Below, piece by piece: positions 1-54,631 of a stretch of DNA of 54,631 bases; the stretch's first letter is position 1, and every line of letters starts with the position of its first letter. The translations under genes and the position numbers were made by a program. The notes below the pieces were generated by a model. The model was not told the origin of the DNA. It searched no databases and worked only from the letters and a program-made list of their open reading frames with translations. This stretch comes from an uncultured Clostridia bacterium (GTDB lineage Bacteria > Bacillota > Clostridia > Oscillospirales > Oscillospiraceae), in contig CANSSG010000021.1 in assembly GCA_947649615.1 (NCBI GenBank), forward strand, positions 1 to 54,631, read 5' to 3'.

Positions 1-298
1 TCTTATGCCGCCGCAATGCGTCTCGAATGCCGCTTTCACTGCATCCAAATGCCTCAGCCATTTCTGATTGGTATGCGTCTGGGTGGGCCGCAACATATGC
101 CTTCAGTTTTTCTGGATCGATCTTTCGGAAACTTCGGTGCAGATCTTTCTTTTCCAAATTCCCTGTTTCTTTCAGCTGCTTTTCCCATTTTTGTATCGTC
201 GATTTGGAAACCTTGAAGACTTGGTGGGTCGCTTCCAAGCTATGTCCTGCCTGCCGGTATTCTATTGTGCGTTCCCTATATCTTTTTGAATAGCTCAT
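1..298 (-). CDS. IS630-family transposase, N-terminal part, cut by window edge
   Basis: About 99 residues can be read on the minus strand from an ATG at 298 before the sequence ends. The start reads MSYSKRYRERTIEYRQAG, followed by two helix-turn-helix-like stretches (around VSKSTIQKWEKQL and around SEMAEAFGCSESGIRDALRR). This is the paired HTH head typical of IS630-type transposases; the DDE catalytic part would lie outside the window. The element appears to have landed in the neighbouring HEPN gene, whose 5' end is missing. The exact IS end between about 300 and 345 is not resolved. Family assignment is by recognition of the HTH head only. Confidence 0.75.
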   Translation of the reverse strand, partial: MSYSKRYRERTIEYRQAGHSLEATHQVFKVSKSTIQKWEKQLKETGNLEKKDLHRSFRKIDPEKLKAYVAAHPDAYQSEMAEAFGCSESGIRDALRRHK

Positions 299-953
299 GT
301 TCTTATTCTACTCGTTGCCTTACCTTTTTCAACTGTTTTTACTATATTATATTCCATTGGAAAACCTCACATTTGCAGATGAGGAAACTGCTAAAATTGA
401 GGGTTTCCCAAACATAGGTGACTGCAAACTATACATGAATTGGAAAGATAATATTGATGTTTCTCCAAAACCATTTCTGATTTCAACAAAGGATTTCGGC
501 AATAATTTTTCTGCAATATGGAAAAATTGGCTTCAATTCTATAACGGAATTAAATATATTCCAACCCTTTTTTACGAGATCATTTGCAACAGATCGACTC
601 ACATTAACTGTTTTCTAAATCTGTCACAGGCTATTGAGGTATATTCAAACTATTATCGCGAAAAAGAAGCACATAATATTGCGAAAGCTGATGGATGTAG
701 GAAAAAAGATATACCGCTAAAGTATCGTTTTGAGGATATCATACAATATCTGAACACATACCTTTCCATTGATAGGCTTAGCATCAAGTCTCTATCAGTT
801 GCAATTAGTAATGCCAGAAATTTTTTTACCCACTATAATAGGACAAGATACAAAGAACCTTCTTTTCAGGAAATTTCTGCGGCAAATAGAGTGCTCAGAT
901 ATATGCTTTTAGCAATTATTTATAAAACTATTGGACTCCCAATGATTGTATAA
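297..953 (+). pseudogene. ApeA-like HEPN abortive-infection protein, 5'-truncated
   Basis: The open frame gives 218 residues, but the first ~15 are probably IS sequence read by chance; the likely gene remnant starts near 345. The C-terminal half has a helical HEPN-like region ending in ARNFFTHYN, an R-X4-H motif that HEPN RNases use as catalytic residues. The arrangement recalls the C-terminal domain of ApeA-type phage-defence proteins, which kill or arrest infected cells by RNA cleavage. Full ApeA proteins are roughly twice this length, so the N-terminal sensing domain is missing. Base composition is clearly more AT-rich than the housekeeping genes downstream, consistent with acquired DNA. 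A different HEPN family is possible. Probably no longer functional as a defence gene. Confidence 0.6.
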
Positions 954-1085
954 AACGATGTGGTGAAACCTCTTTGTATAGTTTTCGAAAACGAGATATA
1001 GAGATTATTGGGAAAAAATGACACTGAGTACATTTCATGGTTTGATTGAAATATCTTAAAGAGTCTGTATTTCTACAAGCAATTA

Positions 1086-1102
1086 GGGCTTGTTTGAAAA
1101 AT
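1086..1102 (+). repeat. Left terminal inverted repeat of the IS5-family element
   Basis: GGGCTTGTTTGAAAAAT, the perfect complement of 1916-1932. The flanking TA at 1084-1085 matches TA at 1933-1934, the proposed 2-bp target duplication. Confidence 0.85.
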
Positions 1103-1142
1103 AAATATTGCACAAATCAAATAAAAGTGCGAAAATAGGGTC

Positions 1143-1902
1143 ATGAAGCGATATGAATTGACAAAAGGACAACGGGAGCGCATAAAAGGGCTGTTACCGC
1201 CGGAAAGGGCGGGGAAACGGGTCCGGTCTCGGAAAGATGATCGAAACATGCTCAATGGGATGCTTTGGATCGTCCGCAGCGGAGCGCAGTGGCGGGAATT
1301 GCCGGAGACGTATGGACCCTGGCAGTCTGTGTATGCCCGATTTGCCAAATGACGGGACGATGGTACATTGGAAGCCATATTTCGCGCATTGTCCGCAAAT
1401 GCGGATATGGAAAACCTGAGTTTGGATTCTACCTGCATCAAGGTTCACGAAAGTGCCAACGGAGGGGGGGGGAACAGCGGATAAGGCAGTTGGGCGGACT
1501 AGTGGCGGGTTAAATACAAAGCTGCACACTATCGTGGATGGACTGGGGAACCCGGTTGAATTCATGCTGTCTGCGGGGAATGACCATGGTTCAGTCCACA
1601 CTGTTGGACTGCTGGAAAGGGTAGAAATCCGCGGAAGCAATGTATTAGCAGACCAGGCTTATGGGGCAAAGACGATCCGAGATTACATCTTGGAGCAGGG
1701 AGCCAGCTATGTGATCCCGCCACAGAGCAATGTTTCTGATCCGTGGCCTGTAGACTGGTGCTTATATAAAGAACGGCATTTGGTTGAATGCTTCTTCCAA
1801 AAGTTCAAATGGTTTCGCAGAATTGCCGCCAGATATGACAAATTGGACGCGTCTTTTCTCGCTTGCGTTTATATTGCCGCTATCGCTATTTTGTTGATTT
1901 AG
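1143..1902 (+). pseudogene. IS5-family transposase, stop codon plus frame change
   Basis: The first part (MKRYELTKGQRERIKGLLPP, 69 codons) ends at a TGA at 1350-1352 that stands where a Trp codon would continue the same frame into RDDGTLEAIFRALSANADM. That frame then reaches a run of nine G at 1464-1472; after it the protein continues one frame over (TADKAVGRTSGGLNTKLHT) to 1902. IS427-like elements often join two ORFs by frameshifting or slippage, so the G run may be natural, whereas the TGA looks like a true nonsense mutation. DDE-region signatures such as GNDHGSVHTVGL, VLADQAYGAKTIRD and HLVECFFQKFKWFRRIAARYD are intact. Confidence 0.8.
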
Positions 1903-1915
1903 CTCATCCTTCCCT

Positions 1916-1932
1916 ATTTTTCAAACAAGCCC
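1916..1932 (-). repeat. Right terminal inverted repeat of the IS5-family element
   Basis: ATTTTTCAAACAAGCCC, complementary over its full length to the left end. It lies 14 bp after the transposase stop. Confidence 0.85.
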
Positions 1933-2095
1933 TAATCCTACACACTCAATTTATAATCGTTGTGTCTCATTGTAACGCCTTAGACTCCCATTTTTAACCT
2001 CCTTCTCGGTTTGAAAAATTTGTCCTTTAAGTGCAGCTCTGGTTTTTCACCCCCTCTCATAGACCCCATTTAAGGGCCGTTTTTAGTGGAAAAAG

Positions 2096-2153
2096 AATAA
2101 GGACAAACCAGCCAACCCGTTGCACCGCAAGGGTTTTCTGATTTGTCCTTATT
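2096..2153. repeat. Nested palindromic unit beside the integrase remnant
   Basis: A 58-nt fold: outer arms AATAAGGACAAA (2096-2107) and TTTGTCCTTATT (2142-2153), a small CAG/CTG pair inside, then inner arms AACCC-g-TTGC (2114-2123) and GCAAGGGTT (2127-2135) around a 3-nt loop. The outer arms are perfect over 12 bp. The integrase-like reading frame becomes recognisable about 10 bp to its right. It could be a palindromic repeat element, the scar of a small non-autonomous mobile unit, or a transcription terminator of lost upstream DNA; there is no clean T-run beyond TTATT. No other copy was noticed in this window. Confidence 0.6.
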
Positions 2154-2162
2154 ATGCTATAA

Positions 2163-2435
2163 GGGCACACCGCAGCAACCAATATGCACCAGCTCACAGG
2201 CGACTTCTATACCGTAGGCAAGATTTTGGGGCATGCACTCAAAGGCATTGGTATGTCACTGGGTATCTCCACCAACCTTGAAGCGGTAATGGCACAGTAC
2301 GTTGATGTGCGGCTGGAAAGGAAAAAGGCCGTGCTGGAAACCTACCACAAGACCCTACACCCACAAAAGGCCGCGCCTGAAAAGGACGCAGCCAGTAAAG
2401 ACACCCCCAAGAGAAGCAGCGAAATGGAGCTATGA
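2163..2435 (+). pseudogene. Tyrosine recombinase (integrase), C-terminal fragment
   Basis: From about 2163 the frame reads GHTAATNMHQLTGDFYTVGK followed by ILGHAL, matching the box-II region of tyrosine integrases (the Arg-His-Thr stretch, then the LGH motif), and ends in a basic helical tail with VDVRLERKKAVLETYHKTLHP. The catalytic tyrosine normally lies after LGH; YVDVRLERKK probably contains it. The N-terminal three quarters, including the first catalytic Arg, are missing and a palindromic unit lies at the break. The fragment points towards the 3' end of tRNA-Ser, where an integrase gene is expected next to an attachment site. An ATG at 2184 exists but no intact protein is likely. Confidence 0.7.
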
Positions 2436-2489
2436 GGGACGTATCTCCTTACAGCTCCACGCTGCTTTTTATATGTTTTTAGGGAATCT

Positions 2490-2614
2490 GGGCACTATTG
2501 GGGCACCATAGCATACACTTTTGCAAAATGGATTGCATACGGTGGCATTTGATGGGCACCACAAATCGGGGCACCAAGGGCACCATTTTAGGGCCCCCGG
2601 CAAAACAGGGCACT
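2490..2614 (+). repeat. Six GGGCAC(C/T) direct repeats between integrase remnant and tRNA-Ser
   Basis: GGGCACC or GGGCACT occurs at 2490, 2501, 2554, 2569, 2578 and 2608, all in the same orientation. Direct heptamer-like repeats beside an integrase gene and a tRNA 3' end are what arm-type integrase binding sites look like; this role is inferred, not shown. The stretch 2436-2630 holds no convincing gene. Confidence 0.5.
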
Positions 2615-2630
2615 ACAAGACGTAAGAAAA

Positions 2631-2661
2631 AAGCCTTGAAAACATAACGTTTTCAAGGCTT
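2631..2661 (-). terminator. Rho-independent terminator of tRNA-Ser
   Basis: Perfect 13-bp stem AAGCCTTGAAAAC / GTTTTCAAGGCTT around a 5-nt loop. Read on the minus strand it follows the tRNA by a few bases and is followed by a T-run (complement of the A-run at 2627-2632). Confidence 0.9.
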
Positions 2662-2663
2662 TG

Positions 2664-2752
2664 TGGCGGAGACGGTGGGATTCGAACCCACGAGCCCTTG
2701 CGGACTACCTGATTTCGAGTCAGGCTCGTTATGACCACTTCGATACGTCTCC
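2664..2752 (-). tRNA. tRNA-Ser (anticodon CGA), CCA encoded
   Basis: The minus strand folds as a class II tRNA with a long variable arm: acceptor GGAGACG...CGTCTCC with discriminator G and encoded CCA, T-loop GGTTCGAATCC, and anticodon stem CCTGA/TCAGG closing a CTCGAAA loop with CGA at 2715-2717 (complement). It reads UCG serine codons. The 3' end adjoins the terminator and, beyond that, an integrase remnant, so this gene is the likely insertion site of the degraded element to the left. Confidence 0.95.
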
Positions 2753-2783
2753 ATATTATAATTATTTAGTTTTCAGGCAGATA

Positions 2784-2828
2784 ACACCATTTCAAGTCAG
2801 CCCCGTTATGATCTCTTCGATACCGCTG
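2784..2828 (-). pseudogene. Degenerate 5' half of a second serine tRNA
   Basis: ATTTCAAGTCAG followed by CGTTATGA and CTTCGATAC aligns closely, in order and spacing, with the 5' half of the tRNA-Ser(CGA) gene next door (D-arm through anticodon loop). The anticodon position would read TGA. The anticodon stem no longer pairs fully, the acceptor end differs and no 3' half with a T-loop is present. It could be a decayed tRNA-Ser(TGA) or a partial duplication made by element excision. Confidence 0.5.
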
Positions 2829-3048
2829 CATATATATATTTTTAACATACTGCTTGCAGGCTTATTTTACAGCCCCCAGTCAGTTGTTTGGGTGTCTCCT
2901 ACTTTACTTAGTATAATATGTTTATATTATTATTCTTATTATACCATAGCTTTTCAGTTTTTGCAAGTTTTTTTGTGCGGAATTTCCCCCGGCTCCAAAT
3001 GCCTTCCATGCCCCGCAGCCCTTAAAAAAATCTTATAGATTTCCCTTC

Positions 3049-3077
3049 TTTCAATTTAATGGGAATCCGAGTACAAT
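3049..3077 (+). promoter_or_regulatory. Sigma-A promoter for the TVP38-like / glycosyltransferase pair
   Basis: TTTCAA (3049-3054), 17-bp spacer, TACAAT (3072-3077), 35 bp before the start codon at 3113. The -35 is weak. The AT-rich stretch 2829-3048 upstream shows nothing else. Confidence 0.55.
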
Positions 3078-3112
3078 AAGCATCAGAAAACCTCCCGAGA
3101 AAGGAAACCGCT

Positions 3113-3817
3113 ATGAGCGAGCACAAGCAGCTAACACAGAAACAAAAACGCTGGATTGCCGGAACGGGGATATTCCTATTTGTGGTTCTCTCCATCCTGG
3201 TCTGCATCTTTGCGGGGCGGCCATTGATTCAATTTGTCCAGGAGCCGGAACGATTCCGCGCCTGGGTGGATGAACAGGGCGTCCTGGCGCCCATCGCCTT
3301 CCTGGGCATGATCGTCCTGCAAATCGTGGTGGCCGTCATACCCGGCGAGCCGCTGGAAATTGCCGCCGGTTACGCTTTCGGCGCAGTGGAAGGTACGCTG
3401 CTGTGCCTGCTGGGCGCATTTGTGGGGCGGGTGGCTGTGTTTCTGCTGGTGCGGCGGTTCGGGACCAGGGCGGTGGAAGTCTTCTTCCCATTGGAGAAGC
3501 TTAACGACCTGCCGGTCCTGCAAAACAAACAGAAGCTTACCCTCTGGGTATTTTTCCTGTTCTTTCTTCCGGGAACGCCGAAGGACGTATTGTGCTACAT
3601 GGTGGGGCTGACGGATTTGCCGCTGCGAAGCTGGCTGGTTATCAGCGCCATCGCCCCCTTCCCCTCCATCGTCACTTCCACGATTGGGGGCGATGCGCTG
3701 GGCATGGGGAACTACGCCTTCGCCGCATTGGTGTTCGTACTCACAATGGCGGTCAGCGGCGCAGGGCTGCTGGTCTATCACAAGGTCTGCCGGACGCGGG
3801 AAAGGAGCGACATATGA
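3113..3817 (+). CDS. TVP38/TMEM64 (DedA-like, VTT-domain) membrane protein
   Basis: 234 residues with an N-terminal membrane helix after a short basic head, then the VTT-domain pattern: a reentrant-like segment around VAVIPGEPLEIAAGYAFG, LGAFVGRVAVFLLVRRFG, and FLPGTPKDVLCYMVGL, ending in a last helix. VTT-domain proteins act in the cytoplasmic membrane and some members translocate lipids such as undecaprenyl phosphate; the role here is not known. The ribosome site GAAAGGAAA sits 7-9 bp before ATG. The stop overlaps the ATG of the following glycosyltransferase (ATGA), so the two are co-translated, which suggests a shared envelope-lipid role. Confidence 0.85.
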   Translation: MSEHKQLTQKQKRWIAGTGIFLFVVLSILVCIFAGRPLIQFVQEPERFRAWVDEQGVLAPIAFLGMIVLQIVVAVIPGEPLEIAAGYAFGAVEGTLLCLLGAFVGRVAVFLLVRRFGTRAVEVFFPLEKLNDLPVLQNKQKLTLWVFFLFFLPGTPKDVLCYMVGLTDLPLRSWLVISAIAPFPSIVTSTIGGDALGMGNYAFAALVFVLTMAVSGAGLLVYHKVCRTRERSDI

Positions 3818-5067
3818 GCGCATTGATTGTTTTACAAAATATGAACCGGATCATCGGGCTGATGTTCCTGCTGTGCTATTTCTACCAATTGTTATATGTG
3901 CCGGTGGCCCTGTGGCGCAGGCACCGGGTAGCCGGGAGCGCGCCTGTCCGCCGCTATGCGGTGCTGATTTCCGCCCGGAATGAGGAAGCGGTCATCGCCC
4001 AGCTTATCGACAGCATCCGCCGCCAGGACTATCCCCAGGATTACCTGGACGTCTACGTGGTTGCGGACAACTGCACCGACAACACCGCCAATGCCGCCCG
4101 GGAAGCGGGGGCCATCGTCTACCGCCGCCAGGACACCTGCCGGGTAGGGAAGGGCTACGCCTTGAACTTCCTGCTCACCCGGATCCGGGAGGAGCGCGGG
4201 GACCAATACTATGACGGCTATTTCGTATTTGACGCGGACAATCTGCTGGCGTCCGATTACGTCTCCCGGATGAACGAGGTGTTCGGGGAGGAGTACCCCA
4301 TTGTCACCAGCTACCGCAACTCTAAAAACTACGGCGACAACTGGATTTCCGCCGGGTACGGCCTGTGGTTCCTGCGGGACGCGGCGTTTTTGAACGAGCC
4401 GAGGACGCGGCTGGGGCTGAGCGCTATGGTGTCCGGCACCGGCTACATGTTCAGCCGGGAGATTATGCTGCGCTGCAACGGCTGGCCCTTCCACTCCCTC
4501 AGCGAGGACACGGAATTTACCATCCACAGCATCCTGGCGGGCGAAAAAATCGGCTACTGCGGTAGCGCGGAGTTATACGATGAACAGCCCACCCAGCTCC
4601 GCCAATCCATCCGCCAGCGCATGCGCTGGGTCCGGGGCAACATGCTGGTGCTTCTCCGGCAAGGCGGCCGCCTGACTGGCCATATTGTCCGGAAAAACGG
4701 CCTGAGCTGCCTGGATCTGCTGCTCTCCATGGCCCCGGCGATCATTCTTACGGTGTGCGGCGTAGCCGTCGGTGCGCTGGCGACCGTCCTGGAACTGCTC
4801 AGCGGAGGACGGATTCTCCCCATGCTGGGGACTGCCGCACTGAGTTTCGCGGTGCCGTACCTGCTTCTGCTGCTGGCGGGAGCCATTACCACCGCTACCC
4901 AGTGGAAGAAAATCCGAACCTCCGCCTGGAAAAAGGTGCTGTATACCCTGACGTTCCCGATTTTCATGGCAACCTATGTACCCATTACCATCTGTGCGCT
5001 GTTTGGCAAGGTGGAGTGGAAGCCGATCGAGCACCGTGCGGTGATGTCGGTTCAGGAATTAAAGTAA
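3814..5067 (+). CDS. Membrane GT2-family glycosyltransferase
   Basis: 417 residues. A first membrane helix precedes the GT-A domain (VLISARNEEAVIAQLIDSI; ADNCTDNT; DADN as the DXD metal site near residue 140; SEDTEF, then QRMRW as the Q/RXXRW motif), and three to four helices close the protein. This is the layout of processive or polyprenyl-linked GT2 enzymes related to cellulose or poly-GlcNAc synthases, working on the inner membrane face with a nucleotide sugar. The acceptor is unknown. The start at 3814 was chosen because it overlaps the stop of the TVP38-like gene; the frame is open further upstream but only antiparallel to real coding. A strong terminator follows directly. Confidence 0.88.
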   Translation: MSALIVLQNMNRIIGLMFLLCYFYQLLYVPVALWRRHRVAGSAPVRRYAVLISARNEEAVIAQLIDSIRRQDYPQDYLDVYVVADNCTDNTANAAREAGAIVYRRQDTCRVGKGYALNFLLTRIREERGDQYYDGYFVFDADNLLASDYVSRMNEVFGEEYPIVTSYRNSKNYGDNWISAGYGLWFLRDAAFLNEPRTRLGLSAMVSGTGYMFSREIMLRCNGWPFHSLSEDTEFTIHSILAGEKIGYCGSAELYDEQPTQLRQSIRQRMRWVRGNMLVLLRQGGRLTGHIVRKNGLSCLDLLLSMAPAIILTVCGVAVGALATVLELLSGGRILPMLGTAALSFAVPYLLLLLAGAITTATQWKKIRTSAWKKVLYTLTFPIFMATYVPITICALFGKVEWKPIEHRAVMSVQELK

Positions 5068-5075
5068 AAAGAAGC

Positions 5076-5105
5076 GCCGCCTCGTGGCTTTGCTCACGCG
5101 GCGGC
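5076..5105. terminator. Bidirectional terminator between glycosyltransferase and SleB-type gene
   Basis: GCCGCC...GGCGGC outer stem extended by CGTG/CACG, followed by a T-run on the plus strand (5107-5111) and preceded by an A-rich run that becomes a T-run on the minus strand. It serves both converging genes. Confidence 0.85.
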
Positions 5106-5113
5106 ACTTTTTC

Positions 5114-5905
5114 TTACCGGAAGAACATGTGGCATCCAATGGTAGTATAGTAGGGGCGGTTGGCTCTTATCCAGCTTCCTTTGGACAGGGCGGGGTTGAA
5201 AAAGTAGAGACTGTCTCCCGCCGCGTCTACGCCGGCCAGCACCAGCCTTGCTGCCAGAACGCTCTGGGCGGACGGCTCGTTATAAATCGTCTGGTTGGAT
5301 ACCGGCTCAAACTGTACGCCGTTTTTCCTATCAAAGATGACGCCCCGGATGGTGTTGGGGAATTCCGATACATCCACCCGGTTGCAGATGACGTTTCCCA
5401 CCGCGATCTGTCCGGTCAGGCTCTCGCCCCTGCTTTCGGCGCTGATGATGCGGCTGAGCCAGTAGAGGTCATCCTCCGTCCACTCCGCCGTCTCAATTTC
5501 CCGTACGGCCACCGGGCTGTCCCAGCCGTAAAAATCGACTTGAGCGCCCAGCAGGTTCGCCATACTGCGCAGGGGTACATAAGTACGTTCCCCGCGCATG
5601 ACGCTGCCCCGGCTGATGCCGTAGGTAAAGCCGTCGGCCAGCACATAGCTGCGCTGGGCTGGCACGTCCAGCGTAAACAGGTCCGTCTCCGCCGTTGCCA
5701 TCCGGGCGCTGTGGTTCCATTGGGTCTCCCAGCCCCCCAGGGCATCCAGCAGAGAGGAAAGCTGCACATAAGTCACCCCGTCCTCTGCGTACGCGGGTAT
5801 GGCTGTGCCGTCCACCGTTACCATTACCTCCGTCTCGACGGCCCCAGCCGCCGAAGCCAGCAGCAGCGCCGTCAGAAGCGCCCCCAGCAGTTTTTTTCCT
5901 ATCAC
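5114..5905 (-). CDS. SleB-type cell wall hydrolase with copper-amine-oxidase-like N-terminal domain
   Basis: 263 residues from a GTG at 5905, chosen because GGAAAGGAG lies 11 bp upstream; the open frame extends further but crosses the promoter. The signal peptide (KKLLGALLTALLLASAAGA) is followed by a stalk domain of the copper-amine-oxidase N-terminal type (VTVDGTAIPAYAEDGVTYV; YVPLRSMANLLG) and then the Hydrolase_2 domain (LYWLSRIISAESRGE with the catalytic Glu, IAVGNVICNRV, FNPALSKGSW). SleB-family lytic transglycosylases or amidases act on cortex peptidoglycan in spore germination, and relatives act on vegetative wall. Exported. Its presence supports a spore-forming Firmicute. Confidence 0.9.
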   Translation of the reverse strand: MIGKKLLGALLTALLLASAAGAVETEVMVTVDGTAIPAYAEDGVTYVQLSSLLDALGGWETQWNHSARMATAETDLFTLDVPAQRSYVLADGFTYGISRGSVMRGERTYVPLRSMANLLGAQVDFYGWDSPVAVREIETAEWTEDDLYWLSRIISAESRGESLTGQIAVGNVICNRVDVSEFPNTIRGVIFDRKNGVQFEPVSNQTIYNEPSAQSVLAARLVLAGVDAAGDSLYFFNPALSKGSWIRANRPYYTTIGCHMFFR

Positions 5906-5956
5906 GTTGTCGTCTGCTCCTTTCCGTAAAAATGGGAGGTTTGTCTCCCATCCGAC

Positions 5957-5985
5957 AGTATACCGGAACCCTGCCGCTGGGGCAA
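5957..5985 (-). promoter_or_regulatory. Sigma-A promoter of the SleB-type gene
   Basis: On the minus strand TTGCCC (complement of 5980-5985), 17-bp spacer, TATACT (complement of 5957-5962), about 50 bp before the GTG. A vegetative-looking promoter; no obvious sporulation-sigma match was recognised. Confidence 0.7.
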
Positions 5986-6187
5986 GGCGTAAGTTTTGGA
6001 AATTTCCAAGACTGGAAGTCTTCCAATTTGTCAAACACACCCTGGCCGGGCGCGGGCGGTCCGCCCCCAGCCGCATCCCCTCTAAAAGCGGGCATCAAAA
6101 ACTGCACAGATGCTCAGGAGAGACAAAGCAGTAATTAACAAAATAGACACGTACCCCACTATTCCGCAAAATGAAAGAGAAAACAGG

Positions 6188-6216
6188 TAGAATAAAATAA
6201 CCCTATGTGCTACAAT
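6188..6216 (+). promoter_or_regulatory. Likely promoter of the GNAT gene
   Basis: TACAAT at 6211-6216 with a poor -35 (TAGAAT) 17 bp upstream, 48 bp before the start at 6264. The rest of 5986-6187 holds nothing recognisable. Confidence 0.45.
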
Positions 6217-6263
6217 GATAATGCGAAATAGAATTACAAATCGGTATTTGGAGGATGCCACTC

Positions 6264-6749
6264 ATGAAGATTAGAAAAGCAGCAGAGCATGAGCTGTTGG
6301 AATTGTGGGGATATGAAAGTATTCATACGGCCTCTCCCAATGCAAAATTCTTTTGCGGCAATATAAAAAGTGGGAACGCCGAATTTTGGACGCTCGACTA
6401 TGATGGAGAATTGGTTGGAGAGCTGTATGCTTTCTATGACCTTGAGGACAAGGATTTTGCAGACGGCAAAAGAACGGCATATCTTTGTGCATTTAGGGTT
6501 AGAGCAGATTTCCGTGGTCAGGGCTTAGGGACAAGGCTGATCTGCCATGTGATGGAGCACATAAAGGATTTGGGATATCAGAGGATATCCATTGGTGTTG
6601 ACACTACGGATATGGCCAATATTCGCTTATATAAGCGGCTTGGTTTTACAACAAAGGTAAAAGCGTGTACCGAGGACCCTTGCGACAGAGACGAAAATAT
6701 GCAGCCAAGACCATGTCCGTGCTTTTGGCTGTTATATAAGGAGGTCTAA
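6264..6749 (+). CDS. GNAT-family N-acetyltransferase
   Basis: 161 residues. Contains the acetyl-CoA loop RADFRGQGLGTRLICHVM (Q/R-X-X-G-X-G/A), preceded by beta strands carrying YLCAFRV and followed by GVDTTDMANIRLYKRLGF, the usual motif B. ATG 6264 is preferred over ATG 6255 because GGAGG (6250-6254) is 9 bp from 6264 but touches 6255. Substrate unknown; could be a small amine or a protein N-terminus. Monocistronic between a divergent promoter region and a converging gene. Confidence 0.88.
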   Translation: MKIRKAAEHELLELWGYESIHTASPNAKFFCGNIKSGNAEFWTLDYDGELVGELYAFYDLEDKDFADGKRTAYLCAFRVRADFRGQGLGTRLICHVMEHIKDLGYQRISIGVDTTDMANIRLYKRLGFTTKVKACTEDPCDRDENMQPRPCPCFWLLYKEV

Positions 6750-6764
6750 ATAATCTGCTCGCCA

Positions 6765-7913
6765 TCACCACTCCGCGATGGAGCCGTCCTCATGCCGCCA
6801 GACGGGGTTTTTCCAGTGGTGCGGTTTTTGGGATTCCTCTAAAACCAGTTGGCGGTTCACTTCTATGCCCAGGCCTGGCTTGCTGGGCAGTGCGGCCATT
6901 CCGTTTGTGAACTGAAAGTCAGATGGGTTGGTCACATAATCTAAAACGCTCTTTCCTACGTTGTAATGAATCCCGATGCTCTGTTCCTGGATGACGGCGT
7001 TGTAGCAGGAAGCGTCCACATTCAGGCAGGCGGATAGGGCGATCGGACCCAGCGGGCAGTGGGGCGCTAAGGCGATGTCATGGGCTTCCGCCATGGCGGC
7101 GATTTTCTTCACCTCCGTCAGCCCGCCTGCGTGGGATAGGTCCGGCTGAATAATGTCTATGCCGCCGGTTGCCAGGAGCCGCTTGAAGTCCCAACGGCTG
7201 AACAGGCGCTCGCCGGTGGCAATGGGGATGTTGCAGGCGGCGGCGATTTCGGGGAAATACTCCATGTTTTCGCATAAGACGGGTTCCTCGATGAACATAG
7301 GGTCGAATTCCTCCAGCTTTTTTGCCAGGATTTTTGCCATGGGCTTGTGAACCCGGCCATGGAAGTCGATGGCAATGCCGAAGTGTTTCCCGCAGGTCTC
7401 GCGGATACAGGCGACACGCGCTAAAACCTGGTCGATTTTTTCATAGGTGTCGATCATTTGCAATTCTTCCGTAGCGTTCATTTTTACGGCGGTAAAGCCT
7501 TGGCCCATCCGCTCCTTGGCGGCATGGCCTACGTCGGCGGGGCGGTCCCCGCCGATCCATGAATATACCCGCATCTGCTCCCGGCACCGTCCGCCCATCA
7601 GTTCATAGGCGGGTGCGCCAAACACTTTCCCCTTGATGTCCCACAGGGCTTGGTCAATACCGGACAACGCGCTCATCATTACGCCGCCGCCTCGGTAAAA
7701 TCCGGCCCGGTACAGCTTGCTCCAAATGTCCTCAATGCGGGAGGGGTCCTCGCCTATTAAATAATCCTTCATTTCCTCTGCGCAGGCCTTTACCGCGCCG
7801 CAGTGGCCCTCCAGGACAGGCTCTCCCCAGCCGGTATAGCCTTCGTCGGTACTTATTTCCAGGAAGCACCACCTGGGACGGACTAGATATAGCTGCATGT
7901 TTGTGATTTTCAT
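6765..7913 (-). CDS. dgoD: D-galactonate dehydratase (enolase superfamily)
   Basis: 382 residues, the usual length. Matches DgoD closely at the catalytic positions: DFHGRVHKPMAK (metal Asp and catalytic His), IEEP (second metal Glu), TGERL (third metal Glu) and APHCPLGPIALSA (catalytic His). It ends WRHEDGSIAEW as DgoD proteins do. It dehydrates D-galactonate to 2-dehydro-3-deoxy-D-galactonate in the cytoplasm. AAGGAG precedes the ATG. A divergent GntR gene is the likely regulator. No dgoK or dgoT lies beside it; the kdgK-eda operon 2 kb away could process the product. A closely related sugar-acid dehydratase remains possible. Confidence 0.9.
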   Translation of the reverse strand: MKITNMQLYLVRPRWCFLEISTDEGYTGWGEPVLEGHCGAVKACAEEMKDYLIGEDPSRIEDIWSKLYRAGFYRGGGVMMSALSGIDQALWDIKGKVFGAPAYELMGGRCREQMRVYSWIGGDRPADVGHAAKERMGQGFTAVKMNATEELQMIDTYEKIDQVLARVACIRETCGKHFGIAIDFHGRVHKPMAKILAKKLEEFDPMFIEEPVLCENMEYFPEIAAACNIPIATGERLFSRWDFKRLLATGGIDIIQPDLSHAGGLTEVKKIAAMAEAHDIALAPHCPLGPIALSACLNVDASCYNAVIQEQSIGIHYNVGKSVLDYVTNPSDFQFTNGMAALPSKPGLGIEVNRQLVLEESQKPHHWKNPVWRHEDGSIAEW

Positions 7914-7942
7914 GTGCGCTCCTTTCACGGATAAAAGCAAAG

Positions 7943-7953
7943 TTGTCCTACAA
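7943..7953. promoter_or_regulatory. Putative GntR-type operator at the dgoD transcription start
   Basis: TTGTCCTACAA, an inverted repeat TTGT-N3-ACAA just downstream of the dgoD -10. FadR-subfamily regulators, including DgoR, bind TTGT...ACAA-type palindromes, and a gene of that subfamily is divergent here. Assignment by position and pattern. Confidence 0.5.
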
Positions 7954-7958
7954 GTTTT

Positions 7959-7987
7959 ACTATAGCACGGCGGGACGCATAGGGCAA
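7959..7987 (-). promoter_or_regulatory. Sigma-A promoter of dgoD
   Basis: Minus strand TTGCCC, 17-bp spacer, TATAGT (complement of 7982-7987 and 7959-7964), 46 bp before the ATG. Confidence 0.75.
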
Positions 7988-8050
7988 TGCGCATACTGAA
8001 CAAAGAGCAGGCCCGTATCTTGGGGAAAATGGAAAATTGTATGGGGCGGA

Positions 8051-8080
8051 TTGACAGGCGGAGGAGCGGCGGGGTATTAT
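8051..8080 (+). promoter_or_regulatory. Sigma-A promoter of the GntR regulator
   Basis: TTGACA (8051-8056), 18-bp spacer, TATTAT (8075-8080), 46 bp before the chosen ATG. Its position argues against any start upstream of 8080. Confidence 0.75.
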
Positions 8081-8125
8081 GGAAAAAATGGCGGCTTTGC
8101 CCGGCGGCAGGGAGGGATGGACTGG

Positions 8126-8836
8126 ATGGAACCGGCAAAAGAGAGACAGGATAAGGAAAGCTGTGTGTCTACAGTATGCAGGCGGATGCGGGAATTGATT
8201 CAATCAAAGGCCTGGGAGGAGGGCGGGCGCATCCCGTCCGAGCACAAGTTGGCGGAGCAGTTTTCCGTCAGCCGCGTGGTTGTGCGGGAGGCGCTGCAAA
8301 CCCTGCGCACGGAAAGGTGGATCATTACCAGGCACGGCGCAGGTTCGTTTGTGTCCAATCCCAATAACTTCCTATCCCCTCCGGCGGCACTGGGGGAGCA
8401 GGATTTTCAAGAATTGATGGAACTTAGGCGGTGTATCGAGTTCCGCGCCATTGAACTGGCGGCGGCTGCGGCGTCAGACGGGGATTTGGCGGACATCCGA
8501 ACCGCCCTGGAACAGATGGAAGCGGCGGATAACCTGGAGCAGTTCACGCAGGCGGACTATGGATTCCATTACGCCATCGTCCGGGCGTCTCACAACCGGA
8601 TTTTCTGCCGGACAATGGACGCCTGCCGGGAGCCAATTATCTTCTGCCTGCGGGAGATGAACAGGCTGAACGACAGCAGGGAATGGGGAATCAGCCTGCA
8701 TCAGAAGATTTACCAGGCCATGGCCGCAAGGAACGCCGGCCAGGCGGTCAAGTATTTAAAGCAGAATACGGAATATAACTACGCCAGGCTGCGTCCGTTC
8801 TTTTCAAACGGAGGCGGTGCTGGCCGCGATAAATAG
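8126..8836 (+). CDS. GntR-family regulator, FadR/FCD subfamily (probable galactonate regulator)
   Basis: 236 residues. The N-terminal winged helix reads IPSEHKLAEQFSVSRVVVREALQTL, with the ITRHGAGSFV wing; the FCD effector domain follows (ELRRCIEFRAIELAAAAA, DYGFHYAIVRASHN, HQKIYQAMAARNA) with the His/Asp positions of metal-binding FCD proteins. It is divergent from dgoD, so it probably represses dgoD and is released by galactonate, as DgoR does. ATG 8126 fits the GGAGGG at 8111-8116; ATG 8117 would be too close. A terminator follows. Confidence 0.85.
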   Translation: MEPAKERQDKESCVSTVCRRMRELIQSKAWEEGGRIPSEHKLAEQFSVSRVVVREALQTLRTERWIITRHGAGSFVSNPNNFLSPPAALGEQDFQELMELRRCIEFRAIELAAAAASDGDLADIRTALEQMEAADNLEQFTQADYGFHYAIVRASHNRIFCRTMDACREPIIFCLREMNRLNDSREWGISLHQKIYQAMAARNAGQAVKYLKQNTEYNYARLRPFFSNGGGAGRDK

Positions 8837-8882
8837 CGCAGCATGCGTCAAAAAAGGTGCATAGCATCTTTTGATGCGCAAA

Positions 8883-8912
8883 GCACCCATCAATGTTTGC
8901 ATTGATGGGTGC
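8883..8912. terminator. Terminator shared by GntR and IclR genes
   Basis: Perfect 13-bp stem GCACCCATCAATG / CATTGATGGGTGC with a TTTG loop and a following TCCTTTTA. It lies between two converging genes. Confidence 0.85.
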
Positions 8913-8936
8913 TCCTTTTATCTGATGGGGTGGGGG

Positions 8937-9713
8937 TCAGGTTGGGACATAGCCGAGTATGCGGCTGACCGCTTCCGCCGCGCGGAACAGATGGGGGAGG
9001 AGCGGCTGGATAATTGCGGGGGTCATTCTTGAAACAGGGGCGGAAACGCTGATGGCCGCAATGGGACGCCCTTCCCAGTTCCGAATGGCTGCGGCGATGC
9101 AGCGAACGCCAGCTTCGTGTTCCTCATCATCAATCGCGTAACCCCTGGCGCGGGTGCGGGCCAGTTCCTCCCACATGGCGGGCAAGTCGGTGATGGTGTG
9201 CTTGGAAAATTGTTTAATCTCTTCTGCGTTCCAGATTTCTTCCACCTCACTGGGAGGAAGGAGGGCGAGGATGCTTTTGCCGACGCCGGTGCAGTACATG
9301 GGATTCCGGAGGCCGACATAGGAGGACATGCGGACAAGCGGCTGGAATGGCTCGGCTTTGTACAGGTAAACGATCCCTGTCCCGTCCCGCTCTACCAGAT
9401 GGACGACCTCCTGAGAGACGGAGACCAGTTCATCCAGGTAGGGCTTGGCGGCGGAGAGCATGTCCCATACATTCGACACCCGGCACCCTATTTCAAAGGC
9501 CCGCAATGAAAGACGGTATCTTCCCAGGGAAGCATCCTTGAGGGCGTAGCCCCGCTCGACCAACGCGTTGACGAGACGGTGGGTGGTGCTTCCCGGCAAT
9601 TTCACGAAAGAGGATAGCTCTGTTAAGGCCATTCCGCCGGGATTGGCGGAGAGCGCTTCCAAAATGTCCAAAACACGATCAACAGATTGCACGGAGTTGA
9701 TTGCAGCACACAT
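8937..9713 (-). CDS. IclR-family transcriptional regulator (probable KdgR-like)
   Basis: 258 residues. The N-terminal helix-turn-helix (VDRVLDILEAL, LTELSSFVKLPGSTTHRLVNAL) is followed by an effector domain with GTGIVYLYKAE, GVGKSILALLP, ARGYAIDDEEHEAGVRC and SVSAPVSR, all standard IclR landmarks. It is divergent from eda-kdgK-rpiB, whose leader carries two palindromes of IclR type. It probably controls that operon in response to a keto-deoxy sugar acid. The start has a usable site (AGGAAAGGTT upstream on the minus strand). The distal operons could also be targets, but no further palindrome copy was seen there. Confidence 0.88.
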   Translation of the reverse strand: MCAAINSVQSVDRVLDILEALSANPGGMALTELSSFVKLPGSTTHRLVNALVERGYALKDASLGRYRLSLRAFEIGCRVSNVWDMLSAAKPYLDELVSVSQEVVHLVERDGTGIVYLYKAEPFQPLVRMSSYVGLRNPMYCTGVGKSILALLPPSEVEEIWNAEEIKQFSKHTITDLPAMWEELARTRARGYAIDDEEHEAGVRCIAAAIRNWEGRPIAAISVSAPVSRMTPAIIQPLLPHLFRAAEAVSRILGYVPT

Positions 9714-9882
9714 AATACATAACCTTTCTAGGAAGAGCCTTGGTTTTATCTTGAGTAAAAGATGAGAAAATGCGTAATATGAGCAGCAAAGGGTCTAATT
9801 ATTAAATATACCATACAGTTGATAAAAATACAATAGAGTATTTGCACAAAAATGAGAGAAAATGTTCGGAAGGTACCAACAA

Positions 9883-9911
9883 TTGACAAGCAAATTGACT
9901 TATAGTACAAT
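9883..9911 (+). promoter_or_regulatory. Strong sigma-A promoter of the eda-kdgK operon
   Basis: TTGACA (9883-9888), 17-bp spacer, TACAAT (9906-9911). Transcription would start near 9918, directly before the two palindromes. Confidence 0.85.
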
Positions 9912-9921
9912 AGTCACATGA

Positions 9922-9956
9922 TTTCATTATACGGATGTTAATTCCATAATATGGAA
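9922..9956. promoter_or_regulatory. Tandem IclR-type operators in the eda leader
   Basis: A perfect palindrome TTCCATAATATGGAA at 9942-9956 and a degenerate copy TTTCATTATACGGAT at 9922-9936 (11 of 15 positions shared), exactly 20 bp apart, so on the same helix face. Both lie between the transcription start and the ribosome site, a roadblock or repression position. The divergent iclR gene is the obvious partner. Confidence 0.65.
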
Positions 9957-9968
9957 AAGAGGTAGGTC

Positions 9969-10646
9969 ATGCGGGATCAGACAATCGCCTGCATTGAGCG
10001 GGAGCGGATCATTGCCATTCTGCGGGGCGTGACGGGAGAACGGTGCATCCAGACGGCGGAAGCCTTGTACCAGGGGGGAATCCGCCTGATGGAAATCACC
10101 TTCAGCCAGAAGGAACCGGGCAGTGGGCGAGAGACGGCGGCGGCGATCGCTTCGGTATCGCGGGCGTATCAAGGCAGAATGCTGATTGGTGCGGGGACGG
10201 TCGCCACAATAGAGCAGGCGGAGCTTGCCGCGGCGGCGGGGGCCAAATATATCATCTCCCCAGATGTAAACCCAGAGGTGATACGGCGTACAAGGGAACT
10301 TGGCATTGTCTCCATTCCGGGCGCTGCAACGCCAACGGAGATTCTGGCCGCGCACCGGGCCGGGGCGGATTTTGTCAAGCTGTTCCCCGCTGCGGCATTG
10401 GGCTGCGGCTATCTTAAGGCGGTACGCGCTCCGCTGGGGCATGTGAAGCTGCTGGCGGTGGGCGGCGTTGACGAGGAGAACGTAGCCGGATTCCTTCAGG
10501 CGGGCGCGGCAGGAGCAGGCGTTGGCGGCAATCTGGCCAACAGGCAGTGGATCGAAGCCGGCGCGTTTGAAAAAATTGCCGGCGCCGCACGGAGACTGAC
10601 GGAGGCGGTTCAAAGCGCATCTCTTGGGAAAGGAGGGACGGCGTGA
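9969..10646 (+). CDS. eda: KDPG / KDPGal aldolase (2-dehydro-3-deoxy-phosphosugar-acid aldolase)
   Basis: 225 residues with the aldolase signatures IIAILRG (start of the barrel), LMEITFSQ (catalytic Glu), LIGAGTV, and ADFVKLFPAA holding the Schiff-base Lys. It splits 2-dehydro-3-deoxy-6-phosphogluconate (or the galactonate form) into pyruvate and glyceraldehyde 3-phosphate. First gene of an operon; its stop overlaps the GTG of the KDG kinase (GTGA). The combination with the kinase shows an Entner-Doudoroff-type lower branch. Whether it prefers the gluco or galacto epimer cannot be told. Confidence 0.92.
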   Translation: MRDQTIACIERERIIAILRGVTGERCIQTAEALYQGGIRLMEITFSQKEPGSGRETAAAIASVSRAYQGRMLIGAGTVATIEQAELAAAAGAKYIISPDVNPEVIRRTRELGIVSIPGAATPTEILAAHRAGADFVKLFPAAALGCGYLKAVRAPLGHVKLLAVGGVDEENVAGFLQAGAAGAGVGGNLANRQWIEAGAFEKIAGAARRLTEAVQSASLGKGGTA

Positions 10647-11665
10647 AGCGCGTGGTTACATTTGGCGAATTGATGCTCCGCTTGAACCCGGAAGGGTACC
10701 GGCGGTTCGTGCAGGCGGAGCGGCTGGAAGCCACCTACGCCGGGGGAGAGGCCAATGTGGCGGTTTCCTTGGCAAATTACGGCATGGATGCCGCGTTTGT
10801 GACTAAACTGCCAACCCACGAACTGGGGCAGGCGGCGGTCAACGCGCTGCGGCGCTACGGAGTGGACACCAGCGGGATCGTCCGGGGCGGCGACAGGCTG
10901 GGCATCTATTTTGTTGAAAAGGGAGCGTCGCAGCGGCCTTCCAAGGTGATTTATGACCGGGCTGGGTCGGCTATTACGCAGGCGTCTGAGGATGATTTCG
11001 ACTGGGAGCGGATATTCTATGGTGCAGATTGGTTCCATTTTACGGGCATTACGCCGGCGCTGGGGGGAAATTTGCCGTCAATCTGTATGGCCGCATGCCG
11101 GGAGGCGAAAAAACAGGGCGTTATGGTCAGCTGCGATTTGAATTACCGGAAAAAGCTGTGGCCTCGTGAGGACGCCTGCCGTGTGATGACTGGATTGATG
11201 CCGTATGTGGATGTTTGCATTGCGAATGAAGAGGACGCCAAGGATGTTTTTGGGATCGCCGCCGCCGGGACGGCATTGGAACAGGGCGTTATCCATGAGG
11301 AGGGCTATACAGCCGTCGCGGAACAGCTTGCCGCCCGGTTCGGGTTTCAAAAGACGGCCATCACGCTGCGCGGCAGCATTTCTGCATCGGAAAACGATTG
11401 GGCGGGAATGCTTTACAGCGGCGGACAGGCGTATTTTTCCCCCAAATACCGCATGAGGATTGTGGACCGCGTCGGCGGAGGGGATAGCTTCAGCGGCGGG
11501 CTGATCTATGCGCTTCTGTCAGGCTATGACGGGCAGGCCGCAGTGAATTTTGCCGCTGCCGCATCCTGCCTGAAGCACAGCATAGAACATGACTTCAACC
11601 TTGTGTCCGTGGAAGAGGCCGCGCTGCTGGCCGGGGGGAACGGCTCCGGAAGAGTGCAGAGATAG
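10643..11665 (+). CDS. kdgK: 2-dehydro-3-deoxygluconokinase (PfkB family)
   Basis: 340 residues, PfkB fold: TFGELMLRLNPEG at the N-terminus, GGEANVAVSLANYG (substrate site), CDLNYRKKLW, and the C-terminal anion-hole/catalytic signature VGGGDSFSGGLIYA with the catalytic Asp (GGGD where most members have GAGD). It phosphorylates 2-dehydro-3-deoxygluconate (and probably the galactonate epimer made by DgoD) at C6 with ATP. Start GTG at 10643, translationally coupled to eda, with GGAAAGGAGG upstream. Confidence 0.9.
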   Translation: MKRVVTFGELMLRLNPEGYRRFVQAERLEATYAGGEANVAVSLANYGMDAAFVTKLPTHELGQAAVNALRRYGVDTSGIVRGGDRLGIYFVEKGASQRPSKVIYDRAGSAITQASEDDFDWERIFYGADWFHFTGITPALGGNLPSICMAACREAKKQGVMVSCDLNYRKKLWPREDACRVMTGLMPYVDVCIANEEDAKDVFGIAAAGTALEQGVIHEEGYTAVAEQLAARFGFQKTAITLRGSISASENDWAGMLYSGGQAYFSPKYRMRIVDRVGGGDSFSGGLIYALLSGYDGQAAVNFAAAASCLKHSIEHDFNLVSVEEAALLAGGNGSGRVQR

Positions 11666-11713
11666 GATGCTGCGGTGCAAAACAAAAATGAGGAAAGGCA
11701 GGTTAAAAAGGAT

Positions 11714-12166
11714 ATGAAATTGGCGCTTGGCTGTGATTTCGTGGGCTTGGCCCTCAAAAACGCCGTAAAGGAATACTTGGATGGGGAGGGTATCGCCTAT
11801 GAGGATTTTGGTACGCATACCACGGACAACTGCGACTATCCCGTCTACGCGCTGGCGGCGGCGGAAGCGGTAAGGACGGGGCGGTGCGAGCTGGGGCTGC
11901 TGTTCTGCGGAACGGGCGTGGGGATTTCCCTGGCGGCGAACAAGGTGAAAGGAATCCGGTGCGTGGTCTGCTCGGAGCCGTATTCGGCGGCAATGGCGCG
12001 GCAGCACAACGATGCCAATATGCTGGCTATGGGGACCCGCGTAGTGGGGACGGAACTGGCAAAAATGATTGTCAAATCCTTTTTAAGCAACCAATTTTTG
12101 GGCGGGGTTCATCAAAAGCGAGTGCAAATGATTGCGGAAATTGAGGAGACAGGCCGTTTGGCCTAA
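11714..12166 (+). CDS. RpiB/LacAB-like isomerase with altered phosphate-binding residues
   Basis: 150 residues, very like E. coli RpiB in FCGTGVGIS (active-site Cys) and SEPYSAAMARQHNDANML (His). Two positions differ: the GCDH motif is GCDF and the C-terminal GGRHQ motif is GGVHQ, so a His and an Arg that normally serve the active or phosphate site are lost. RpiB-like isomerases named DhuI work on non-phosphorylated 4-deoxy-5-ketouronates beside a KduD-like dehydrogenase, KDG kinase and KDPG aldolase, the set found in this window. That role is inferred. ATG 11714 is preferred because it begins the conserved MKLALGCD; a GTG at 11675 is in frame. Confidence 0.8.
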   Translation: MKLALGCDFVGLALKNAVKEYLDGEGIAYEDFGTHTTDNCDYPVYALAAAEAVRTGRCELGLLFCGTGVGISLAANKVKGIRCVVCSEPYSAAMARQHNDANMLAMGTRVVGTELAKMIVKSFLSNQFLGGVHQKRVQMIAEIEETGRLA

Positions 12167-12266
12167 GCAATCGGAGACTATTGGGGTTTAATGAGCGAAA
12201 AAGGTCAAGAGTTGATAATTCTTTTGTGATTCTGCATATATTCTCTGCGTGTAAAGTGTAGAATAT

Positions 12267-12281
12267 CAACAAATATTGTTG
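12267..12281. promoter_or_regulatory. Palindrome upstream of the long catabolic operon
   Basis: CAACAA-ATA-TTGTTG, perfect 6-bp arms, 29 bp upstream of the -35. An activator or repressor site is plausible; the binding protein is unknown. Confidence 0.4.
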
Positions 12282-12309
12282 TAAATATGAAAAACTTGTG
12301 GCTTTCTTG

Positions 12310-12338
12310 TTGACTTTTTGAGTATGTGTCGATATCAT
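12310..12338 (+). promoter_or_regulatory. Promoter of the 12.4-23.3 kb operon
   Basis: TTGACT (12310-12315), 17-bp spacer, TATCAT (12333-12338), 51 bp before the ATG at 12390. The intergenic DNA is AT-rich compared with flanking genes. Confidence 0.7.
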
Positions 12339-12389
12339 TTGCTTAGAACACCCATCCATACAAATCATTATGAAAGGCAGGCGGTAAAT

Positions 12390-13757
12390 ATGGAGACATG
12401 TGACCTGCTGCTGGGCGGCAGCTATCTTCTGGCAATGGACGATGGAGATACCCGTATACGCAATGGCGCTGTGGCAGTCCGCGGCGGCAGGATTTTGGAG
12501 GCCGGAAGCTTTGAGAGGCTGAAGAAGGCCTATGCGCCGGCGGAGACCATATGGCATGAGGATTCCGTCATCATGCCCGGCCTGGTGGATGCCCACACCC
12601 ATGAGACGCTGACGCGGGGGCTGCATGAGGACTTGCCGCTGATGCGCTGGCTGGAGGAGGTCTGTTATCCTATTGAAGGGCAGTATTGCCCGGAGGACCT
12701 CTATGCCGCCGCCCTGATGACCCAGGCGGAACTGATTCGCGGGGGTGTGACAACATTTATCGACATTTTCCGCTTTGCCGGCGAAGCCATCCGCGCCGTC
12801 CGGCAGACCGGGCTGCGGGGCATTTTTACGCCGCAGTTCTTTGATGCTACGGAAGATACCTTGGAGAGCATCGACCGCACGGTGGAACTGATTAAAACGT
12901 ATCACGGCACGGAGGACGGCAGGGTCAGCGTATGGTTCGGACCCCACGCGCCCTACAGTGTTTCACCGGAGCGGTACCGGCGGGCGGCGGAGCTTGCGGG
13001 GAAGCTGGGTGCCGGCATTCACACGCACCTGTGCGAGACAGAGGATGAGGTCAGGACGGTTCGCCAGCGGTATGGCATGGACCCGGTGGCTATGATGCAG
13101 GAAGCCGGCGTATTGGATGTGCCGTGTGTGCTGGCGCACTGCATCTATCTGACGGACAGCAACATCCGCCTTCTGGCGGAAAAGCGGGACACGGCGGCGC
13201 TGGTGTATAATCCCATCAGCAACCTGAAGCTGGCCGATGGCATCGCCAGGGTGCCGGAGTGGCTGAAGGCGGGCTGCACCGTCGGGCTGGGGACGGACTC
13301 CAACCTATCCAACAACGGTTTGGACATGTTCAATGAAATGCGCATTGGCGGGTATATGCAAAAGACGTTTAACCATGACGCAACCATCATGCCCTGCGGC
13401 CAAATGCTGCGGCTGGCTACCCGGGGCAGCGCGGCGGCGCTGAAGATGGAGGATAAAATCGGGTCCCTGGAAGCCGGGAAGTGCGCGGATGTGATTGCGG
13501 TAAGCTTGAAGAAGCCCCATCTTTGGCCTATTTACTACGAAAATCCCAGCAATATTGTGGAGCAGCTTGTCTATTCGGCAAGGGCTTCCGATGTAATCAC
13601 CACGGTCTGCAACGGACGTGTGCTGATGGATAACGGCGTCCTGCGGACGATTGACGAGGAGGAAGTCTTTGCTTTTGTGCAGGAGAGGGCCGCGTCACTG
13701 TATGCGAGAAGCTTTCCCGGCCGGTTTCCCTGTACGGAGAAGCCGCCGGCGGATTGA
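12390..13757 (+). CDS. Amidohydrolase 1, MtaD/TrzN-type aminohydrolase
   Basis: 455 residues. Metal and catalytic positions of the deaminase branch are present: DAHTHETLTRG (HxH), THLCETEDEV, LAHCIYL and GLGTDSNLSNN (Asp). This branch includes methylthioadenosine/S-adenosylhomocysteine deaminase, guanine and triazine aminohydrolases, which remove amino groups from N-heterocycles. The substrate is unknown. First gene of a run that continues with a nucleoside-type ABC importer, so the substrate may be a nucleoside or base. ATG 12390 follows GGCAGGCGG; the frame is open to 12318 but that overlaps the promoter. Confidence 0.82.
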   Translation: METCDLLLGGSYLLAMDDGDTRIRNGAVAVRGGRILEAGSFERLKKAYAPAETIWHEDSVIMPGLVDAHTHETLTRGLHEDLPLMRWLEEVCYPIEGQYCPEDLYAAALMTQAELIRGGVTTFIDIFRFAGEAIRAVRQTGLRGIFTPQFFDATEDTLESIDRTVELIKTYHGTEDGRVSVWFGPHAPYSVSPERYRRAAELAGKLGAGIHTHLCETEDEVRTVRQRYGMDPVAMMQEAGVLDVPCVLAHCIYLTDSNIRLLAEKRDTAALVYNPISNLKLADGIARVPEWLKAGCTVGLGTDSNLSNNGLDMFNEMRIGGYMQKTFNHDATIMPCGQMLRLATRGSAAALKMEDKIGSLEAGKCADVIAVSLKKPHLWPIYYENPSNIVEQLVYSARASDVITTVCNGRVLMDNGVLRTIDEEEVFAFVQERAASLYARSFPGRFPCTEKPPAD

Positions 13758-13834
13758 AAACCCGCGTATCCCGATAAGCGCGAGACAGTCCCGCCGGGAC
13801 GGAGAAGCCTGCGGGACGGAAAGGTACGGCAGGA

Positions 13835-14878
13835 ATGAAAATGAAGAAGCTATTTGCGATGCTTTTGGCGGCATGCCTGGTTCTGGGCATGCTGAGCGCC
13901 TGCGGGGAGAATGCAAAGCCAGGAGATGGTTCCGGCAGTGGAAACGCCGCCTGGAAAATGGCGATGATCACGGATACTGGCGGACTGGGCGACAACGGTT
14001 TTAACGATATGGCGTGGGCCGGTATGGAGATGGCCCGGGATGAACTGGGATTCGAGATAGGGTTGATTGAGTCCACAGAAGCGTCCCAGTACGCGGCGAA
14101 TATTGCCGCAGCCGCCAGCCAGGGGTACAATGTGATTTTATGTGTGGGATATTTGCTGGCGGATGCGCTGGCAGAAATGGCGCCCCAGTATCCGGATGTC
14201 AGCTTTATGATTATTGACGGTTCCGTGGAAGGGGATAACGTCTATTCCTTCGTATACAGCATGGAGGAAACCAGTTTTCTGGCCGGCGCGCTGGCAGCAT
14301 ACGTTCTGCCGGATTGCAATACCTTCGGCACGGTGGGCGGTATGGAAATCCCTGACGTGATTGCGTGGGCAAACGGATATCAGGCCGGCGTTCTGGCAGT
14401 GAAACCGGAGGCAAAGGTTCTGCGCTCCTATGTCGGCTCCTTCGTGGACCCCGGCATCGCCAAGGAACTGGCGCTGGCCCAATTCAACCAGGGGGCGGAG
14501 GTCGTTATGGAAATTTCCTCCGGCGGTGCGATCGGCGTCATTGAAGCCGCTAAGGAAGCGGGGAAGAAGTTTATCGCAACCGATAAATCCAAAGACAGCC
14601 AAGCGCCTGGATGCGAACTGACTGCCGCCCTGGCGGGCCGCGACATGGCGGTTTATAACGCCGCCAGGCAGCTAAAGGAGGGGACGGCGAAGCCCGGCAT
14701 CATGAATTTGACCATGAAGGACGGCGTGTTCGGGCTGCCGGATTATACGGAGGAACTGTACGGCAAGGATGCGGCGGACTTTATCGAAGGCCTAAAGCAG
14801 AAAATCCTCACCGGTGAGATCGAGGTCCCGCGCACAAATGAGGAGATGGACGCCTACATTCCCCCTGTGCTGAGCTGA
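13835..14878 (+). CDS. BMP/PnrA-type substrate-binding lipoprotein
   Basis: 347 residues. Lipoprotein signal with a lipobox LSAC (Cys23). The mature part follows the BMP family: ITDTGGLGDNGFNDMAW at the start, VGYLLADALAEMA, FMIIDGSV, EETSFLAGALAA, ATDKSKD. Members such as PnrA/TmpC bind purine nucleosides. It feeds the ATPase and two permeases that follow. A second in-frame ATG at 13841 is also possible. A hairpin after the gene could raise its level over the membrane parts. Confidence 0.9.
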   Translation: MKMKKLFAMLLAACLVLGMLSACGENAKPGDGSGSGNAAWKMAMITDTGGLGDNGFNDMAWAGMEMARDELGFEIGLIESTEASQYAANIAAAASQGYNVILCVGYLLADALAEMAPQYPDVSFMIIDGSVEGDNVYSFVYSMEETSFLAGALAAYVLPDCNTFGTVGGMEIPDVIAWANGYQAGVLAVKPEAKVLRSYVGSFVDPGIAKELALAQFNQGAEVVMEISSGGAIGVIEAAKEAGKKFIATDKSKDSQAPGCELTAALAGRDMAVYNAARQLKEGTAKPGIMNLTMKDGVFGLPDYTEELYGKDAADFIEGLKQKILTGEIEVPRTNEEMDAYIPPVLS

Positions 14879-14918
14879 CGGAGTCTGGCCGGCGGGCAAA
14901 ATATGAACTCTTTTGGGT

Positions 14919-14952
14919 GCGGCAGGCCCTTTGCGCGCAGGGGGCCTGCCGC
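14919..14952 (+). terminator. Hairpin between binding protein and ATPase genes
   Basis: GCGGCAGGCCC / GGGCCTGCCGC, 11-bp stem, 12-nt loop, then TGTTTT. It may be a leaky terminator or an mRNA 3' stabiliser giving more binding protein than transporter. Confidence 0.65.
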
Positions 14953-14973
14953 TGTTTTAGTACGGGAGGGAAT

Positions 14974-16536
14974 ATGAAAAATATCATTGAAATGCGGGGC
15001 ATAGTCAAACGGTTCGGGAATTTTACAGCGAATGACCATATTGACCTCTTGGTCCGGGAAGGGGAGATACATGCCCTCCTTGGAGAGAACGGCGCGGGAA
15101 AGAGCACGTTGATGAACATTCTCTACGGATTGTACCGCCAGGACGCCGGGGAGATTTACTGCAAGGGGAAGCTGGCACATATCCGGGAGCCGGGAGACGC
15201 CATGGCGCTGAATATCGGCATGGTTCATCAGCACTTCATGCTGGTGCAGCCCTTTACCGTGGCGGAAAATCTAATTCTGGGCAAGGAGCCGGTGCGGGGC
15301 TTGCGCCTGGATATGGCGGCAGCGAAGCGGCGCATCCGGCAGGTTTCCGAGGAGTACCATTTTGAGATTGACCCGGACGCGCGGGCCGCCGACATTTCGG
15401 TGGGGATGCAGCAGCGGGTTGAGATATTGAAAATTCTGCTCATGGGGGCGGAAATCCTGATTTTTGACGAGCCGACCGCCACGCTGACGCCCCAGGAAAT
15501 CCAGGACTTTTTTGAAATCTGCCGGGTGCTTCAGCGCCGGGGACACACCATCATCATCATCACCCACAAGCTCAAGGAAATCAGCCAGATCAGCGACCGG
15601 GTCACTGTGATTCGCAGCGGGAAAAATATCGCGACGGTGGAAACCAGCAAGGTAGACGAGGGCAGGCTGGCGGAGATGATGGTAGGACGCGCTGTGCGTC
15701 TCCGCCCATCCAAGGAGCGGCGGGAGGCCGGAGAAGTGGTGCTGGAAATGCGGGACGTCCACGCCAAAGACCCGCGCGGGCTTCCGGCGCTGCGGGGGCT
15801 GTCCCTGCAAGTCCGGTCCGGGGAGATTGTGGGCATTGCCGGCGTGGAGGGGAACGGCCAGTCGGAGATTGCTATGGTGCTCAAGGGGCTGGCGCCTTTT
15901 TCCAAGGGAGAGGTGCGCTATCAGGGGCGCAGTTACGGAAAGGGCGCAAGCGTCCAGCGGCTCATTGACAGCGGCGTGTCCCACATCCCGGAGGACCGGC
16001 AGAAAAGCGGGCTGGTGCTGGGGATGTCCATCCGGGAGAATATGATTCTTGGCATGGAGGACTGGGCGCGTTTCAAGTGGGGTCCGTTTCAGAAGCAAAA
16101 AGAAATTACGGCGTTTGCAGAGGAAATGCGTACGCGGTACGATATCCGCTGCACCGGCGTGGGCCAGGAGGCGCAGTCCCTTTCAGGCGGAAATCAGCAG
16201 AAGGTGATCCTGGCCCGGGAGATTGCGCGGGACCCGCAATTTATGATCGTATGCCAGCCTACGCGCGGGCTGGACGTGGGCGCGATTGAGTACATCCACG
16301 CGCAAATTCTGGAACAGCGGAAACGAGGGTGCGCGATTCTCCTGATCTCCTATGAACTGGACGAGATTATGGAACTGAGCGACCGGATTTTGACGATTTA
16401 CAACGGTGAAATTACGGCGGAATACCAGGCCGGGCAAGTCACGAGCGAGCAGATTGGGCTTGCGATGGCAGGATTCCGGGCAGCGGAGCGGACTGGGCAG
16501 GACGTGCCAGAGAAGAAAGCGGGGGACGCGGTGTGA
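14974..16536 (+). CDS. ABC transporter ATPase, duplicated type (nucleoside/sugar)
   Basis: 520 residues with two nucleotide-binding halves. The first has LGENGAGKST, a Q-loop in GMVHQHFML and EILIFDEPTA; its signature region is SVGMQQRVEI rather than LSGGQ. The second has IAGVEGNGQSE, a degenerate Walker A, and SLSGGNQQKVILARE with IVCQPTRGLDVGA, the pattern of RbsA/NupO-like ATPases. It powers the BMP-type importer. ATG 14974 follows GGGAGGG. It overlaps the next permease start (GTGA). Confidence 0.9.
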   Translation: MKNIIEMRGIVKRFGNFTANDHIDLLVREGEIHALLGENGAGKSTLMNILYGLYRQDAGEIYCKGKLAHIREPGDAMALNIGMVHQHFMLVQPFTVAENLILGKEPVRGLRLDMAAAKRRIRQVSEEYHFEIDPDARAADISVGMQQRVEILKILLMGAEILIFDEPTATLTPQEIQDFFEICRVLQRRGHTIIIITHKLKEISQISDRVTVIRSGKNIATVETSKVDEGRLAEMMVGRAVRLRPSKERREAGEVVLEMRDVHAKDPRGLPALRGLSLQVRSGEIVGIAGVEGNGQSEIAMVLKGLAPFSKGEVRYQGRSYGKGASVQRLIDSGVSHIPEDRQKSGLVLGMSIRENMILGMEDWARFKWGPFQKQKEITAFAEEMRTRYDIRCTGVGQEAQSLSGGNQQKVILAREIARDPQFMIVCQPTRGLDVGAIEYIHAQILEQRKRGCAILLISYELDEIMELSDRILTIYNGEITAEYQAGQVTSEQIGLAMAGFRAAERTGQDVPEKKAGDAV

Positions 16537-17642
16537 GAAATAAGGGGAAGTTAGTGTTTTTCGACGGGCAGAAGGCCCTTTTCCTGCTGTTGGACCCGGT
16601 TGTGTCTATTTTACTGGCGCTGGCTGCCGGGGCGGTGATGATCTGGGCGCTGGGGATCGACGCCGGGCTGGCATACCGGGCGCTGTGGCAGGGGGCTTTT
16701 GGCGATGCAAACGCACTGGCAAACACGCTTTTGTATGCCGTGCCGCTGATGTTTATGGCTTTCGCCTTTGCAGTAGCCTACCGGGCCGGGGTGTTTAACC
16801 TTGGCGCGGAGGGGCAGATGTATATTGGCGCGGTTCTTGCCGCCTGGGCTGGGTACGCCGTGACAGGGCTGGGACATACGGCGCACATCGTCCTTGTCCT
16901 TCTGGCGGGCGCGGTTGGCGGCGGGCTTTGGGGCGCGGCGCCGGCGGTGCTGAAGGCGAAGCGGGGCGTGAATGAGGTCATTACCTGCATTATGCTCAAT
17001 TATATCGCCATCAATGTGACCAATTATCTGGTCAACACCCGCGGGCCGCTGCGGGGCGGCAGTACGCTCCCGGCAACGCCGGTGATTCAGGATACCGCGC
17101 GGCTGAGCAAGTTGATAGCGGGGACCCGGCTGTCCAGCGGGATTCTGATTGCGGTGTTCTGCGGGATGGCTCTGTATATTTTCATGTGGAAGACCCGGGC
17201 GGGCTACAAGCTGCGGGCGGCGGGGCTGAACGCCCAGGCGGCGGAGTGCGGCGGAATCCCTACTACGCGCTGCGCGGTTACGACTATGATTATTGCCGGC
17301 GCGCTGGCGGGCATGGGGGGCGCCATCGAGATTGCCGGCGTCCACAGCCGGTTCTACGCGGAATTTTCCTCCGGCTACGGTTTTGAAGGCATCGCGGTCA
17401 GTATGCTGGGGGCGAACCATCCCTTTGGGATTCTGCTTTCCGCCGTCCTGTTCGGCGCGCTGAAAAACGGCGCGTCCGCCATGCAGATTCAAGCGGGCGC
17501 CAATGCCGAGCTGGTAAAGGTGCTGCAGGCGTTGGTGATTTTCTTTATCGCCTGCCGGTGGAGCATTGCGAAGCTGCTTGCATACAAATGGGGCGCGGCG
17601 GGCAAGGACGGCGGCGGTGAAGCCAGGGAGGAGGATGGATAA
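16533..17642 (+). CDS. ABC transporter permease 1 (BPD_transp_2 type)
   Basis: 369 residues, about nine membrane helices, with FNLGAEGQMYIGAVLAAW and RGVNEVITCIMLNYIA characteristic of the nucleoside-type permeases (NupP/YufP). The cytoplasmic coupling segment lies around RAAGLNAQAAECGGI. Start GTG 16533 overlaps the ATPase stop. The C-terminal tail is basic and acidic. Confidence 0.88.
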   Translation: MRNKGKLVFFDGQKALFLLLDPVVSILLALAAGAVMIWALGIDAGLAYRALWQGAFGDANALANTLLYAVPLMFMAFAFAVAYRAGVFNLGAEGQMYIGAVLAAWAGYAVTGLGHTAHIVLVLLAGAVGGGLWGAAPAVLKAKRGVNEVITCIMLNYIAINVTNYLVNTRGPLRGGSTLPATPVIQDTARLSKLIAGTRLSSGILIAVFCGMALYIFMWKTRAGYKLRAAGLNAQAAECGGIPTTRCAVTTMIIAGALAGMGGAIEIAGVHSRFYAEFSSGYGFEGIAVSMLGANHPFGILLSAVLFGALKNGASAMQIQAGANAELVKVLQALVIFFIACRWSIAKLLAYKWGAAGKDGGGEAREEDG

Positions 17643-18575
17643 ATGGATGTGTTGACGCAATTGCTGAACGGCAGCATGCTGGCGGCTACCTTCCGCATGG
17701 CAACGCCGTTGATACTGGGTGGAACCGGGGGCGTCTTTTCCGAGCGGGCGGGCATCATGAATCTTGGCATCGAGGGGGAAATGCTCGTAGGCGCCTGCGC
17801 GGCGGCAGTGGTGGGCATAGCCACCGGGAACGCATGGCTGGGCGTATTGGGCGCGCTGCTTTCCGGCGGGCTGATGGGGCTGCTTCACGCCTTCATCTGC
17901 ATCCGGTTCCACGCCAACCAGACGGTGGTGGGGACCGGGGTCAATATCCTTGCCACGGGCATCACGCCTCTGGTGCTGCAAACCTTGTATGACAGCGGGG
18001 CGGCGTCTCCTGCAACGCCGACGCTGGAAGCCTGGTCTGTTCCCTTCCTGCGGGATATACCATTCCTTGGCGCTGTGCTGGGAACCCACAGCCCGCTGAC
18101 CTATCTGGCGCTGCTGCTGGTGCCGGTCTCGTCATTTGTGCTCTTCCGGACGCGGTTCGGCCTGCGGGTCCGGGCGGTGGGGGAGCACCCGAGGGCGGCG
18201 GACACTATGGGCGTCCATGTCTATAGGCATCAGTACATATCGGTGGCGCTGTGCGGGATGCTGGCCGGGCTTGGGGGCGCGTACCTGTCGCTGTGCCAGG
18301 TTTCCATGTTTGTCAAGGGGATGACCAACGGACGCGGCTTTATGGCTATGGCTGCGATGATATTTGGGAAATGGAACCCGTGGGGGGTGCTGCTGGCGGC
18401 GCTGCTGTTTGGCTGCTCAGACGCCCTGCAAATGGTCTTGCAGGCGGGCGGGTCCCAGATTCCTACGGACTTCCTCCTCTGCGCCCCGTATCTTCTGACG
18501 GTGGCGGCGCTGGCCTGCTTTGTTGGCAAGGCGGTCAGCCCCAGGCAGGTTGGGAAGCCCTATATAAAAGATTGA
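17643..18575 (+). CDS. ABC transporter permease 2 (BPD_transp_2 type)
   Basis: 310 residues, eight to nine helices, with FSERAGIMNLGIEGEMLVGA, the hallmark of the second permease in nucleoside-type importers, and VRAVGEHPRAADTMGV as the coupling segment. Starts immediately after the first permease with GAGGAGG upstream. Together with the previous three genes it makes a complete importer. Confidence 0.9.
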   Translation: MDVLTQLLNGSMLAATFRMATPLILGGTGGVFSERAGIMNLGIEGEMLVGACAAAVVGIATGNAWLGVLGALLSGGLMGLLHAFICIRFHANQTVVGTGVNILATGITPLVLQTLYDSGAASPATPTLEAWSVPFLRDIPFLGAVLGTHSPLTYLALLLVPVSSFVLFRTRFGLRVRAVGEHPRAADTMGVHVYRHQYISVALCGMLAGLGGAYLSLCQVSMFVKGMTNGRGFMAMAAMIFGKWNPWGVLLAALLFGCSDALQMVLQAGGSQIPTDFLLCAPYLLTVAALACFVGKAVSPRQVGKPYIKD

Positions 18576-18606
18576 CCAAGCCGTGGGGCGGAAGAAAGGC
18601 GGTAAA

Positions 18607-19971
18607 ATGAAACGGGACTCTATTTTGATTAAAAACGGCGTCATTTTCACCATGAATGCCAAAAAAGAGATTTTTCAAGGGGACATCTTGATTGAAAACG
18701 GCGTGATTACGGAAATCGGGACGACGCGGGGCTGCGCCGCCCATGTAGTGGACGCTGCGGGCAAGCTGGTGCTTCCCGGTTTCATCCAGACCCATGTACA
18801 CTTATGCCAGGCGTTGTTCCGGGGGCTGGCGGACGATGTGGATGTGGTGGATTGGCTTCGCGGCCGGATTTGGCCGCTGGAGTCCGCCCATGACGGCGCA
18901 TCCATCCACGCGTCCGCGCGGCTGGCGGCGGCGGAAATGCTTGCGGGCGGCACGACGGCGGCGCTGACGATGGAAACCGCCCTCCATACAGATGCGGTTT
19001 TCCAAGCGGTTGAGGAAACGGGGCTGCGGGTATTTACGGGAAACGCCATGATGGATGTGGTGGAACCGGGTACGGAAATGCGGGCGCTGGATACGGAAGC
19101 CAGCTTTCGGGAGACCCGGCGGCTGTTTGACTGCTGGCATGGAAAGGACCAGGGGCGGATTCGCTTCGCGGTCATGCCGAGAGGAGCGCGGAACTGCTCT
19201 GGTGAATTGGTGGAGCGTTCCCGGCGGTTCGCCCTGGACAACGGGCTGCTCATGCACACCCATGTTTCCGAAAACGGCCCGCTCTCCCGACGCTTGAAGC
19301 AGGAGACGGGGCTGACGGATATGGAATTGCTGGAACGGCAGCAGGCCGCTGCGGAGCGCCTGGTGATCGCCCACGGGGTATGGCTGAGTGAGGGAGATAT
19401 GGAGATCGTCCGCCGCCGGGGCGTAAAAATCGCCCACTGCCCTTCGGCGAATCTGAAATTGGCTTCCGGCTTCGCCAAAATCCCGGAGCTGCTGGAACGC
19501 GGCGTTACGGTTGGCCTTGGGGCCGACGGTGCGCCCTGCAACAATAATATGGATATGCTGACGGAGGTGCGGCTGGCCGCTTTGATCCATAAGCCCCGCT
19601 GCGGCCCCACCGCCCTGCCCGCCTATCGGATGCTGGAGATGGCGACCATCGAGGGGGCGCGGTGCCTGGGGATTGAGAAGGAAACCGGCAGCCTGGAGGT
19701 GGGAAAGCGGGGAGACGTCATCCTCCTGCGGCATGACGGCCTCCATTGCAGCCCCATGGCGGGGGCGCCGCTGTCCTCAAAAATTGTGTACAGTCTCAAG
19801 GGGACGGACGTAGATACGACCATAGTGGATGGGCGGATTCTCTATCAGGACCGGCGGTTCACTGCGCTGGACGAGAAGAAAATCAAAGAAGAAAGCAGCC
19901 GGCAGCTTGAAAATGTGCTCAAGCGCACGGCCTTCGGGGAGGACCTGCTGCGGGCAGGGACGCTGCAATAA
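18607..19971 (+). CDS. Amidohydrolase 2, 5'-deoxyadenosine/8-oxoguanine-deaminase-like
   Basis: 454 residues. Metal-site motifs: QTHVHLCQALFRG, LMHTHVSEN, VIAHGVWLSE and GLGADGAPCNNN. The THVHLCQ...FRGLADD pattern recalls 5'-deoxyadenosine and related purine deaminases; a guanine-type deaminase is possible. It is co-transcribed with the importer above, so imported material is probably deaminated. ATG 18607 has AAAGGCGG upstream; a GTG at 18583 is in frame but lacks a site. Confidence 0.82.
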   Translation: MKRDSILIKNGVIFTMNAKKEIFQGDILIENGVITEIGTTRGCAAHVVDAAGKLVLPGFIQTHVHLCQALFRGLADDVDVVDWLRGRIWPLESAHDGASIHASARLAAAEMLAGGTTAALTMETALHTDAVFQAVEETGLRVFTGNAMMDVVEPGTEMRALDTEASFRETRRLFDCWHGKDQGRIRFAVMPRGARNCSGELVERSRRFALDNGLLMHTHVSENGPLSRRLKQETGLTDMELLERQQAAAERLVIAHGVWLSEGDMEIVRRRGVKIAHCPSANLKLASGFAKIPELLERGVTVGLGADGAPCNNNMDMLTEVRLAALIHKPRCGPTALPAYRMLEMATIEGARCLGIEKETGSLEVGKRGDVILLRHDGLHCSPMAGAPLSSKIVYSLKGTDVDTTIVDGRILYQDRRFTALDEKKIKEESSRQLENVLKRTAFGEDLLRAGTLQ

Positions 19972-19987
19972 ACAGGAGGGACGAGAT

Positions 19988-20749
19988 ATGCGTCTTGCTG
20001 GTAAAACGGCAATTATTACGGGGGGTGCGTCCGGCATGGGGTGCGCTGCGGTGATGGAATTTCTGCGGCAGGGAGCGAAGGTGGCTTTTGCCGACATAAA
20101 CGCCCAGGCGGTCGGGGAGACGCTGCGGGAAGCCCGGGAAATTTCACCGGAGATTTTGGGGATTTCCGCCGACCTGACGGAAGAAGCCGCCTGCAAGCGG
20201 GTGGTGGAGCAGACGGCGGCGCATTTCGGCGGCGTGGATGTGCTGTTTAACAATCTGGGGATCAATTTGTCTGCGGAGGTCTGCGAGACTTCCGTCGAAC
20301 AGTGGGATAAAGTATTCGCGGTGAATGTGCGCGCCATGTTTCTCATGTGCAAGTATACGCTCCCGCTGATGATGGCCCAGAAACGGGGAGCGGTCATCAA
20401 CACTGCTTCCGCCGGGGGTGCGGCGGCGCTGAAGGGGCTTGCGGCCTACAGCGCGTCCAAGGGGGCTGTGATTTCCCTTACCAGGAGCATCGCGGTGGAC
20501 TATGCCCCCTATAATATCCGGGCAAACTACCTGATTCCGGGGGTTATTCTGACAAAAATGACCCAGATGGTCATTGACGCCCAGGAGGAGCCGGAAGCCT
20601 ATGCGGAAAGCATGCGGACCAACAATCTGCTCCACCGCTTTGGCCAGGAGCAGGAGATTGCCATGGCGGCGGTATACCTGGCGTCGGATGAGACGGGGTT
20701 CATGACCGGCGCGAGCCTGGTGGCGGACGGCGGATATCTGGCGCAGTAA
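19988..20749 (+). CDS. Short-chain dehydrogenase 1
   Basis: 253 residues, classical SDR: TGGASGMG (NAD(P) loop), NNLGIN in place of the usual NNAG, active-site Ser in NTASAGG and YSASKGA (Tyr-X3-Lys). The acidic residue in FADIN after strand 2 suggests NAD rather than NADP. Nearly parallel in sequence to the next gene, so they are paralogues from a tandem duplication. Probably oxidises a hydroxyl on a sugar or sugar acid. Start fits AGGAGGGACGAG upstream. Confidence 0.88.
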   Translation: MRLAGKTAIITGGASGMGCAAVMEFLRQGAKVAFADINAQAVGETLREAREISPEILGISADLTEEAACKRVVEQTAAHFGGVDVLFNNLGINLSAEVCETSVEQWDKVFAVNVRAMFLMCKYTLPLMMAQKRGAVINTASAGGAAALKGLAAYSASKGAVISLTRSIAVDYAPYNIRANYLIPGVILTKMTQMVIDAQEEPEAYAESMRTNNLLHRFGQEQEIAMAAVYLASDETGFMTGASLVADGGYLAQ

Positions 20750-20790
20750 GCAGGGGCCGTTCAGAGGACATAAAGAAAGGGAAATTGGTT

Positions 20791-21558
20791 ATGGGCAGAC
20801 GGTTAGAAGGGAAAACGGCGATTATCACAGGCGGCGGCGCCGGCATGGGCCGGGCATCGGTCCTCCGCTTTTTGGAAGAGGGGGCGAATGTGGTGATTGC
20901 GGAAATCAATGGGCATGTCCTGCGCGCCGCCGTGGAGGAAGCGGAGAAGATCAGCCCCCGCGTTACCGGCGTACAAACGGATGTTACCAAAGAATCGGAT
21001 GCAAAGCGCGTGGTAGACCGGGCGGTGGAGACCTTTGGCACGGTGGACGTGCTGTTCAACAATGCAGGGCTGAACCACGCGGGCCTGCTGCATGAAACCA
21101 CGCTGGAAGATTGGGAGCGCGTGTTTGACGTGAATATCAAGGGCATGTTCCTGATGTGCCGCCAGGTGCTTCCGGTGATGATGGCGCAAAACCACGGCTC
21201 CATCATCAACACCGCGTCCCCGGGGGCGCTGGTCGGGCTGCGGGGGATTTCCGCCTACTGCGCGTCTAAGGGGGCGGTTCCCGCGCTGACGCGGAGCATC
21301 GCGATTGATTACGCCCCCTATAACATTCGCGCCAATTATATCTGTCCCGGGGTGATCCTGACGGAGATGACGGAGAAAATTATTCAGTCCAAACCAAATC
21401 CGGAGGAGTACCGGGAGTGGTACCGCACGGCCAGGCCCCTGGGCCGCTTTGGGGAACCGGTGGAAATCGCCAACGCGGCGGTATTCCTGGCATCGGATGA
21501 GACGGCGTTTATGACGGGGGCTTCCATTGTGGCGGATGGCGGCTTCACCGAACAGTGA
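20791..21558 (+). CDS. Short-chain dehydrogenase 2 (paralogue of the preceding gene)
   Basis: 255 residues: TGGGAGMG, NNAGLN, NTASPGA, YCASKGA, and the ending DETAFMTGASIVADGG almost identical to the upstream paralogue. Shared blocks such as IDYAPYNIRANY make the duplication clear. Cofactor loop residue IAEIN suggests NAD. ATG 20791 is preferred over the TTG at 20785 on codon and spacing grounds (AAAGGG upstream). The next start follows within about 12 bp of the stop. Confidence 0.88.
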   Translation: MGRRLEGKTAIITGGGAGMGRASVLRFLEEGANVVIAEINGHVLRAAVEEAEKISPRVTGVQTDVTKESDAKRVVDRAVETFGTVDVLFNNAGLNHAGLLHETTLEDWERVFDVNIKGMFLMCRQVLPVMMAQNHGSIINTASPGALVGLRGISAYCASKGAVPALTRSIAIDYAPYNIRANYICPGVILTEMTEKIIQSKPNPEEYREWYRTARPLGRFGEPVEIANAAVFLASDETAFMTGASIVADGGFTEQ

Positions 21559-21569
21559 GGGCGGGGATG

Positions 21570-22508
21570 ATGAAAATATACATGCCCGCCGAGTTCCCAG
21601 AGCCTTTGATGACGGGCTGGGACGATGGCATTGTGCTGGATGTGGACCGCAGCGGCCGCCCGGTCTCCCGGGAGGCGATGAAGGCGCATCTGGCGGACGC
21701 CGCAGCGGTGGTTATCAACCTGGACGATGTTTTTGACCGCGAGATGATGGATGCCGCCCCGAAGCTGAAGGCCATCGCACTGTTTGCCGGCAGCACATAT
21801 AACATTGATACAGCGTACGCAGAGAAAAAGGGAATTGAAGTCTGCACTGCCATGGGGGAAATCTATGAGAATACGGCGGATCTCACCTTTGCCCTGCTGA
21901 TGGCTACGGCGCGGCGGATTCCGGAAGCCGACCGCTATGTCCGTGAGGGCCGGTATGGCCGCTGGGAGCCTGCGGGGCTGCTGGGCGGAGATATTTACGG
22001 CAAGACTTTGGGCATCCTGGGCCTTGGCCGGATCGGCAGCGCCGTCGCCCGCCGCGGGCGGGGATTTGGGATGCGTGTATTATACACGGCCCTCCATGGC
22101 CCTAAGCCGGAAGCGGAGAGGGAATTAGGCTGCCAATTTGTCTCCAAGGATGAATTGCTGCGGCAGTCGGACTTCCTCTGCCTGCACTGCAAGCTGTCGA
22201 AGGAAACGGAGCATATTATTGGGCGCAGCGAGCTTTTGCAGATGAAGCCGGGCGCGTATCTCATCAACACAGGCCGGGGGCGTCTGGTGGATGAACCGGC
22301 GCTGGCCTGGGCGCTGCGGGAGCGTGTGATTGCGGGGGCTGCGCTGGACGTCTTTGAGGAGGAGCCGAAGGTTCTGCCGGAGCTGCTGGAATTGGACAAC
22401 ATTGTGCTGACGCCCCATTTGGGCGCGTCAACGCTGGACAACCGGCTGGGCATGGCGCGGGATTTGGCGGAGCGGCTGCGGGCCGTCCTGGGCCGGTGCA
22501 GCCAGTGA
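21570..22508 (+). CDS. D-2-hydroxyacid dehydrogenase (SerA/glyoxylate-reductase-like)
   Basis: 312 residues. Rossmann loop GILGLGRIGSAVAR, catalytic Arg in INTGRGRLVDE, and the Glu/His pair in VFEEEP and LTPHLGAST. It reduces a 2-keto acid or oxidises a D-2-hydroxy acid with NAD(H). No ACT or other regulatory domain, so it is not a standard serine-pathway enzyme. Sits among SDR genes, suggesting work on keto-acid products of sugar or heterocycle breakdown. Start chosen at ATG 21570 with GAGG 9 bp upstream; ATG 21567 and GTG 21555 are in frame. Confidence 0.83.
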   Translation: MKIYMPAEFPEPLMTGWDDGIVLDVDRSGRPVSREAMKAHLADAAAVVINLDDVFDREMMDAAPKLKAIALFAGSTYNIDTAYAEKKGIEVCTAMGEIYENTADLTFALLMATARRIPEADRYVREGRYGRWEPAGLLGGDIYGKTLGILGLGRIGSAVARRGRGFGMRVLYTALHGPKPEAERELGCQFVSKDELLRQSDFLCLHCKLSKETEHIIGRSELLQMKPGAYLINTGRGRLVDEPALAWALRERVIAGAALDVFEEEPKVLPELLELDNIVLTPHLGASTLDNRLGMARDLAERLRAVLGRCSQ

Positions 22509-22528
22509 AAAAGTAAGGAGGGTGTGCA

Positions 22529-23299
22529 ATGCAGGGCATTTTTGATTTGAACGGGCAGCGGGCCGTTGTGACAGGCGGCTCCCGGGGCCTGGGGTATGGC
22601 ATGGCGGAAGCGTTTCTGGAGGAAGGCGCGTCCGTCGTAATCATGGGTTCGTCGGCAAGGACGGATGAGGCGGCGGCCGGATTCCGGGAAAGGGGGCTTC
22701 GCTGCCACGCGGTCCGCGCCGACCTCTCCCGGCGGGAAGAGCGGGAAGCCGCCTTCCACAACGCGGTGGGCCTGCTGGGCGGGCTGGACATCATGGTCAA
22801 CGCGGCGGGAATCCAGCGGCGCTATCCCTGCGAGGAATTTCCGCAGGAGGAGTGGGACCGGGTGCTGGAGGTCAATCTCACCGCCCCGTTCCACCTCAGC
22901 CAGATGGCGGTGCGGGAATTTTTGAAGAAAGAATTGCCTTACGGGAAAATTATTAATGTTGCATCCCTGATGTCCTTTTTCGGCGGATTTACGATTCCTG
23001 CCTATGCCGCTTCCAAGGGCGGCGTGGTGCAGTTCAGCAAGGGGATGTGCAACGAATTGGCGGGGCGGGGGATCAATATAAACTGCATTGCGCCGGGATA
23101 TATGGACACTGAATTAAATACGGCATTGACGGCAGACCCCAGGAATCCGCGCTATCAGTCCATCACCGCGCGGATTCCCGCGCACCGCTGGGGCGGGCCG
23201 GAGGATATGAAGGGCATTGCCATCTTTCTGGCGTCTCATGCGTCGGACTATGTGAACGGCGCGGTCATACCGGTGGATGGCGGATACCTGGTCTGTTAG
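22529..23299 (+). CDS. KduD/DhuD-like 2-deoxy-keto-gluconate dehydrogenase (SDR)
   Basis: 256 residues: TGGSRGLG, VNAAGIQRRY, ASLMSFFGGFTIPAYAASKG and APGYMDT, all close to KduD (which has AGIIRR, ASMLSFQGG and APGYMAT), ending DYVNGAVIPVDGGYL. KduD-type enzymes reduce 2,5-diketo-3-deoxygluconate to 2-keto-3-deoxygluconate. Its product would feed KDG kinase and KDPG aldolase at 10-11.7 kb. Last gene before a new promoter. Distinct from the two SDRs upstream. Confidence 0.78.
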   Translation: MQGIFDLNGQRAVVTGGSRGLGYGMAEAFLEEGASVVIMGSSARTDEAAAGFRERGLRCHAVRADLSRREEREAAFHNAVGLLGGLDIMVNAAGIQRRYPCEEFPQEEWDRVLEVNLTAPFHLSQMAVREFLKKELPYGKIINVASLMSFFGGFTIPAYAASKGGVVQFSKGMCNELAGRGININCIAPGYMDTELNTALTADPRNPRYQSITARIPAHRWGGPEDMKGIAIFLASHASDYVNGAVIPVDGGYLVC

Positions 23300-23349
23300 C
23301 GGGGTATACAAAATTGATGGTCAACTTATGATTTAATTATGGTTATTTG

Positions 23350-23378
23350 TTGACAAGTAATTGCGCATATGATATGAT
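23350..23378 (+). promoter_or_regulatory. Strong promoter of the hydantoinase/ECF run
   Basis: TTGACA (23350-23355), 17-bp spacer, TATGAT (23373-23378). The 70-nt leader contains a small hairpin (GTTCCC / GGGGAC). Marks a new transcription unit after the KduD-like gene. Confidence 0.8.
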
Positions 23379-23448
23379 GCTATTGTGCGTTCCCAAACAA
23401 ACCTGGGGACGTGAGAGAAAACGATATGCGGGAAAGGAGTACGTTGGG

Positions 23449-24633
23449 ATGCTGAATACGGAGAGAAAGGATGCTGCGGTCAATCTGGCTGCGGCGCTGA
23501 TCTCACAACAGAGTTATTCCGGACAGGAAGAAGGCGCGGCCAAGGAGCTGGAGCGGTATATGCGGGAAAACGGCTTCGACGAGGTGGTGGCGGACCGGTA
23601 TGGAAACGTGATAGGAAAAATCACCGGGAAACGGCCCGGACCCAGGGTCCTTTTTGACGGACACATCGACACCGTGCCTGTGGCAAACCGCGCCGCTTGG
23701 GACCATGAGCCGTTCGAGCCTGAGATAGCGGATGGAAAGCTGTATGGCCGGGGCGCTTCCGATATGAAGGGCGCTGTTGCCGCTTTTACTGCGGCGGCCG
23801 GCTTCTTCGCCGCCGACCGGAATAAGGATTTTGCGGGAGAACTTTTTGTGGCCGGCGTGGTGCATGAGGAGTGTTTTGAGGGCGTGGCGGCGCGCAGCGT
23901 CAGCGAACTGGTGAAGCCGGACTATGTGGTTATCGGCGAGGCGTCCCAGTGCAACCTTAAAACCGGACAGCGGGGCAGGGCGGAAATCGTAGTGGAGACC
24001 TTTGGCGTCCCGGCCCACTCCGCCAACCCGCAGAAGGGCGTAAACGCCGTGTACGGCATGTGCAAAATCGTGGATGCCATCCGTGCGTTGGAGCCGCCGG
24101 AGCATCCGGTGCTGGGCAAGGGGATTTTGGAGCTGACAGATATCAAATCCACGCCGTATCCCGGCGCTTCCGTGGTTCCGTCCTACTGCCGCGCGACCTA
24201 TGACCGCCGGCTTCTGGTGGGGGAGACCAAAGAGAGCGTCTTGCAGCCCTTGCAGCAGTTGGTGGACAGGCTGTCGGCGGAGGAACCGTCCATCAAGGCG
24301 CGGGTATCCTACGCCGAGGGCGAGGAATTATGCTACACCGGCGTCAGGATTCAGGGCGAGCGGTTTTTCCCCGGCTGGCTCTACAGCGAAAAGGAAGCGT
24401 TTGTCCAAGCCATTCTGACAGAACTCCATGCCATCGGCCAGGAACCGGAGGTTACGCAGTACAGCTTTTGCACCAACGGCAGCCATTATGCCGGGGAAGC
24501 GGGTATCAAGACCATAGGCTTAGGGCCATCCCGTGAGGACTTGGCCCACACAGACGACGAGTATATCGAACTGGAGCAGCTAATTAAGGCCTGCGAGGGT
24601 TATTACGCGGTGATGAAGGCGCTTCTCCGGTAG
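23449..24633 (+). CDS. M20 metallo-amidohydrolase, YgeY-like
   Basis: 394 residues. Metal ligands and base of the M20 family: FDGHIDTVP, YGRGASDMKG, VVHEECFEG, GEAS and LAHTDDEY. The late block CYTGVRIQGERFFPGWLYSE followed by SFCTNGSHYAGEAGI resembles YgeY of the E. coli purine/selenium-linked cluster. M20 enzymes hydrolyse amide or N-carbamoyl bonds; placed directly before a dihydropyrimidinase, it may cleave the ring-opened carbamoyl product. ATG 23449 has AAAGGAG 9 bp upstream. Confidence 0.85.
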   Translation: MLNTERKDAAVNLAAALISQQSYSGQEEGAAKELERYMRENGFDEVVADRYGNVIGKITGKRPGPRVLFDGHIDTVPVANRAAWDHEPFEPEIADGKLYGRGASDMKGAVAAFTAAAGFFAADRNKDFAGELFVAGVVHEECFEGVAARSVSELVKPDYVVIGEASQCNLKTGQRGRAEIVVETFGVPAHSANPQKGVNAVYGMCKIVDAIRALEPPEHPVLGKGILELTDIKSTPYPGASVVPSYCRATYDRRLLVGETKESVLQPLQQLVDRLSAEEPSIKARVSYAEGEELCYTGVRIQGERFFPGWLYSEKEAFVQAILTELHAIGQEPEVTQYSFCTNGSHYAGEAGIKTIGLGPSREDLAHTDDEYIELEQLIKACEGYYAVMKALLR

Positions 24634-24651
24634 TAAAAGGGAGGAGAGCGA

Positions 24652-26022
24652 ATGGAGAAAACTGCCATCATCCACGGCATAGTTGCCGCTGGGGACAGGA
24701 TGGAAAAGGCGATCCTGATTCTCGGCGGCGGAAAAATCCAGGCCATACTGGACCCCGGCGCCGACCCGTCCCGCCTATATCCCGGATGCCGGATTATTGA
24801 TGCCGCCGGGCAATACGTCCTTCCTGGCGGCGTGGACGGGCATGTCCACTTTGGAAATACGGACGAGGTTCCCATTGCGGACGATTTTTTTACTGGTTCC
24901 CTGGCGGCGCTGGCCGGGGGGACTACGACGGTGGTTGATTTCTGCGAGCCGCCGCCCGGTGCGGACCCTCTGGCCTGCATTGAGGGGCGAAAGGCGTTTG
25001 CGAAGGATTCTGCCGTGGATTATGCGCTTCATTACTCTTTCACGGAGAATTACCGCCAAGAACTGCCCAGGATTCCGGAAATTTTGGCGGCGGGGATTTC
25101 TGCTTTTAAGGTCTATACGGTGTATCCCAACATGACCCTACAGCCGGGGGACCTCTACTGCATTATGGAAGCGGTTGCCGGCAGGGGGACTCTGCTGGTT
25201 CACGCGGAGGAGAACAGTCTCATTGAATGCATGAAGGAGCGGTATCGAACCGGGAAAGAGGACATGACCGCCCTGGCGCTGACGCGGCCCAATCTGTCGG
25301 AACAGATGGCGGTGGAGGCGGCGGCCGCCGCCGCTAAATTGGCCGGAGCAAAAATTTGCATTGCCCATGTAAGCTGCAAGGAAACCGTGGAAATTCTGGC
25401 GCGGGAGCGCAGGGCGGGGAACCGGGATTTTATTCTGGAATCCTGTCCCCACTACATGCAGTTTACCAGTGAAAAGCTGTCGGGACCGGAGGGGGCGCTC
25501 TATACGATGAATCCGCCCCTACGGAGCAGGGCTGACGCGGACCGGCTGATGGATGCGGTGCTGGGGGAGGAAATTTCGATTTTGTCCACAGACCACTGTC
25601 CGTTTTTGAAATCCCATAAGCTGGGGAAAACTTATGATACCGTTCCCTGCGGCGTGGACGGCGTACAGATCCGGCTTCCCTACTATTTTTCAGAAGCGGT
25701 GCTGAAGCGGGGGCTGTCCATGGATGCGTTTATCCGGCTGACATCCACTAATGCCGCCAAGTTCTATGGCCTGTACCCCCGCAAGGGGTCCATCGCCGTA
25801 GGCAGCGACGCAGACCTGGTGTTTTTTGATCCGGAAGGCTCCTGGACATACGGCACGGACACGCAGGCAGGCGCGGCGGACTACTCTATTTATGAGGGGC
25901 TTCGGCTGCGGGGGCGCTGCACCCGTACGATCAAGGGCGGCAGGACGGTAATGGAAAACGGTATCGTATCCGCCCAGAAGGGCGGCGGACGCTTTTTGCG
26001 GGCCGCCATGCCCAAAGCGTAA
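24652..26022 (+). CDS. hydA: Dihydropyrimidinase / hydantoinase
   Basis: 456 residues. All amidohydrolase ligands of this subfamily are visible: GHVHFG (HxH), AFKVYTVYP with the Lys that becomes carbamylated, LVHAEE, IAHVSCKE and STDHCPF (Asp). It opens cyclic ureides such as dihydropyrimidines or hydantoins. The preceding M20 gene and the following ECF importer suggest import, ring opening and carbamoyl removal as one unit. ATG follows GGGAGGAG. YgeZ/HyuA-like enzymes are close relatives; exact ring substrate is unknown. Confidence 0.88.
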   Translation: MEKTAIIHGIVAAGDRMEKAILILGGGKIQAILDPGADPSRLYPGCRIIDAAGQYVLPGGVDGHVHFGNTDEVPIADDFFTGSLAALAGGTTTVVDFCEPPPGADPLACIEGRKAFAKDSAVDYALHYSFTENYRQELPRIPEILAAGISAFKVYTVYPNMTLQPGDLYCIMEAVAGRGTLLVHAEENSLIECMKERYRTGKEDMTALALTRPNLSEQMAVEAAAAAAKLAGAKICIAHVSCKETVEILARERRAGNRDFILESCPHYMQFTSEKLSGPEGALYTMNPPLRSRADADRLMDAVLGEEISILSTDHCPFLKSHKLGKTYDTVPCGVDGVQIRLPYYFSEAVLKRGLSMDAFIRLTSTNAAKFYGLYPRKGSIAVGSDADLVFFDPEGSWTYGTDTQAGAADYSIYEGLRLRGRCTRTIKGGRTVMENGIVSAQKGGGRFLRAAMPKA

Positions 26023-26045
26023 CTTTTTGTGGCAGGAGGATGTGA

Positions 26046-26906
26046 ATGGAAAAGCTCATTGAAATTGATGATTATAGCTTTCGCTATCAAAACGCCAAAA
26101 CCCTGGCGGTGGAGCACGTAAGCTTTGATGTACACAGGGGCGAATTTCTAGCGGTCATCGGCCCTACAGGCGCGGGAAAAACGACTGTATGCCGCAGCAT
26201 CATGCGGCTGATTCCTGAGATTTACGATGGAAAAAGCTGGGGCAGCATCCGCATCAAGGGCAAGGACGTTTCTTCGTACAAGCCTGCGGATATATCCAGC
26301 TTCGTAGGGTACGTACACCAGGACGCGGAGAGCCAGATTTTGATGACCAACGTGGAGAAGGAAATAGCCTTCCCGCTGGAAAATATGGGAATCCCCCGGA
26401 AGGAAATGAAAGAGCGCGTGAACCGGGCCTTGGAGCTGGTGCATCTGGAGGACTACCGCAGCCGCCACCCCTACTATCTGTCCGGCGGGCAGCGGCAGCG
26501 GGTAGTGCTTGCCACGGCGCTGGCCATGGATCCGGAGGTGCTGATTTTAGATGAATCCGTGTCAGAAATCGACCCGCTCGGGGCGGAGGAGATTACTACC
26601 GTGGCAAAGGAATTGAACGCCATCGGGAAAACGATTGTATTTATTGAACACAATATGGAGGAAGTGGCGAAGTTCGCGGACCAGATTGTCGTGCTGGACC
26701 AGGGGAAGCTGGTTGCCCAAGGCACGACCCGGGGCGTGTTGAGCGACATGGAGCTGCTGCGGCGTCTGGACATGTTCCCGCCGGAGGTCACACAGCTTTT
26801 CTCCGAGTTGAAAAAGCGGGGGGTGCCGCTGCCGGATGAAATTCCCATCAACCTGGAAGACGCCCAGCGGCAGTTGGCCCGGCTCCTGGGGAAAGGAAGT
26901 GAGTAA
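26046..26906 (+). CDS. ecfA1: ECF transporter ATPase 1
   Basis: 286 residues. Walker A GPTGAGKTT, Q-loop in YVHQDAESQ, signature YLSGGQRQRV, Walker B VLILDES (Ser after the catalytic Glu where Pro is usual), and switch His in IEHN. The long C-terminal tail is usual for EcfA. Forms the energising module with the next two genes. Good AGGAGG site. Confidence 0.9.
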   Translation: MEKLIEIDDYSFRYQNAKTLAVEHVSFDVHRGEFLAVIGPTGAGKTTVCRSIMRLIPEIYDGKSWGSIRIKGKDVSSYKPADISSFVGYVHQDAESQILMTNVEKEIAFPLENMGIPRKEMKERVNRALELVHLEDYRSRHPYYLSGGQRQRVVLATALAMDPEVLILDESVSEIDPLGAEEITTVAKELNAIGKTIVFIEHNMEEVAKFADQIVVLDQGKLVAQGTTRGVLSDMELLRRLDMFPPEVTQLFSELKKRGVPLPDEIPINLEDAQRQLARLLGKGSE

Positions 26907-26908
26907 AG

Positions 26909-27754
26909 ATGGCGTTTAACCGAGATTCGGAATACGCAGTGGAGATCAAGCACCTTTGGTATACCTACCAGCCTATGGGCTTCACTGCCTTGAAAGACAT
27001 CAACCTGACCATCCGCCATGGCGAGTTTCTTGCCCTGATTGGGCAAAACGGCTCCGGGAAAACCACGCTCATCAAGCATATGATTGGCCTGCACAAGGCC
27101 ACCAAGGGCGAAGTGATTCTCGGCGGCGTACCCAGCACTTCCCGGGTGGTGTCGGACCTGGCCCACGACATTGGCTATGTGTTCCAAAATCCGGCCCATC
27201 AGATTTTCTCGGAGACTGTGGAAGACGAGGTAGCCTTCGGGCCGAAAAACCTGGGGTTTAGCCGGGAAGAGACGGAAGCCGCCGTAACGAAGGCGTTGGA
27301 AGATGTAGGGCTGTCCGAGTTCCGGAAGGAATCTCCCATTGTCTTGGGGCGGGGGCAGCTTCAACGGCTGGCCATCGCGTCGATTCTCTCCATGAACCCC
27401 CAGCTTTTGATTATCGACGAGCCAACCACCGGCCTGGACTGGCGGGAGTGCATCCGGGTATTGGAGCTGGTTAAAAAGCTGAATGAGTCCGGCCACACCA
27501 TCATTATGACCACCCACAACATGAACCTGGTCTCGCTCTATGCGAAGCGGGCGGTAGTGCTGCGGCTGGGGGAGAAAATACTGGACGGGCCGGTGGACGA
27601 GGTGTTCGCGGAGTCGGAAAAACTCAAGAGCGCGTACATCAAGGCGCCCCAGGTATACCGCCTGTTGTCTCTGTTCCCGGAAATCCGCCCGGAGGACTAC
27701 AGCATACAAGGCGTTGCGGACGCGATTTGCGCCAAAAGGAAGGAGGGAGCGTAG
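26909..27754 (+). CDS. ecfA2: ECF transporter ATPase 2 with altered signature loop
   Basis: 281 residues. Walker A GQNGSGKTT, Q-loop VFQNPAHQIF, Walker B LLIIDEPTTGLDW, switch His in TTHN. The signature loop reads VLGRGQLQRL instead of LSGGQ, near residue 145. The heterodimer with ecfA1 would have one normal and one unusual ATP site. Two bases separate it from ecfA1. Confidence 0.9.
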   Translation: MAFNRDSEYAVEIKHLWYTYQPMGFTALKDINLTIRHGEFLALIGQNGSGKTTLIKHMIGLHKATKGEVILGGVPSTSRVVSDLAHDIGYVFQNPAHQIFSETVEDEVAFGPKNLGFSREETEAAVTKALEDVGLSEFRKESPIVLGRGQLQRLAIASILSMNPQLLIIDEPTTGLDWRECIRVLELVKKLNESGHTIIMTTHNMNLVSLYAKRAVVLRLGEKILDGPVDEVFAESEKLKSAYIKAPQVYRLLSLFPEIRPEDYSIQGVADAICAKRKEGA

Positions 27755-28570
27755 ATGGGCGTACTGACAATGATGGAGGCGGCAAAGCGGGATTCCTGCA
27801 TCCACCGCCTGAACCCCCTGAGCAAAATGATTTTCTGTATCTGCATGATCGCGATTCCGATTATTACGATTAACCCATATGTGTCGCTGATTCTGCTGGC
27901 GGTGCTGTGGATTCTGCCGCTCCCCGCGAAGCTACAGGATATTTTCTACCCCACGATGATCAAGCTGTATCCCACCATGCTGATTCTGCTGCTGATTATC
28001 TGGCCCTTTTTCTATCCGCATGGCGAGCATGTGCTGGTTCATTTTGGCGTAATCCACATTACGCTGGAAGGGCTTTTCTTCGCCGTGGCCCAAGCCCTGC
28101 GCATCGCGGTGGCGATTACGGGGTGCATGTATTTCGTCATGGTCACGGAGATTATCGACCTTTCCTCCGTGCTGGGGCGCGCGCTGCAAAAAGTGGGCAT
28201 TTCCTATACGGCCCCCTTTATGATTACCACGTCCTTCAAATTCCTGCCGGAATTTCTCGGCACCTATTCCACCATTTCCGAGTCCTTCCGCGCCCGTGCG
28301 TTCCAGTTGGACAAAGGCTCGCTGCTGCAAAGGTTGAAAAATTTTATCCCTCTGTTCATCCCGCTTATCGACACCTCCCTGGGCAAGGCGCAGAATATCG
28401 CGTCCGCGATGCTGCTGCGGGCCTACGGGAGCAAAAAGAAACGGACCTATTACACGGTTTACAGCTTTGGCATTGGAGATTTGCTGTTTGTGCTGATGTC
28501 CCTGGCCCTGGTGGCGTTTGCCGTCTGGGGAAAGGTCAAGGTGCTGGGCGGCTTTGATCTCCACATTTGA
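27755..28570 (+). CDS. ecfT: ECF transporter transmembrane coupling protein
   Basis: 271 residues, four or more membrane helices, with cytoplasmic coupling motifs FRARAFQ and LLRAYG near the C-terminal half, as in EcfT proteins. Begins one base after the ecfA2 stop. Confidence 0.88.
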   Translation: MGVLTMMEAAKRDSCIHRLNPLSKMIFCICMIAIPIITINPYVSLILLAVLWILPLPAKLQDIFYPTMIKLYPTMLILLLIIWPFFYPHGEHVLVHFGVIHITLEGLFFAVAQALRIAVAITGCMYFVMVTEIIDLSSVLGRALQKVGISYTAPFMITTSFKFLPEFLGTYSTISESFRARAFQLDKGSLLQRLKNFIPLFIPLIDTSLGKAQNIASAMLLRAYGSKKKRTYYTVYSFGIGDLLFVLMSLALVAFAVWGKVKVLGGFDLHI

Positions 28571-28585
28571 TCCGGCTCTATTAGT

Positions 28586-28619
28586 GCGCGGGCGCCGACG
28601 GAATGATGCGCCCGGGCGC
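28586..28619 (+). terminator. GC-rich hairpin between ecfT and the S-component gene
   Basis: GCGC-GGGCGC pairs with GCGCCC-gg-GCGC. No T-run follows, so termination is partial at best; it may set the ratio of module to S component. Confidence 0.4.
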
Positions 28620-28652
28620 TATTGAGACAATATTTTAGGAGGAAAGAGGCTT

Positions 28653-29225
28653 ATGTTGCAAACAAAAAAGAGGAGTCCGGTTATGACGATCGCGCTGATT
28701 GTCGTGGGGGCCGTCCTGTACGGCGTCGGCTGCTTCGCGACGATGAACATTGTCATCGGGACGATCACCTTCCGCCCTGCGGCGTTTATATCCTGCGCCT
28801 GGGGCATCCTGTTTGGGCCATGGGTCGGCGGCGCTGCGGCCGCAATCGGCAACACCTTCATTTCGGACGTGCTGTCCGGCTGGTTCGGCATCGGAGGCGT
28901 GGGCGGATTTGTGGGCAATTTCATTATGGGATTCCTGCCCGGCCTGCTGGTTCGTGATCCCCGCAAGTGGCTGCCCATTTCCCTTTGGTCCTGCATTGCG
29001 TCCATACTCTGCGGCATCTGCATCGGCGGCTGGCAGCAAATTATGAACATCAACCAATTCTGGGTCATGTGCGTCGCCGTCTGGGCCTGCAACATCCCCA
29101 TCAACGTGGTGCTGACGCCCATTGCCGTCAAGCTGCTTCTGCCTCGCGTGGTCAAGAGAAATTTGTATTGGAAGGAACTGCCTGGTCAGGCGGAGGTGGA
29201 GGGCGACGAGCCGTCGCCGCAATAA
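28653..29225 (+). CDS. ECF transporter substrate-specific (S) component
   Basis: 190 residues, six predicted membrane helices, with glycine-rich segments (WGILFGPWVGGAAAAIGNTF; GIGGVGGFVGNFIMGFLPG) typical of S components. The N-terminal membrane helix carries small residues that contact EcfT. Co-located with a dedicated EcfAAT set and a hydantoinase, so the ligand is probably a heterocycle or ureide rather than a general vitamin, but no family-specific ligand motif was recognised. Preceded by AGGAGGAAAG. Confidence 0.8.
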   Translation: MLQTKKRSPVMTIALIVVGAVLYGVGCFATMNIVIGTITFRPAAFISCAWGILFGPWVGGAAAAIGNTFISDVLSGWFGIGGVGGFVGNFIMGFLPGLLVRDPRKWLPISLWSCIASILCGICIGGWQQIMNINQFWVMCVAVWACNIPINVVLTPIAVKLLLPRVVKRNLYWKELPGQAEVEGDEPSPQ

Positions 29226-29262
29226 CCCTGCGCCCTGACGCTCCGGCGTCCAACGAGCAGGG

Positions 29263-29302
29263 GCCTTTTGGCAGATTTATCCGCTGAAATCTGTTAAAAG
29301 GC
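29263..29302 (+). other. 16-bp hairpin in the leader of the unrecognised gene
   Basis: GCCTTTTGGCAGATTT pairs with AAATCTGTTAAAAGGC (two G-U pairs) around an 8-nt loop, 65 bp before the ATG at 29367. No T-run. Could be an RNA processing site or regulatory stem. Confidence 0.45.
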
Positions 29303-29366
29303 TCCTCGCGTCTACCGGCGGCGCGGCATGGACCCAACCGCCGGTTCGACAGGAGGAATGATTAAA

Positions 29367-30266
29367 ATGCAAGTGATTTTAGGCGGGGACCCGTTCTGCG
29401 ACGTATTTCGCGGGACGTACGACCTGCACAAATATTGGGATCTAACAAATCCCGATTACTGCGTATCCGTAATGCGCGGCGCCTATGACGGCGGCTGCCG
29501 CAGCTATGAGCTGTCCTTCGGCCCGGTACAGGAGATGTTTCTACGGCTGGAGGCAGCCGTAGGGGAGGAGTTGACAGGCTATGCCAACCCCACTTACCTG
29601 CAAGGGGTGCATCTGGACGGGACGCCGCTGCAATTCTGCCGGAGCCGCGTGTTGAAAACCTTCGCGGAACGGCCTGGGTATCTGCCGGAATCTTTCGTGC
29701 CGAGGCTGAAAAAGGAGCTTCGGGAAAATACGTGCATGCTGTTTGGCTATGACCTGGACGCGCAGCCCCTCAGCGACAAGGAAATCAGCGCGATTGCGCT
29801 GGACGAAGACGCCTATCTCCGCCGCCTGCATGAGCTTGGCGCGGCGTCCAGGGTCTTGGTTGGCGGAACGGACGCGGATTGGCTGTTTACCTTGGGGCGT
29901 GAAGATATCATCGTGCGCATGTGCGAGATTGTCCGTGCGCTGGGGAAGCGTCCCTACCTGCTGTGCCACTACACGTCCACGGTTCTGCCAAAGGCCGATG
30001 CGCTTGCTCTGCCGGTTGATGGCTATTTTGCGGCAATCAACAAGAGCTGGGCTTTTTTGGAGCATGGCCCGGCGGCAGCGGCGGTAAAGGCGGCGAAGAA
30101 GCCTGTGACGGCCTTTATGGCGTTCGCCTGCGGCGGGCTGGCCGGGGGAATGCGGGAAGCGGCGGCGTACCTGGCGCAGGAGTGCGGTGTAAGCGGCATT
30201 ATGTATGGAACCACCAAGAGGGCCAATGCCTTTTCCACCGCCCGCATGCTGGCGGAAATCAACTGA
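29367..30266 (+). CDS. Unrecognised soluble protein in the heterocycle operon
   Basis: 299 residues, no signal peptide or membrane helix. Not recognised. Alternating strand/helix pattern and phrases such as VILGGDPFCDV, SYELSFGP, VLVGGTDADWL, LLCHYTST, VDGYFAAINKS and GVSGIMYGTTKR suggest a TIM-barrel-like fold with ligand-binding loops. It is the last gene of the run after the ECF transporter and ends at a strong terminator, so a role in the same pathway is likely. ATG 29367 was chosen because AGGAGG at 29351 is 10 bp away; ATG 29358 is too close. Confidence 0.75.
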   Translation: MQVILGGDPFCDVFRGTYDLHKYWDLTNPDYCVSVMRGAYDGGCRSYELSFGPVQEMFLRLEAAVGEELTGYANPTYLQGVHLDGTPLQFCRSRVLKTFAERPGYLPESFVPRLKKELRENTCMLFGYDLDAQPLSDKEISAIALDEDAYLRRLHELGAASRVLVGGTDADWLFTLGREDIIVRMCEIVRALGKRPYLLCHYTSTVLPKADALALPVDGYFAAINKSWAFLEHGPAAAAVKAAKKPVTAFMAFACGGLAGGMREAAAYLAQECGVSGIMYGTTKRANAFSTARMLAEIN

Positions 30267-30277
30267 CGGGGATGCGG

Positions 30278-30316
30278 AAATGCTCCCCGCGCCCTTCAGG
30301 GACACGGGGAGCATTT
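30278..30316. terminator. Bidirectional terminator
   Basis: AAATGCTCCCCG / CGGGGAGCATTT, 12-bp perfect stem with A- and T-rich flanks; separates the forward operon from the converging epimerase gene. Confidence 0.85.
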
Positions 30317-30333
30317 TGGGAATCCATCCAACG

Positions 30334-31182
30334 TCAGGGCAAAAGCGCCTTGATGTGCTGCAAACTGGCGAAGGCAGCTTCCGGCCCGTCCGGTATGGGC
30401 AGGCATTCGATGGTAATATAGCCGCTGTACTGGGCGTCCCGCAGTGCGCCGAGGATGGCGCGGAAGTCCAGGGCGCCGCTGCCGCAGGCCCGCCGGGTAT
30501 TGCCGGCAAAGTGGATGTAGCCCAGATACGGCCCGCTCTCCCGGATGGCGCGGAGCATATCGGCTTCCTCGATGTTCATATGGAAGGTGTCCAGATGGGT
30601 TTTCAGATACCCGCTCTGGAAGGAAGCGACATACTGGTTGGCTTCCAGGGCCGTGTTGAGATAGTTGTTCTCATAGCGGTTGATGACTTCCAGGAAAATC
30701 GTGGTTTTCCGGCTTTCCGCGTAGGGAAGAAGTTCATCCAGTGCTTCGCTCAGCCATTTCCTGGATGCTTCCCGCTGCGCGCCCAGGGGAAGATCGCCCC
30801 GCAGGTTGCCCAGGATGACGGCGCAGCCCACAGCGGAGGCCCAGTCGATGAACTGCCGCATCCGCTCCACGGCTTTGCGCCGGACGCAGGGGTCCGGGTC
30901 GATGAGGCAGAGATGGTCAAGCCCCCTGGCCTGCCCCGTAGCAACGGCGGAGATGCCTAAGCCAAATTCCGCTTCCAGCGCCGTCAGTTCTTCTGCGGGA
31001 GCGTCCTCGGGCGTACGCAGGTGCAGTTCAAGGCCGTCGCAGCCAAGCTGTTTGGCCTGATGGAAGAGCTGCCGGTAGGGCTGGTCGCGCAGCAGCACCG
31101 GCGTGTTGGGCAGCGCCTTTGCGGCGGCCGTCACGGCAAATTTGAGATTTGCTCCAAATGAACAACTGTTGATTTCTTTCAT
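30334..31182 (-). CDS. Sugar phosphate isomerase/epimerase (AP-endonuclease-2 fold)
   Basis: 282 residues, xylose-isomerase-like TIM barrel: DGLELHLRT, CAVILGNLRG, IFLEVINRYENN (metal Glu), LDTFHMNIEE (Asp/His), YIHFAGNTRR and YITIECLP (last metal Glu). Family members interconvert keto sugars or sugar acids (IolE, IolI, tagatose epimerase). Substrate unknown. It has its own promoter with a palindromic operator and is divergent from the aminohydrolase/Xdh operon. GGAGG precedes the ATG. Confidence 0.82.
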   Translation of the reverse strand: MKEINSCSFGANLKFAVTAAAKALPNTPVLLRDQPYRQLFHQAKQLGCDGLELHLRTPEDAPAEELTALEAEFGLGISAVATGQARGLDHLCLIDPDPCVRRKAVERMRQFIDWASAVGCAVILGNLRGDLPLGAQREASRKWLSEALDELLPYAESRKTTIFLEVINRYENNYLNTALEANQYVASFQSGYLKTHLDTFHMNIEEADMLRAIRESGPYLGYIHFAGNTRRACGSGALDFRAILGALRDAQYSGYITIECLPIPDGPEAAFASLQHIKALLP

Positions 31183-31202
31183 GGTGACCTCCTATCAAAT
31201 CA

Positions 31203-31219
31203 AGAGCATAACATGCTCT
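31203..31219. promoter_or_regulatory. Palindromic operator upstream of the epimerase gene
   Basis: AGAGCAT-AAC-ATGCTCT, perfect 7-bp arms, lying about 13 bp downstream of the epimerase -10, at or just after the transcription start. A repressor site by position. A half-site-like CATCATGCTC occurs at about 31298, nearer the divergent operon. Regulator unknown. Confidence 0.55.
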
Positions 31220-31231
31220 AAATATGATAAG

Positions 31232-31260
31232 AGTATACGACATCTTTGGACGGAAATCAA
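31232..31260 (-). promoter_or_regulatory. Sigma-A promoter of the epimerase gene
   Basis: Minus strand TTGATT, 17-bp spacer, TATACT (complements of 31255-31260 and 31232-31237). Confidence 0.75.
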
Positions 31261-31484
31261 CCAGAAATCAGGAAAATCCGTGGTTAAATAATAGTTGCAT
31301 CATGCTCGGGGTGGCAAAAAACACCTGGGGGCAAAACTTTTTGCATCCAAAAACGCAAAAATTGTGGATTTTGCTGACGCTTTTTACAAAAATGGCAGAT
31401 AAACCGTAAAGTGCTTTCAAAAATTGAGCGATTAGTGATAATATTTTGAGACATACAACAACAAAAATCTATCAGGAGGATACT

Positions 31485-32840
31485 ATGAAACTTATTAAAA
31501 ATGCCATGATCGTTGTACCGGAAGGTCACAATGGACTGATCCGCAGCGGCTACATCCGGATTGACGGAGGCCGCATTGCAGAAATTGATACGATGGACAA
31601 GCTGACGCCGGAGAAGCAGGCGGGAGCGGAAATCATTGACGCCAAGGGCAAAATCGCCATTCCCGGTTTCGTTTCCACCCACAGCCATCTTTACAGCGCG
31701 GTGGTGCGCAGCCTTCCCCATGCGGGATACGACGATGTAGATTTCTCCTTCGTATCCTGGATGGACCGCTTTTGGTTCAAAATGCTGGAAGACAAGGTCA
31801 ATCCCAAGGACGTTTACGCCGGAACCTTAATCAACTGCATTGAGAACATCAAGCACGGCTACACCACGACCTCCGACACCACCGAAGGGTCTTACGCCCT
31901 TCCCGGCGCGTTGTTTGAAGCCGGGCGGGCGGCGAAGGAATCCGGCATCCGCGGCGTCATGTCCTTTGAGACCACGGGCCGCATCAGCCCGGAGAACGCG
32001 AAGCTGGGCTTGAAGGAAAACGTCGATTTCATCGAGCACTGCCGCAAAAACGACCCGGACGGCCGTATTCAGGGCGTTATCGGCGTCCACACCACCTACA
32101 CCTGCTCCGGCGATCTGATTCAAGAGTGTCGCGCGGAAGCCACGCGCCTGAAAGCCGGTTTACAGATGCATCTGGCCGACGACCGCTGGCATAGCTTTGA
32201 TTCCACGCTGAAATACGGCAAACGCTGCCTGAAGTGGCTGGAAGATTTAGGCTTCCTGGGGCCGGACGTGCTGTTTTTCCATTGCAGCTACATGAATGAG
32301 CTTCTGGACCCGGAAATCATGAAGCACTACGGCTGCAATATTTCCCACCAGCCTGTGTCCAACGCCAGCTTTGGCTTCTGGCCCAATATGATCCCGTTCA
32401 TCAAGGCGGGCGTCAACGTTTCCCTGGGTACGGACGGCCAGACGCAGTCCATGTTTGAAAACATGCGCGCGGCGCAGATGATCCACCGCATCCGCTACGA
32501 GGAACTGGAATTGCTTCCGGATAAGCAGATGTTCGAGATGGCAACGATCAACGGCGCCCGCTCCCTGCACATGGAGGACCAGATTGGTACATTGGAGGTT
32601 GGGAAAAAGGCGGACATCGTTCTGCTCAAAAACAACAGCCCGGTTCCCGTATTCGAGAACAACGTGATGAACTTCGTGGTCACAGTGGCGGACGCCGCCC
32701 ATGTAGACACCGTCATCATCGACGGGAACAAGGTGGTGGAAGGCGGCGAATACCTCCTGATGGACGAGGAAGAGGTCCGCGCAAAGTGCCAGGAGCAGGC
32801 GGTAGACTTCTGGAAGCGTAATAACTGGCCCACGCCCTGA
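31485..32840 (+). CDS. Amidohydrolase 3, SsnA-like
   Basis: 451 residues. Metal-site motifs STHSHLYSAVVRSL, GLQMHLADD, LFFHCSYMNE and SLGTDGQTQS. The block RGVMSFETTGR matches SsnA (RAMTCFETTDR), an aminohydrolase of the E. coli anaerobic purine/selenium cluster. It probably removes an amino group from a purine-like or pyrimidine-like ring. First gene of a six-gene run ending in the molybdenum hydroxylase. CAGGAGGATACT precedes ATG 31485. The leader 31261-31484 is AT-rich with weak promoter-like TTTCAA-18 bp-TAATAT just upstream; no known riboswitch was recognised in it. Confidence 0.85.
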   Translation: MKLIKNAMIVVPEGHNGLIRSGYIRIDGGRIAEIDTMDKLTPEKQAGAEIIDAKGKIAIPGFVSTHSHLYSAVVRSLPHAGYDDVDFSFVSWMDRFWFKMLEDKVNPKDVYAGTLINCIENIKHGYTTTSDTTEGSYALPGALFEAGRAAKESGIRGVMSFETTGRISPENAKLGLKENVDFIEHCRKNDPDGRIQGVIGVHTTYTCSGDLIQECRAEATRLKAGLQMHLADDRWHSFDSTLKYGKRCLKWLEDLGFLGPDVLFFHCSYMNELLDPEIMKHYGCNISHQPVSNASFGFWPNMIPFIKAGVNVSLGTDGQTQSMFENMRAAQMIHRIRYEELELLPDKQMFEMATINGARSLHMEDQIGTLEVGKKADIVLLKNNSPVPVFENNVMNFVVTVADAAHVDTVIIDGNKVVEGGEYLLMDEEEVRAKCQEQAVDFWKRNNWPTP

Positions 32841-32882
32841 CCGTGCGGAAGGGAAATCGAAAAAGGAAGAAGGAAAAGATTC

Positions 32883-34112
32883 ATGGGTACATACGAACCA
32901 AAGTTTAACGGCGCGTACATTGGCGACGGCAAATTGCTGACAAACGAAGAATTGTGTCAAATTTTGTCCGATGTGGTGAAATGCGACAGCACCTTTGGCC
33001 GGGAAGGCGACTGCGGCAGGCTTCTGACCAAGATTGCGGCGGAAAACGGGCTGATGGTTGAGATCACGCCCACCAGCGCAGAAGACCGGTTCAATGTCAT
33101 GATCACCGTAGGCGCGGACAGCTTTTTGGAGAAGAAGAACGGCCTTCTGCTCCATGGACACTATGACACGGTTCCCGTGCTGGACATGCCGGACCCCTAC
33201 AATACCGAGGTCGTGGGCAACAAAATGTGCGGCCGCGGCATCGTGGATCAAAAAAGCGGCCTGGTTGCGGCCTTATGCGCGGCAATAGCCGTGAAACGCA
33301 CCGGAAGGACGCTGAAAAAGCCGCTGTGCATTGCCTGCGTGGTAGACGAGGAATCTGAGCATCGTGGCAGCTACGCCCTGGCGCAGACAGGCGTAAAAGC
33401 CGATTGGGCCATTGTGACGGAGCCGACGAACGGAAACTGCGAGTTTGGCTGCAAAGGCACGACGCCCATCCGCATCACCGTAAAAGGGCTTACCGCCCAT
33501 GCCAGCAACCCCTGGATTGGCGTCAACGCGATTGAAAAAGCGATGCCCATTTTAGAGGGCCTGTTTGCCATGAAGTTCCCCGAGGTGGACCTGGGCGAGT
33601 TCGGCAAATACCAGGGTACCATCTGCGTCAGCAAGCTGGACGCGGGGACAGCGTACAACAACGTTCCCGGTGAAGCCGTGATCTGGATGGACCGCCGGAC
33701 GGTGCCGGGAGAGGATTCCCAGCTTGCCCTGGGGCAAGTGCGGGACGTGATTGCGGAAGCAAAGAAAAAAATCCCCGGCCTTCAGGCGGAAGCGGAAATC
33801 GCCCGCCCGGACTGGCACTGGCCTGAAATCCGCGCCCGGGGCCTGAACCCAACCTGTACGCCGGCGGATTGTGAGCTTTACAACGTTCTGAACCGCGCGG
33901 CCTGCCGCACCGGCCTGCCGGATGTGCCAAAGAAATTCTGCAACGGCTACAACGACATGGACTTTCTGGTCAATGATTTAGGCATCCCCACCTTGGTATA
34001 CGGCTCGGGTGACGGCAGCATGGCCCACACCGCCCATGAGGAAGTCGATGTGGATGATGTATGCCGGGTTGCTGAAGTATTCTGCCATATGATTGAAGAA
34101 CTTTGCATGTAA
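32883..34112 (+). CDS. M20 metallo-amidohydrolase 2
   Basis: 409 residues. LLLHGHYDTVP, CGRGIVDQKSG, VVDEESEHRG (base Glu), VTEPTNG and AHTAHEEVDVDD supply the usual two-metal site. A ~40-residue N-terminal extension precedes the catalytic domain. Related to ArgE/DapE and N-carbamoyl amidohydrolases. Between an SsnA-like and a PreA-like gene, a plausible substrate is an N-carbamoyl amino acid from a ring opening. Purine-rich ribosome site AAGGAAGAAGGAAAA. Only distantly like the first M20 enzyme, so not a simple duplicate. Confidence 0.85.
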   Translation: MGTYEPKFNGAYIGDGKLLTNEELCQILSDVVKCDSTFGREGDCGRLLTKIAAENGLMVEITPTSAEDRFNVMITVGADSFLEKKNGLLLHGHYDTVPVLDMPDPYNTEVVGNKMCGRGIVDQKSGLVAALCAAIAVKRTGRTLKKPLCIACVVDEESEHRGSYALAQTGVKADWAIVTEPTNGNCEFGCKGTTPIRITVKGLTAHASNPWIGVNAIEKAMPILEGLFAMKFPEVDLGEFGKYQGTICVSKLDAGTAYNNVPGEAVIWMDRRTVPGEDSQLALGQVRDVIAEAKKKIPGLQAEAEIARPDWHWPEIRARGLNPTCTPADCELYNVLNRAACRTGLPDVPKKFCNGYNDMDFLVNDLGIPTLVYGSGDGSMAHTAHEEVDVDDVCRVAEVFCHMIEELCM

Positions 34113-34128
34113 AGATAGGAGAGTCATC

Positions 34129-35214
34129 ATGACCCACGAAGTAGATTTGTCGGTAAAAGTATCCGGCGTTATTTTTGAAAATCCCCTGATCCTGTCCGAA
34201 GGCCCCCTGACTGGCGATGCGCGGCTGATTGAGCGCGCCGCGTCCCACAAGCTGGGCGGCATCTGCACGAAAAGCATCCGCCAGGATGCCGCCGTATCGG
34301 CAAATCCCTACATGATTGCCGCCAACGGCGGGCTGATCAACGCGGATTGGACAAGCATTGGGTTTGACGCATGGCTGAAGGAGCTGGACAAGCTGCACCT
34401 CAGCAAGCCGCTGATGACCAATGTAGGCACCAATTATACGCCGCCCCAGAAGGCTGCCGAGCTGGCGGACGTACTGGAACAGCACGGCGCAACCTTTGTC
34501 AGCTTTTCCGACTACGAGCCTGAAAACCTGGTGGAGACTGTCCGGTACGCCCGAAAGAACGTGAAGGTGCCGATTATGGTGAAGCTGCCCCCCTTTGTCA
34601 AAAACATCGGGGATCTCTGCCGCCGCCTGGAGGATGCCGGCGTCAGCATGATTGCCGCCATGGACGCGGTAGGACCCGCTATGGATATCGACCCCGAGAC
34701 CCGCCGGCCTGTATTGGGCTGCAACGGCGCGTTCGGCTACCTGTCCGCCGCACCGATTTTCCCGCTGACACTGGCGTACATCGCGGAGATTGCCGCCAAC
34801 GTGTCTGTACCCGTCCTGGGCGTAGGCGGCGTTTCCAAGACAGAGGACGTTATCAAGATGATTATGGCGGGCGCCACCTGCGTGGGCATGGTGGGTACGC
34901 CGGTTCTGAAGGGCTTGGAGGTGTTCGACAAAATCGAATCCGGCCTGCGTACCTGGATGGCGGAACACAATGTACGCTCCTTCGATGAAATCCGGGGCTG
35001 CGCCCTGCCCTACATCCACGGCGCCGAGCGTACGGACTTACGGGCCAGGGTGGACGAAAGCCTGTGCGTCGGCTGCGGCCTGTGTACCAAGTCCTGCTAT
35101 TGCGGCGCGCTGTCCATGGCGGACGGCAAAGCCCAGGTCAATTATGAGTATTGCAGCGGATGCGGCGTATGCCAGACGGTTTGCCCCAAGCGCGCGGTTC
35201 GCGTAGGCAAGTGA
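34129..35214 (+). CDS. preA: PreA-like dihydropyrimidine/dihydroorotate dehydrogenase with two 4Fe-4S clusters
   Basis: 361 residues. FMN barrel of the dihydroorotate dehydrogenase class (FENPLILSEGPLTGD, MVKLPPFVKNI, VLGVGGVSKTEDVIKMIMAG, GTPVLKG) fused to a C-terminal ferredoxin domain with CVGCGLCTKSC and CSGCGVCQTVC (residues about 312-352). This is PreA architecture; PreA reduces uracil/thymine using electrons from PreT. No preT or other NAD(P)H subunit lies anywhere in the window, so electrons may come from ferredoxin or another protein. ATG 34129 has AGGAGAG upstream. The gene symbol reflects family, not proven substrate. Confidence 0.8.
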   Translation: MTHEVDLSVKVSGVIFENPLILSEGPLTGDARLIERAASHKLGGICTKSIRQDAAVSANPYMIAANGGLINADWTSIGFDAWLKELDKLHLSKPLMTNVGTNYTPPQKAAELADVLEQHGATFVSFSDYEPENLVETVRYARKNVKVPIMVKLPPFVKNIGDLCRRLEDAGVSMIAAMDAVGPAMDIDPETRRPVLGCNGAFGYLSAAPIFPLTLAYIAEIAANVSVPVLGVGGVSKTEDVIKMIMAGATCVGMVGTPVLKGLEVFDKIESGLRTWMAEHNVRSFDEIRGCALPYIHGAERTDLRARVDESLCVGCGLCTKSCYCGALSMADGKAQVNYEYCSGCGVCQTVCPKRAVRVGK

Positions 35215-35248
35215 CGCTGGCCGGAGAGGAATTGCGAGGTTTCAAAAA

Positions 35249-36652
35249 ATGGATTTACTGATAAAAAACGGCACGGTCATTACGGTGAACCAGACCCGGG
35301 ACGTTGTAAAGGCAGACGTTGCCATCGACCAGGGCCGGATTGTCAAGGTAGGCGATTGCACCGGCATAGCGGCGGACAAGGTGATTGACGCCATCGGCTG
35401 CGCGGTAATGCCGGGAATGATCAACACCCACACCCACATTTACCAGGCGCTCATTGAGGGCATCGGCTACGACATGCACTTTGAGCCATGGAACTGGCGG
35501 TTTTTGTTTCCTATCGTCAGCCGGATGACGCCCGAACACGCCTATGTCAGTGCGCAGGTGGCGGCGCTGGAAATGATTAAGAGCGGTACGACCACGGTCT
35601 GCGACCACTGGTACATGCACACCTACTTCGACAACGTACGCCGTCTGACAACCGCTCTGGACGAGAGCGGAATGCGCTCCTGCATCGTTTACGGCCTGCT
35701 GGACCGTTCCTTCGCGGGGGAGAGCACCGGCGGAAACGAGATGACCATGGTTCACACCAAGGAAGATTTGATGGCCGATGTAGAGAAGTTCACCGCCCAA
35801 TGGCACAATGTCCGCCGGACTACAGTGGCCCTTGGCGTAGGCACTACCCAGGACGCTTCTCCTGAGCTGCTCAAGCTGTCCCAGGAATACTGCCTGGCCA
35901 ACGGCCTGCAAAACAACTTCCATGTAGCGGGGTGGAGCGACCTGATTGCCAACTGCTACCGGGAATACCGGATGCGGGATGTGGAGTACCTGGCAAAAAA
36001 CGGCTACACAGGACCCAACATGGTCTACGTCCACGCCGTATGGCTGACGCCGGAGGAAGTCCGCATCGCGGCGGACACGGGGACGAAGATCGCCCACTGC
36101 CCGGTGGCGAACGCCCAGCTTGCCTACGGCGTCGCCCCCGTCAGCGAAATGCTGGCCCAGGGCATGGCGGTGGGGCTTGGCACGGACGGCGCGGCCAGCT
36201 ATACCTACGACATGTTCGAGGTCATGCGGCTGGCAGGCTACCTGCAAAAGCAGAAGCATCTGTCCGCCGACCTCCTCACAGCGGAGCAGGCCATTGAAAT
36301 GGCTACCATCAACGGCGCGCGGGTACTGAACATGGAGAATCAGCTCGGCTCTCTTGAGGAAGGGAAAAAGGCGGACGTCATTCTGGTGGACATGAACCGC
36401 CCCCACCTGCTTCCCGTCAACCGTTACACCCCGAAGCTGGTCTACAGCGCCAATGGAGGCGACGTGCGCACCACCATTATTGACGGCAAAATCGTAATGG
36501 AAGACTGGGTGGTCAAGACCATGAACGAGGAAGCCGTCCTGCGGGACGCCGTACGCTGTGCCGGCGAACTGACGGCGGGCGCGTCCAACGACGATACAGC
36601 CAAGCTGCTGAACGCTCCCTGGGGCAGGACGCGGCCATATTGGAGAAGCTGA
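35249..36652 (+). CDS. Amidohydrolase 4, TrzN/MtaD-type aminohydrolase
   Basis: 467 residues. NTHTHIYQALIEG, NNFHVAGWSD, VYVHAVWLTP and GLGTDGAASY give the metal site. Longer loop after residue 150 than the other three. Acts on an unknown N-heterocycle amine or similar C-X bond. Followed after 9 bp by the GH1 glycosidase. The minus strand here is also open for over 1,300 codons, but codon use and homology favour the plus strand. Confidence 0.83.
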   Translation: MDLLIKNGTVITVNQTRDVVKADVAIDQGRIVKVGDCTGIAADKVIDAIGCAVMPGMINTHTHIYQALIEGIGYDMHFEPWNWRFLFPIVSRMTPEHAYVSAQVAALEMIKSGTTTVCDHWYMHTYFDNVRRLTTALDESGMRSCIVYGLLDRSFAGESTGGNEMTMVHTKEDLMADVEKFTAQWHNVRRTTVALGVGTTQDASPELLKLSQEYCLANGLQNNFHVAGWSDLIANCYREYRMRDVEYLAKNGYTGPNMVYVHAVWLTPEEVRIAADTGTKIAHCPVANAQLAYGVAPVSEMLAQGMAVGLGTDGAASYTYDMFEVMRLAGYLQKQKHLSADLLTAEQAIEMATINGARVLNMENQLGSLEEGKKADVILVDMNRPHLLPVNRYTPKLVYSANGGDVRTTIIDGKIVMEDWVVKTMNEEAVLRDAVRCAGELTAGASNDDTAKLLNAPWGRTRPYWRS

Positions 36653-36661
36653 GGAAATTTT

Positions 36662-38017
36662 ATGAAAAAGATTACATTCCCGGAAAATTTCATCTGGGGG
36701 ATTGGCAACGGGGCGTATCAGTCCGAGGGGGCCTGGAACGAGGACGGTAAGGGCGAGTCCATCTGGGACCGCTACGGACATATCCCCGGCAACGTATGGA
36801 ACGGCGAGAATGGGGACGTTACCACGGATTTCTACCACCGCTACAAGGAAGATATCGCCCTGCTGGCCAGCCTGGGCATCCGCCACTTCCGCATGTCCAT
36901 TGCCTGGACAAGGATTCTTCCGGACGGCAGGGGCGCGGTCAATCCGAAGGGGATCGCCTTCTACCACAATGTGTTCGCGGAGCTGGAAAAGTACGGCATA
37001 GAACCTATGGTGACCCTCTACATGTGGGACTTGCCCCAGAAATTGCAAGACGCAGGCGGCTGGGCCAACCGCGAGACGGCGGACTGCTTCGCGCAATATG
37101 CACGGATACTCTTTCAGGAGTACGGCAAAGAGGTATCCACATGGGTCACCTTCGATGAGCCGTTCTGCTGCGCATTTATTGGCAACTACCTGGGAACCTA
37201 CGCGCCTGGTTTGCGTGATTTCAGCACCGCCCTGCAAGCCAGCTACCACATGCTGCTGGCCCACGGCAAGGCGGCCCGTGCCTGCCATGAGATGCTCCCC
37301 GGGGCCAAAATCGGCATCGCGCTGAATCTCTCCGACTGCAAACCCGCCACGGCCCGCCCGGAGGACGCCGGAGCGGCCCGCCGCGCGGACGGCTACCGGA
37401 ACCGCTGGTTCCTGGACCCGCTCTACAAGGGATATTTTCCGGAGGATATGCTGCGGCTGTACCGGGAAAAGGGCGTGGCCTTGCCGGAAATCCGGGAGGA
37501 GGATCTGGAAATCATGTCGGAGCGGCAGGATTTTTTGGGCCTGAACTACTATTCCCCCCATTTCTTTGTCAGCGATGAAAAAAACTGGCCGGTAGGCGCG
37601 GCGTCCGTAAAAGTAGGGCATCCCGTCAATGACATCGGTTGGGAAATCGTGCCGGAGGCGCTGGGCAATATCCTGCGCCGCGTCAAAGAGGACTACGGCG
37701 ATATTGAAATCCAGATTACAGAAAACGGCTCCTGCCAGACAGACCTTGTCAACCGGGAACACCGGGTTGTAGATGACGGCCGCATCGACTATATGCACCG
37801 CCATCTGGCGGTGCTGCGGGAGGCAATCGGCAGCGGCGTCCGGGTGACCGCCTACTACGCCTTTTGCTTTACGGACAATGTGGAATGGGCGCTGGGCTTT
37901 TCCAAGCGGTTCGGTCTCGTGTACGTTGACTTCGGTACGCAGGAGCGCATTGTTAAGGACAGCGGACGGTGGTACGCCGGCGTTGCGGCGGAAAACGGCT
38001 TTGAGACGGCGCTGTAA
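36662..38017 (+). CDS. GH1 beta-glucosidase-type glycosidase with TFDEP motif
   Basis: 451 residues, normal GH1 length, no signal peptide, so cytoplasmic. The barrel starts FPENFIWGIGNGAYQSEGAW. The acid/base motif near residue 165 reads TFDEP instead of the conserved TFNEP (Glu kept, neighbouring Asn changed to Asp). The nucleophile is in ITENG near 354. No 6-phospho-glycosidase signature was recognised and no PTS lies nearby, so free glycosides are likely. It sits between an aminohydrolase and a molybdenum hydroxylase, 9 bp and 27 bp away, implying glycosides of the same compounds. Starts with GAGGAAATTTT then ATG. Confidence 0.88.
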   Translation: MKKITFPENFIWGIGNGAYQSEGAWNEDGKGESIWDRYGHIPGNVWNGENGDVTTDFYHRYKEDIALLASLGIRHFRMSIAWTRILPDGRGAVNPKGIAFYHNVFAELEKYGIEPMVTLYMWDLPQKLQDAGGWANRETADCFAQYARILFQEYGKEVSTWVTFDEPFCCAFIGNYLGTYAPGLRDFSTALQASYHMLLAHGKAARACHEMLPGAKIGIALNLSDCKPATARPEDAGAARRADGYRNRWFLDPLYKGYFPEDMLRLYREKGVALPEIREEDLEIMSERQDFLGLNYYSPHFFVSDEKNWPVGAASVKVGHPVNDIGWEIVPEALGNILRRVKEDYGDIEIQITENGSCQTDLVNREHRVVDDGRIDYMHRHLAVLREAIGSGVRVTAYYAFCFTDNVEWALGFSKRFGLVYVDFGTQERIVKDSGRWYAGVAAENGFETAL

Positions 38018-38044
38018 AAGCGGCTGGCGGATAAGGAGGCCAAT

Positions 38045-40840
38045 ATGGCGAATGTGATGCAACTGAAAGTAAACGGCAAAACCGTGACCGCCCAGCGCCC
38101 GGAGCAGACGCTTCTGTCCTTCCTGCGCGACGGCCTGGGGCTGGTGGGCGCAAAGGATGGATGCAGCCGGGGCCAGTGCGGCGCGTGTACGGTGATTGTA
38201 AACGGCCAATCGGTCCGGAGCTGCCTGAAAAAGATGAAGGATTTGGATGGCGCGGAGGTAGAGACCATCGAGGGCCTGGAGAAAGACGGCGTCCTCCATC
38301 CCCTCCAGCAGGCGTTTCTGAAGCTGAGCGCCTACCAATGCGGCTTCTGCACCCCTGGAATGATCATGCGGGCCAAATGGCTGTTGGACAACAACCCCGC
38401 CCCCACTGTAGAGGAAGTGCGCCAAGGGCTGAAGCCGAACATCTGCCGCTGCACCGGCTATAAGAAGATAGTGGAAGCGGTATTGCTGGCGGCCAGCGTC
38501 CTCAGGGGGGAGACGGCCATCAACCTCTATGAGGATGACGGCGCAATGGGTTCCCGCTGCGTCCGCACGGACGGCTACGCCAAGGTGACTGGCAAGCCGG
38601 TCTATACCGATGACTACAAGCTTGTCAAGCCTTTGCAGGGTAAGTTTGTCTGGCCCGCTTATCCCCACGCCAAGGTCCTGTCGGTAGACATTTCGGAAGC
38701 CCGCAGGATGCCCGGCGTGGCGGCGGTGGCGGTCTATGACGACATTCCGGGAAGAAAGCTGTTCGGCCAGGGCTATTTTCCGCAGCAGCCAATCATCGCA
38801 AAGGACATCGTCCGCTTTGTAGGCGACCCGGTGGCCGTGGTATACGCCGAGACGGAGGAGGAAGCCCTGGCGGCAGTCCAGAAGGTTCATGTGGAATATG
38901 AGCCGCTGCCGGTCCTGACGGACATGGATGAGGCGATGAAGCCGGATGCCATGCGTATTTACCCGGAGTACGAGGACGGAAACATCTGCTCCCACGACCA
39001 CACCCACAAGGGCAGCGTAGAGCGCGGCTTTGCCATCTCCGACGTCATTGTGGAGGGCGAATATGAGACAGCCCCCATCGACCACGCCTACATGGAGCCG
39101 GACGCCGCATTGGCCCACTACGATGAAGACGGCAGGCTGACAGTCCATGGCTCCGTGCAGAACCCCCTCGGCCTGCGCCGGGAACTGGCGGAATGCCTGG
39201 GGCTGGATGAGGAAAAGGTACGGGTGCTGAACCATCCCAACGGCGGTGCGTTCGGCGGGCGGGAGGAGCCGTCCGTACACATCCAGGCCGCGCTGGGTAC
39301 CTTGATGACTGGCCGTCCGGTCCGGATTGTCTTTACCCGCGAGGAGGTCAATTTCTTCACCACCAAACGCCATGGGATGCGCCTGCGCTATAAGCTGGGC
39401 GCGGCAAAGGACGGAAAAATTCAGGCAATCCAAGTGCAGACTGTGGGGGACACCGGCGCATACGCGTCATCGGGCGCCTTCGTGCTGTTCCGGGCCTGTG
39501 TGTTCGGCGCGGGCTGCTACGCGATTCCCAACGCCTGCATGGACACCTACGCGGTCTATACCAATAACACCACCGCAGGCTCCATGCGGGGCTTTGGCAG
39601 CACCCAGCCGGCGGTTCCGCTGGAATCCCTGGTGGACCAGTTGGCAGAAAAGCTGCAAATAGACCCCTTTGAGATCCGCAGAATCAACGCCCTTGCCCCC
39701 GGCAAGCAGACAATCACAGGCCATGTGATCGACTATTCGTGCGGCTATGTGGAGTGTCTCAACGAGGTGGAAGCGCGGCTGAAGCGGGATGGGCTGCCCG
39801 CGCCCTCCGGCCCCCACAAGAAGGTAGGCTGGGGCGTGGCGTCCAGCATGAAAAACGTAGGCCTTGGTTCCGGCTGTCCGGACAATGCCTGGGCGCAGAT
39901 GCGCCTGACGAAGGATGGGCGGTTTGAGCTGATGGCGGGCGGCGTGGAGTGCGGCCAGGGGCATGACACCGTCGTGGTGCAGATTGCCGCCGAAGCCTTG
40001 GGCGTATCCCCGCAAAATATCGCCATCCTTCCCGTAGACAGCAGCTACACTATGGAAGCGGGCATCACGACTGCGTCCCGCCAGACCTTTGTTTCCGGGA
40101 ACGCCTGCAAGGGCGTGGCGTCTGTGTTCCGCCAGAGCCTTCTGCGGCAGGCTTCGTCCCTGTGCGGCATTTCTGAGGGGCTGCTTGATTTGGATAAGAA
40201 CGGGATTCACAGCGCCGGCAAGGGCCATTCTTTTACTATGACATTCCGCGAATTGGCGGAGAAGGTGGAACAGGCTGGGGCGGAGGTCTACGAAAAATTC
40301 TTCTACAACGCGCCGGAAACCCATCCGTACCATGCCTGCTCCGATAATTTTGACAATAAGATGGTGGAAAACCGCCTGCATTTTGCGTACTGTTTTTGCG
40401 CGCAGTGCGTGGTGGTGGAGGTAGACGAGCTGACAGGCGAGATAACCGTCCTGCGGGTATACGCCGCCAACGACGTAGGCCGGGCGGTGAACCCGGCGCT
40501 GGTAGAGGGGCAGATTGAGGGCGGTGTGGCCATGGGTATTGGCATGGCGCTGAGCGAACAGTTTGTGCAGAAGGACGCCCTTGTGGTTACCAAAGACCTT
40601 GCCAGCCTGCGCGTCCCCCATTCCACAGACGTTCCCATGCACATTGAGCCGGTGATGGTGGAGGAAGGCCATCCCTACGGGCCATTTGGCGCGAAGGGGA
40701 TGGGAGAACTGCCGCTGAACGCCACCGCCCCGGCCATACTTAACGCGGTATACAATGCGGTAGGCGTCCGGATCAACCGGCTGCCGGTTGACCGCAAAAA
40801 ACTAGCGGAGGAGATAAAAAGGAAACAGGCGGAGAAATAG
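38045..40840 (+). CDS. xdhD: XdhD-like molybdenum hydroxylase, fused 2Fe-2S and Mo domains
   Basis: 931 residues. Residues 1-150 are a two-cluster iron-sulfur domain (CSRGQCGAC near 39-46; CGFC and CRCTGYKK near 100-140). From about 170 the molybdopterin domain follows (GGAFGGREEP, AGSMRGFGSTQ) up to GAKGMGEL, whose Glu (about residue 887) is the catalytic base. Such enzymes hydroxylate purines or other N-heterocycles with water. The fused layout is that of XdhD (YgfN); the FAD/NAD subunit found in xanthine dehydrogenases is absent here, as is an XdhC-type maturation factor. Last gene of the operon. Substrate not determined. Confidence 0.85.
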   Translation: MANVMQLKVNGKTVTAQRPEQTLLSFLRDGLGLVGAKDGCSRGQCGACTVIVNGQSVRSCLKKMKDLDGAEVETIEGLEKDGVLHPLQQAFLKLSAYQCGFCTPGMIMRAKWLLDNNPAPTVEEVRQGLKPNICRCTGYKKIVEAVLLAASVLRGETAINLYEDDGAMGSRCVRTDGYAKVTGKPVYTDDYKLVKPLQGKFVWPAYPHAKVLSVDISEARRMPGVAAVAVYDDIPGRKLFGQGYFPQQPIIAKDIVRFVGDPVAVVYAETEEEALAAVQKVHVEYEPLPVLTDMDEAMKPDAMRIYPEYEDGNICSHDHTHKGSVERGFAISDVIVEGEYETAPIDHAYMEPDAALAHYDEDGRLTVHGSVQNPLGLRRELAECLGLDEEKVRVLNHPNGGAFGGREEPSVHIQAALGTLMTGRPVRIVFTREEVNFFTTKRHGMRLRYKLGAAKDGKIQAIQVQTVGDTGAYASSGAFVLFRACVFGAGCYAIPNACMDTYAVYTNNTTAGSMRGFGSTQPAVPLESLVDQLAEKLQIDPFEIRRINALAPGKQTITGHVIDYSCGYVECLNEVEARLKRDGLPAPSGPHKKVGWGVASSMKNVGLGSGCPDNAWAQMRLTKDGRFELMAGGVECGQGHDTVVVQIAAEALGVSPQNIAILPVDSSYTMEAGITTASRQTFVSGNACKGVASVFRQSLLRQASSLCGISEGLLDLDKNGIHSAGKGHSFTMTFRELAEKVEQAGAEVYEKFFYNAPETHPYHACSDNFDNKMVENRLHFAYCFCAQCVVVEVDELTGEITVLRVYAANDVGRAVNPALVEGQIEGGVAMGIGMALSEQFVQKDALVVTKDLASLRVPHSTDVPMHIEPVMVEEGHPYGPFGAKGMGELPLNATAPAILNAVYNAVGVRINRLPVDRKKLAEEIKRKQAEK

Positions 40841-40855
40841 CACAGATGAATCCGT

Positions 40856-40890
40856 CCAGCCCCGTCCTGCGCGCCCGCAGACGGGGCTGG
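40856..40890 (+). terminator. Hairpin after xdhD-like gene
   Basis: CCAGCCCCGT / ACGGGGCTGG, 10-bp stem, 15-nt loop; no clear T-run, so probably a weak terminator. Confidence 0.5.
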
Positions 40891-40946
40891 GTCCGTCCTG
40901 ATATGGTAAAATTTATCAATTGATGGAAAAAATCCCTAAAAAGGGG

Positions 40947-40974
40947 TTGAAATATTGAGGAAGTGTTGTACAAT
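40947..40974 (+). promoter_or_regulatory. Promoter of the DeoR regulator
   Basis: TTGAAA (40947-40952), 16-bp spacer, TACAAT (40969-40974). A small TATCAATTGAT palindrome sits just upstream (around 40914-40924) and could be an autoregulatory site. Confidence 0.65.
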
Positions 40975-41005
40975 GGAGGTGAATATTTTAGGAGGAGAAG
41001 GCGAT

Positions 41006-41809
41006 ATGCGATTAGACAGACTGAATGAAATGGAGCATTATATTTACCAGAAGGGGAACGCGTCGCTGCAAGATTTATCCGAGCATTTTGATGTATCCAT
41101 CAATACCGTCCGGCGGGACATCCGGGTTCTTCTGACCCACGGTACGATCAAAAAGGTATACGGCGGCGTTGCGGCCACCACGCCTGCCAAGCAGCAGATT
41201 TTGATTTCCCAGCGGGAGCAGGTGTGCATGGAGGAGAAGCGGGCCATTGCCCAGCTTGCGGCGGAGCAGATTCCGGACAATGCCACGCTGTACCTGGATA
41301 CGGGGACGACGGTGAGCGAGATTGTACCCTTCCTGGTAGAAAAGCAGAATTTGACGATTGTGACCAACAGTGTGCGCGTAGTAGAGCGGATGGTGCAGTA
41401 TCCCAATATTAACCTGTTTGTACTTGGCGGATTTTACAGCAGCGACATATCCGGCTTTGTGGGGATTACCGTTTTGGATAACCTGAACCGGCTGGCATTT
41501 GATATTGCGGTTCTGGGCGCGACGGGCATTTCCTTGGAAGGCGGCCTGATGACGGGCGGGTTTTCCGAGGAACCTATCAAGCAGCATGTGCTCAAGCACA
41601 GTAAAAAACAGGTGATGCTGTTGGTGGATTCGGGAAAATTTGACCGGACGGCGTTGTTTTCCTACGGGGAGATTCAAGATGTACACTGCATTGTAACAGA
41701 CCGGGAGCCTCCGCATCCCTATAAGAGCAAATTTGAGCAGCACAATATCAAGATGATATATCCGCAGGGCGCTGGCCCGCTGCAAAACCGGCATAATAAC
41801 CATGTCTAG
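41006..41809 (+). CDS. DeoR-family transcriptional regulator
   Basis: 267 residues. N-terminal winged helix (NASLQDLSEHFDVSINTVRRDI, THGTIKKVYGGV) and the sugar-phosphate sensing domain (LYLDTGTTVSEI, IVTNSVRVV, VLGGFY, FDIAVLGATGI, LVDSGKF). DeoR proteins usually repress sugar or nucleoside operons and respond to phosphorylated sugars. It lies just after the Xdh operon, so control of that block is plausible. ATG 41006 follows GGAGGAGAAGGC; an upstream TTG is in frame but overlaps the promoter. Confidence 0.88.
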   Translation: MRLDRLNEMEHYIYQKGNASLQDLSEHFDVSINTVRRDIRVLLTHGTIKKVYGGVAATTPAKQQILISQREQVCMEEKRAIAQLAAEQIPDNATLYLDTGTTVSEIVPFLVEKQNLTIVTNSVRVVERMVQYPNINLFVLGGFYSSDISGFVGITVLDNLNRLAFDIAVLGATGISLEGGLMTGGFSEEPIKQHVLKHSKKQVMLLVDSGKFDRTALFSYGEIQDVHCIVTDREPPHPYKSKFEQHNIKMIYPQGAGPLQNRHNNHV

Positions 41810-41825
41810 GAGGGGGAGTATTAAG

Positions 41826-42188
41826 ATGCTGTTTATAGAATATCCCAAATGCACGACCTGCCAAAAAGCCCGGAAGTGGTTGGAAGCCAATGGGACGGGC
41901 TTTCAGTCCCGGCATATCAAAGAAGACGCCCCCAATGCCGCAGAGCTGAAAGCCTGGTATGTGCGTAGCGGCCTGCCGCTGAAGAAATTCTTCAACACGA
42001 GCGGCCTGAAATACAAGGAACTGGGTCTGAAAGACAAGCTGCCTGGCATGAGTGAAGATGAGCAGATCGCCCTGCTGGCTTCTGACGGAATGCTGGTAAA
42101 GCGCCCCATCCTGGTGGGGGAAGGTTTTGTGCTGGTGGGCTTCCGGGAAGCGGAGTGGGCTGCCGCATGCAATAAGCTTGCGGAGTGA
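41826..42188 (+). CDS. Spx/ArsC-family protein
   Basis: 120 residues with a thioredoxin-like fold and a redox CXXC at the start (YPKCTTCQKARKWLEANG), then KRPILVGEGFVLVGFREAEW (cis-Pro region). YffB/Spx/MgsR-type members act as thiol regulators of RNA polymerase or are of unknown role. Without a clear RNA-polymerase interaction motif, its function stays open. GGAGGGGGAG upstream; follows DeoR by 16 bp. Confidence 0.8.
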   Translation: MLFIEYPKCTTCQKARKWLEANGTGFQSRHIKEDAPNAAELKAWYVRSGLPLKKFFNTSGLKYKELGLKDKLPGMSEDEQIALLASDGMLVKRPILVGEGFVLVGFREAEWAAACNKLAE

Positions 42189-42224
42189 CCAACCGCCCGC
42201 GGCCAAAGTTGGACGGATGAATAA

Positions 42225-42268
42225 AAATCCCCCGCCCTGTCTCGATTTGACGGCAGGGCGGGGGATTT
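42225..42268. terminator. Bidirectional terminator
   Basis: AAATCCCCCGCCCTG / CAGGGCGGGGGATTT, 15-bp perfect stem with T-rich edges on both strands; separates the Spx-like gene from the converging kinase gene. Confidence 0.9.
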
Positions 42269-42318
42269 CTGCGCCTGGTTTCCTGCGCCTGGCAGCTTCC
42301 ATCCAGGACGCCGGAACA

Positions 42319-43551
42319 TCAGCCGGCCTGTGGAATGACCACGGTGAAGGTAATGACGCCATTCTTGTAATGATTGTGGATCTGGCCCCGGTGCCGGACG
42401 GCAATGGCTTTAGCGGTAGAAAGCCCGATCCCGTAGCCACCGGTGGCGCGGGCGCGGGAGGAATCGGCGCGGTAGAAACGGTCGAAATACCTGGGGAGCT
42501 GCGCCGCGTTTACGCCAGCGCAGGGGTTTGATGTGGTAATATATATATTCCGCCTCCGCTGGGCTACAGAAAACCGGATCACCCCTCCGGGATCGCTGTA
42601 TTTGACCGCATTGTCCAGCAATATGGAAAACAGGCGGAAGAAATTATCCTGGACGCCTTTTAGCTTGATGCCCTCGCCAATCTCCGCCGACAGCGACTTT
42701 CCATCTGCTTCGGCCAATGGCTGGAATGTGTCTGCGCTGGCCTGGGCGGCTTCGCTGACGGAAAAATACGCCATAGCGTCTTCATTGACGGTTTCTTCGG
42801 TGCGTGAGAGTTCTACCAGATTTTTTATAAGCTTATCTAACCGGACGATTTGGGAACGTGCGCTTTTTAGCCATTTGTCGTTTCCGTAGGCGTCCTCCAA
42901 CAGCCCCAGGTCTGCCGATAGGATGGCCAGGGGCGTTTTTAGTTCGTGGGATGCGTCTGTAATAAACTGCCGCTGCCGTTCCAGGTTATCTGCAAAAGGC
43001 CGTATGGCCCGCTTGGATAAGAAAAGCAGCAGGATAAAGACGGCCGCGACACACGCCAGAAATATAGCGCCCGTAACGCGCAGCATATTGTTGGAGGATT
43101 GAAGCTGGAGGAAGCAGTCTAAAACGACGATGGTGCTTCCGCCGTCCCTTTCCGGGAATACGCCGAAGCGGTAGTGGCTGACATATCCGTGCGCCGCGCC
43201 GGTTTCTATGATTTGACGGACTGTCCCGGCCACAGACTGGCGGTCCAGTGCGGCAATGTGGTCAAAGTCAGCGGATTTGATTTTATTTTGCGCGGTAAGC
43301 TTGACAATCAGGTAGCGTGTTTCAAAGGGCGTTTCCGGTGTGACCTGAAAATCGAAGCCCGCCGGGTCGGAACGGGGTCCTGGCGGGAAGAAGACCCCGC
43401 CGTTTTGATGCAGGAGGGCGATGACGCGGTCTGCCCGGCTGGTGGTAATGCAGTGGTTCCCGATGCCAATCGCCGTGCAGAGGACGACCATCGTCCCAAC
43501 CAAAGACGCCATGGCGGTCAGAATGAACTTCCGGCGCAGTGAACGGATCAT
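42319..43551 (-). CDS. Membrane sensor histidine kinase
   Basis: 410 residues. First membrane helix near residues 10-30, an extracytoplasmic sensor of about 140 residues (contains GVFFPPGPRSD, YLIVKLTAQN), second helix FLACVAAVFILLLF, a short linker, no clear HAMP, then H-box ITDASHELKTPLAI, N-box LLDNAVKYS and GYGIGLSTAKAIA. ATG 43551 overlaps the response regulator stop (ATGA). Probably phosphorylates the adjacent OmpR-type regulator. Signal unknown. Confidence 0.9.
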   Translation of the reverse strand: MIRSLRRKFILTAMASLVGTMVVLCTAIGIGNHCITTSRADRVIALLHQNGGVFFPPGPRSDPAGFDFQVTPETPFETRYLIVKLTAQNKIKSADFDHIAALDRQSVAGTVRQIIETGAAHGYVSHYRFGVFPERDGGSTIVVLDCFLQLQSSNNMLRVTGAIFLACVAAVFILLLFLSKRAIRPFADNLERQRQFITDASHELKTPLAILSADLGLLEDAYGNDKWLKSARSQIVRLDKLIKNLVELSRTEETVNEDAMAYFSVSEAAQASADTFQPLAEADGKSLSAEIGEGIKLKGVQDNFFRLFSILLDNAVKYSDPGGVIRFSVAQRRRNIYITTSNPCAGVNAAQLPRYFDRFYRADSSRARATGGYGIGLSTAKAIAVRHRGQIHNHYKNGVITFTVVIPQAG

Positions 43552-44222
43552 AGCGTCCCCTCCAGCACGTACCCCTGCCCGCGGCGGGCTGCAATACGGA
43601 CGTTTGCGCCTGCCGCTTCCAGCTTCCGCCGTAGGTAGGAGATGTAGGCCCAGACTACGTTGATCTCCGCGTCGCTGTCGTACCCCCAGATTTGCGCCAT
43701 GAACTGCTCCGTGGAGATTGGCCGCCCTGCGTGCCGCATGAGCAGTTCCAGCATTTGGTATTCCCGATTGCCCAGCCGGACGCAGGTAGAGCCGCATTTC
43801 AGTTCAAACGTGGAGCAGTCCAGCGCCACGTTTCCGGCAGTGAGGACTGTCGGCGTGTACCCGCCGCCCCTGCGGGTCAGGGCGCGGACCCTGGCGGTAA
43901 ACTCCCGGTTGTCAAAGGGCTTGGGCAGGTAGTCGTCCGCTCCGCTGTCAAGCCCGGCTACACGGTCTTCGATTTGGCTTTTTGCCGTCAGCAGCAGCAC
44001 CGGCGTGGCGATGTTCCTGGCCCGCATGGCCTGCAAAACCTGGATGCCGTCCAGCTTGGGCATCATGACGTCCAGGATAATGCAGTCATAATTGCCCGCA
44101 AGGCCATAATCCAGCGCATCCTGCCCGTTGTAGACCACGTCGGCGGAATAATGCTCCCGCCTGAGCAAGGCTTCCAGGGCCAGCGTCATCTCCAGTTCGT
44201 CATCAGCAATTAAAATCCGCAT
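43548..44222 (-). CDS. OmpR/PhoB-type response regulator
   Basis: 224 residues. Receiver: ILIADDELE (acidic pocket), ILDVMMPKLDG (phospho-Asp), LLLTAKS (Lys); then a winged-helix DNA-binding domain (LGNREYQMLELLMRH, WGYDSDAEINVVWAYISYLRRKL). AGGAGGAAGATACT precedes ATG 44222. A direct-repeat box of OmpR type is found before the divergent VTC operon, the likely target. Confidence 0.92.
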   Translation of the reverse strand: MRILIADDELEMTLALEALLRREHYSADVVYNGQDALDYGLAGNYDCIILDVMMPKLDGIQVLQAMRARNIATPVLLLTAKSQIEDRVAGLDSGADDYLPKPFDNREFTARVRALTRRGGGYTPTVLTAGNVALDCSTFELKCGSTCVRLGNREYQMLELLMRHAGRPISTEQFMAQIWGYDSDAEINVVWAYISYLRRKLEAAGANVRIAARRGQGYVLEGTL

Positions 44223-44257
44223 AGTATCTTCCTCCTTGGCATGCTTCCGCCGAAGCC

Positions 44258-44287
44258 GTATAGGCAGCGCAGCAGCGCTGCCTATAC
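44258..44287. repeat. 30-nt perfect palindrome in the two-component leader
   Basis: GTATAGGCAGCGC-AGCA-GCGCTGCCTATAC, 13-bp perfect arms, 36-65 bp before the response-regulator start. A minus-strand promoter (TTGCTT-17 bp-TAAAGT, about 44287-44315) would place the stem at the 5' end of the transcript. Could be an operator or a 5' stabilising hairpin. Confidence 0.6.
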
Positions 44288-44361
44288 TTTATGGATGCAG
44301 GCAGGAAAAAGCAAGAGCAAAATTATGAACAATTATAAAAGTTTTTCCGCCGGTGCGTTTC

Positions 44362-44394
44362 TTTTAACTTGGTTTTAAGTTCCCGATTTATAAT
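44362..44394 (+). promoter_or_regulatory. Response-regulator box and -10 of the VTC operon
   Basis: Two half-sites TTTTAACTTGG (44362-44372) and TTTTAAGTTCC (44373-44383) in 11-bp register, then TATAAT at 44389-44394. The box covers the place of a -35 and no good -35 exists, the usual layout for activation by an OmpR-family regulator bound as a tandem dimer. Confidence 0.7.
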
Positions 44395-44428
44395 AGCCCC
44401 GTTCTGACAGGAAGGAGGCTTAAGCGGC

Positions 44429-45097
44429 ATGGATTTTCGGCACGAGTGGAAGCATGAGATTTCATACCTGGATATGCTGGCGCTGCGGCAGCGGCTGCGG
44501 GCCGTTGCGCAGACAGACCGGAATGCAGCCGGCGGAAAATATCTGATTCGCAGCTTATACTTTGACACCCCCTCGGATAAGGCGCTGCACGATAAGCTGA
44601 ACGGCGTCAGCCGCCGGGAAAAGTTCCGGATTCGCTATTACAACGGAGACACCGGCGTCATTTACCTGGAAAAAAAGAGCAAGGTGGGCGGACTGGGGAG
44701 CAAGCAGCGCGCTTTGCTTTCTGCCCAGGAGGCGTCTGCGATTCTGCAAGGCGGCCTGACGTGGATGCTGGACAGCGGCAGGCCGCTGGTGCAGGAGCTT
44801 TATAGCAAAATGCGGACGGAGCTGCTCCGGCCGCGGACAATCGTGGACTATACGCGGGAGCCGTATGTATATCCAGCCGGGAACGTCCGGGTCACGCTGG
44901 ACTACAATATTCGCACCAGCCTGCATTGCGCAGACTTTTTGCAGCCAGGCGTGACGGTTCCCGCAGGAGACGCCCCCATGATTCTGGAAGTCAAGTGGGA
45001 CGCCTTTCTGCCCTCCGTCATTCGCGATGCAGTCCAGTTGGAGGGACGGCGGGCCACATCCTTCTCCAAATACGCCCAATGCCGGATTTACGGCTGA
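44429..45097 (+). CDS. VTC-domain protein (polyphosphate-polymerase fold)
   Basis: 222 residues. Key VTC-domain stretches: FRHEWKHEIS, SLYFDTPSDKALHDK, REKFRIRYYN, YLEKKSKVGG, and MILEVKWDAFLP, with the basic and acidic residues lining the tunnel. In yeast Vtc4 this domain makes polyphosphate from ATP; bacterial versions are little studied. First gene of an operon with DUF4956 and CotH proteins, controlled by the divergent two-component system. GGAAGGAGG upstream. Confidence 0.85.
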   Translation: MDFRHEWKHEISYLDMLALRQRLRAVAQTDRNAAGGKYLIRSLYFDTPSDKALHDKLNGVSRREKFRIRYYNGDTGVIYLEKKSKVGGLGSKQRALLSAQEASAILQGGLTWMLDSGRPLVQELYSKMRTELLRPRTIVDYTREPYVYPAGNVRVTLDYNIRTSLHCADFLQPGVTVPAGDAPMILEVKWDAFLPSVIRDAVQLEGRRATSFSKYAQCRIYG

Positions 45098-45122
45098 ACA
45101 AAAATCAAAAGGAGTAATTTCA

Positions 45123-45794
45123 ATGACCTTCAATGACATTTTCAAATCCAGTTTCCTGGAAAACATCAGCAGCGTCAGCATTTTTGACATGATGCTGGCC
45201 CTTGCGCTGGCCTTTGGCCTTGGGCTGTTTATTTTCTTCGTTTACAAAAAGACCTATCAGGGCGTGATGTATTCTTCCGGCTTTGGGGTGACCCTGATTG
45301 CCCTGGTCATGATAACCACGGTCGTCATTCTGGCGGTTACCAGCAATGTAGTGCTGTCCCTCGGCATGGTGGGCGCACTGTCCATCGTCCGTTTCCGCAC
45401 CGCCATCAAGGAGCCGCTGGACATTGCCTTTCTTTTCTGGGCCATTGCCGAGGGCATTGTGCTGGCGGCGGGGATGATTCCGCTGGCTGTGATCGGCGGC
45501 GTTGTCATCGGCTTGCTTTTACTGGTCTTTGTCAACAAAAAAAGTGCGTATAATCCGTATATAGCCGTTCTGCAATGCAACGGCCATGAAGCGGAACAGC
45601 AGGCGGTGCAATATCTTGAAGCCCAAACCCGGCGCTGTGTAGTAAAGAGCAAGTCGGCGCAGAAGGGGGTGGTTGAACTGAACCTGGAAGTTCGTCTCAA
45701 AGACGGCAATACAGATTTCATCAATACGCTTTCCGAGATAAAAGGGGTGCGCAGCGCAGTGCTGGTAAGCTATGACGGCGGCTGCATGGGCTAA
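45123..45794 (+). CDS. DUF4956 membrane protein
   Basis: 223 residues: a first helix near residue 25, three more helices between 55 and 135 including LSLGMVGALSIVRFRTAIKEP, a conserved block of the family, and a cytoplasmic C-terminal domain with beta-strand character (VVELNLEVRLKDGN). Function unknown. Commonly accompanies VTC and CotH genes. ATG 45123 follows AAAGGAG. Confidence 0.85.
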   Translation: MTFNDIFKSSFLENISSVSIFDMMLALALAFGLGLFIFFVYKKTYQGVMYSSGFGVTLIALVMITTVVILAVTSNVVLSLGMVGALSIVRFRTAIKEPLDIAFLFWAIAEGIVLAAGMIPLAVIGGVVIGLLLLVFVNKKSAYNPYIAVLQCNGHEAEQQAVQYLEAQTRRCVVKSKSAQKGVVELNLEVRLKDGNTDFINTLSEIKGVRSAVLVSYDGGCMG

Positions 45795-45806
45795 GGGGGA
45801 GGCATC

Positions 45807-47591
45807 ATGTCAACGCGCAAGTATATAGACCGCGTCTGCATTGCCGCCGTTGTCCTGTCGCTGCTCCTGACGCTGCTTTTTATGAATGGCGAAGCCCTGG
45901 GCCTGCAAGCTGCCGGCAAGGAGGCTGGGTATGAAAACCGGCTGTTCGATTCTTCCAGGGTGCATACCATCGAAATCGTGATGGACGATTGGGACGCTTT
46001 TATCGAAACCTGCCAGAACGAGGAATACAGCCCTTGCAGCGTGGTCATTGACGGCGAGCATTATAAAAACGTGGGGATACGCGCAAAAGGGAACACGTCC
46101 CTCACCTCCGTTGCCGCCATGGGGAGTAGCCGGTATAGCTTTAAAATCGAGTTTGACCAGTATGACAGCACGAAAAGCTACCATGGGCTGGATAAAATCA
46201 GTCTCAATAATCTGATCCAGGACAATACCATGATGAAGGACTATTTGACCTATCAGATGATGAACGCGTTTGGTGTGCCAAGTTCCCTGAGCAGCTTTGC
46301 ATATATCACGGTAAACGGCGAGGATTGGGGGCTGTATCTGGCGGTAGAAGCCGTCGAGGAGGCCTTCCTACAGCGCAGCTATGGCAGCGATTACGGCGAA
46401 CTCTATAAACCGGACAGCATGAGTTTTGGCGGCGGGCGCGGCAATGGCCGGGATTTTGATATAAACGGCCTTGCGATTCCACCAGGCCAGGAGGGCGGAG
46501 ATATGCCTGCCCGCCCGGCCCAGACGCCGGACTTAGACAATTTTGACCCGTCCTCCATGTTTAGGGGCGGCGGCAGGGGGGAGATGGGCGGTTCGTCCGA
46601 TGTGAAATTGCAGTACATTGACGATGACCCGGCCAGCTACCCCAACATTTTCGATAACGCGAAAACGGACGTCTCCGACAGCGGCCGGGAGCGGCTGATA
46701 AACTCTCTGGAAGCTCTTTCCAGCTATACGGATTTGGACGGGGTTTTGAATATAGAGACGGTGCTCCGTTATTTTGCCGTCCACAACTTTGTTGTCAATG
46801 GGGACAGTTACACGGGGGATATGGTTCACAACTACTATCTGTACGAAGAAGACGGCAGGCTCTCCATGATTCCGTGGGACTATAACCTGGCGTTTGGAAC
46901 CTTCACCGGCGGCGCGGCGGTTTCGGCAGTCAATGCTGCCATTGATGATGTACTCTCTGACCGGCCTATGCAGGCGTGGATTTTTTCTGATGAGGCCTAT
47001 ACGCGGCGGTATCATGCGCTATATGCCGAGTTTCTCAATACGATAGATATAGAAAAAATAATAGATGATGCCTATGTGCTGATTGCAGGCTATGTGGAGG
47101 AGGACCCTACAAAATTCTGCACCTATGAGGAATTTGAGACCGGTGTGCAGACAATGCGGGCTTTCTGCACCCTGCGGCGGGAGAGCGTCCAAGGACAATT
47201 GGCCGGAACGATTCCCTCAACCAGCGAACAGCAGGCGGCGGAGCAGGACGCCTTAGTCAACGCGGACCATCTGAACTTGTCCGATATGGGGACTATGAGC
47301 AATGGCGGCATAGGCGGAGGGCCGGGTGGATTTGAGACGCCTGGCGGCAGGGACGGCCAGGCGCACCCTCCGGCGGAAGATGAAGCTGGCGGGGCATCTG
47401 ACGCAGTGGATGCCGCTCCATCGGGGCCGGACGCGCAGAAGGAGTTTCCCTTCAAGGAACAGGGCGGCCTGGCCTTTTCGCCCGATGGGCAGCCGGACGC
47501 GGAAACCCGGCAGCCAGCGGTGCTGTTGCTGGGAGTGTCCGTGGCGGTGCTGCTGGCGGGGATTTTGATTGCCGGCAGGTTTAGGAGGTGA
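45807..47591 (+). CDS. CotH-kinase-family membrane protein
   Basis: 594 residues. N-terminal membrane anchor, then a CotH domain: VGIRAKGNTSL, YSFKIEFDQYD (candidate ATP-binding Lys), MMKDYLTYQMMNAFG, GLYLAVEAVEE, and SMIPWDYNLAFGTF (candidate metal-binding Asp). A Gly/Pro-rich insert (residues ~205-270) and a C-terminal Gly/Ala-rich stretch end in a last helix and RFRR. CotH of Bacillus phosphorylates spore coat protein CotB; this anchored form faces the outside. Partners VTC and DUF4956 suggest a surface phosphate-related system. AGGGGGAGGC precedes ATG. Confidence 0.88.
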   Translation: MSTRKYIDRVCIAAVVLSLLLTLLFMNGEALGLQAAGKEAGYENRLFDSSRVHTIEIVMDDWDAFIETCQNEEYSPCSVVIDGEHYKNVGIRAKGNTSLTSVAAMGSSRYSFKIEFDQYDSTKSYHGLDKISLNNLIQDNTMMKDYLTYQMMNAFGVPSSLSSFAYITVNGEDWGLYLAVEAVEEAFLQRSYGSDYGELYKPDSMSFGGGRGNGRDFDINGLAIPPGQEGGDMPARPAQTPDLDNFDPSSMFRGGGRGEMGGSSDVKLQYIDDDPASYPNIFDNAKTDVSDSGRERLINSLEALSSYTDLDGVLNIETVLRYFAVHNFVVNGDSYTGDMVHNYYLYEEDGRLSMIPWDYNLAFGTFTGGAAVSAVNAAIDDVLSDRPMQAWIFSDEAYTRRYHALYAEFLNTIDIEKIIDDAYVLIAGYVEEDPTKFCTYEEFETGVQTMRAFCTLRRESVQGQLAGTIPSTSEQQAAEQDALVNADHLNLSDMGTMSNGGIGGGPGGFETPGGRDGQAHPPAEDEAGGASDAVDAAPSGPDAQKEFPFKEQGGLAFSPDGQPDAETRQPAVLLLGVSVAVLLAGILIAGRFRR

Positions 47592-47609
47592 AGAGGAGGG
47601 GGGACAGCC

Positions 47610-47652
47610 GCGCCCCCTCGCCCCAAGGCAAAGCCCTGGGACAAGGGGGCGC
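47610..47652. terminator. Hairpin between CotH and the solute-binding pseudogene
   Basis: GCGCCCCCT / AGGGGGCGC, 9-bp stem with a 25-nt loop; it separates converging genes. No strong T-run. Confidence 0.5.
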
Positions 47653-47656
47653 GCCA

Positions 47657-48976
47657 TCACCTCATCTCACTGACATACAGCCCCACGCGGCTGTCCAGCA
47701 TCCGCACGGTATCCTCCATGGTTCTGTCCCCGGCGAAGTACGGCCCAAGGCATTCCCAAACGATATTCGCCAGCTCATCGTCCGGCCAGTAAATCTGGGT
47801 GGTATTTTGGACGACTTCGTCGAAGCGGGTGATGTATTCTGGGTCTTCAATGGGTCCAAGCTGAACATCATCAGGATAATAAACACCGCTGGGACCGTAC
47901 GTATATATGTGAGGATTGTGCAAATCGGCTTCATTTCCAGCATGGTAGTTTTTCAGATTAATTGGAATATTCATTAACACATATTGGTGTTTATACGTCA
48001 CTTCTTCGGGTGTATACACTTGAGTAAGTATAGGCCGCATAAATTCCCATGCGGCCTCCTTATTCTGACAGTTCGCGGACATAGACAATATGTCTCCGTG
48101 GAGGGTGAACATGCTGCCTAAGCTACCGTCCACTGTTGGATAACCGATGTAAATAGAACGGTCCATAAAAAAAGTGTCATTTCTAGGTATATCAGGCACC
48201 ATAGATACATAGGCAATTTCCAACATCTGCTCTCCTTCCAGCATTTGCCGGGCGCATTCTTCATATCTTTGCTGGCGGGTCAGAGATGTTTCAAACTTTT
48301 CAGGAAAGGTTTCCAAAAATGCCACTAGTTCATAAAATTTCTCACAGCCAAAGGAGGTTTCGCCAGTATTCCAGTCTACAAACTGGTCAAGCTGAGCAGA
48401 GAGCAACCTAAAAAACGCGTCGCTTCTGGTATTATTATAACGCAGAATAGTAGATTCCGGCGGCATAGAGGAATAGGTTGCCAGAAGTTCATCCAGCGTC
48501 CAGCCAGACCTATTGCCTACGATGTGTTCTGCCCCCATCAAAGTAGTAATAGCCACCTCGCCAAAGAGCAAATAAAGACCACCGCTAGTCTCAGAGGCTT
48601 TCAGCGGCGGTAGAAGGACTCCATCCAACCCTAAATCTGGGTCGTTTTCAATATAAGGCCAAAGATTTTCCAAGTATCCTTTTTGTGCCATCTGGCGGTA
48701 GGGCATCCAGTAATTATCTGTTTGATGGTCTTTGTAATGATAAAAATTATACTGAACATCGGAACCCCTTCGGTCGGCAACTCGACCGCCAAGTCGGTAC
48801 ATTTCCATGATGTCAGGAACCCAGCCTAATGCCAATTCTGTCAGAAGCCGTTCTACCCCGTTTTCATCAGAATAGTCCCGTATTTCGATTTTAACATCAG
48901 CAAGACCCGGTTCTGGCTCACGCCCCAGCTTTTGCAGGCCCATTCCTCTTACAATATATATTACGGCGAACGGCAC
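47657..48976 (-). pseudogene. Extracellular solute-binding protein, N-terminally truncated
   Basis: 439 codons, no signal peptide or lipobox. The body resembles family-1 sugar-binding lipoproteins (YWMPYRQMAQKGYLENLWPYIE, SGWTLDELLATYSSMP, ILSMSANCQNKEAAWEFMRPIL). The N-terminus (MPFAVIYIVRG) lacks the usual head, and upstream DNA belongs to a decayed IS110 element, so the first part has been removed. GC content falls in the middle and 5' part compared with flanking genes. Probably not functional. Confidence 0.7.
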
Positions 48977-48979
48977 GGC

Positions 48980-49227
48980 AGCCAGCCGTGTCTTTTGTCA
49001 CCTCAAAGCTGAAGTTGTAGAATGGGGGAGTAAATGGCCTGACGCCCCATTCCTTGGGCTAATAGGCCCGCATGGGAGTCCGTCAGCCGTCTCCCTCATT
49101 TGCAGTATTCGATTTGCGCAGGTAGAACCATTGAACGATTCGGTGCGTTCGCGTCAGCCAGGAGATTGGACAAGCGGCGAGAAACAGAGACGGCAGCCGC
49201 CATATCCAATCATACAGGAGGAGACAA
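48980..49227 (+). other. Noncoding left end of the IS110 element, candidate bridge-RNA region
   Basis: No gene is visible. IS110-group elements encode a guide (bridge) RNA upstream of the recombinase. Local stems exist, e.g. GGCACGGC-agcca-GCCGTGTC near 48972-48992, but target- and donor-binding loops were not identified. Inference from family and position only. AGGAGGAG precedes the recombinase ATG. Confidence 0.35.
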
Positions 49228-50193
49228 ATGAACGCAGTAGGAATCGACATATCGAAAGGGAACAGCATGATGGCAGCCCTGCGGCCAATGGGTGAAGTCG
49301 TTCTCAAACCAAGGGAATATACTAATGATGAGGTGGGCCTGGAGCGGATGGCGCTGGATATTCTTGCACTGGGGGAAGATACCCGTGTGGTCATGGAGAC
49401 CACGGGCCGGTATCATGAGCCAGTGGCGGCGCTGCATGAGTACGGCATCCGCGTCACAGTAATGAATCCGCTGTTCATCAAGCAAAGCGGCGGCAGCTCC
49501 ATCCGTAAGGTCAAAACCGGCAAGGCGGATGCAAGGAAGATCGCTAAATACGCTCTTGATAACTGGGTGGATCTGCGGGAGTATACCCCTATGGAAGCAA
49601 ATCGAGAACAACTGAAGCTGTATTCCCCGCCAGTATACTCTCTACATGAAGAATGCTGTGGCACTGCAAAATAATCTCATTTCTCTCACCGGCAAAGTCT
49701 TTCCAGGCGTGAACGAGCTGTTCTCCAGCCCGGATCGTGCTGACGGCAGCCCAAAATGGGTGGATTTCGTCATAACATCTTGGCACTGCGAGTGTATCAA
49801 TCTGGTCAGCGAGACCGCTTTTACTGAGCGCTACTGCAAGTGGTGCAATGAGATTGGCGATGTCCGCCGTTTTCCACGCCGCAGCTCCATCGTGAGCTTC
49901 GCAGGCGTCGACCCGGCGATGGATGAGTCCGGAAAGCACATTTCCAAAAGCAATCCCACCACCAAGCGTGGTTCGCCCCATCTGCGTAAGACACTCTACC
50001 AGGTCATCTGCACCTATCTGAGAAAAGCGCCTGCTGACCAGCTGGTGTATCAGTTCTTGGATAAAAGCGGGCCGAGGGCAAGCCATATTTTGTCTACATG
50101 ACCGCCGCTCAGAACAAATTCCTGCGCATCTACTGCGCCAGGGTCAAGGAGTGTCTCAACGCCGCTGATTCCAAGGTTTCCGTACATCCGTAA
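49228..50193 (+). pseudogene. IS110-family recombinase, frameshifted with internal deletion
   Basis: The N-terminal part has the RuvC-like start AVGIDISKGNSMMAALRP, METTGRYHEPVAALHE and KTGKADARKIAKYALD, then loses frame near 49620-49650. The C-terminal part (MKNAVALQNNLISLTGKVFPG; IGDVRRFPRRSSIVSFAGVDP; TTKRGSPHLRKTLYQV) continues in another frame to about 50100 and, after one more shift, to a stop at 50193. The middle of the protein between KWCNE and IGDVRR is missing relative to intact homologues. Inactive. Confidence 0.85.
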
Positions 50194-50221
50194 CTGGCAT
50201 CGCGGAACTACATATTCTGGT

Positions 50222-50245
50222 CTGCAAAAAACTCCTATTTTGCAG
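50222..50245. terminator. Small hairpin after the IS110 remnant
   Basis: CTGCAAAA / TTTTGCAG around an 8-nt loop; could be a terminator or the element's right end. The stretch up to 50312 holds nothing else recognised. Confidence 0.35.
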
Positions 50246-50312
50246 GCTTGGTTTGTTGTACCCTTTTAGCCCCCTCGAAATTTTTCTCTATTTTTCCATT
50301 GGGGGGTGACTT

Positions 50313-50783
50313 TTATTTGCAGGGCTCTTTTGATTTTTCACCGATTCTTTCCACGTAGGCTACCACTAACAGTATTTTTCCGTACACTCTCCATAGTGCG
50401 GTGATGCACTCCGAAAATTGCCTCTGCTCATCGCTGTCGATTGCACCATCTGCCACCAGCCGCTTGATGCAGTCCACGGCGGGGCCAAGTTCGTCTCTGG
50501 CGATAATCGCCTGGAATGCCATGTCTCCGTGGGTCTGCGGTTCCTGTAGGTCTGGGAGATACTTACCCAAGGGACTGAACCGGCGCAGATAGTAGTACGC
50601 GATCAGCGGGGCATTGTATGTCTCCGCCATCTTTGCCACGGTATCGTCCGGCACCCTTGCTTGATCTCGTTCGTAGTCCGACAGCGTCTGCGGTGCTATG
50701 GCCAGCAGTTCGGCTGCTTGTTCCTGCGTCAAACCAGCAGAAACTCTGCACACTTTGTAGAGATTCTCGCAGTTGTTGCTCAT
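50313..50783 (-). CDS. XRE-family regulator 1
   Basis: 156 residues. Helix-turn-helix near the N-terminus (GLTQEQAAELLAIAPQTLSDYE, RVPDDTVAKMAETY), then a helical C-terminal region without a recognised effector motif. Typical of phage or conjugative-element regulators. Lies downstream of a frameshifted small gene on the same strand and is probably expressed from the promoter near 51,190. Confidence 0.85.
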   Translation of the reverse strand: MSNNCENLYKVCRVSAGLTQEQAAELLAIAPQTLSDYERDQARVPDDTVAKMAETYNAPLIAYYYLRRFSPLGKYLPDLQEPQTHGDMAFQAIIARDELGPAVDCIKRLVADGAIDSDEQRQFSECITALWRVYGKILLVVAYVERIGEKSKEPCK

Positions 50784-50830
50784 GGTTTTCGTCTCTTTGT
50801 TGTGGGATAATGGTTGCAGATGGCGAGGGA

Positions 50831-51051
50831 TTAAACCGCCGCGTCCCCGCTCTGGTGCTTTGCCGTTTCCGGGATGTATTCGCCGCTCATCTCTGCGGCG
50901 ATCGCTTTTTGGAGCAGGACGGAACAGGCTTTCGCAAAGGTCATCCTGCGCTCCCAGGCCCAGTCGTTCACGAAGTTGTAAACGCTGACCTGTAACCGTG
51001 AGGAAAAACTCTGATAACTGGCCCCCTGGCCTGACGCTCCTGTACTGCCAT
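50831..51051 (-). pseudogene. Small element-encoded gene, frame disrupted near its start
   Basis: AAGGAGG followed by TACAGTA and ATG (51051) begins a short peptide (MAVQERQARG), but the convincing frame, ASYQSFSSRLQVSVYNFVND followed by WAWERRMTFAKACSVLLQK, is in another phase and ends at 50831. A one- or two-base change in the G-rich stretch near 51020 would join them. The helical content suggests a small DNA-binding or accessory protein; not recognised. Promoter and operator lie upstream at 51170-51198. Confidence 0.45.
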
Positions 51052-51169
51052 TACTGTACCTCCTTTCGCAAATTCGCTCTTTCTTTTGTCGTGCTGCTTT
51101 GCTATAATGCTGTTGTGCTACGCAAAACCGAAAATCAGTGTTTCCACGACTTTGTTCGGCTGCGGCTCA

Positions 51170-51198
51170 AGTATAGTACATCATTTGATGTGTGCTAA
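51170..51198 (-). promoter_or_regulatory. Promoter with embedded palindromic operator
   Basis: Minus strand TTAGCA, 17-bp spacer, TATACT (complements of 51193-51198 and 51170-51175). The spacer contains ACATCA-TT-TGATGT (51178-51191), a perfect palindrome well placed for an XRE repressor. It is between divergent regulator genes. Confidence 0.65.
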
Positions 51199-51249
51199 CT
51201 GCGTTCGTTTTGCAAAACTAAACAAATTTTGCGAGAGGAAGTGGCAGCA

Positions 51250-51666
51250 TTGACTATAAACGGGCGCGTATTCCAGCTTCTCATCGACCAAAAGCGGAAG
51301 CAGAAAGAATTAGCCAACTTCTTGGAGCTGAATGAGCGGAACATTGCAACGTGGAAAAGCCGGGGGACGGACCCACCCGCAAAGCTGGCATTTCAAATTG
51401 CGGAGTTTTTCGGCGTTTCCGTCGAGTGGCTTTTGACAGGGAAAGAACGCCCGCACACTGCGTTCGTGAATAACGGCTCTGTCTCCAGCAATCTGGGCCA
51501 GCACTACGGGACGCTCATCGTTCGGAATGGGGGTGAACGTGTCTTGTCCAATGAGTGCGCCGAACTTGTCCGCATCTATGAATCCCTCGGCATCAAGCAG
51601 CGCATCTCCCTGCTGAACGCCGCTTTCGACTTGGAAAAAGGGAGAAGCCCTGCGAAGCAAAATTGA
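51250..51666 (+). CDS. XRE-family regulator 2
   Basis: About 138 residues. HTH with QKELANFLELNERNIATWKSRG, then PPAKLAFQIAEFFGVSVEWLLTG, the usual phage-repressor-like ending of the domain. The C-terminal part is helical (CAELVRIYESLGIKQRISLL). The start is uncertain: TTG 51250 has GAGAGGAAG at good spacing; GTG 51241 and TTG 51229 are in frame. Divergent to the XRE 1 unit and probably binds the palindrome between them. Confidence 0.8.
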   Translation: MTINGRVFQLLIDQKRKQKELANFLELNERNIATWKSRGTDPPAKLAFQIAEFFGVSVEWLLTGKERPHTAFVNNGSVSSNLGQHYGTLIVRNGGERVLSNECAELVRIYESLGIKQRISLLNAAFDLEKGRSPAKQN

Positions 51667-51681
51667 CTTGGAGGTGTTTTC

Positions 51682-51963
51682 ATGGTCGTATCTGAAACTG
51701 TCGAACGCAGTGTCCGGCTGCGTGGCCCTTGTTCGTCCTGGCTCTCTGTGGTGCGGGATAGCCTGCCGGCGCATGGGTGCCGGCGCATTGCGGTCGATGA
51801 TGTCTCGCACACCTTGTTCGCCGTTTTCGGCGATGCTCCGGTATCCGGCCCTGTTGCCGTGTCACTGTCCCCTGTGTCTGGCGGGGACACGGATGCGGTT
51901 GTCGCTGTTGAGACAAGCCTTGGCTGTGCTGTGGAATTGGAAGGGAAGTGTTGCTCATGGTAG
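51682..51963 (+). CDS. Small protein of unknown function
   Basis: 93 residues, not recognised. GGAGG lies 7 bp before ATG 51682 and the stop overlaps the start of the next gene, both arguing for a real gene. No membrane helix; Val/Ser-rich with several Cys. Likely an accessory gene of the former mobile element. Confidence 0.5.
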   Translation: MVVSETVERSVRLRGPCSSWLSVVRDSLPAHGCRRIAVDDVSHTLFAVFGDAPVSGPVAVSLSPVSGGDTDAVVAVETSLGCAVELEGKCCSW

Positions 51964-52796
51964 GTGTTTTCAGTTTCCTGTTAGTTGTGTCCATTATTGC
52001 CCTAGTTGTAGCTGTCGTGCGGCTGGTTATTTCCGCTGTAAAGAAGGAGTCCAAGAAGCCCTCTGCGGTTATGGCTGCTGTTTCTGTGGTTCTCCTTCTG
52101 GTTTCTTTTGTGGGCGTTGGCCTGACGTACCATCCCACGCCGGAGCAAATTGCCGAGCGGGAACGCATCGCGGCTGAAAAGGCTGCGGAGAAGAAAGCTC
52201 GGGAGAGACAAAAGGCCGAGGAGAAAGCTGAACAGGAGCGGATTGCAGCTGAGAAAGCTGAACAGGAGCGGATTGCAGAAGAAGCCGCTCGTAAGGAAGC
52301 TGAGGAAGCCGCCCATGCCGAATCCCGGAAGCCCATCCAATCCGAAACATCCGCCAATCCGTCCGCTGAGAGCGAGCCGTCATCTTCACCTGCGCAGGAT
52401 TTTGCTCTGGATTTCAATTCGTTGACTACCAGCGATATTGGTAAACTGGATACTGGAAATCTGGAACTTAAATTCGGGGAACTTTTGGATGTCACCTATG
52501 GTGGGGACGGTGTGGTTGTGGTGAAAGCAAAAATAACGCCGAACCTGACAAATAAGATGACCATCCAGCAAAATTATCACTCTATTTGCGAACTAATCAC
52601 AGATCATGGCTTCGATTCGTGTCGGGAACTACAATACTGGGCGGTGGCTGATATGGCGGACGGCAGCGAGGGGAAGGTCATCAGCTTCACTTTGGATTCG
52701 GATACGATTCTTGGTGTTGCGAATCAAACCATACTTCCGATTAATTTGGACGGTTACTTGCAAGACCTTTGGATTTTGCCAAGTTTGTTGGGATGA
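51957..52796 (+). CDS. Two-helix membrane protein with charged repeat region
   Basis: 279 residues. Two N-terminal membrane helices (VFSFLLVVSIIALVVAVVRL and VMAAVSVVLLLVSFVGVG), then a charged coiled-coil-like segment with repeated AEKAEQERIA, a Ser/Pro-rich linker and a C-terminal globular domain (DFALDFNSL...LDVTYGGDGVVVVKAKITPN). Recalls element-encoded or envelope proteins with an extracytoplasmic sensing domain. Not recognised. GGAAGGGAAG precedes ATG 51957; GTG 51948 is in frame. Confidence 0.7.
   Translation: MVGVFSFLLVVSIIALVVAVVRLVISAVKKESKKPSAVMAAVSVVLLLVSFVGVGLTYHPTPEQIAERERIAAEKAAEKKARERQKAEEKAEQERIAAEKAEQERIAEEAARKEAEEAAHAESRKPIQSETSANPSAESEPSSSPAQDFALDFNSLTTSDIGKLDTGNLELKFGELLDVTYGGDGVVVVKAKITPNLTNKMTIQQNYHSICELITDHGFDSCRELQYWAVADMADGSEGKVISFTLDSDTILGVANQTILPINLDGYLQDLWILPSLLG
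52221..52280 (+). repeat. 30-nt tandem repeat inside the membrane protein gene
   Basis: Two copies of a 30-nt unit (52221-52250, 52251-52280) differing only in the last bases, encoding EKAEQERIAA and EKAEQERIAE. Prone to length change by slippage. Confidence 0.85.
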
Positions 52797-52809
52797 GAGG
52801 TGTTCTGGA

Positions 52810-53362
52810 ATGAAGCGCACCGCCCTCTTATATCCGGGTGTCTACGTTGGAACAGGCGCAGGAGGGGTATTCTATCGGGGCGCAGAAGGAGCGGCTTCTG
52901 GCGTTCTGTAAAGCCCACGATTGGGCTGTCGCGGAGTGCTATGTGGACGGCGGCTACTCCGGCTCCAACCTTGACCGCCCTGGCATCCAGAAGCTGGTGG
53001 CAGAGGTGGCATCCTTCGACCTGGTGCTGGTTATGAAACTCGACCGCCTGTCCCGGTCGCAGCGGGATACCCTGCATCTCATTGAAGATGTCTTTCTTCC
53101 AAACGGCGTTGATTTCGTGTCGATGTCCGATCGCATCGACAAGCTACATCGGGATAAGGTCGGTCTGGAGGAACACCTGGCGGCTATCGAACCGCCGCCC
53201 AAGCGGGACTTTGACGATGATTCCTTTGATGCTCTGCTTGCGGATTGCGCCACGGTCTGGGAAGCCGCAGGGCCGGAGGAAAAGCGGCAAGTCATCACCT
53301 CTCTCATCCGGCGCATTACGCTCGATGGCGAACACGTTGGCATCGAGTGGGCGTTCCTGTAA
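52810..53362 (+). pseudogene. Large serine recombinase, frameshifted and internally deleted
   Basis: ATG 52810 begins MKRTALLY, then one extra T near 52821-52824 shifts the frame; the rest reads as STLEQAQEGYSIGAQKERLL, VDGGYSGSNLDRPG, VLVMKLDRLSRSQRDTL, the resolvase catalytic domain. From NGVDFVSMS it jumps straight to a C-terminal tail (DRIDKLHRDKVGLEEHL, EEKRQVITSLIRRITLDG), so several hundred residues of zinc-ribbon and DNA-binding region are missing. The catalytic Ser would fall in the shifted first part (TAC-ATC-CGG-GTG-TCT). Remnant of the recombinase of an integrated element. Confidence 0.8.
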
Positions 53363-53368
53363 AAGTGA

Positions 53369-53400
53369 AGCGCTGCCAGCGTCTGTCTGCTGGCAGCGCT
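53369..53400. terminator. Terminator after the serine recombinase remnant
   Basis: AGCGCTGCCAGC / GCTGGCAGCGCT, 12-bp perfect stem, 8-nt loop, then TTCTCTTA. Confidence 0.8.
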
Positions 53401-53405
53401 TTCTC

Positions 53406-53579
53406 TTATCCGTAGGGGCAAATCTTCCGAATCATCCCTGGTGCTTTCACGGGCGTGTGCTTCCAGGCCAGCGTTATCTTCTCTGCGCCATGCTCCTTTG
53501 CCCGGTATGCGCACTCTGTGCATCGCTCTCCAGGATCCAGGTGCGCCCCGCAGGTCGGTCATTCCCGGTAGTAAGCCAT
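53406..53579 (-). pseudogene. Small zinc-ribbon gene with in-frame TGA at a cysteine position
   Basis: GAGAGGTGACAACA precedes ATG 53579. The frame reads MAYYRE, then TGA at 53559-53561, then PTCGAHLDPGERCTECAYRA and on to a TAA at 53406. Without the TGA the pattern would be C-X2-C...C-X2-C, a zinc ribbon, so the TGA replaces the first Cys. Most simply a nonsense mutation of TGT/TGC; selenocysteine is not supported by a clear SECIS stem. Fits the small-gene set of the decayed element. Confidence 0.5.
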
Positions 53580-53598
53580 TGTTGTCACCTCTCTTTGT

Positions 53599-53826
53599 TT
53601 ACCATGTATCCCTTTTGGGGACAAAGCGGATTTCCGCATCCCGGTATCGCTCCATGTATATCATCGGAGTGTCCGGATCTCCATCAAATGCGTTATGCAG
53701 GGAGCTGTACAGCTTTGCTGGGCGGTCTGCCAGTGGGTCCGTGTCCTTCCACAAGTTCCCGTCTGCATCCTCGTACACGGGTCTGTCGTGGGAATCCCTG
53801 CCAATGTGCCGTAGTGCTAAATTCAT
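53599..53826 (-). CDS. Small protein of unknown function
   Basis: 75 residues (NLALRHIGRDSHDRPVYEDA, then PAKLYSSLHNAFDGDPDTP), not recognised. A good site (AGAAGGAGACAGGC) precedes ATG 53826. Part of a minus-strand set of compact genes typical of conjugative elements. Confidence 0.65.
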   Translation of the reverse strand: MNLALRHIGRDSHDRPVYEDADGNLWKDTDPLADRPAKLYSSLHNAFDGDPDTPMIYMERYRDAEIRFVPKRDTW

Positions 53827-53863
53827 GCCTGTCTCCTTCTTCTGCCCTGCTGTGCTGTTCGCT

Positions 53864-54031
53864 TCAATCGTAGGGCCTGGATTCGTATTCCCGCGTGACG
53901 GTGACGGAATACCAAAATTCCCGGTCGCAGTGTTCGCAAGTCGTAAGGCACATGAGGGCGGAAATATCGTCTGGTTCGTGCGTGTACTGTTCCCTTCCGC
54001 AGTACGGACAGGTCAGCAGTTCCTCATCCAT
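53864..54031 (-). CDS. Small zinc-ribbon protein
   Basis: 55 residues with CPYCGREQ and TTCEHCDREFWY, two CXXC pairs likely holding one zinc. ATG 54031 overlaps the stop of the upstream gene. Possible accessory or DNA-binding protein of the former element; function unknown. Confidence 0.65.
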   Translation of the reverse strand: MDEELLTCPYCGREQYTHEPDDISALMCLTTCEHCDREFWYSVTVTREYESRPYD

Positions 54032-54305
54032 CGTTTTCCATCTCCTTTGGTTCGATTTTGTCCAATTCCCCGGAAAGCACCAGGGCGGTCGCTTCGATGG
54101 CGATACTCATCAGCGTCATGTCCAGTTCGCTCCAGTCGATGTGGCCCTTGGTAGCGTACTTTTCCTGCCCTGCCGTCTTTTGGGTGGCCATCTCGATCAG
54201 GTCGTAGACGTAGCCTTTCAAAGCCGGAATATTCACCTTTTGCCCCTTGTCCATTAGGAACGTCCACATGGTATCCTTGATGGCGTTCGCCGGGTTCACC
54301 GTCAC
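54024..54305 (-). CDS. Small helical protein of unknown function
   Basis: 93 residues from GTG 54305 (GGAGGTGTACGG upstream), reading TVNPANAIKDTMWTFLMDKG, then VYDLIEMATQKTAGQEKYA; mostly helical, not recognised. Overlaps the following zinc-ribbon gene by a few bases and so is co-translated with it. Confidence 0.65.
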   Translation of the reverse strand: MTVNPANAIKDTMWTFLMDKGQKVNIPALKGYVYDLIEMATQKTAGQEKYATKGHIDWSELDMTLMSIAIEATALVLSGELDKIEPKEMENDG

Positions 54306-54550
54306 TTCCCGTACACCTCCGGCTTGTCCGCATGGAACTGGCGGTCTAAAAGGTTTTCAGCAGTATATTGGGGATTCTTTGCCCGCCTGGTGCAGCCATG
54401 ATTATTGTATTTCACCGTGGAACGTATATCTCTGCTCCGGCAGATACGCAGCATCCGCTTGTCATTGACATGGATACCATGGTCGTGGCGAAGATCGTCA
54501 CTGAGCCTTCGATATCCCTTATCCGGGCTTTCTGAATTGCGCCCCGTCAA
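54302..54550 (-). pseudogene. IS3-family transposase orfB fragment
   Basis: About 75 codons with SPDKGYRRLSDDLRHDHGIH, VNDKRMLRICRSRDIRS and ENLLDRQFHADKP, matching the N-terminal, pre-catalytic part of IS3-type orfB (before the DDE region). It breaks after HADKP, where intact copies continue towards the catalytic core, and runs into the GTG-started gene. Both ends are truncated. The AT-rich tail 54551-54631 shows no gene. Confidence 0.7.
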
Positions 54551-54631
54551 GTAGACGGTGAATAAGATGCAAAATTGGATCCAAAGAGATAAAATAGGAA
54601 ATATGAGAAAGAAGATAGTAGAATATTTTGA

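Follow-up and report, generated by a model that had tools for sequence, protein, structure and literature searches.

The window (the whole stretch of DNA analysed, 54,631 nt) carries an island of 24 ORFs (12390..40840) that probably, though by no means certainly, encodes a paralogous sister of the anaerobic reductive urate pathway. Its target would be a purine-type ring different from yanthine or additional to it. This reading draws on directly observed features, namely the gene content of the island, the recurrence of the set, the clade positions of its enzymes, and a YgeX gene beside the copy in Dethiobacter. The original prediction of a coherent, possibly undescribed N-heterocycle gene set is strengthened, as two distant genomes have the set clustered as well and no description of the gene combination was found in the literature searched, which also yielded nothing on Dethiobacter and purines.

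Gene content and layout of the island

According to Pfam (all 24 ORFs) and NCBIfam (18 of the 24), the enzyme families originally named are present: four TRZ/ATZ-type aminohydrolases, a hydantoinase-fold enzyme, two M20 enzymes, a DHO_dh+4Fe4S reductase, a single-chain Mo hydroxylase, and a GH1 beta-glucosidase. Pfam likewise supports both importers, a BMP-type ABC importer and a four-gene ECF importer. The genes form two forward runs (12390-30266 and 31485-40840) rather than the three described before, plus one reverse gene. Identities below refer to the island copies L011 (Dethiobacter MAG) and G569 (genome of another family).

9969..12166, +, neighbouring KDPG/KHG-aldolase, KDG-kinase-like, and RpiB run (own promoter-like site 9883-9911)
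12310..12338, +, sigma-70-like promoter of operon A, TTGACT-17-TATCAT (10/12 matches; weak)
12390..13757, +, AH1, TRZ/ATZ aminohydrolase (55% to G569 AH1; start picked from sequence)
13835..14878, +, BMP/PnrA-type substrate-binding protein (41% in L011, 46% in G569)
14917..16536, +, ABC ATPase of the BMP importer
16533..17642, +, BMP importer permease 1
17643..18575, +, BMP importer permease 2
18607..19971, +, AH2, aminohydrolase (start picked from sequence)
19988..20749, +, SDR1 (start picked from sequence)
20785..21558, +, SDR2 (60% to the SDR of the G569 run)
21555..22508, +, 2-hydroxyacid dehydrogenase, glyoxylate reductase-like, below cut-off (55% in L011, 56% in G569)
22529..23299, +, SDR3, KduD-like, below cut-off
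23347..24633, +, M20a, YgeY-like hydrolase (likely start 23449)
24652..26022, +, HYD, hydantoinase-fold cyclic amidohydrolase (HxH, K, H, H, D retained)
26046..29225, +, ECF importer: two ATPases, T and S components (S below ECF-model cut-offs)
29367..30266, +, UNK312, no known family
30334..31182, −, AP_endonuc_2 TIM-barrel gene, divergent from operon B
31485..32840, +, AH3, aminohydrolase beside SsnA in the tree
32883..34112, +, M20b, ArgE/DapE-like (50% in L011, 43% in G569)
34129..35214, +, UacX-like reductase, two 4Fe-4S motifs
35249..36652, +, AH4, aminohydrolase with altered metal site (60-61% in L011 and G569)
36662..38017, +, GH1 beta-glucosidase (540 bits, cut-off 478.5)
38045..40840, +, single-chain Mo hydroxylase
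40856..40890, +, hairpin with two perfect 11-base arms 3' of operon B, possible terminator
41006..41809, +, DeoR-type regulator (own promoter-like site 40947-40974)

The promoter search itself is weak, as it turned up 7 sites in the stretch scanned against an expectation of 5.0. Membership of the KDPG genes in operon A was dropped because the two have separate promoter-like sites, and this neighbouring run may be linked to the island. The original prediction had passed over the three SDRs and the 2-hydroxyacid dehydrogenase (19988-23299), the family-less UNK312, and the reverse AP_endonuc_2 gene. Among solved structures UNK312 has no match below E 0.12.

The reductase and the four aminohydrolases

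The reductase, originally called PreA-like, is not a dihydropyrimidine dehydrogenase and resembles UacX. It fails the PreA model (141 vs 335 bits) and, like the UacX-type proteins, does not have the PydA-type SxxFPHG-like loop, which we take to be the substrate loop of PydA; at this position it reads FSDYEPEN vs ECSISFPHG in the PydA-type L090. No PreA or PydA with such a loop, as expected of the reductive pyrimidine pathway, is thus encoded by the reductase gene, and the purine/pyrimidine hybrid suggested earlier is rejected. In the tree, the reductases of the three island copies form a clade of their own (100/100). Three UacX-type proteins, a G385 type, and L012 group with it, and a PydA type stands apart (82/89 support, long branches). 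Their domains equal those of UacX, but the clade stands beside the UacX-type proteins at 31-33% identity and differs from them in motif (FSDYE.EN vs LELSTHY), so the gene was not taken as YgfK or UacX proper. With no experimentally characterised UacX in the comparison set, L078, L088, and L092 were called UacX-type because of their gene neighbourhoods; the labels PydA-type (L090), UacY-like (L078), and aminotransferase (L075) were likewise given here from neighbourhood, length, or motif. According to PMC12507026, UacX takes the place of YgfK in C. difficile urate breakdown and has yanthine as its substrate.

As for SsnA, all four aminohydrolases fail its model, the best being AH3 (284 vs 444 and 263 vs 455.5 bits). 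AH3 and SsnA form separate 100/100 clades, and AH3 is, with these scores, rejected as an SsnA. One side of a 100/99 branch nevertheless holds the AH3 trio, 12 SsnA proteins, and a G385/G569 paralogue pair, with the nearest relation of AH3 weakly supported (84/62). AH3 shares 66-68% identity with the G569 and L011 copies and at most 34% with other relatives for which identity is shown, and it has the motif SHQ..SN vs mostly HNPESN in SsnA. AH2 scores 508 with the 5'-deoxyadenosine deaminase model (cut-off 522) and has a relative in the SsnA cluster L085. The active sites, described before as intact, are so only in part. Taking the metal-ligand positions to be those assumed for this family, the beta-5 histidine (third metal-ligand His) is replaced by Arg in AH2 and by Gly in AH4, which is also without the beta-6 HxxE glutamate.

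Mo hydroxylase, hydantoinase-fold enzyme, and M20 enzymes

The Mo hydroxylase, originally called XdhD-like, falls below the cut-off of TIGR03313, presumably the XdhD model (352 vs 1102), as well as that of TIGR03311, and its best model is Se_dep_XDH (670 vs 830). Yet it shares a family with 4 of the 11 SsnA-cluster Mo enzymes in the tree, which covered single-chain forms and not split-subunit ones. The island trio forms a clade (100/98), grouped with the enzymes from four SsnA clusters, and retains the equivalents of bovine Glu802, Arg880, and Phe914, whose roles we assume to be those in bovine xanthine oxidase. Among solved structures the best match is aldehyde oxidoreductase (430 bits), with xanthine dehydrogenase at 309; in the alignment the former has the Arg in common with the island enzyme, but not the Glu. 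Across 200 genomes of the family, the Mo enzyme was detected as the island's own copy and two at 37%.

HYD stays below the cut-off of the specific D-hydantoinase model (333 vs 393 bits), whereas L078 has a HyuA-like protein with 611 bits; the metal-site residues of HYD are kept. For M20a, the name YgeY holds on PRK13004 (488 vs 321), by which it qualifies for the YgeY place in the reductive urate pathway, and fails on TIGR03526 (257 vs 321.5). It is 64% identical to the M20 enzymes of SsnA clusters L078 and L082 and groups with SsnA-cluster M20 enzymes in the tree, apart from the other two island copies, so not all of the gene set was inherited together.

Recurrence and distribution

Eleven of the 24 island genes are clustered in both L011 and G569: AH3, AH4, both M20 enzymes, the reductase, the Mo enzyme, the 2-hydroxyacid dehydrogenase, and four importer genes. 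The G569 run is co-directional and holds 14/24 genes at 43-66% identity, including all four aminohydrolases. Neither run contains a counterpart of GH1, ECF, SDR3, UNK312, or the reverse gene, and SDR1 has none of its own there; HYD is absent from the G569 run and reaches 29% identity in L011.

Conservation of the neighbourhood, proposed as a check on the prediction, thus holds outside the genus, but not within it as judged by AH3, which was found in 1/25 genomes (its own) and not in the 24 others, many of them incomplete. The gene set was therefore probably acquired by the source bacterium. Spread of AH3 on plasmids is unsupported, since the 677 matching plasmid records are all <60% identical (best among those listed, 31%). 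A wrongly binned contig was judged unlikely, as the right-flank genes (44429-47591) match congener stretches in 6/6 cases at 55-73% identity; these six were picked for a CotH gene present in 11/25 genus genomes, and one, G851, is a 7.8-kb contig. The sole island ORF matched in them is the 2-hydroxyacid dehydrogenase (31% in G855). A contig scan by short exact peptide patterns, which carry little information on true rarity, gave 20 loci, with L011 at 58% and the remainder at ≤34%. Wide profile searches scored the first 4 or first 6 candidates per genome, depending on the search.

Absence of YgfK, claimed originally, is correct for the window but not genome-wide: YgfK (1283 vs 835 bits) lies on contig C1, adjoining a true SsnA (549 vs 455.5). 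YgeX was likewise claimed to be missing, and none was found in the window's genome (95.8% complete); in G569 YgeX is below cut-off. In Dethiobacter, YgeX (653 vs 532 bits) is on the island contig, directly upstream of the sigma-54 activator that starts L011, and SsnA was not found at E<=1e-100 in that genome, for which completeness is not given. Two of the carriers, the window's genome and G569, possess SsnA in addition to the island, and this speaks against simple replacement. Among the 24 island ORFs there is no carbamoyltransferase match and, by our own judgement, no D-aminoacylase-type ORF for YgeW/UacY, no match for PreT, and no Pfam match for formiminoglycine-handling or formiminotransferase-type enzymes.

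Proposed pathway and alternatives

We infer the substrate class and all reactions that follow. The BMP-type importer, joined here by the ECF importer, would bring in a purine, nucleoside, or glycoside, whose exocyclic groups may be changed by one or more of AH1, AH2, and AH4, deamination being simplest. The Mo hydroxylase would add or remove ring oxygen, the UacX-like enzyme would dearomatise the ring with reduced ferredoxin as the source, and AH3, in the SsnA role, would open the pyrimidine ring. HYD could then take the HyuA role, and M20b (in place of YgeW/UacY) and M20a would remove two ureido groups. In Dethiobacter, 2,3-diaminopropionate would give pyruvate via YgeX, whereas in the window's organism the C3 unit would exit otherwise, possibly via the 2-hydroxyacid dehydrogenase.

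A sugar-acid branch is perhaps attached. Near the distant copies lie an IlvD-type dehydratase, a DHDPS-type aldolase, and an aldehyde:ferredoxin oxidoreductase, and near the window copy KDPG aldolase, KDG kinase, and SDRs, to which we assign sugar-acid routes by assumption. A bolder and rather doubtful version is an undescribed reductive route dismantling an intact nucleoside-like compound, in which the AH3/UacX-like pair would open a non-yanthine purine while the linked sugar-acid enzymes burn the sugar and supply the ring-reducing ferredoxin.

Several observations count against a urate counterpart: the altered metal ligands of AH2 and AH4, the weak support for the nearest relation of AH3 and for the UacX-over-PydA grouping, aldehyde oxidoreductase as best solved match, the patchy HYD, the genes confined to the window copy, the separate grouping of M20a, the lack of YgeX over cut-off in two carriers, and the small number of genomes (three) known to carry the set. 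As an alternative, the genes could encode a divergent but isofunctional route for urate/yanthine, or supply the missing lower half (HYD, M20a, M20b) for the SsnA-YgfK pair on C1; this is unlikely. Such a role would suit the 20 kb around that pair, which is without an M20- or HYD-like ORF, the failure to find YgeX in this genome, the affinity of M20a, and a Dethiobacter copy that has YgeX where SsnA was not found. However, AH3 and the reductase differ in motifs from SsnA and the UacX-type proteins. Moreover, G569 carries, besides the island, an SsnA cluster, with a YgfK-like ORF at the edge of the stretch, as well as a second module of UacX type, making a third isofunctional set there less likely.

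It is improbable that the substrate is an N-heterocycle other than a purine, or the glucoside of one (vicine-type pyrimidine glucoside, pterin, cytokinin), from which GH1 would free glucose for the SDR/KDPG genes. GH1 passes its cut-off inside operon B, and sugar-acid-type genes lie near all three copies, though as non-homologous enzymes. GH1 is confined to the window copy, however, and the YgeX gene next to the Dethiobacter copy suggests a skeleton of 2,3-diaminopropionate, such as a purine would yield. That the island is no single pathway but unrelated catabolic genes gathered in a plastic region is very improbable: the failure to find AH3 in the other congeners, the interspersed window-only genes, and the different ancestry of M20a would fit it, but not the co-directional run of 14 genes in another family.

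Comparison with known systems

With the reductive pyrimidine pathway (PreTA/PydA, dihydropyrimidinase, ureido hydrolase) the preferred urate counterpart shares the fold family of its reductase and hydantoinase, but not the PydA-type loop, a passing PreA score, or PreT; to our knowledge, Mo enzymes and aminohydrolases have no part in that pathway. The xanthinase pathway of purinolytic clostridia includes formiminotransferase-type and formiminoglycine-handling enzymes. Like the proposed pathway, it is an anaerobic purine fermentation, but the island ORFs do not match its formiminotransferase-type genes. The xanthinase pathway is mentioned in PMC12507026 and PMC12990295. Family X1 of Barba et al. 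2013, described in PMC4016543 as DHODase/DHPDase-related and linked to hyuA, ygeY, ssnA, and xdh genes, is by our own equation probably the UacX family; the island has a similar reductase near similar genes, its clade being compared with sequences gathered here.

According to PMC12507026, the reductive urate route was biochemically described in 2025, and genomes were searched for it by way of SsnA as a marker. The island suggests sister versions of this chemistry in widely separate bacteria, invisible to an SsnA search, and offers AH3 and its reductase as an enzyme pair with a directly testable substrate; if that substrate is another purine, the range of anaerobic use of purine nitrogen and carbon would be wider. 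The E. coli type (XdhD/YgfM, YgfK, SsnA, HyuA, YgeW, YgeY, YgeX), as given in PMC12507026, has the same enzyme types, and an SsnA-YgfK pair is on another contig of the window's genome; unlike it, the island is without YgfK, a carbamoyltransferase, and an FAD-subunit ORF beside the Mo enzyme. From the C. difficile type (XdhD-UacX-SsnA-HyuA-UacY-YgeY-YgeX, same paper) the island differs in AH3, which is not SsnA, in a reductase outside the UacX-type clade, in having no UacY/YgeW among its ORFs, and in its additional second M20 enzyme, three aminohydrolases, BMP and ECF importers, and SDR and 2-hydroxyacid dehydrogenase genes. In common with this type, it has a Mo hydroxylase, a ferredoxin-type DHO_dh reductase, an aminohydrolase, a hydantoinase, and an M20 hydrolase, with YgeX beside the Dethiobacter copy.

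Gene content and layout

The window is one complete contig (C21, 54,631 bases) of a 2.65-Mb genome with 70 contigs and a completeness of 95.8%. Its island contains 24 ORFs between positions 12390 and 40840. Below, AH1–AH4 denote the four TRZ/ATZ-type aminohydrolases, M20a and M20b the two M20 enzymes, and HYD the hydantoinase-fold enzyme; operons are assigned according to gene direction and spacing.

Layout of the island (window coordinates)
12390–30266, operon A: AH1, BMP-type importer (four genes), AH2, SDR1, SDR2, 2-hydroxyacid dehydrogenase, SDR3, M20a, HYD, ECF importer (four genes), family-less ORF
30334–31182, reverse: TIM-barrel gene between operons A and B
31485–40840, operon B: AH3, M20b, DHO_dh reductase with two 4Fe-4S motifs, AH4, GH1, single-chain Mo hydroxylase

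Judging by promoter-like and hairpin sites, the KDPG-aldolase run to the left and the DeoR gene to the right seem to be units apart from the island; the left scan gave 7 promoter-like sites where 5.0 were expected, and the right one 18 against 7.5. The ORF at 29367–30266 (299 aa) has no Pfam, NCBIfam, or convincing PDB match and was not detected in either of the other island runs. Close to the left contig end, positions 297–953 encode a protein with an Apea-like HEPN domain, possibly a defence gene.

Recurrence in other genomes

A contig scan with the reductase (34129–35214) revealed one close relative, 58% identical, in a Dethiobacter MAG (L011), and a profile search of 398 genomes of the phylum returned a single match at E ≤ 1e-70 beyond the window's own, in a genome of another family (G569). 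The Dethiobacter contig also carries counterparts of AH3 (68%), AH4 (60%), the 2-hydroxyacid dehydrogenase (55%), the Mo enzyme (51%), M20b (50%), M20a (45%), and the importer (41–58%), together with a hydantoinase-like gene (29%), an aldehyde:ferredoxin oxidoreductase, a ferredoxin-like gene, a DHDPS-family gene and, after M20a, an IlvD relative (48%, truncated by the contig end). In the G569 run (C1:2507115–2534190), 14 of the 24 island genes, including all four aminohydrolases, have counterparts with 43–66% identity; a pair of aldehyde oxidoreductases and genes of the DHDPS, IlvD, and IlvC types are also present. Since its IlvD and IlvC exceed the cut-offs of branched-chain biosynthesis models, they may be housekeeping genes.

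No further genome with the set was detected in the samples searched. Of 249 genomes surrounding the Dethiobacter MAG, that MAG itself is the one with an AH3 match (E ≤ 1e-120). The reductase was found in two of the 18 genomes searched in G569's family, with a more distant type in one of the two, the genome G385. At E ≤ 1e-150, three of the 200 genomes searched in the window's family gave a Mo-enzyme match, the two besides its own showing 37% identity. Within the genus, AH3 was detected in 1 of 25 genomes, the window's own (E ≤ 1e-60; 9 of the 25 are ≥90% complete and ≤5% contaminated). The right-flank genes (44429–47591) show 55–73% identity in 6 of 6 congener stretches, which were picked for holding one of these genes, and the single match to island genes there is a weak one, a 2-hydroxyacid dehydrogenase in G855 (31%). 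Together with the detection of AH3 in a single one of the 25 genus genomes, this comparison points to a gain of the island by the window's species or its loss in other congeners. The order of the VTC-domain and CotH genes at 44429–47591 is kept in all six stretches.

Family assignments and active sites

According to NCBIfam cut-offs, the family names in the original prediction hold for GH1, which exceeds its threshold, while XdhD, PreA, D-hydantoinase, and SsnA all fall below theirs. YgeY, proposed for M20a, lies over the cut-off in one of two YgeY models and under it in the other. The claim of intact active sites was overstated: AH1 and AH3 retain the usual histidines, but the beta-5 metal-site position is altered to Arg in AH2 and to Gly in AH4, which also lacks the HxxE glutamate. 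Given that the same changes recur in G569 (AH2, AH4) and L011 (AH4), they look like fixed subfamily features rather than decay. The beta-5 Arg is also found in an AH2 relative of the SsnA cluster L085.

Sugar-acid genes

Each of the three island copies has sugar-acid-type genes beside or among its own, though the enzymes differ. They could be the branch that handles the sugar in a nucleoside or glycoside pathway; the alternative is a chance neighbourhood. For the L011 and G569 copies, these are DHDPS- and IlvD-type genes, and Dethiobacter has a gene weakly similar to galactarate dehydratase (260 versus 731 bits). In the window, the set occupies positions 6765–12166: two reverse-strand genes, for an enolase-superfamily (MR/MLE) protein and an IclR regulator, are followed by forward genes of the KDPG/KHG aldolase, KDG-kinase-like, and RpiB types. 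In G569, a tartronate semialdehyde reductase (480 versus 397 bits) and an aldehyde dehydrogenase directly follow the island run (L035:16286–18750).

Relation to the reductive urate pathway

SsnA matches were found in 71 genomes (70 of 299 over the cut-off), and 20 stretches around SsnA were fetched, the window's genome included; twelve of their SsnA proteins entered the aminohydrolase tree. A branch with 100/99 support puts AH3, as a clade of its own (100/100), on the same side as SsnA; a G385/G569 paralogue pair is placed closest to it with weak support (84/62). The three island reductases form a 100/100 clade in a tree that leaves out YgfK. With 82/89 support this clade joins three UacX-type reductases, the G385 type, and L012, separate from a single PydA type; long branches make the details unsure (type labels are ours). 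The three Mo enzymes also form a clade (100/98), in a family shared with 4 of the 11 SsnA-cluster enzymes used. Among solved structures, aldehyde oxidoreductase is the best match to the Mo enzyme (430 bits), followed by xanthine dehydrogenase (309). Equivalents of the bovine xanthine oxidase residues Glu802, Arg880, and Phe914 are kept in it and in 12 other aligned enzymes from purine clusters or its own genome; the equivalent of bovine Phe1009 is Leu, and Leu, Ile, or Val in those 12. As for M20a, the copy in the window falls with the M20 enzymes from SsnA clusters L078 and L082, and the other two island copies are a sister pair, which disfavours simple joint inheritance of the set. Of the 20 stretches, four or more (L075, L076, L080, L084) have a BMP-type importer next to SsnA, which links this importer type to purine clusters.

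The window's genome has SsnA and YgfK, both over cut-off and side by side, on C1:8000–27900 (L074), and no YgeX at E ≤ 0.001. Its stretch L043 (C35:3000–22000) combines a Mo enzyme nearest XdhA (under cut-off) with an aminohydrolase 36% identical to AH1 of G569; for the amidohydrolase there the best model is PRK09061 (173 versus 340), as for the UacY-like protein of L078 (199). G569 has SsnA with a YgfK-like ORF at the stretch edge, and no YgeX over cut-off; its second module includes another UacX-type reductase, an AH3-like paralogue, and YgeY- and HyuA-like genes.

Parallel reductive-purine-like modules of G569 (three)
C1:512000–531900 (L128): SsnA cluster
C1:540000–595000 (L129–L131): second UacX-type module, with the AH3-like paralogue and several Mo enzymes
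C1:2507115–2536749 (L034, L035): island-type module

G385 carries a purine-type supercluster (C1:106586–135992; L039, L040) with a distant UacX-like reductase, three aminohydrolases, a YgeY-model M20 enzyme (425 versus 321 bits), two or more large Mo subunits, and three BMP-type binding proteins. Three genomes of G569's family (L075, L080, L128) have, next to SsnA, an ORF that appears aminotransferase-like from its sequence and, adjoining this ORF, a 2-hydroxyacid dehydrogenase relative; the pair is a possible alternative exit to YgeX.

The Dethiobacter genome, a MAG of unstated completeness, yields no SsnA at E ≤ 1e-100. YgeX lies over cut-off on its island contig, separated from the island by one sigma-54 activator gene.

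In the open-access literature searched, papers on the urate pathway were found and no description of the island cluster. As PMC12507026 describes the pathway for E. coli and C. difficile, XdhD reduces urate to yanthine, YgfK or UacX dearomatises it, SsnA and HyuA open the ring, YgeW or UacY and YgeY remove the ureido groups, and YgeX finally yields pyruvate; according to PMC12990295, there is disagreement over which ureido cleavage comes first. Read jointly, the three genomes are most simply explained if the island supplies the ring-processing part of a purine pathway ending, in Dethiobacter at least, in 2,3-diaminopropionate, and we infer that organisms with both the island and the urate system would employ each for different rings.
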